A stretch of DNA of 31,940 nt from Clavulina sp. PMI_390 (lineage: Eukaryota; Basidiomycota; Agaricomycetes; Cantharellales; Hydnaceae), in the NCBI GenBank assembly GCA_015039315.1, contig WIDE01000057.1, forward strand, positions 179,180 to 211,119, given 5' to 3'. The notes under the pieces were generated by a model that was not told where the DNA came from, searched no databases, and saw only the letters and a list, made by a program, of their open reading frames with translations. The translations under genes and the position numbers were made by a program. Positions 1 to 31,940 of the stretch are shown in pieces (the stretch's first letter is position 1; each line of letters starts with the position of its first letter).

Positions 1-1888
1 CTGCAAGACTTCCGCTCCTATATTGACGAAGCGCCATCTTTGAACGAAGCAACCATTCTATCAGTTGAAGGCTACTGTCAGAAGGAGGGCCGCGCTACAT
101 CTCGATTTGTGATCCTCGAGCTGTCCCGTCGTGGTGGAACCGCGATGTGGCTCCGCTTAGAACGCCGTTTACAAAGCGTCGCGTCACTGCTGCAGATCAT
201 GAAGCGTTCTCGAGCCACCAGAGCCCAAGACAGGGTATGTGATTCCTTCCCTCGTATGTATACGCACATATGGCATTGGGGCCCGATAATATTAACCCTC
301 TCATACAGGCTACACTATCAAGTGTGAAAGCGACGCTTGTCCTTCGAGCAACGTGTGAGAACTCTTGGGCGTTAAGTGGTCGGCATCGCCTCGCTGATCT
401 CAACCACCTGCTTCGTATCATCGCAGAAGAGCTTGAGCAGTACAATATCTGGCCCGTAAGCATATGTTCTCTCTGATTTTCTTCTGTATTTACATTACCA
501 TCCATGAGCAGGAAAATTGCTGGCTCTTCTCATCTCTTATCCTCCAACATCTCGCTGAGGTTGATCCTAGCTGCCTACCTCCCATCACTCAAGTCACAAA
601 GCATATTGAAATGACACGTGCCGTTCGCAATAGAGTATCTTTAAGGCTTCAAGTGGATGAGAAGAATATCCCTACGAGCCAGGTAGCCCCGAGGCGGAAT
701 AGGACCGTCGCCCCACCTATACAGATCACTCGTCCCGTAGCTTCGAACGTCCCAAAAGACACCATTCGATCTGTTCCGGCGATTCCTTCCCTCGCAACCT
801 CATCACTTGCTCGCGCAAGCACCTTCACCCCCAAAATTCCACAAACCGACGATCCAGAAGCTGGAGTGGTGCTTTTGCGCATGCTGGACACATTGCAACG
901 GGAACGACTTTCGGAAGTCAATCGATTGCTGGTTGGGTCAGCTCAAGTGCGTCAATTTCAGGTCGTTCTGATGTCTTTGCTCTTACTCCCCATTGGTCCT
1001 TCCTAGAACTCGGCCAAAAAGCTTTACGCTCGCGGGACCTCGCTCATGCGTGCTCAGGCAGGTACGGTCGAGGAGCTCAAAATTTTCTATCATCTCCTCG
1101 AAGAACTAGCATGGAGCCTCACATTCGAGCCTGAGCCAGCAGTGATCGGCGATGCTGCATTCTTCATCATTCACGCTCGCCGCCTTCTCCCTACCGTTTA
1201 CCCCCCATCCGAAGCCCCGCCCAAACTCGCCGAATCATATTTTGTTGAGGGCCACGCCCTTTATCAATGCGAGCGTCCTCGTCAAGCGGTCCGAGCGCTG
1301 CGTAAGGCTATCAGTAGGTGCCGTGAGCTCGAACCGATCAACAATGTCCGCGTTCTCTGCTGCCTCGCGCATTCTCTCACCATACTCTCGTGGGCCCATG
1401 GCGTCCTGAATGAAAACAAACTTGCCCTAGACCATGCACTTGAGGCGGTACAACTGGCAGACGATGGAACTCATCGCTTCGCCCCCACGCAGTCATCCTT
1501 GCACATTCAGCTTGACACCGTGACTCACCAGGCGCTCAGTGATACTTGGGACGAATTCATACTTCCCATGGCCCTATCGGCCGCCACAGAGGCATTCTGC
1601 AACCTACTACAGTTCCAGGTTGCCTATGCATACGGGAAGCGAGCCGCGGAATTTTCTAGGGAGTTATTCCGGACCCGTCCTTCTGGTCGGACAGCTGAAG
1701 TGTTTGCTAATGCATTACAGCTCCATGAAAAGTCTTTGGCTACCCTCGGGAAATCAACGGAATTGGAACAGACCTGTTCACCGCAAGAATGGAGGGATAT
1801 GTTGGCATGGCTTCCCGACACTACCTGGGAGATGCATAGATTTGTAGCGGGCAGGGCTCGGAGTGATGAAGATGCATACACACAGTAA
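1..1888 (+). CDS. Module A-module C protein, copy 1 (5' end outside window)
   Basis: Function unknown. I read four exons, 1-234, 309-455, 512-946 and 1007-1888, all joined in phase 0, giving 565 residues with the start missing off the left edge. Exons 1-3 are module A, with the motifs ILSVEGY, WLRLERR, RATCENSW, YNIWP and ENCWLFSSLI. The end of exon 3 (LLRMLDTLQRERLS) and exon 4 form module C, a TPR-like run of amphipathic helices (ESYFVEGHALYQ, LCCLAHSLTILSW, YGKRAAEFSR). The intron at 947-1006 follows SAQ, exactly as in the copy at 5335-7492. The His found in the other copies before RFVxLxL is Ser here (ATSRFVILEL). The region between the ENCW motif and module C is Pro/Arg-rich and looks disordered. 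The exon model rests on paralogue alignment and is strong; the biochemical role is not inferable. Confidence 0.85.
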
Positions 1889-2280
1889 CATACACCATCA
1901 GGTTGCTGGTCAGGCATTCAATGGTAGACCTACTTTTTTGCCGCCTCTGTTACCGCTGTTGAAGACCTGCCGAGGTCCCAATAAGCCGCCACAATGTGGA
2001 GCCTAGAATGCAAATATGTAGTACTAGTGCTCCTCAATCTTGTTTAGATGCCATTTTTACGCCGATATAGTGTATGCATATTCCCGTCCCAGGGGGAAAC
2101 AAAATTGAAAGGTGTTCGTGCACTACCGGTATTGTGACAAGTTTCTATGTTATCACCTACTGATAGATAGATGTTTTCGGCCGTGAATGAGGTTTGCAAG
2201 TGTTTGGCGCGTGTGAACTCGATACTGCAAAAGCAAATGTGCTAAGAATACCAGCGTCTATCTTCAAACCCATTTCCACC
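1889..2280. other. Intergenic, no gene seen
   Basis: This 392-bp gap lies between two same-strand paralogues. It must hold the 3' end of the first and the promoter of the second. I see no coding exon or RNA gene. The ATG at 2281 has a strong start context (CCACCATGG). Confidence 0.6.
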
Positions 2281-3779
2281 ATGGATAGTTTCTTGGTGGG
2301 CTGCTCATCTGACACCAGATCTTTTATCCGCGCTCAAACCTTTCTGCTTTCAATGTAGGGATCAATATTCAATGGCTCCGGAGCGGATTCGGACCAATCA
2401 ATGAACATGCCGCAAGATTCAAACTCTATCATCCCTACGAGAGGGAAGGTAGATTGGTCGCTTGGTGATTTCTGTGATCAAGTTGAGGAGACAGTTTCCC
2501 TCAGGGAAGGAAGCCTTGTGGAGGTAGAAGGGTACTCTCAATCGTCCAACGGTATCACGCACAGATTTGTCATGCTGGCCATGATGCCATTTGGTGGCTC
2601 AAGGGCTTGGATCCGACTCGATCGTCGAATGGCCAGCGTTTCAATGCTGAAATTCCTCAAGGCTTCTGGATCAACCCTCGCAAATGACAATGTAAGAATT
2701 AGTCACCCATGCTTACGTGTTACATGGCTGAAACCACCCACGAAGGCTTCGATGTCACATAACAAAGCAAAGCTTGTCGATCATGCTACCTTGGAGAACT
2801 CTCGAGTGCTGCCAAGTCGCCCTCGTCTGGCTGATTTTATCCGCTTCTTGCGTATTCTTAATCAAGAGCTGACAAGATATACCATATGGCCAGTGAGCAT
2901 CTACATTTTCGATGGCTCGACAGGGTTAAATGTCATCCAAAATAGGAAAACTGCTGGCTCTTCTGTTCACTTATTCACCAGCATCTTGTGACAGCCGAGT
3001 TTGGCACACTTTCATGGCAGGCGCTTTCCATAAAGCACCGAAAAATGGGGCAGGCCATCCGCGATCGGGTATTCCGCCGATATCGAGCAGAAAATCCCAT
3101 GAACTTCCAGAACAACGACCCTTTGTCTTTTGACAATGGTTCTTGGGATCCATCCGCCCCTCCGTCGCATTTCCATCCTGCTGGTCTAGATCCGTCATCA
3201 TCTCATTATAATCCTGATTTTCCACCAGCAAACGAGCATCAATATGCGGATTGGGGAAATTATGACTATAATGAGGGTGGGGATCAGTATGGAGACCACC
3301 AATCTTACTACGATACCAATATTCCATCAGCAAGCAAGCGCCAATATGAGCACAGTGGAGGGTATGAAGATGGCTATAATGGAGGCGGGTACGGCGACAG
3401 TGGCAATGGGGATGAGTTTGGGGAACAGCAGACCTACCGCCATTTCGGTTCTTATCCGGCAAATGAGCATGAGTTTGGGGGGGAGTATGCCAACCATGGG
3501 AACATGGATGAATATGGCGCTAATCATGATGCTAGTCATCGCCATAACTTTGGGGGCGAATATGGCGCTCATGGTGGAGGGAATTATGGGGATGGCTACA
3601 TGGGTGACTACGGGGAGCAGCAATCTTACCATAATCCCGATTTTCAACCAGAAATCGAGCACCAATATGGTTTTGAGGAGGGAGGAAATCATAACAACGG
3701 GTATGGTCATGAGTATGAAGACCAGAGATCTGGTTTCCATATGGGCGCTTCAAGGGGAGGCTGGAGAAACGAATATTGA
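2281..3779 (+). CDS. Module A protein with Gly/Tyr/His-rich repeat tail
   Basis: Function unknown. Exons are 2281-2295, 2359-2691, 2746-2892 and 2946-3779, all phase 0, giving 442 residues. The first coding exon is only 15 nt (MDSFL); the same tiny exon occurs at the same place in the two later paralogues, which supports this start over an ATG at 2401. Module A is complete: DWSLGDFCDQVEE, THRFVMLAM, AWIRLDRR, YTIWP, ENCWLFCSLIHQHL and KMGQAIRDRVFRRY. Module C is absent. From about residue 250 the protein becomes four imperfect repeats with an EHQY-type core (ANEHQYADWG, SASKRQYEHSG, ANEHEFGGEY, EIEHQYGFEEG) in a Gly-, Tyr-, Asn- and His-rich, acidic setting. This is an intrinsically disordered, low-complexity tail. 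Donor gtgggc at 2296 is weak, so the first exon is less certain than the rest. Confidence 0.77.
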
Positions 3780-5334
3780 TATTTTTCAACCACAATGTAC
3801 GAACAAAGCAGCATAGCTTCAGTGTCCTCCGAATTCAGTAGTAGTTAATCTTTGGTATAAGAGGCTCTTGAGCGTGACTGTATCGCTTTTGAAATATGGG
3901 TTTTGAAGCTTGTACATTGATGTCAGAGTATATGAGAATCGAGACAACCATTGCTCATTGAATAGGGCATATTCCATGGTCTCCCATATACTGAAGCTTT
4001 GGAGGATAATTCTGGGCCACATTATACGGTTCGAGTGAAAGGATACACAGGAAATCACCAAGATCACCTTAGAGAACCGCATAGACGGCGGCGGACTTGC
4101 TCAGCTGTTGTACGATAAACATATTCTCCTTGGGGGAGGTGCGTTCAGCGTCTCGCAGGACTGACCAAAAGCCTCAACCCACTCTCGCTACTCAAATTCT
4201 CCAGCCTACGGAGCCCTATACCAGCCCGTGTGTAGTAACCGAGGTCCGCAAGCAGATATTATGGTTGAGGAATATGGCACGTTTGGGCGCACCATTTGTA
4301 TGGGTGGCGTATCCGCTCACTTTTTCATTGAGTCTCGCCGGCCGATCTAATTGCAACTTGGAGGAGATTGATTTACGAGCCTAAGTTGGGCTAATCGATC
4401 ACAGAACAATCGCTACTTCAACTCACTCCTCGAATTCCTCCTCCACCGCGAGCGGCCGGAGCTCTGGGCGTTACCACATGGGTGGAGGAATGTTACTGGC
4501 ATAGATTCTAGTTCATCCCATGTAAATCATTCCGGGATCATAAGCATGCGTGAGACTCGTGTCAGCTGGTCGCACCTGTCGCTCTAACTATGACTGAGTG
4601 CTTTCTATCCGCCCAGACACCCCTGAGCAACACGCTATTTAGCATCTAAAGAGATGCGGTTCTCGGCGTGAAGGCTTCGGGGTCAGAAGGGAGACTCTTT
4701 AGCTGGGTTCTTGCCTCTGCGGCAACGGCTCGCTCAGGTACAGCTTAACTCAGTGGTGATCTGAGAGGGTCGTGCGTGACAATGCCTGGAGCCGCGGGAG
4801 CGACTATGTGCTGACATTGAGTGATCTAGGCAATAATATTCTTGGGGCTGGCCATATTTGATGGCGTATTGTTTACTGCACTCAAGCTGGGAGCGCGGGA
4901 CCACTGCCGCCGTCACGCGCAGTAGTGACCGTGACAGCAATTCAAGCCAGCACTGTATCTCTTTGCCCTGTTACAGATCTCTCACCTATCGAATACAAGA
5001 AATCACTCTGGGATAGATAAAGGAGTGCATCCAATCGCTTTTTACCATAGCGCCACAGCGATTGTCCACTGAGACCGTCTCGCCTAGTCTCACTTCGATT
5101 CGCACAACTGTCCTTGGGTGGCGCCAAATGGGGTATATTCCGGCGACTTTCTCCCTTCACGCCACTCTCGCTCTAGATATCCTGCGCATCACTTGAAGCA
5201 CTGCCACTGGTCCCGTTATATGGTATCCCAACGTGCATAGGTTCAGCCCAGATGGCAGATGCACTGCTTTTAGGCTCGCTCCGACAATCATCCGCACACA
5301 CTCTTGCTATCTCTTCCCCGCACACCGCACACCA
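3780..5334. other. Long intergenic stretch, possible decayed coding fragments
   Basis: No gene model can be supported over these 1.55 kb. Short open pieces read like protein, for example around 4091-4150 (GGLAQLLYDKHILLGGG) and around 4410-4500 (NRYFNSLLEFLLHRERPELW), but they are broken by stops and are not joined by convincing splice sites. I could not place them in any family. The right end must contain the promoter of the gene starting at 5335. Confidence 0.45.
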
Positions 5335-7492
5335 ATGGACCCCCTTGTGGCGAGTCTTTCAAATCCATCGTATTCGCGATGATGATTCTTATTGGCTTTC
5401 GGAACTTAGGAAGATTTCCTCACTGTCTCTGACTCAACCATATCAACGAATGACTCTGAAACACTTCGACCATCCTCACCAACTCCTTCCTTACGATCTG
5501 TCTTATCCACAGCATCTTCGACCATATTCCTTCCATCGACAGGAGTGATTGAGCTTTCGCTCGGCGATTTCTGTGCATACGTAGATGAGGCGTCATCTCT
5601 GAATGAAGCAAATATTCTCTCAGTTGAAGGCTACCGGCAACGATCGGGCCTTGTCACTCATCGATTCGTAATACTGGAGCTATCTCGTGGTGGGCGGCCT
5701 AGTATATGGCTCCGTCTAGATCGTCGTATGGAAAGTGGTACATCGATACTGAGATTCGTGAAAGCTGCAGGATCAACCCGGGCCAACGACAGGGTGAGTT
5801 TCAACATTCATCGAATCTCCTGCGCATGAAACCCGTCTCTAACGCAATCAACGGTTTGCCTCAGGCTGCAATGTCAGGTGTCAAAGAAAAGCTCACTTTG
5901 CGAGCAACGTGCGAAAAATCTTGGGTGTTAGGCGCCCGTCCTCAGCTCGCTGAGCTCAACCGGCTACTTCGCATAATCACTGAAGAGCTCGAGCACTACA
6001 CCATCTGGCCCGTAAGTACACCCGCCCCTCACGCTAGATAGATTTTATAACATCGATAACTGCGAGCAGGAAAACTGCTGGTTCTTCTGCTCCCTGATTC
6101 AGCAACATCTCGCTAATATCGAGTGGGAATGGCTACCCTACGTCACCCGCGATGTGAAACATACCGAAATGGGCGAGGCCGTCCGCAGCAGAGTGTTTGC
6201 ACGATATAGAGAACTCCCTTCACCATCGACCCCGCCGCCTCGTCGCGAGGACCCTATTCCCTTCCACCCATGGGCCACTTGGCAACCCGATCCGCCCTTT
6301 GCTCCATCCCCACCGGCAGGTTTCAACACGACCCCACCTATCCAACCTACCCCTCCCTCGCCGCCCGCTGAGCCAAAGATGGTAGAAATTGCCCTTACTC
6401 GAGCGCCTCAGCTTTTTAGTCCCTACCCAGTTTCCAAAGCTTCCTCCACGATTGCTTTGCATGATTCTTATACATTGAACGTGGGCTACCGAGGACGTGG
6501 ATCAGTGTTGTTACGTATGCTGGATACTCTCCACAGAGAACACCTCTCACCAGAGAATCGGAAATTAGTCACATCAGCCCAGGTGCGCCACTTCATACAC
6601 ATGTTTCGTATCCTGGCACATTACTCATCTGGTGATTCCTCAGATTTTGGCTCGAAATATCTACCTCACCACAGAGTCGCAAAAAGATAGCGTCGTGGAG
6701 CTCCGAGAGCTCTATAACCTCCTAGAGCAGTTGTCATGGGGTCTCGCATTCGAGGTAGAGCCTGTGGTCGTTGAGGATGCTGCCCTCCTGATCATCCACG
6801 CCCGTGATATACTCCCCAGCGTTTACACCCCTAATCTCGTTCCATCAAAACTAGCTGAATCCTACTTTGTTGAAGGTCACATTCTCCATCAGTTAGAGAG
6901 ACCTCATCAAGCTATCCGGGCACTTGATGAAGCCAATCGGCTATGTCGCGAGCTTAACCCCACTAACAACGTTCGCCTTCTCTGCTGTTTTTTGCATTCA
7001 CTTATTATGCTCTCGTGGTCAAATCTTGCTGTGGATAGCCACACAATCGCGCTGGAACACGCAATCGAGGCAGTACAGTTCGCAGAGGACGGGGCGCGTC
7101 GCTTCGCATCCAGCCCTACTTCAACACCTCAACAAAATACAAAGGCTGTTTGCGGGCTTAGTGACGACTGGGACGATTTCATCCTTCCCATGGCTCTATC
7201 CGCAGTCATGGAAGCCTCCTGTGCTCTGAAACAATGGGGAACCGCCTGTGCATATGGAAAGCGCGCCGTTGAGATGTCGAGAGGTCTATTCCAGACCTCT
7301 CCCTCGGACCGAACCGCTGAGGTGTTTGCGAGTGCACTCCAGCTCTATGAGCTATCCTCTGCACGAGTACGCAAACATGCAGATCGTACGCGGATGTCAT
7401 CAAAAGAATGGAGTGATTTGCTGGCCTGGCTTCCGGACCCTTCGTGGGAGATGCATAAATTTGTGGAAGGAAAGGTTCGAGGTCTTGCATAG
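5335..7492 (+). CDS. Module A-module C protein, copy 2 (complete)
   Basis: Function unknown. Exons are 5335-5349, 5410-5793, 5865-6011, 6070-6582 and 6644-7492, all phase 0, giving 635 residues. The first exon encodes MDPLV, matching MDSFL and MDKTV of the neighbours; its intron seems to use a GC donor (gcgagt at 5350) and a TAG acceptor at 5409. Module A shows IELSLGDFCAYVDE, THRFVILEL, IWLRLDRR, RATCEKSW, YTIWP, ENCWFFCSLIQQHL and EMGEAVRSRVFARY. A Pro-rich linker follows, then LLRMLDTLHREHLS and the helical module C (ESYFVEGHILHQLERP, LCCFLHSLIMLSW, YGKRAVEMSRGLF, EWSDLLAWLPDPSWEMHKF). This is the best complete reference copy of the A-C architecture. Intron sizes and positions match copy 1 throughout. 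Module C resembles TPR solenoids by eye only; a scaffold role would be inference. Confidence 0.82.
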
Positions 7493-7746
7493 TGTATGAA
7501 GAACAACGTGCATCGGCGCAATTTCAGTGCCAATTATCCATGTTATTTATATGGTAACTTTAATCTGGGAGCTCTATATTGTGAAGCATACCGAAGTCCG
7601 CTGATGGAAGCAAAATCTCGAGAGTCAAGCACACCATTACTTCTTTGATCGGAATAGGATAACACGAGGCAAACACTGGCCTACAAATGGTACAACTACT
7701 TGAGAAAATCGGTACCCTCCCCCATCCGGATTGGCTCGAGTTCCTT

Positions 7747-8769
7747 CTAAAACTGGCCAGGACGTACACGGAACACTTCTTGATCACCTCGAAGAGCCTT
7801 TATAACGGTATCAGCTGACTTGATGTGGATGTTTTTGGAGGCTGAATCGGAATGGGACGCTGAGTGGCCTGTGATATCGAGCCTGCCAATAATCCAGGGC
7901 TCCTGATTCCGGAATGCTCGTAATAACGGGTGCAGATCTGAGACCGCTGGAGGCTCTGTGAACCAGACGTCGAGCCCAGCGCCTCGCAGATGGCCGGACC
8001 GCAAGCCATCGTAGAGGGCATCGGGATCAAGCACACGACCGCGACCGGTGTTGACAATGGTGGCGCCCGCTGGAAGTAGATCGATCTGTTTTGTACTGAT
8101 CATGTTCCGTGTCAATGGGGTATCCGGAACATTTAGGCTGAGCCGGGTCGATCGGGAGAGGAGCTCTTCTAGCATAGCTACGCGTGTGCAACCAGGGACG
8201 ATAGCGCAGTCTGGATTAATGTCGTAGTACATGACCTTGTAGCCAAGACCTGCCGCAAGTTTTCCCAGCTGGCTGCCGATCCGACCGAAACCAACAATCC
8301 CGAGGGTGCCTTCGTCCGCCTGACGTGCCGGGATAGTGGTGGTGGCGTCCCAAGGGATCACGTCACTACTGCAAAACATGTGATTGCGCAAGCTCAAGTT
8401 GCGATCGAGTCCCATAATTAGCGATAGAGCATGGAAAGCGACAACATAAGTCCCATAATCAGGCACGTTATGGACAGTAACACCACGTTTCTCGGCGGCG
8501 ACAAGATCGACACGTTCGGTGCCAACACCAAGGCGCACGATGACGCGCAGATTGGGAAAATGGGCGAGCTCGATGTCTGTCACATAGAATTTGTAGATCA
8601 TCAAAGCATGCGTTGAATTAGCGATCTCGGCTGGCACAGCCTGCAGATCGCGGTAGATCTGTCGTTGAACTATGGTGCCGGCTGGAAAGGAGCCGTCAAC
8701 TTCGAGGAGCGTTTCAACCGTTCCACCAGGGAAGCTCTCTGGATAAAGAATATGGAACGATTCGCTCAT
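7747..8769 (-). CDS. D-isomer-specific 2-hydroxyacid dehydrogenase
   Basis: An intronless gene of 340 residues in the NAD-dependent D-2-hydroxyacid dehydrogenase family, which includes phosphoglycerate, glyoxylate/hydroxypyruvate reductases and CtBP. These enzymes interconvert 2-oxoacids and D-2-hydroxyacids. The Rossmann motif GIVGFGRIGSQLG lies near residues 156-168, followed by an acidic residue (YYDIN) that favours NAD over NADP. Expected catalytic residues are visible: Arg in NTGRGRVLD (about 243), Glu in DVWFTEPP (about 272) and His in ITGHSASHS (about 302). The Glu-His spacing (about 30) is longer than usual. The substrate cannot be told. I chose the ATG at 8769 (MSESF); the frame is open 24 nt further but without an ATG. 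It lies tail-to-tail with the A-C gene on its left and divergent from the A-RasGEF gene on its right, and seems unrelated to that family. Confidence 0.9.
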   Translation of the reverse strand: MSESFHILYPESFPGGTVETLLEVDGSFPAGTIVQRQIYRDLQAVPAEIANSTHALMIYKFYVTDIELAHFPNLRVIVRLGVGTERVDLVAAEKRGVTVHNVPDYGTYVVAFHALSLIMGLDRNLSLRNHMFCSSDVIPWDATTTIPARQADEGTLGIVGFGRIGSQLGKLAAGLGYKVMYYDINPDCAIVPGCTRVAMLEELLSRSTRLSLNVPDTPLTRNMISTKQIDLLPAGATIVNTGRGRVLDPDALYDGLRSGHLRGAGLDVWFTEPPAVSDLHPLLRAFRNQEPWIIGRLDITGHSASHSDSASKNIHIKSADTVIKALRGDQEVFRVRPGQF

Positions 8770-9444
8770 ATTGATAGGGAGGCACAAGGCCAAGATAGAA
8801 TGAATAACCCGATTCGCAACTGTGTATTATGAAGTGGCATTGAATATGACTGTACCATTGAGCCGTTCAGCTCAGGGTTCGGATCACCGCACCTACAGTG
8901 GTTGCCTCAGTGCTAGCGGCGCCTATCCAGAGGAACAGATTTCTCCTCGCTCGGGTTCAAATGACGAAGGGAAGGACCAGTGCAAGAACGAGGATCTGAA
9001 ACCCTGGCACGGAATTGCGAACAGATCTACCACATGAATAGGGGGCCAAATACGTGTCAATGAGGAGCCTCGAAGCAAACACACTTTTCCAGATTCCTCT
9101 CCAGTCTCCATATTCAAAACCAAGCCGACACTTCCGTTGGCGTGAAACAGTACCGGCCAGCTGGCGGGGGTCGTCCTCCCTCCGCCGCGGACTGCGTAAC
9201 GTTCGAGAACCCTGCTTCGCCAGCACACAGCCTTGTCATATATCATTGAGCGAATATAGGATGCCATAAATGACCATCTCTCCTTATCTAGATATACTCT
9301 TGAATGTCAAATACCGATATCGAAAATGACATATCCTTCGTACATCTTATCTCCCCTAAGCCACGAGGCTGGCTTCACAAACAACCCTTTCAACCCTGCC
9401 ACAAACATCGCCAGAAGTCTGATGTCCACATCTCCACAGTATTC
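8770..9444. other. Divergent intergenic region
   Basis: These 675 bp separate the start of the dehydrogenase (minus) from the start of the module A-RasGEF gene (plus), so they should hold both promoters. Open frames on the minus strand (8923-9267) lack family-like features and I do not call them genes. Confidence 0.5.
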
Positions 9445-12235
9445 ATGGATAAAACTGTCGTAAGCTTTGTGGTGGCATAGAAGCGAGCTTCCGGCTCACG
9501 ATTACTTTCTTGTCTCCCGTACAGGAGAGCTTTCTAACCCCGTCTGAGCCGTCCTCACCAACCGATCACTGGAGAGCCTCTCGTCCTGCTTCTCCCTCCC
9601 CATCTATACGCTCCACATCGTCCAATATCTTCGTTCCGAATTCAGGAGTGATTGAATTATCTCTTGCGGATTTCTGCGAGTATGTCAACGAACGCTCCTC
9701 GCTCAGAAAGGCATCTATATTGTCCATTGAGGGATACCGCCAACGCATTGGCGTGATTATACATCGGTTTGTTGTTCTTGCGCTGGCTCGACACGGTCAG
9801 CAGGGTATCTGGCTGCGGCTTGACCGCCGAGCAGAGAAAGGAGTGTCATTTCTCGGACTGATAAGAGCTCGAGGTACGACTCGTGCCAATGATAGAGTGA
9901 GTAGATCTTTTGGGCCAAGGAAGATATTCTAAATATCGCTCGTCCTTGAAGGCCTGCTTATCAGGTGGGAAAGAGAAACTTGTTCATCAAGCAACCCTTG
10001 AAACCGCCTATACATTTGAGAGCCACCCTTCTCTGGCTGATCTGAACCGTCTACTGGAAATTGTCACAAAAGAGCTTGAAACGTATAATATATGGCCAGT
10101 GAGTCTCGTTTTCATTTTTTGCACCCAATACCTCACGTTATCACACAGGAAAATTGCTGGTTCTTTTCCTCGCTGATTCAGCAACATCTCACTGCAGCGG
10201 AAGCCGGCTCGTTTTCCCTCGATCATCGGAGTGCGCGCCACAGTAAAATGGGTAATGCCATTCGCCAGAGAGTTTTCGCACAATACAACCAAGAAAACTC
10301 GCACAGAGCTCGCGTTGGATCTCCTCGGCCGGGCATACAAGCGGATCATTTTTCCACGAAGGCGAGAGGACCTCTCAACCGATTACTCACTTTGTCGTGA
10401 TCAAGAGTCTGTTTTAGGGAAAGCAAAAGGCTGTGAGCATACAAACGGAGGGGGAGTCCATAAACCAGCATATTGAGCGGAGCTATTACTTGAATGAACT
10501 CAACATCAACGAAGATGCAGTTCTGGAGGCAGGTACTTTACCTGCCCTAGTGGAATGGTTGACAACAGAAAGTGGGCATGTTTCACTTGAGCTCTTTTCC
10601 ATACTCGGCAGGTCAACCCCGCTATCACAGATACGGAGTCCATAGACCTTAGATTCCGCGATGTCTTCTTGACCACATATCCAATGTTCACAAGCGCGGC
10701 CACGGTGGTGAACCTGCTTGTTGCCCGTTACGAGATGAAACGACCTTATGAGAAGTGCGAGTTGGAGTTGAACCATTGGGAGGATAACCAAGTACAACTT
10801 GTGCAGATTCAGTTCGTATCTCATCTTTTATCCACTCTGTTTCCAACTCACGCGGCGAATCGCTAACCAGAGCACTCCTTGCTAATTTATTAGAGTGCTT
10901 GCGGTATTGCGCTGCTGGGTCCAAGACTATCACCTCCTTGACTCAGAGCCAGGGGAAGTGTCACGTATTTGCGCATTTCTGTCGAACATCAGGGGCCCGG
11001 AGAAGACCCAATCACTAGCGCAAAGCGTCCTTAGGATAATCGATAGCAAGGTCTATTAGTCCCTACCGTTTATGAGACCAAGATCCTGATTCCGTCATTT
11101 TAGGGCTGGGAGAAAATGCCAGCGAACCTCTCTTTGCCGCTCACGAGTGAAAGACCTACGTCACCTGATAGTGTAGGTAATTCCACCAAATAGCACAACG
11201 ACCGCGGGGCTGAGTCGATTGATATTTTGTCCAGCTCCCCTGCATCGTGGGTTTCGGTGTGAATGAATTGGCCTCCCAGCTGACGATAATGGAGTCTGAG
11301 CACTATCTTCGTATCTCCTCACATGATCTTATCGCTTCTGTGAAGGAATCCTATCCAAATTCTGGTCTAGGTATTAAGAGCTGGCCACGATCAGCAGGAG
11401 GGCTGCAAAAATACGCAAGGTTCAATCGAAGCCTGACCAAAGCTGTGATATGCATGGTTCTTGAAGCAGAGACGGTTGCCAAGCGTAGAAATATCGTGAT
11501 CCATCTGATTAATGTTACCAAGGCGAGTCTTCCTCGTTCTCCCTCCTGGTGTCTGTTCTTCGTATCCCCTGAGGGGAGCGCTTACTTTGTAAGGACCGTT
11601 CCTCCCTTTGATATTCAGGAACTCTGGACTCTGCGGAGCTTCTCGTCGCTACATTCCATTGTGTTAGGCCTAACCTCATCAAAGCTGAAAGACCTTGTCT
11701 CGACATGGTACACCATCGCAGATGAGAAAGCGTGGTTAGATAAGATACTACGACTCGCGAGGGGGTCAAGCAACAAAGGCGCATATCACGCTGAGCATAT
11801 GAGGGCAATTTCTGATGGGACTCCGTGTCTCCCAGTTATCGGTGAGTGTCGATTCTGCAAAATAAAAAGAAGAAACGCAGCTAGTAACAGGTTACGATCG
11901 AATTCTCTCATACCTCGATAGATAATTACTTGCCCTCCCTGAAGCTCCTTCTTTCAGGGCGAGAGCCCGAAATTGACCTCCTGGCACAGGCATCCACATC
12001 AACAACCACCACATCGTCACCTATCAACTTTTCGCGTCGTCGTGACATTGCCGAGGCCTGCCATACGGGCCTCCAGTTCCAGGCGCGAAAACATATTGGG
12101 ATGAAGGAGAACTTGGGACTACGGACCTGGATTGAACGGCAGCTTACGCTCGCAGCAGCTGCAAGTGAGGGGTGGTATAAAGAACGATCAAAAGAATTAA
12201 AGCAAAGCGAAGGGACGCATGCCAGTATCCGGTAG
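9445..12235 (+). CDS. Module A fused to a Ras guanine-nucleotide exchange factor
   Basis: Proposed exons: 9445-9459, 9525-9896, 9952-10098, 10149-10313, 10418-10571, 10631-10811, 10894-11050, 11104-11172, 11235-11522, 11619-11841 and 11922-12235, about 694 residues. Exons 1-4 are module A (MDKTV, VIELSLADFCEYVNE, IHRFVVLAL, IWLRLDRR, YNIWP, ENCWFFSSLIQQHL, KMGNAIRQRVF). Exons 5-8 give a RasGEF N-terminal domain (LEAGTLPALVEWL, DVFLTTYPMFTSAATVVNLL). Exons 9-11 give the Cdc25-type catalytic domain (NELASQLTIMES, FNRSLTKAVICMVLEAE, SFSSLHSIVLGLTSSKL, SPINFSRRRDIAEACH). RasGEFs load GTP on Ras-like GTPases. Exon 5 has no ATG, so it needs an upstream exon, and module A is the only candidate. The linking intron 10314-10417 has a weak donor (gttgga). 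Without it, module A would read to a stop at 10400 (261 residues). The domains are secure; the fusion is likely. Confidence 0.65.
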
Positions 12236-12584
12236 CCCTTTCCCTGTTATCATACGATCCCACTTCCGTCACTCACCAGACTTTTTTGTTTCTCGTTTCA
12301 TCAACAAAGGTATGGGCTAGAATCCGCTGGCTTTTAAAGGTATAGATCCTCCTTTCCTCTTCATCCCTTGATGCAAATAAGCATGTTGCCTCTAGAATAT
12401 TGAGCATTGTGGTATTCATTCAGGTCGCGATATCCGTAACTCATTTACGAGGAAGTAGGCGCCACGCACCGGGTAAAATGTATCCCCTGTAGTATGCAAT
12501 TGAAATTTTGGAACTCTATTATTACGAGACAATCATCTTTCTCTATGTTATCTTGTCACCGATACTTCAAACCTGAGCTAGCCT
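12236..12584. other. Convergent 3' intergenic region
   Basis: A 349-bp gap between the 3' ends of the RasGEF gene (plus) and the F-box gene (minus). It is presumably 3' UTR and terminator sequence; nothing else is recognised. Confidence 0.5.
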
Positions 12585-13941
12585 TCATCCCAAATTTGCG
12601 AATACCCTCTTGCTATATGCCTTCCTCAACCGATCCCAGAATGCCCCATTGCCCTTGGGGAACGTTTCGCGAGCATCATATTCTAGCTGCACGTTCTCGT
12701 ACGAGTCGAGCAGCGTAGTCAACACCTCCTCCAAGACAGCCGGGTCTTCATCCTCAGTCTCTTTTAGAGTGACCATTCGGAGATAAGGATAAGGGAGCGG
12801 GGTCGGCTTCCCTCCAGTGGACATATGCGCCTTCGGATCCAGAGTGTGTGGGATGAGTAATCCGCGCAGGACGGAACTTGCCTCGGCCGCATCTTCTATC
12901 ACGACATCCGTGAGCAATGGGAACTCGAGCTTCCTGGCTGGGGGATGAGGATGATCGTAGGGGAATGGATTTTTCAAGCGGAGTTTGGTGACTGCAGGGA
13001 AGGAGGAGACGTGGCCGTACATCGGAGGAGTGCCGAGCCAGCATGATTCCCAGTGGAGTTCATCGAGCGCTGGAGCGTCGAGGAATGGGGAAACGCTGAA
13101 CTGGGTCTGATGGAGAACTTTGAGTTTGGGGAGGAAAATGCGGGTATCGGGTACTTCGCCAAGCATGCCACCCTCCCACAGACGGAGGCTGGTTAGGTTC
13201 TCCGAGGATTTGACTAATGGAAGCGTCCATGTTGGCAAGCTGCCATTTAAGGCGACGACGAGCTTATCAAATGAGTTTTTAGGGATTGGCTTGATGGGGA
13301 TCCCAACAACTGTTACATCCGCAAGTGCAGTAAGTGATTCGGGTTGTGCGAACACCTGGACGGGCCGTCTCGCCAGCTTGGGGGCTTTGCCCATGAGCAT
13401 AAGGGTTTTCAGGCGTGGCATGGGTCCAGGGAGAGGGAAGATAAGAGGGGTGATGCTGCTCCCTAGCTGGTAACAGTGAAGTGTAGAGCATCGCTCCAAA
13501 TGAAAGATGATTGGCTCGTAGACGTGCAGAAAATCCTCAGGAGGAGAGGTTCCCTCTATTGCTGGGGCCAGATAGATGTCGATCGGTCTATTTCGCGATC
13601 GCTCGAGAAAGGCGGTGATCATCGAGCGCCCAACGTCTGGTCCCTTGTTAACGGTGAGCTCGGTGACGACGATCCACGTCCAGAGCTGCGCGATACCAAT
13701 TGTGATATTTCGCCAACGCGCAGAGACTGAAGTCAGCACGAGAAGAGTTTTCAGCTGTTGTTGTGCTATTACAGGGAATCTTGGCGAATGGGTTGGGGTC
13801 GTGTGGGCGCCGAGCTCGAAGATCTCGACGAGCAACTCATCGGGGAGATAGTCAAAAAAGTTGATGGGGGACTCCAACGTCCTATGCAATCATATTTTCA
13901 CTGGCCGTGGTAGGATGTAGAAGTAGAGAGAGGACGTACAT
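12585..13941 (-). CDS. F-box protein, start codon split by an intron
   Basis: A 432-residue F-box protein of the type expanded in Agaricomycetes. Such proteins are usually substrate receptors of SCF ubiquitin ligases, binding Skp1 through the F-box and targets through a C-terminal repeat region. The F-box lies near residues 10-60 (YLPDELLVEIFELG, then ARWRNITIGIAQLW). The rest has irregular leucine-rich strands (LTSLRLWEGG, PKLKVLHQ, TKLRLKNPF) typical of these receptors. The large exon is 12585-13881. Its frame has no usable ATG before the F-box; instead AT at 13940-13941, donor GTACGT at 13939, acceptor TAG at 13882, then G restores ATG, giving MTLESPINFF. The intron is 58 bp. The substrate is unknown. 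Confidence 0.85.
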
Positions 13942-14846
13942 GACTGCCGATAAGGTGAATGGATCAGAGCTGTGGGCCTATAGGAAGGTGGTGGTTCAAG
14001 ATCCGAGCAGTCCTCTGACTAAGTTGTGCGAACGAACCGGAACTTAGACTGAGCGGAAAGGATACAGAGGACGGAGGGCAGAAGCTAGATGATGAATCGA
14101 TCATCGGTAAAATCATTCAATGATAATAATAGTGCCTTGTCAACTCACCCATCTGCTTCTCCGATGAAACGGACATACCGTTGAACACGCAATCCTGAAC
14201 AGGACTTGAGCAGTCTATAAGTTTAGCCTAATTAGGGCGGCTGTTACCCCAGACTCTCAATCGGAGACGTTTCTTGTTGGGCATCCCATAAGGTGTCACT
14301 GTGGCTGAGAAGCGGTGTCATCTCCAGGTTATGCTTGCTGTTGTGGATATCCTGTTTCGGCACTTTGAAGGAACGTGCAGCTAGAAAATAGCTCCGAGGG
14401 CCTTGCCCCAAGTAATTGGGAAATGAGGACGACTAGTTAGGGATAAAATGGCGCATGCGCTCGAGAGTAATGGATAATAGGTTGATGAGCGTGGGGGCAG
14501 GCGTTGTGGTGCGCTTTCCCACGCTTCCTTTTCCGGCCTCGAACCCACATCCGTCTGTTCCAGTCTCGTTGCCCTCGGAAGCTGTGACCTTCACCTATGA
14601 TAGATTCAATTTGGTAGAACTTTTATGTAATATATCTATTTGATATTCTGTTCGGCCCAGCCTAGTCTGAGACCAAGACAGACCGTCACCGAAATTCGCC
14701 ACCCAGAATATTTCCGTAGTTCTATGTCCGATTCCCACTAGCCCAGCAGCTTGGCCTCTTGTTGTAATATTGTAGGAAGGGGAAAACACTTCACAAGTGA
14801 CATGAATTACCGCAAACTTTGTATCTTACTCTCGAATAGGACTTGG
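13942..14846. other. Intergenic, upstream of F-box gene and 3' of bHLH gene
   Basis: About 900 bp on the minus-strand path from the bHLH stop to the F-box start. I see no exon with family resemblance and no tRNA. It should contain the F-box promoter and the bHLH 3' UTR. Confidence 0.5.
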
Positions 14847-15520
14847 TCACACGTTAACCTCATCGAACGACGCTACCTGTGCTCTCAGCACGTCCACCTC
14901 GTCGTTCAAGCTAGCAACAATTGCGCGTTCCTCCTCCAACCACTTCTGCTTCTCATCAGCAGCGACCTGTGCATCACCAATTGCCTGATCCATGAGCAGT
15001 TTCTCGAGCGTCCATCTTTCGATGTTGCGCATCTCGTTCTCTTTGAGCGCGCGAATGTACTGGACGGCACGGGTAAGAATGGTAGCGCCATCATCTTCGC
15101 CGAAGGTGCTGTCACCAGGGGGTAAAAGGGCGTGGAGCTCGCTGATGCCCTTTTCAATAGCCTCTCGTCGCTGAAGCTCAACCTCGTACTACCAGGCAAC
15201 AAAAAAGGGTGTGCCGTTCGTGTCGAGGTGGGAATGGCAATGGGTCAGTCATCCATGCAAGGCAGTAGAGCGGACCCGCATTAATGTCGCCGAAGAGAAA
15301 GGGTGGTTGTTAGTCCGATAGGAAACGCGACTCTTAAGCGAGTATGGGCGCTCAAGAGTGATAGGAACGGAACCGAAAAAAGAAATGAACGCACATGATT
15401 GTCGGACTGTTGAGCGTATCCGTTCTCCGCACCGCCCTCAGCGCCTTGTGCGTTCGCATGACCGCCCGCCTGGTGGTAGTACGAGGCCTCGTTATTCACT
15501 AGAGGCACGATCGCGGTCAT
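14847..15520 (-). CDS. Short bHLH transcription factor, Cbf1-like, divergent basic region
   Basis: Two exons: 15395-15520 (MTAIVPLVNN start, strong CCACCATGA context) and 14847-15188, with a 206-bp intron; 155 residues. The intron splits the basic region after SDNH, exactly where the paralogue at 19616-21120 is split after KDNH. The helix-loop-helix follows (REAIEKGISELHALLPP, GATILTRAVQYIRALKE), then MRNIERWTLEKLLMDQAIGD and a coiled coil. bHLH factors of the Cbf1/USF class dimerise and bind CACGTG-type E-boxes. The His, Glu and last Arg of the H-E-R base-reading set are kept (NHYEVELQRR), but two basic residues are Leu and Gln, against NHKEVERRRR in the paralogue. The N-terminal domain of the paralogue is missing. 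It may bind more weakly or act as a dimer partner; that is inference. Confidence 0.82.
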
Positions 15521-16547
15521 GGTGGACGCAAGTTTTGTTGTACGCGGGGGGTAAGGTGGAAAAGTGGGTGATGCCTTGCGAGGATAGTTCGTTGTGTTTG
15601 AGGAGAAAGATTGGGTGCAAAAGCACGGGACTGAGAAGCACGAGCACTTGGAGTCACGAGATGGTCCATAAATAGTAGGCAATAGGTTCGGCCGAGAAGC
15701 GAACGATGGGCACTGAGTAGACAATCGCCAATGCTGAGACAACATTCCTCGGTGAGTGGATTAGGCAGGACTCGTTGAGACCGATAGTGGGTGTGAAAGT
15801 TTGAGGAGCGTTATTGCCACTGGCTAACGAATTCAAGCTGGTCGACAGTGTTCTAGTTTATACATGCGGGCACTCGCCATCGATGCTGAGGATAGCATAT
15901 GCCTGAACTTTGGATTGATAGATTCATGTGTGGAAGATAATGTATCATATAAAATGGAGGTGTCGGAAGGGGTGGTAATCGGAGTAACGCTTATGTCGCC
16001 AGGGAAGAGGTGCGGCGGTGGCGATTCGCGTTGGGGGGAACTTGAACTATCGGAGTAGAACTGGTCCAGGCAGCAAGACTTCACATGAGACAGGCTATTT
16101 GGAGGATATAGGACGTTTGAGGTAGTATTAAATTTAAATCCTAAGGACGAGAAAATCGCTAGAGGCGAGTCGCCCCAAGGTCTGCTGGCATGCTGAGGGT
16201 GTGGCGAGAGGGGTTGGAGCGATATCAACGATCTTCATGACGCCTATATGACTCGCCGCCCAATCGTTCGCAAGAGGTTAGTGTTATCCATTAATTAGGT
16301 GCTTAAATGACTTAGGATCCGTATAGAGTTCATGCGGTTCACAAGAGTTGATGAGGAAAAAAGTGTGTTGTTGACGTCGAAGCGCAGTTGTCATGAACAA
16401 AACACGCGTTGAGGCGAAGATGCCTAGCATGATTCGAGAATACGATGATAGACGAGTTTGTATTGATACAGTGGGGAATCGAGCGATAGGAGTACATCAA
16501 TAAAGTACAAATCGACAGGCTAATGAAGATGATGAGCGGTGATGAAT
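15521..16547. other. Intergenic between bHLH gene and exon-repeat gene
   Basis: About 1.03 kb containing the promoter of the minus-strand bHLH gene and the 3' UTR of the next minus-strand gene. A 131-codon minus-strand open frame (15833-16228) shows no family features and I do not call it. Confidence 0.45.
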
Positions 16548-18854
16548 TTACGCGTTCGATCCAGACTTGATCGCGCGCCCTTCCTCGACCTTGTCAGTAT
16601 TCCCGCCAAGCTTGCCACTGATAATCTTGCTCTGGCCCTTCAGCTTGCTCATGAACCCGACCTTCTTCTTGCCGGTGCTGTCGGTACTCTCCTCGCTGGT
16701 AGTAGTATCAGTGCTCTCGGTCGTCTTGGAGGGGGTGACCTTGTTCTTGAGATCTTCGGCCTTACCCTCCATCTTGTCCTTTGTCGAGACACCAGGGGCG
16801 GTAGATGGCTGGGCGATAGTGTTATCTTCAGGGTTGGAGTAGGGTGAGGACTCGTTATAGGGAGAGGCGAGAGTCTCGTTCGTCTTGCCGGCGGCGATCT
16901 CGGAGGTGGCGAGTGGGTTAGGGTGGGCTAGTGGACGTTCAAAAAGAAAAGTCGGGATCAGAACCAAGCAACAGATTTGAGGCGATACGATCATAGTAGT
17001 AAGGGAACTCACCCTTTTCCTCAGGCAGAAGTGCAACGCCCTCCTCGTTAACACCACCGGGGAGCGCGCCAACACCATCCATGCGACCGCTCAGCGGCAG
17101 CTGACCCTGGACGTCCTCGCTAGGCAGCGTCTGTGTCTGATGGTGAGGCTGAGTGTGGCCGTCATTCAAACCAGCCCTCATCCCAGGGATGAATTCGTGT
17201 GGCTTCTCGTAGACGTGCTGGGCCGTCGCGCCTGCGGCGTATCCTGCGGCGGTCAGGCCTGCACCAGTAGCCTTAGCGGACTGGGTCCAGCTCGTGCTAT
17301 TAGTGTTGGTAGGCTCGACGGCGGTGTCGGCAGGTTTGTTCGCAAGGGCGGCTAAACGAAGGAACGAAGAAATATATAAGAATCGTTTAACGAACGATGC
17401 ATGGTGGAGTGAGGAACGTACCCTTGTCATCAGGAAGGATAGCCACACCGCTCTCATCGCGATGGCCCGGAAGCGCACCAACACCATCCATACGTCCGCT
17501 CGAAGGCAGCTGACCCTCCACATCCTCACTGGGTAGGGTCCGCGCACTGGTATCGTTGGAGGGAGCCTTCATGCCGGGGATGTACTCGTGAGGCTTTTCG
17601 TAGACGCGCTGAGCAGTTGCGCCTGCTGCGTAGCCTGCAGCTGTGAGCCCTGCAGCGGTAGCCTTAGCAGACTCGGTCCACGTCGTGCTGGAGGTAGTGG
17701 GCTCGGTGGTGGCAGGGAGGGATTCGGGACCCGTGGTGGACTCCATCGCAAAGTCAGGAGCCTTGTTAGCAAGAGCCTCTGCGAGAAACAGAAAGTGAGA
17801 AAAGAGTACGAAGAATTGCAGGAGTGGACGAAGAACGCACCTTTGTCATCAGGCAAGATCGCGACACCACTCTCATCGCGGTGGCCTGGCAGCGCACCAA
17901 CACCATCTCTCGGCCCACCCATCGTGCGCGCGCCAAAGAGTTCCTGGCTCGGCAACGACGCCGTCTCGCGATCGCTCACAACCTCCTTGCTCTTATCGAT
18001 CCCCGCCGTGCTCAGATGCGTGCCAGCAAGCGTATCGACGACCGTGTTCATCGCGTTGGACGCGGTGGTCGTTGCACTGCGTGCCGCATCGGTGTTGGCG
18101 GCGGTTTGAGCGGCAGAGGAGAGTTGAGCGTAGGCGAGGGTCGCGCCAGTTGCAGCAGCCTCAACGGCGCCGCGCCCAGTTTCGGCGACATTCGAGAGGG
18201 TGGATTGGGCGGTGGTGGAGAGGTTCTGGGATGGAGTGATGGTTTCGTGGTTCGTGGTAGTTTGGATGGGGGAGGTATTTGTGGCTAGTAGAAGGCGGAG
18301 GTCGATGATGTCATGTCAGTTTGGAAAGTGCTACGATCAAGGACGAAGAGAACGCACTTTGGCTGCTGAAGGCACCCTTCACGCTCTCGGGGAGAGCGTT
18401 ATAAGCTGCGCTACCGACAGCGGCGAGTGTGGTGCCAGCATCAGAGAGCATTTGGTTGGCAGTGGTGGGCTTTTCAGTCCATCCACCAGGAACTTGGACG
18501 CCGGGGGTGCTGAATGACGGACAAGTCGCAATCAGAAGACGTGAAGAAAAGGCTGATATGAGATAGTACGTACCTTACGGTGCTGTGACTCCCCAGCATG
18601 GCATCGACATGGCCCTGAGTCTTGGCCGTCGAATCGAGACCAGTCGTCTCGTGCGGCTGGACGATGTGGCTGGTCTCGCCAGGCACAGTGCTAGATTCCG
18701 TGAGGTCGGCAGTGTTGCCGAGTGCGGATTGAGTTGACTGAGCCCAATCACTGGCGGGCTGCTCAGTGATGGCAGACGAGGCTGGTAGTCGGGGGTTGGA
18801 GTGCTTGTTGGTGGGCACGGAAGGAGAATCACCGAGAATTTGTTGTTGATCCAT
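16548..18854 (-). CDS. 650-residue protein built from duplicated GVGALPG exons
   Basis: Six exons: 18574-18854, 18358-18509, 17841-18284, 17422-17778, 17013-17351 and 16548-16927. Frames close perfectly to 650 residues. Exons 3, 4 and 5 each end with a unit of the form DGVGALPG...GVAxLP(D/E)(D/E)K followed by a phase-1 intron. Exons 4 and 5 also share SAKATxAGLTAAGYAAGATA and VYEKPHE(Y/F)IPGM. The phase-1/phase-1 exons are therefore products of tandem exon duplication. Exons 1-3 are Ser/Thr/Gln-rich and Ala-rich, with no signal peptide or membrane segment. The last exon is acidic/Lys-rich and ends in KKKVGFMSKLKGQSKIISGK and KVEEGRAIKSG. I recall the GVGxLPG motif from uncharacterised basidiomycete proteins. 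A cytosolic, largely disordered stress-type protein is a guess only. Confidence 0.87.
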
Positions 18855-19615
18855 TATAGGAGACAGAAGTTTTCAGTCGGTGAGGGTAATTGAAACGTTA
18901 GAGGAAGAAGGGGAGTAGGTATGAGGAAAAGGACGATGGATCGAGAAAATGGAGTCTTATAGGGCCTGAGCAAGGGCACAGGTTGATGTCGATTGCGTCA
19001 CAGGTACGTAGCCGTATTGTGGTACATCACTCTGAACAAGAGAGAGCGCGCCGTTTGTCCGCTGAGCTCCACACGGAGGATCGAACATTGCTCAACCGTC
19101 AACGTCATTGATACTTTCGTATTTTTCATACCGCAGTCAGGGCCCAGCCACCGTCTGTCATTAGCGACACACGTAGTTTGTATGACAGTCTATCGTCATT
19201 GGCGTAACGCAATAATGGCATCTAATGTTCTAGAGCTGTGCGAGATGATGAAGAGATCTGGTGAGCGTGAAACAATGACACAGTGGGACGACTGGAGCGA
19301 GCGGGACCAGGTCGCGTGGAGTTTCAGCTGACTGTTATTTTCATAGGAAAAGACGAGTAGGAAGCATATGTCTACATGGAGTTGTAGCAGCGATGACAAT
19401 CATTATGGTACAGGTTTGGTGAAAAGCTCAACGCTGGTTGTCGGGCTATCCTTATGGGCGTCCCAAGAAACCGTGGGAACATGACACGGCAAATGCCGAC
19501 TGTGCCAGCGAATCACGTTTTCTTTCCCTCCATCGTCGCCCGACAACGTGACGTCGAGCTCACCTGACCTGGAAGCCTCAATCGAAATATCGAGAACAGC
19601 CGGCGCTTAATCCTA
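18855..19615. other. Divergent promoter region
   Basis: A 761-bp gap between the divergent starts of the 650-residue gene (minus) and the Cbf1-like gene (plus). It is expected to carry both promoters. No coding exon is recognised. Confidence 0.5.
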
Positions 19616-21120
19616 ATGCCCTCCCCATCCGCAACCACCGCCTCTCTCAACATCGACCCGCGCTTGCATATGCAGCCTCAGCAGGGCGTCGTACCCACCA
19701 TCACCAACGAACAGGACGTTACGGGAGTAGCAGGTGTCGTCCAAGATGAAGCCGGCCCGAGTGGCACCGCCACTACCTCCGCTGCTGCCATCGCATCCAA
19801 GGCAGACGAGATTTATGCAGAGTATCAGAGGAGGGCGGCCGCAGCATCGGATGCGGAGGCTGAGGGGGAGCACGTCGCAGTGATGCTGAAGAACCTACCG
19901 GCGAATGCTTTGCCTCCCGTGAGTTTACGAGACAACTCGTGATATGTGGAATGTAAACAAGCTCATGTGACTTTGTTTGCCCCTTCATTTTCTACATCGT
20001 CGTCTTCTTCTTCGTGGTCGCCGTCGCTGTCTCTGATGTGTTGGCACTATCTATGGACTCCTTCGCTCTTGCTCTCGACACCATCTCTGGATATTACGTC
20101 ACTCTCTAACCACTGTGCATCACCTCGCACCTGATACTGGTTCATCTCACATGCTTCATTCCTGCTCCAACGTCCCATCTCGACTAATCCGGAATAGAAC
20201 CTCGACCCTGCTGAGCTTCGAGAACTCTACGCACAAGCAGCAGCACAACACGGAACCGTCCCTCCTCCCGCACACGGTTCACATGACCCTCACATGCAGC
20301 ACCATCTGGGACCCGAAGCATATGACGAAGCTGTGTATCATCATCAGTTGGGTGTTGACGCTGATATGGATGGTGGAGCAGGGGGTGTCGCTGGTGCTGC
20401 TGGTGGTGCAGCGGGGAGGAGGAAGAAGGCTGGTGAGATGGGGAACGCAGAGGATTGGACGAGGCAGCGCAAGGATAACCACGTACGTTTCGTCTTTACT
20501 CTCGAGAGTCGAGTCGCTCAATGGTTCAACTTGCTGACAATCGTCCCTTCTTCATCTATGCTTACCGGATGGTCGTCGTCCCACCTCCCACCCTCGTTCC
20601 GCCCACTGCGCACGACTGACGCTTTTCGCCCATGTCGTCGTATGCTTCTACCGTTCCCGCTGTTCATCTCGTGTTCAACTCGTCATTCGATTCATTCGAC
20701 TCTATATGCTCGTTGATCCAACAGAAAGAGGTAGAGCGTCGACGTCGTGGTGCCATCAACCAAGGCATCAACGAACTCTCCGCTCTCATGCCAACCAACG
20801 GCAGCTCCGACAAAGCCAAGGGCGCCATCCTCACTCGCGCCGTCCAATACATTCGCTCACTCAAGGAGAACGAGACACGCAACATCGAGAAGTGGACGCT
20901 CGAGAAGTTGTTGATGGATCAGGCAATGGGTGATTTGCAAGCGACGATTGACGAGACGCGGAGGCGATGGGAGGAGGAGCGAGTGAAGACGGTCACACTG
21001 GAAAGCCAGATTGAGATGCTGAAGACGCAGGTGGCATCACTGCAGGTGCAGTTGGGCGAGGCGACGGGGAGTGCTGGTGATGCGGGGGGTGCAGGGAGTA
21101 AGCGGCAGAGGACAGAATGA
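19616..21120 (+). CDS. bHLH transcription factor, Cbf1/USF-like
   Basis: Three exons, 19616-19918, 20198-20482 and 20725-21120, phase 0, 327 residues. Exon 1 starts MPSPSATTAS and ends KNLPANALPP. Exon 2 begins NLDPAELRELYAQAAAQ, passes a His-rich and a Gly/Ala-rich stretch, and ends in RQRKDNH. Exon 3 opens with KEVERRRRGAINQGINELS, so the basic region is complete only after splicing (residues about 190-206). GAILTRAVQYIRSLKE is helix 2; a long coiled coil follows (residues about 215-310), then a Gly-rich end, SKRQRTE. Base-contacting His, Glu and Arg are intact, so E-box (CACGTG) binding as a dimer is expected, as for yeast Cbf1, which acts in sulphur metabolism and centromere function. The introns are long for this window (279 and 242 bp); a further small exon in the first cannot be excluded. 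Confidence 0.87.
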
Positions 21121-22336
21121 AGGCGTATGCACGGGGCTTTTCCCTCTCTTCCTCTGTTTCTCCTCCCTACGTCACCATCTGTAATACTTATTTCGTCGCT
21201 TTTCCGCTATCAGTGTCGTCATGTATCTTTCATTGCGTGTGCTCACAAAACCTTTTTCTTTGCCTTTCTCCCTTGTGGCTCATTGCTCTCGGTTCCTCCT
21301 TTGGGTGTATTTAGTGTCTTCTGTCTCGCTTTTCATGATAACTCTTATCACAGCTCTCATATCTTCTGTGCCAGTCCGATTATTCTGTCTCCGTGCGATA
21401 CCTGTCCTTGGTATCCTCGTATTTCCACCCCACGCCAGACTCCATGTAATCCTAGTGTGTAATCAATCTGCCAATCTGAGCCTCACGCAGTGTCCAGATA
21501 TGAGATTCTCTTGCGGAGTATACAGAGAGTCAATTGACTCACTGGTCATATACGGTATTTTGCCGTTCCTAACAAATGACATGGAGAAGGCGGATCATAT
21601 CAGCAAGACAAGGTGGGTCCTGCAAGGTACGAGAAGTCTTAAAAGTGGATTTCAAGATAAGTTTATGGCTTGTGCCCAAAAGGGAAGCCTGGGAGCATGA
21701 TGCTTGCACTCAGCAGGAAAAAATTGGGAACGAAGCACTGTACGGAACAACCATAAGTTCAGTCCTGCGCCGCGGAGGTCCAAAGCACACTGTCTGACAT
21801 CAACCAACGATTATTCTCGGTAACGATTAGTGAAACTACATTTATTCAGCGGCGGTATCCACGAGAAAGACATCTTATTACCGCCTTGTGCTCGTTGAGC
21901 ACAACCCTATACGCCTTTGCTATCCTATGGCATGGGAAATTCTTCTATAGTCCGATGCAATGGAATCTATCATAACTCGTAATAAAATAGGCTTTACTGT
22001 GGAAAGCAAGGATTATTTACATGATGCGGCAGCTATATATGTTCGTTGGGACAACGTCACTCCTCAAAGTAGTATTGCTGGTCTTTCTATTAGGCTTATA
22101 TGGCCACAGAGGACAGTCAATAGTCTTGCTATATAAGAATTAGTTGATTATATGTTAGGTAGCTAGCCAAAATGTCCTTCCATTGTTTCAACTAGCGCAA
22201 AACTTCATGAACAGGATCATTGAGGGGGGAAGCCACCTATTGCGCCATTTTTCATACCGAATTAGCGCAAGGCCAAGTGATTCAGTTGCGCCAGGCATTT
22301 GGGATGAATGAAGACTTCTCTGGACAGTTCTACTAT
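21121..22336. other. Convergent intergenic region
   Basis: About 1.2 kb between the 3' ends of the Cbf1-like gene (plus) and the kinase gene (minus). The left part is T-rich and is likely 3' UTR. The rest is AT-rich with no recognised gene or repeat. Confidence 0.45.
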
Positions 22337-24035
22337 CTATTTGCCATGAAACCGCGAGATTTCAATAAGACGAGTCAGAACAACAGGCATGTTTGGTCTG
22401 TTGGGTGCCTCATGGTCCCACATATCTGTTATTAATATCCAGACGAGATCGACTGTTGCATCGCTTAGCGCCCCGAAGTTTCCTGGAGGCGGACGCCTGG
22501 GTCGCAACCCACGCTGCGCGGCATTAGATGCGGCCCATTCATTGGGGTATTCGGCAAATGGTTTCTGTAAGGTGGTCAGCTCAAGGATGGTCATCCCGAA
22601 TGCATAGCAGTCGGAAGCGGTGGTAGTACGGAAGGATGCTGCTTCCGACGGCAAAAGAAGCTCTGGCGCAAGGTGTCGAAGCTTTCCACCCTGAGCAATA
22701 TGTGTCTCTGAGCGGGTTTCCTCATGCTTAATGCGCGAAAATCCAAAATCACACAAGAGGCCATTCCCCTCAGCATCTATGAGAATGTTTCGCTGGAGGT
22801 TGAAATTGAAATTGTGAATGGTTGAACACTGTGACAGGGATGTGTGAGACGGCAAAGCTTACTGCGTGGAGGTCGCCATGTACAATGGGAGGTAATAGCC
22901 CGTGAAGATACTTCAGGGCGGATGCAATATCACAAACCTAGAAGGGAACATAATAAATGTTACTTGAAGGCAAGGCGTATGTTATTATTGAATCTCACGA
23001 TATTCAGCGTCGCAGCAGCTCGCTGCGTGGGCACATCTAAACTGCTCAGATACCGTATTGCATTCCCATTGACCGCAAGCGGAGTGATGATTGAGAGTGG
23101 GTGGTCATTGGTACACGAAACCCCGAGAATAGGAAGAATATTTGGATGGTGGATTTGAATCTGAGACACGATCTCTCGCCGAATTGCCTTCCCATATTAT
23201 CCTTAAGGTCAAATATACGAGAACAAGAGAGATCAATAACATACCATCACAATCCTGTGGCCTTCAGACGACGTCCAATCTCCATTCTCTGGAGGGTGGG
23301 CTTCTCGAAGTGCTACGGCTTTCCCGTCAAGATGTGCGCTCCAAATGCTAGCTTCTCCGCCAGCTGTCTTGAACTTTCGATTCAAGACTTTGAGAGTCCT
23401 GACTCGGCGCGGGAGTTTAGATGAGCGTGTCACAATGTTTTGGAGTGAGCGCAGGATTCGAGGTCGGTTTGTTCCCAGTCTCTGTGGAGGGTTGTCAAGA
23501 GCCTAGATCATGAACCGGCTCAGCATATGCCAAATGAGCTGGGAAATTTTAACCAAAGCATACACTTTGAAGGATTTCTAGAAAGAAATCCTCGTTTGTG
23601 TGACGATCCATGATATCAAAGGATTCAGGATCATTGACAATACTTTGTGCTAACATAATTGGATCTATCTTCTATGGGGAGATATCAGGAGGCTTTGTTA
23701 GCTAGCGAGAATTAAACACTATTTAGACGAGGATATTCACATCCATCAAAGTTTCGCCCGCCCCACGCGGATTTTCTCCCAAGTTTAGAATGCTACCCAG
23801 AAAAGTAGAAGCAGGTTTGGAATTAATTGAACCCTCCCGTAGTTCATGTTCAACAAGTTGGGAAAGCTCCATCGACATAGCACTGGTAATTTCAGAACTC
23901 GTTTGTTCCGCAATCGTAAGGTGTTGTTGAATAAGAGAGGAAAAGAACCAGCAGTTCTCCTGTTAGAAAGCTTAACTTTCAGATACGAGAAAAAAGAGAG
24001 CGGAACCCACGGGCCATAGTGTAATCGACTCGAGG
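22337..24035 (-). CDS. Module A-kinase gene, 5'-truncated (probably a pseudogene)
   Basis: Exons read on the minus strand: 24012-24035 (a remnant ending ITLWP), 23741-23959 (ENCWFFSSLIQQHL, the last module A exon), 23564-23671, 23245-23502, 22999-23187, 22863-22937 and 22337-22792. All junctions are phase 0. The kinase part is TKL-like: Gly-loop AGGEASIWSA, beta-3 VALREAH with Arg where the ATP-binding Lys is expected, helix C IRREI, HPNILPILG, HGDLHA for HRD, RNIL, CDFGFSR, LAPELL, SDCYAFGMTILEL and APNRPNM. The exon sizes 108, 258 and 75 nt are the same as in the kinase at 25410-28005. Upstream of 24035 the rest of module A is missing, replaced by a bHLH fragment on the other strand, so no normal start exists. 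An internal ATG in exon 23741-23959 (MSMELSQL) could give a shortened kinase. Module C is absent. Confidence 0.72.
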
Positions 24036-24678
24036 CAGCGCAAAGATAATCATGTACGTTTTATTTTTGCTTTCGAGAGTTGCGTCGCTCAAGGGTTCAA
24101 CATGCTGACAATCCTCGCGTTCCATTTCACATCCCTCGATCTGCGCTTGCTCTTTCCCCCGTTTGCCATATTGTTCGTCAAAGATTCTTTTTGTCCACAT
24201 CGCTGCACGCCTTTGCACCCTTCCATGCTGCAGATCTGCTCGGCTCGACATACACTCCGCCCGATTACACCTCTCCTGTTCATCCAACAGAAAGAAGTAG
24301 AGCGTCGACGTCGTGGTGCCATCAACCAAGGCATCAATGAACTATCCTCCCTCTTGCCCACTAACGGCGGCCCCGACAAAGCCAAGGGTGCCATCCTCAC
24401 CCGCGCCGTCCAATATATTCGTTCACTCAAGAAGAACGAGACGCGCAACATCGAAAAATGGACGCTCGAGAAGCTGCTGATGGATCAGGCGATAGGAGAT
24501 TTACAAGCAACGATTGATGAGACGTGACGACGATGGGAGGAGGAACAAGTGAAGAATGTGACGCTGGAAGGCCAGATCGAGATGCTGAAGACACAGGTGG
24601 CATCGCTGCAAGCCCAGTTGGGCGAGGCAAAAGGGACTGCTGGTGATGCAGGGGGTGCGGGGAGTAAGCGGCTGAGGG
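24032..24678 (+). pseudogene. Duplicated 3' fragment of the Cbf1-like bHLH gene
   Basis: This segment copies about 20,460-21,110 of the intact gene: the end of exon 2 (RQRKDNH), the whole intron (24051-24290, 240 bp against 242 bp) and exon 3. It is therefore a DNA-level duplication, not a retrocopy. Exon 3 starts KEVERRRRGAINQGINELS and the helix-loop-helix is intact, but a TGA at 24525-24527 replaces an Arg codon after QATIDET. Reading stays open after the stop until similarity ends near 24,678. The promoter, exon 1 and most of exon 2 are missing. Differences from the parent are mostly silent or conservative. A short bHLH peptide without the basic region (open from 24102) is conceivable but unlikely. 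Confidence 0.88.
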
Positions 24679-25409
24679 TATGCAGTATCCAAATGGAGTA
24701 TTTGGATATCGGTATTTTGCTTCGATGATCTCGGAGCGCCATTGTGAAGGTGGGCTGTCTCGTCTATCGGGATGTTGCGCATATGACTCTATTACATATG
24801 TGTTCTCCAGCTACCATGCTTGCAGTGGTAGACAATAATTTATTGCTGAGATTGAGATGAGCAACGGAGGAGCAGTATTGGCGTGCAGAAATACAGGCGA
24901 CCCAAACGCTGTTCCAATCAAGATACAGTACTCGAAACCTACGGTATATCCCGGCTCTCCCGAATATCCAAATACAGCTCCAAAATACTGACACAGTATT
25001 GCACCCCAACAAGCCGGAGCCGGACCCACGAGGCAGTGCGACACAACCTCCTAAACAAAGCCCCTTCCCCTTTCACCCATCTAAGAGCCTCAAGGACTCG
25101 TCTTTCACATTATATCACTCACCAACCCTGGAATTAAGGCCACTACGCCTCCCTGTGCAACAGATAAATCCACCGTAGAGCGTTCAATACGTCTAGCCTG
25201 AAGAACACACTGCCCAAACTATCCTCCGCTAGAGCACATTCCCGGATTCTCTGCCCCGACTTTACCCCCCAAGGCTCTTTTATTTTTTACCCACTCACAA
25301 CTGGAAGTCAAGTAAGCCTCAAACGTCATCTTACGGCGCCCGCCAGCTACCCTACACTGAGAGAATTGATGCTTGATGCCATATACAGCGTCTTGGAGAG
25401 AATTACATC
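24679..25409. other. Non-coding stretch with repeated AT-rich words
   Basis: It starts where the bHLH duplicate ends. Near 24,682-24,706 there is a small palindrome (ATCCAAAT, 5-nt loop, ATTTGGAT), and related words (AATATCCAAATAC, AATACTG) recur around 24,960-25,000. I recognise no module A, kinase or transposase piece here. It should include the promoter of the kinase gene that follows. Confidence 0.4.
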
Positions 25410-28005
25410 ATGCTTTCTTGTCCTAAGGATCCAACCAAAACCCCCGTAAAACCTTCTTGCCCTAACAACCGTCCTCGATCTAACGGCCTAAATTATCGTT
25501 CTATAGGCTCTTGATCCAATCCCATTTGCAAAAACAATTATCACTAGCCCGGGGTCCTTCAATATTATGAATGATGAAACAAGTCAAGCCTTTTTCCTGG
25601 ACATTCTTCAAGCCGTATGCACAGATCCTTCTCCTCAGAAATATGAGTAGACTGATAGGCGCCTGCTTTAATAGGCTCTTGACGAGCCTCCATACAGACT
25701 TGGGGGAAGCCGACCTCAAGTTTTACGTGTGGTCCAAGATATTGTGGCATGTCTGGGCAAGCTCCCTAGTCGAGTGAAGACGTTGCAATTGCACAACCGA
25801 GTTTTCAAGGATGCTGGGGGTGAGGCTTTTATTTGGACTGCTGAATTCAATAGTCAATTAGTGATTGTTCGGGAGGCACGACCTCCCGAGAACCGAGACT
25901 GGGCCTCACCTGAAGGCAGGAACATTGTGTTGGTGTGCTATGCTTCTCTTTATTGTTTTTACTCCCTCTACTGATAGAGTTGTTGAGGAAAGGCAATACA
26001 GCGAGAAATAATGTCTCAGATCCAAATTCAACATCGGAATGTGCTACCTGTTCTTGGAATCTCATCTGATCATCATCATCCACTAGCAATTGTGACACCA
26101 TTTGCTGCCAATGGGAATGCAATTAGCTACTTAACTGGTTTAGAAATGTCTGAGCAACCTGCTGCAATGTTCAGAATTGTGAGTTTTGGTCTGGGCCTCA
26201 AACTGTGCTGAGTATTCTTATCCTCTATCAAAGATTCACAATATAACATCTGCCCTGGAGTACCTTCATGGAATGCTCCCTCCCATTGTCCATGGTGATA
26301 TTCATGCAGTAGGCACTGAATCAGTTGTTTGACTGCCAAGCTGATTGATAAAAAATGAATTTAGCGGAATATACTGGTAGATTCTGAAGGTGAAGGTCTT
26401 CTCTGTGATTTTGGCCTATCCCGCATAAAGCATGAACCAACCCGCACTACAACTGGGGCCCTTGAGGGTGGGAAGCTGCGCCATCTTGCTCCAGAGCTTC
26501 TGATGTTACAGCCCAATCAACCTTTCCGTTCCACCCCAGCTTCTGATTGTTATGCATTTGGAATGACCATTCTTGAGCTTGCCACACTCCAAAAACCATT
26601 TGTGGAATATCACAACAAGCAGGCAGCCTCCAATGCAGCAAGGAACGGGCTGCGGCCTGAGCAGCCATTGGCAAAAGTATTTGGAGCAATGTGCAACTCC
26701 ACAATCACCATGCTTTGGCAGCTGCTGGAAGAGATGTGGGTACATGAGCCTACCAAAAGGCCAAACATGCAGGCAGTTCTCAGCAGTATCATTCAACTCT
26801 CTGTGGATCATTCACAGGCTCTCTCCCTGAAAAATGATACTCCTATTTTACCAACTAGCCCACCTGCAGTAACTGACAGCTCTTCAATGAGCCTGGTATC
26901 CCCAATGCAGCATCACCATCTACCATTAGCTGCTACATATTCAGCTGTGTTTGAAACTCCTCAAACTCAACAAAATATTGATTTGTACAGCATTGTTGTT
27001 CTGGGAGATGATGACCACCAAATTGGCCATTCCCTCCTGCATGCACTAGATATGCTGGAACAGATCAATTCTTTCTCAAATGCAGACAAAGATGACTTTG
27101 CAGCAGCTCAGGTGTGTCCTGAATCTATAGTGTCATGACTCTCATTCACTGAAAGCTCACTGTTTCAGTATTATGCAAGAAAGCTCCATCCCCTCAAATC
27201 CTGTGTTGAAGCTCCAAAAATTCCTAGAACAAGCACAAATGAGCTAAAGAACCTTCTCTCTGTATTGCTGAGGATACATTGGAGGACAGTTATCTTGCAT
27301 GCAAAACTGGAGGACATTCTAGCTAGCATTGAATATGCTTGTCACTTTCTCCCAAGAGTTTATGAGGGAGATGAGCTGAATAGCAAACTTGCTGATCTTT
27401 TATCCCAAAAAGGATATGCACTGTATATCTTTCAGTTCAATTTCAGAGCTATTAAACTCTTCCAGCAGGGAATCCTACTTTGGGCCAAGCTGGGTGCAGC
27501 TAATAACCTGGAAATGCTTCCAGATATGGTTGACTCTTACCAGATACTATCATGGGCCTACCTGGATGTAGGTGAACATGCACTGGCGCTGGAACAGGCC
27601 CTGAAGGCCACACAAATAGCCAAAGATGGCTCACAGCTCTTTGGTTCTGGCCCAAATATTGATTCTGGATGGCCCAAGTGGCTTTTGCCATTGTGCCTTT
27701 CAAATGTTTCACGGGTCTTTTGTGCAATGCAAGAATTTGATGATGCACTCATTTATGGGAAACAAGCAGCAGAGCTTGGACGAGATGGATTCCACTGCAG
27801 CCCATCCAATCCCACAGCTGGCTCATTTGCACTGGGCCTTGATTGGTATGAGAAGTCATTGGTTGGGTTAGGATTGTGGCAGGATAGCAGTCTCCATGAG
27901 ATGTGCTCACCAAGAGAATGGAGGGATATGTTGACCTTGCTTGATATTGATCAATCTGAATATGAATATGTACATACAAAGGTACTAGGCCTTGACTCCT
28001 CTTAG
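25410..28005 (+). CDS. TKL-like protein kinase fused to module C
   Basis: Exons: 25410-25445 (putative start, MLSCPKDPTKTP), 25507-25614, 25675-25932, 25993-26178, 26234-26308, 26365-27111 and 27169-28005; all phase 0, about 748 residues. The kinase carries AGGEAFIWTA, beta-3 VIVREAR (Arg in place of Lys), helix C IQREI, NVLPVLG, HGDIHA (HRD position), RNIL, CDFGLSR, LAPELL, SDCYAFGMTILEL and KRPNM. A Ser/Pro-rich linker follows, then GHSLLHALDMLEQ and module C (LSQKGYALYIFQF, DSYQILSWAYLDVGEHALAL, YGKQAAELGR, EWRDMLTLL), ending at 28005. The intron after AAQ sits where the A-C genes have it after SAQ. Exons 2, 3 and 5 match the sizes in the minus-strand paralogue. From exon 4 onward CpG is nearly absent, yet there is no stop or frameshift. 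Catalytic Asp, Asn and DFG are present; the missing Lys leaves activity uncertain. The first exon is the weakest part. Confidence 0.8.
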
Positions 28006-28348
28006 TAGCTGAGCAATCCCATCCCAAGGACAGCCTCAAGATTTAGGGGCCAATCATTAGTGATAATTGATCTGATCCCCACAGGTGCTTTGGTAAGCAC
28101 ATGGTGCAGTGATTGATTCAGACAAATGAAGTGAAACTGGTATCAGGAAGTAGACTAAGGCCAGGTTGACAGGTTCAATACATGTTAGTGATATGTGTAG
28201 AGGGTGAGTGATCCTGATCATGTTCAAGTCTAGACCAGAGAGCCTGGACCTCAGAGCTGACAGGACCATGTTTGAACAGGCTGGCTGATCAAAGAAGACC
28301 AGCCCTGAGTCTTTGAGTTGCTTGACACCTTCTTCCTTCTTTGTCCCT
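28006..28348. other. Intergenic, CpG-poor
   Basis: This 343-bp stretch is the 3' flank of the kinase-module C gene. CpG is absent by eye. The right part (from about 28,200) has no coding signal and may be retroelement sequence adjoining the LTR, which I cannot confirm. Confidence 0.4.
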
Positions 28349-28670
28349 GTCAAGTGCTTAGCACCCCAAACCTTGCCTTTTGTTCATCCTCCCTCTTTTG
28401 TTCCTAGAAGATATATATAGCCTGTGGACAGTAGGTAGAAGGACAAGTAAGATTCCCCACAGATTAGATCAGATATTGGAGGAACTATTGTGTCTCCACC
28501 TGTTCCCATTGTTAAATATAATCTAATTCCCCCTCTTCTCAGCCTCTTAGTGTTAGGTGTGTGTGAAGACCCTGAGTAGCCTCAGAGCTTAAGACCAAGC
28601 AGAGCTTGTAGTCTGTGCCTTGGGTTGTGAGCAGCATAGCTGGTGGGATCCAAGAGTGATTGCCCACAAG
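28349..28670 (+). mobile_element. Probable solo LTR of a retrotransposon
   Basis: It begins TGTCAAGTGCTTAGCACC, a TG-start fungal LTR-like end. A TATA box (atatatatag, 28411-28420) follows about 60 bp in, then a C/T-rich promoter-like tract and non-coding sequence. No gag, pol or second LTR is seen in the window, so a solo LTR or fragment is the simplest reading. I recall similar sequence from Rhizoctonia Ty3/gypsy elements but cannot check. The right end is only approximate; candidate CA ends lie near 28,640 and 28,670. Confidence 0.38.
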
Positions 28671-31328
28671 ACAGCTAGGTGTAAGACGTGTTCTTAAAAT
28701 AGATCCCTAAGTGAAGCACGCTTGAGGTCAGAGATGTCAATCAAGAACTGCCAAGAATGATTTGCCATGTGCTTCAACGTCAATTGTTGATTTGATATAT
28801 GGTTGCCTAGAGCTTGGAGTGCTTTGGCACTGAGCTACAGGCGGATTTCAGATGGTCAAGGATATTGTAGTGTGTGCTGTTGGCACGCACAACAATAGGG
28901 AGAAAGAAACCAGTAAAATATACAACAAGGGAAGCCCATCATGTCAAGTCACTTCGTATGTACAGTAGGCTCAACACCACACAAGGATTGTATCTACCTA
29001 TATAGTTACAAGGTTCACCCCTGCAGGCGCGACCATAGGATAAGGATGACAAACTTGCCTAGGTAGTATGCCTCTGTAAAATCAATCACAATTTAGATCT
29101 AAAATACATATATAACATTATGAGATCTCCCTGGGTCCATAGTATTGCCGCCTCGGCATGGTCTTGAGGCTCACTTTACTGGCTAAAGCATGGCTTTTCC
29201 CTGCCGCTGCTGTCTAATTTACACAGGTTTTTCCCTGATATATATATTCCCTTGGCCACTCTCCCCTTCTCTTCTGCTCAAACACTCGCATCCATGTACG
29301 TCACTTGTAGTCTGTCAGACAACTCAGGGTATAGTTTCCCGCCCCCCACCCCTCTACATTTACTTCTAGTTATTATTCGGGTTGATACCCAGACAAACAG
29401 AGATATAGTTCCTTGCTATTTGAGGTGATTGCAATACCGTGATTACTGTCATGGATTGCTCATCTAATCAGTAATGACTCACCACATCGCTACACCTTGT
29501 TGTATGATTCCAGTCTACTTGCTCAGTTGTTGTTTTAATTTCGATCATTATACAATAAATATTTGTAGTTTGCGGTCCTTAGGGCAGCGTGGAGTCAACT
29601 CTTGTCATCCGTCCCCTAATTCTCCTCTTTTTTTGTCCCTCTCACGCTGCATTAGTTAGTTGGCTATTCTCCCAATAGCAGATCAGGCAGAGATGTACCA
29701 ATCTGTCAATTGATATTTCTACTGTCAAAAGTAACTACGTATAACCGAATCTCTGCCAATTAGAGGGGATAAAAATGATTTATTAGTGCGGCATGATGAG
29801 GACAAAGTGATCATGGCTAGGGGTATAGCAATGATTGACCTGCGTCAATAAACTCACGAAGTGCCTGAATACTGGTTGAATGTCACTATTTTTCGGTACT
29901 CAAAGCGCAAGGTCCTGGAGGGAAATGAGGATTTTAGTCAATAAATCACTGATAAAGTAACAAAAGGAGCGTTGCAGATACAGGGGCGGGCATCCCACTT
30001 GGGATAAGCATGACCCATAGTGATGAGACTTCTGTTTTTACGCTCTAGTCGGAGGGCTGGCAAGGGCATACAATTATCTCGCATAAATGAATAAAGAAGG
30101 GGGATCATTGTCTTTAATGATGGGTCTGGTGTATACCATTTGCGATAAATCAGCTTGTCCATCAGACTCGGAGCTGCTGAAGCTGGGCCATAAGATAGGA
30201 CAGGAAACTCATTATGGTAGTATTCAGACGCAAGAAATCAGTCATGAGCCAGCGGTAGATTAGCTAAATATTATCATTTCCGCGCAAGAAGGTATAGCTC
30301 CTTGCAGGTTGTGAACTTGTGAATGCAGCAAATAATGTTGTGGAGAATATCCCAGTTATCTACTTTGGGACAATGGAATATTTGTCTGAGCTCTATACTA
30401 ATAGGACGTCATATGGCAAGCATATCAGATCTCCACTCTTTGGTCATGGTAATGAATGTTGCTTGTTCATTTCTTGTATTATTGCTTATGCTTTGCTCCG
30501 CAAAAAGTAACTAACAGCGATTGCGTTACAGAATTGACACCTGTGGCTGGAAAACAATCGAGTATTTACATGAAACTGGAATTTTTTATCTATATGCGAT
30601 AGGGAGTCCTGGCAGGCGGAGGTCAGTGGGCTTGTAGGTAGGCAAGGTGCGGGATGGAGCGACGCCACACGGATGAAATAGTGGGCAGCTCATTGGTCAG
30701 GGTTGAGGCAATTCTTGGTAAGAAACAGCTTGGAGAGCAACGGAGACGGTGGTATTGTAGGATGGCAGCGTCCAGGTGGCAGTGCCAGGGTCTGGCAATC
30801 AAGATTGACGATCGCTCCACAGGTTTCAGCATAAGCGAGTGGAGTGTTTGTTGTTCATTGGTGGGGTTCCAGCTTGAACTGGCAACGTTCAGGGCTTCAC
30901 CGCACGCATTAGGAAATATTTTGCCCCGATTCTAGGTAATATAACCTGAAAGGCAACAGTGCTACTGGTTGAATAGAATGAATGATAAAGAAATAGTAAA
31001 TTGGCCAAGTGAGCAATGTCACAAGGCTACCTTCTACCTATCCTTACACTAGGTGACTGCCTCAGCCAGGACAGAACAGGTCAGATTGGTTTTTAGTCAG
31101 AGCCTCCTATCAGTCTCCCTTCATTCCTTCACACTTCTGGAGTATTTTCTCCACTGAGTTGAACCACTTCTCCTGAACACACTAAGAACCAAGTTTGTTT
31201 GTGTGCCATCTCTCCTACAATATGTGCAGTGGATCTCTACCTTCAGCATCCTTCCAAATACAAAAACAGGAAGGCTAGGGCGTCACAAAACCTAGAATTA
31301 CTGGGGGCATTGTCAGCAGGTGATTACT
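28671..31328. other. Gene-poor AT-rich region
   Basis: About 2.7 kb without a gene I can support. CpG is moderate from about 29.0 to 30.9 kb and nearly absent after that. One weak candidate exon pair on the plus strand is described under findings (30,309-30,590). Small frames elsewhere have no motif or paralogue in the window. Confidence 0.4.
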
Positions 31329-31882
31329 CCAGAGTTACTTTTATGATGGAAAAACCTTGTACATTTGGTGTACATTCAGAATAAAATTTTAAAACATCAT
31401 CACTGATCTTATGCTTATATAACTGTAGAATGATGTACATATTTTTCACAATATAAGCCTTTGTACATCATTTTATTGTGGTGTGATCAGCAACAATCTG
31501 CAATAGCAGCAGGACCCAGGGATTCATCTGTTGTTGCTCCAGTGACATATTCCAATAGGTATGGCCCCATTAACCAGAATTCTCCCCAGTCACTGGAAAA
31601 TCATCCCACACACCCACACCACCACATTTTTTATCTTATCATGCTAATCATTCATTTTATCTTCAGATCATTTGTTTCATCTTATTGTTTATCACCAGAA
31701 TCTATTGTTTTGCCATCCCCCCTTCACACCATGATAAAAATGATGTACAAAGGGTTATATTGTGAAAAATACATACTCTAATCTACATTATTTTGAGACA
31801 AAAATCAGTGATTATATTTTGAAATTCTATTCTGAATGTGTGTCAAATGTACAAGGCTGTTCCATCATAAAAGTAAATCTGG
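31329..31882. repeat. Fold-back element with arms of about 158 bp (MITE-like)
   Basis: The left arm (31329-31486) and right arm (31724-31882) are imperfect reverse complements. Shared words in the same order include ACTTTTATGATGGA, CCTTGTACATTTG, ACATTCAGAAT, TTTTTCACAATATAA and CCTTTGTACATCATTTT. The spacer of about 237 bp encodes nothing recognisable. This is the form of a fold-back transposon or a MITE with long terminal inverted repeats. I could not identify a target-site duplication. The whole element is almost free of CpG. Confidence 0.75.
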
Positions 31883-31907
31883 AATGGGAAACAAAATGGA
31901 CTAGCCT

Positions 31908-31940
31908 AGTACATTTGGTACTCATTCAGATTTTTTGTAC
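31908..31940. repeat. Start of a further repeat copy, cut by the window edge
   Basis: The last bases (AGTACATTTGGTACTCATTCAGA) resemble part of the left arm of the preceding fold-back element (TGTACATTTGGTGTACATTCAG) in direct orientation. A second, related element may begin here and continue beyond the window. Confidence 0.4.

Follow-up and report, generated by a model that had tools for sequence, protein, structure and literature searches.

A probable recombining multi-domain gene family in the fungus Clavulina sp. PMI_390

Six loci in a 31,940-nt stretch of the Clavulina sp. PMI_390 genome (the window) are probably members of a large, tandemly amplified, recombining fungal multi-domain family. 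That a family of module A, module C, and kinase genes recombines can be stated with considerably more confidence. As read from the sequence, a conserved module A is joined to variable C-terminal parts, mostly the TPR solenoid formed by module C, and C is also joined to TKL-like kinases.

Loci in the window and copies elsewhere in the genome

The sequence-only reading of this DNA had described the six loci as two modules in varied combinations, which holds for the A-C, A-tail, A-RasGEF, and kinase-C genes but not for the A-kinase gene. An intact A-C gene (g3) lies on the plus strand at 5335-7492, with exons 5335-5346, 5410-5793, 5865-6011, 6070-6582 (the end of A, a linker, and the first helix of C), and 6644-7492 (TPR). 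Another A-C gene on this strand (g1, 1-1888; exons ending at 234, then 309-455, 512-946, and 1007-1888) is missing its 5' end, and 2421 N immediately precede window base 1. Its A module is predicted to be inactive, because Ser replaces the conserved His and Glu the conserved Asp. Also on the plus strand are an A module with a Gly/Tyr/Asn/His-rich repetitive tail (g2, 2281-3779; exons 2281-2295, 2359-2691, 2746-2892, and 2946-3779) and an A-RasGEF gene (g4, 9445-12235; A exons 9445-9459, 9525-9896, 9952-10098, and 10149-10313). In g4, RasGEF_N and RasGEF extend from 10418 to 12235, where both the last A donor (10313) and the acceptor (10418) are putative. The RasGEF domain matches at E 7e-17 and RasGEF_N at E 4e-17, the latter with exons joined by us before the search. 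The kinase-C gene (g6, 25410-28005, plus strand) has the kinase C-lobe, linker, and first C helix in exon 26365-27111, and the TPR part in exon 27169-28005.

The locus that had been taken for an A-kinase gene at 22337-24035 of the minus strand proved to be a kinase gene (g5, 22337-24030) in which A is reduced to its last exon, from about 23960 downwards. Its first A exon is missing, as is almost the whole of the second, and this gene is not a complete A-kinase, because a bHLH duplicate (20460-21111 versus 24031-24677, 77.6% identity) begins at 24031 and cuts A. The reading that the window holds an intact A-kinase was thus rejected. A relic of an A gene, around the second A exon (21497-21734, minus strand), is 82.8% alike to positions 2988-3226 of C186, one of several other stretches of the same genome that are designated by C-labels. 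The relic lacks the counterpart of C186:3227-4918, where the remainder of A is followed by C, and a bHLH gene lies directly next to it.

At E<=0.01 the genome contains at least 88 matches to the first exon of A (A1), distributed over 39 of 301 contigs, and 52 of the 88 lie within 10 kb of another such match. The last A exon has 70 matches, and module C has 31 at E<=0.001, so that the recurrence of these modules greatly exceeds what chance would give. In 290 kb of retrieved DNA, 45 intact A modules were found, with C downstream at no more than 1.9 kb in 30, RasGEF in 1, and none of C, kinase, or RasGEF in 14; the same DNA holds 9 kinase-C loci. One fixed architecture for A and C elsewhere would have contradicted the sequence-only reading; within this genome, to which the search was confined, they do not keep to one. 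Searches of Rfam gave 0 matches at gathering scores.

Some copies of the family are decayed. At C22:89806-92100, A1, A2, and A3 are present with a kinase, and A1 ends in a frame change. On C216 (L049), A precedes a kinase, with Tyr at the conserved His and without Asn-Cys, and at two loci on C2 a kinase precedes a degenerate A (one has Gln in place of His, and neither has the Cys), which would be a putative fusion only. Behind A near C22:37438-39425 lies a Ser/Thr kinase frame that scores 140 bits against Pkinase when approximately joined, a putative fusion. Further putative fusions are a tail that follows A in three copies on C22 and another, basic tail on C94; neither tail has a Pfam match. 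The evidence is weak for a candidate A-like domain that would follow A as a second copy at C263:141731-142096, with the A1 score reached by 8 of 1000 shuffles and the scores of the other two A parts by 48 and 139 of 1000.

Joins between modules and the C186 chimera

Module recombination is supported at the DNA level by a chimeric A-C gene at C186:1958-4862. Its positions 1958-3460 match the A gene C26 at 85.1% (95.7% at 3229-3460), whereas positions 3556-4862 match the kinase-C gene C122 at 75.5%, and the switch between the two matches falls in 95 nt within one open frame. As read from the DNA, this gene shows that at least one family member swapped its partner through recombination inside a linker-coding exon and not at an intron. 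In a tree of C modules, the C module of C186 groups with four kinase-C modules (support 100/98). A single clade of all 7 kinase-C modules is rejected (p-AU 3.6e-55), and a clade of the 4 nearest kinase-C modules that excludes C186 gives p-AU 0.019 for a set picked after the tree was viewed. Also, the sister A modules at C263:135429 and 141034 are 83% identical, yet one is partnered with C and the other with a module that has 7 copies in the genome.

Exon shuffling within one lineage had been proposed from the introns of the window, and the observations behind that proposal were reproduced. All four window copies have a second A exon of 147 nt (309-455, 2746-2892, 5865-6011, and 9952-10098), and a phase-0 intron follows (S/A)AQ in g1, g3, and g6. 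The 147-nt length is not universal: among 36 full-length A2 matches it is 147 nt in 29 and 150-156 nt in 7, these being match lengths and not mapped exons. A profile of the helix before the AQ intron matched the retrieved DNA 16 times at E<0.05, a set that includes its own 3 seeds and leaves out 7 weaker matches. The intron site reads Q then V (GT codon) in 15 of the 16 and W then V in 1.

Classical exon shuffling would have moved the modules as exons through recombination in phase-matched introns, and it accounts for introns that are in phase 0 and share their positions among copies. It could likewise apply to the putative A-RasGEF join, which may lie at the phase-0 intron 10314-10417, and an intron is possible at the 3 of 16 helix matches where the first C helix has no open frame in common with A or kinase. 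However, the shared 147-nt exon and the conserved introns are internal to modules, and module C begins, with a helix, upstream of the AQ intron. Module borders also failed to coincide with introns in 13 of 16 cases, since a single open frame runs into the first C helix from the end of A in 6 and from the end of the kinase in 7. Because the shared introns lie inside modules, and the joins lie inside exons wherever one frame spans them, the A-C and kinase-C genes would not be products of classical exon shuffling, a process we regard as very unlikely here. Intron-mediated shuffling was rejected for these two classes on the mid-exon joins and the mid-exon switch of C186. What stands of the proposal is module recombination, for which the C186 chimera and the C-module tree are stronger evidence than the sequence-only reading had.

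It is also highly improbable that the joins are an artefact of separate neighboring genes or misassembled repeats with no fusion. Several clusters do sit on contigs of only 10.7-36.9 kb, four of the retrieved stretches contain N runs, the fused genes are predicted from DNA, 3 of 88 first-exon matches contain a stop, and some copies have frame changes. Against this, the end of A, the linker, and the first C helix occupy one open frame at 6 loci, the close spacing of C behind A recurs in 30 of 45 intact A modules, and 7 open frames run through a kinase-C join.

Module C, the kinase, and module A

The sequence-only reading had treated A and C as an unknown domain pair, which remains apt for A but not for C. 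An AF2 model of module C (pTM 0.82) is all-helical with 12 helices, and Foldseek matched it to the TPRs of LGN and KLC at E 2.7e-4 (prob 1.0), among 31 chains at E<=0.001. On this model, C is a TPR solenoid. The kinase module (exons joined) scores 99.8 bits against PK_Tyr_Ser-Thr, for which the cut-off is 23.1, and its best PDB match is CTR1 (E 3.8e-20). The position of the beta-3 lysine was placed by eye using the VAIK motif; of the 10 rows that cover it, 9 have Arg there and 1 has Trp, and the DFG motif is kept in 11 of 12 rows covering that site. The kinase is TKL-like and lacks the usual beta-3 lysine. The genome holds at least 150 kinase matches at E<=1e-6 (150 of 207 candidates scored).

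For module A, three spliced proteins gave no Pfam match at E<=10 (filters remove most matches above about 0.1), no NCBIfam match, and no match to PDB sequences at E<=10 in profile searches. Among 16 A paralogues the sole Pfam match was MapZ_C2 (E 0.27, in one); the PPPDE, LRAT, and C92 models gave none, and a viral fold library yielded nothing useful. Among rows with a letter, the conserved residues are His (53/55), Asp (51/55), Cys (48/52), and Trp (52/52). Thus, A has a conserved Cys and His and a third polar residue (Asp) on the strand after His, as expected of papain-like proteins. In a partial AF2 model of exons 1-2 (mean pLDDT 62.8, pTM 0.57; pLDDT 70-90 for 86 of 159 residues), His49 and Asp69 fall on two successive strands.

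A papain-like fold with a permuted helix is suggested by the conservation of His, Asp, and Asn-Cys-Trp. That A adopts this fold, with the Cys helix moved to the end, is a prospect slightly short of even, and the partial model fits it; catalysis by A is predicted more tentatively still. A comparably tentative alternative gives A no enzymatic role: it would be a binding or scaffold domain in ordinary signaling, and its conserved His, Asp, and Cys would be structural. This would agree with the lack of a significant fold match, with the many further columns (Trp, Leu, Arg) conserved as strongly as those three residues, and with the several copies that lack Cys or His. It is harder to reconcile with a combination that recalls papain-like enzymes, in which His stands at a strand start, Asp follows 20 residues later, and Asn-Cys-Trp opens a likely helix. 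Of the copies without His or Cys, those on C2 and C216 adjoin kinases and are otherwise degenerate, but g1 and two C154 copies (Cys replaced by Ser) have C downstream.

A possible role and comparison with known systems

Module A is conserved while C diverges, which resembles effector/sensor proteins. The dN/dS of A is 0.10-0.21 in 6 of 7 close pairs (dS is saturated in the seventh), and that of C is 0.30-0.41 in 4 of 5 pairs, with g1/g3 at 0.12 (dS 2.5, near saturation). Also, all 66 pairs drawn from 12 genes are more alike in A than in C, although these pairs are not independent. In the mechanism proposed, A would resemble a cysteine enzyme whose elements run from a His strand through an Asp strand to a Cys helix, the permuted arrangement of PPPDE/LRAT. 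Its TPR partner would bind variable ligands and gate A, so the repertoire would work like sensor/effector proteins, and the kinase, RasGEF, and tail variants might re-route or quench the output. By this analogy the family may have a recognition role, though this is rather unlikely. The fuller proposal is unlikely as a whole: that A is a new helix-permuted papain-like cysteine enzyme family which, with variable TPR sensors, forms a NACHT-free counterpart of NLRs, and that partner swaps in linker exons yield kinase, RasGEF, and pseudo-enzyme switches or decoys.

Several known systems bear on these readings. Module C shares the fold of KLC/LGN/Rap-type TPR domains but scores below the Pfam TPR cut-offs (best TPR_12, 23.1 bits versus 30.1; the other listed TPR models are also below). 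The kinase expansion resembles that of Agaricomycete TKL/FslK kinases, whose account in PMC3937382 has 0 occurrences of "TPR"; the kinases here differ in the Arg or Trp at the beta-3 lysine position.

The Asn-Cys-x-x-Phe at the Cys of A resembles PPPDE/LRAT motifs, and we know of no WLRLDRR or IWP motif in PPPDE/C97, C92, or LRAT. These helix-permuted papain-like families have the same residue order as A, namely His strand, polar strand, and Cys helix (PMC10318531), but A has no Pfam match or significant fold match. Vasohibins VASH1/2 supplied 17 of the 50 Foldseek matches listed for the A1-A2 model, none of which is significant. In vasohibins the Cys precedes the His, an unpermuted order unlike that of A. 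PMC4866520 gives them a Cys-His-Ser triad and a distribution that excepts fungi.

To our knowledge, work on receptor-like repertoires in fungi has centered on NACHT/NB-ARC proteins. Such a large family, in which a conserved but unnamed front domain is combined with a TPR part that diverges, would run parallel to these and be a candidate system for recognizing self/non-self or pathogens. It also provides a clear example of domain swapping with an exon-internal breakpoint. The NLR-like parallel drawn in the sequence-only reading may hold in the conserved front and faster-diverging repeat domain, but not in linkage, since 0 of 59 genome NACHT matches lie within 12 kb of any of the 88 A1 matches. 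The likeness to fungal NLRs is a general one and consists of a conserved N-terminal part, divergent C-terminal repeats, and many genes. Fungal NLR (STAND) repertoires, those of Agaricomycetes included, are described in PMC9815663.

Module identity and gene models in the window

Gene models reconstructed from splice sites bear out most of the loci proposed in the sequence-only reading. The conserved front domain, module A, spans three exons in genes g1 (1-1888), g2 (2281-3779), g3 (5335-7492) and g4 (9445-12235): a long first part, an exon that is indeed 147 nt in all four of these window copies, and an exon starting ENCW. It is followed by module C in g1 and g3, by a repetitive tail in g2, and by RasGEF_N (Pfam E 4e-17) and RasGEF (Pfam E 7e-17) in g4; g6 (25410-28005) is a kinase-C gene. 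The exception is g5 (22337-24030, minus), formerly read as A-kinase, in which the last exon is all that is left of A beside the kinase; a duplicate bHLH gene (24031-24677) starts in place of the missing part. This duplicate is 77.6% alike to its window counterpart (20460-21111), and a more distant third bHLH exon lies at 14847-15188 (minus). A further remnant of A is found at 21497-21734 (minus). On contig C186, where the same bHLH gene adjoins an A-C gene, the equivalent of this remnant runs on into the rest of the A-C gene, after which comes the bHLH gene; compared with that arrangement, the window is without about 1.7 kb there.

Both modules had been described as unnamed, which no longer applies to C. 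An AF2 model of C, run on the g3 exon together with rows from g1 and g6, has twelve helices and a pTM of 0.82, and Foldseek matches it to the TPR domains of LGN, KLC and Rap (31 chains at E<=0.001). By its modeled fold, module C is a TPR domain. It may have looked unnamed because Pfam TPR models all score below their cut-offs against it.

The window is intron-rich and its gene content is fungal (F-box, bHLH, TKL-like kinases). Its start is directly preceded by a run of 2421 N, and its last base is the contig end, near which a 160-bp inverted repeat (31328-31486 and 31724-31883, 81% alike) is possibly a small mobile element. Adjacent small proteins at 16548-18315 (minus), without a Pfam match at E<=0.01, repeat a GRMDGVGALPG...GVAxLPxxKG motif seen by eye.

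Abundance and partners across the assembly

Module counts over the whole assembly (39.4 Mb, 301 contigs, one genome) are lower bounds. There are 88 matches to the first A exon (E<=0.01), 47 to the middle exon, 70 to the last, and 31 to module C (E<=0.001). The kinase C-lobe has at least 150 (E<=1e-6; 150 of 207 candidates scored), the window's kinase being a member of this very large TKL-like expansion. RasGEF has two, one of them on a contig that has no A match. Copies of A are clustered, 52 of the 88 lying within 10 kb of another, and are spread over 39 contigs.

Architectures were counted in about 290 kb, and two additional 3-kb stretches were inspected; this sequence covers all but 31 of the 88 A copies. 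The first-exon profile has 57 matches in the 290 kb, fragments counted, and 45 three-exon modules are intact by the filter used. Within 1.9 kb downstream, the partner is C in 30 (a class that takes in weaker TPR matches), RasGEF in one, and none of C, kinase or RasGEF in 14. Nine kinase-C loci are also present. On contig C274, outside the 290 kb, A precedes an apparent TPR exon, as judged by eye. At C2:304279-306556 and 308955-310466 (minus), a kinase precedes a degenerate A, the reverse of the A-kinase order, and the Cys is lost in both. Three adjacent A genes at C22:57349-63259 apparently have in common an unnamed C-terminal tail (RVVLxLxSHxHP...LxVASALWD, by eye).

Recombination and the position of module joins

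The proposal that modules have recombined is supported by the tree of C, by a DNA chimera and by a pair of sister genes. A tree was built from 20 full-length C modules. In it, the module of the A-C gene at C186:3978 clusters with four kinase-C modules (100/98), and an inner fork joins it with two of these four (95/91). Forcing all seven kinase-C modules, labeled before the tree, into one clade is rejected (p-AU 3.6e-55); a narrower topology, grouping the four nearest kinase-C modules without C186, has a p-AU of 0.019 with the set picked after the tree was seen. The tree is otherwise mostly weak (of 17 forks, 3 are starred and 11 open), and C298 sits on a long branch.

At the DNA level, C186:1958-3460 matches contig C26 and C186:3556-4862 matches a kinase-C gene on C122, with the switch in a 95-nt stretch within a single open frame (3236-3889). 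In the C26 counterpart, this same A is followed by a tail that is basic and Ser-rich. Sister A genes on C263 are 77.6% alike over 983 bases (A plus upstream sequence) and diverge 24 bases past the end of the A match, one leading into C and the other into a module with seven genome copies, six of them elsewhere. This seven-copy module, behind A at C263:141731-142096, has a pattern (HHHFLLI...FWLRIE) with a weak likeness to A, whose score is equalled by 8 of 1000 shuffles. The A tree has six partner-class changes as drawn, or four counting starred branches only.

Exon shuffling, as had been suggested, finds no support at the A-C and kinase-C joins. A profile of the helix preceding the AQ intron has 16 matches at E<0.05, including three seeds and with seven weaker matches dropped, and each has C 113-180 nt downstream; at the donor, Q is followed by V in 15 of 16. 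Thus, the helix is part of module C and the AQ intron is internal to it. Because the helix shares its open frame with the kinase C-lobe in seven cases, with the last A exon in six and with neither in three, the border lies within an open frame in 13 of 16. The conserved introns reflect common descent of each module rather than shuffling at introns. The A-RasGEF join may differ, since the best splice model predicts a phase-0 intron there (10314-10417).

Constraint and likeness to sensor/effector repertoires

Six closely related pairs put the dN/dS of A at 0.10-0.21, and a seventh is saturated; that of C is 0.30-0.41 in four of five pairs and 0.12 in g1/g3, a pair whose dS approaches saturation. 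Identity in A exceeds identity in C in all 66 pairs of 12 A-C genes, pairs that share genes and are not independent. By dN/dS, A is constrained and C is looser in four of its five pairs. The structural reading of A is tentative, its basis being a partial, shallow model. In the kinase subfamily, the beta-3 lysine site holds Arg or Trp in all 10 covering rows though DFG is kept in 11 of 12, and the kinase may therefore be weak or a pseudo-kinase.

No prior description of the family was found among the literature matches listed (one listing being the best 20 of 190). None of the 59 NACHT matches in the genome has an A match within 12 kb, so on this domain, the only defining one tested, the genes do not qualify as NLRs. 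In a sensor/effector scheme, binding by the TPR domain would release or direct A, and kinase, RasGEF or tail versions would provide other outputs. By analogy, the family resembles sensor/effector repertoires: a conserved front domain is paired with a protein-binding solenoid that diverges, copies are numerous and in tandem, some have decayed, and partners have changed.
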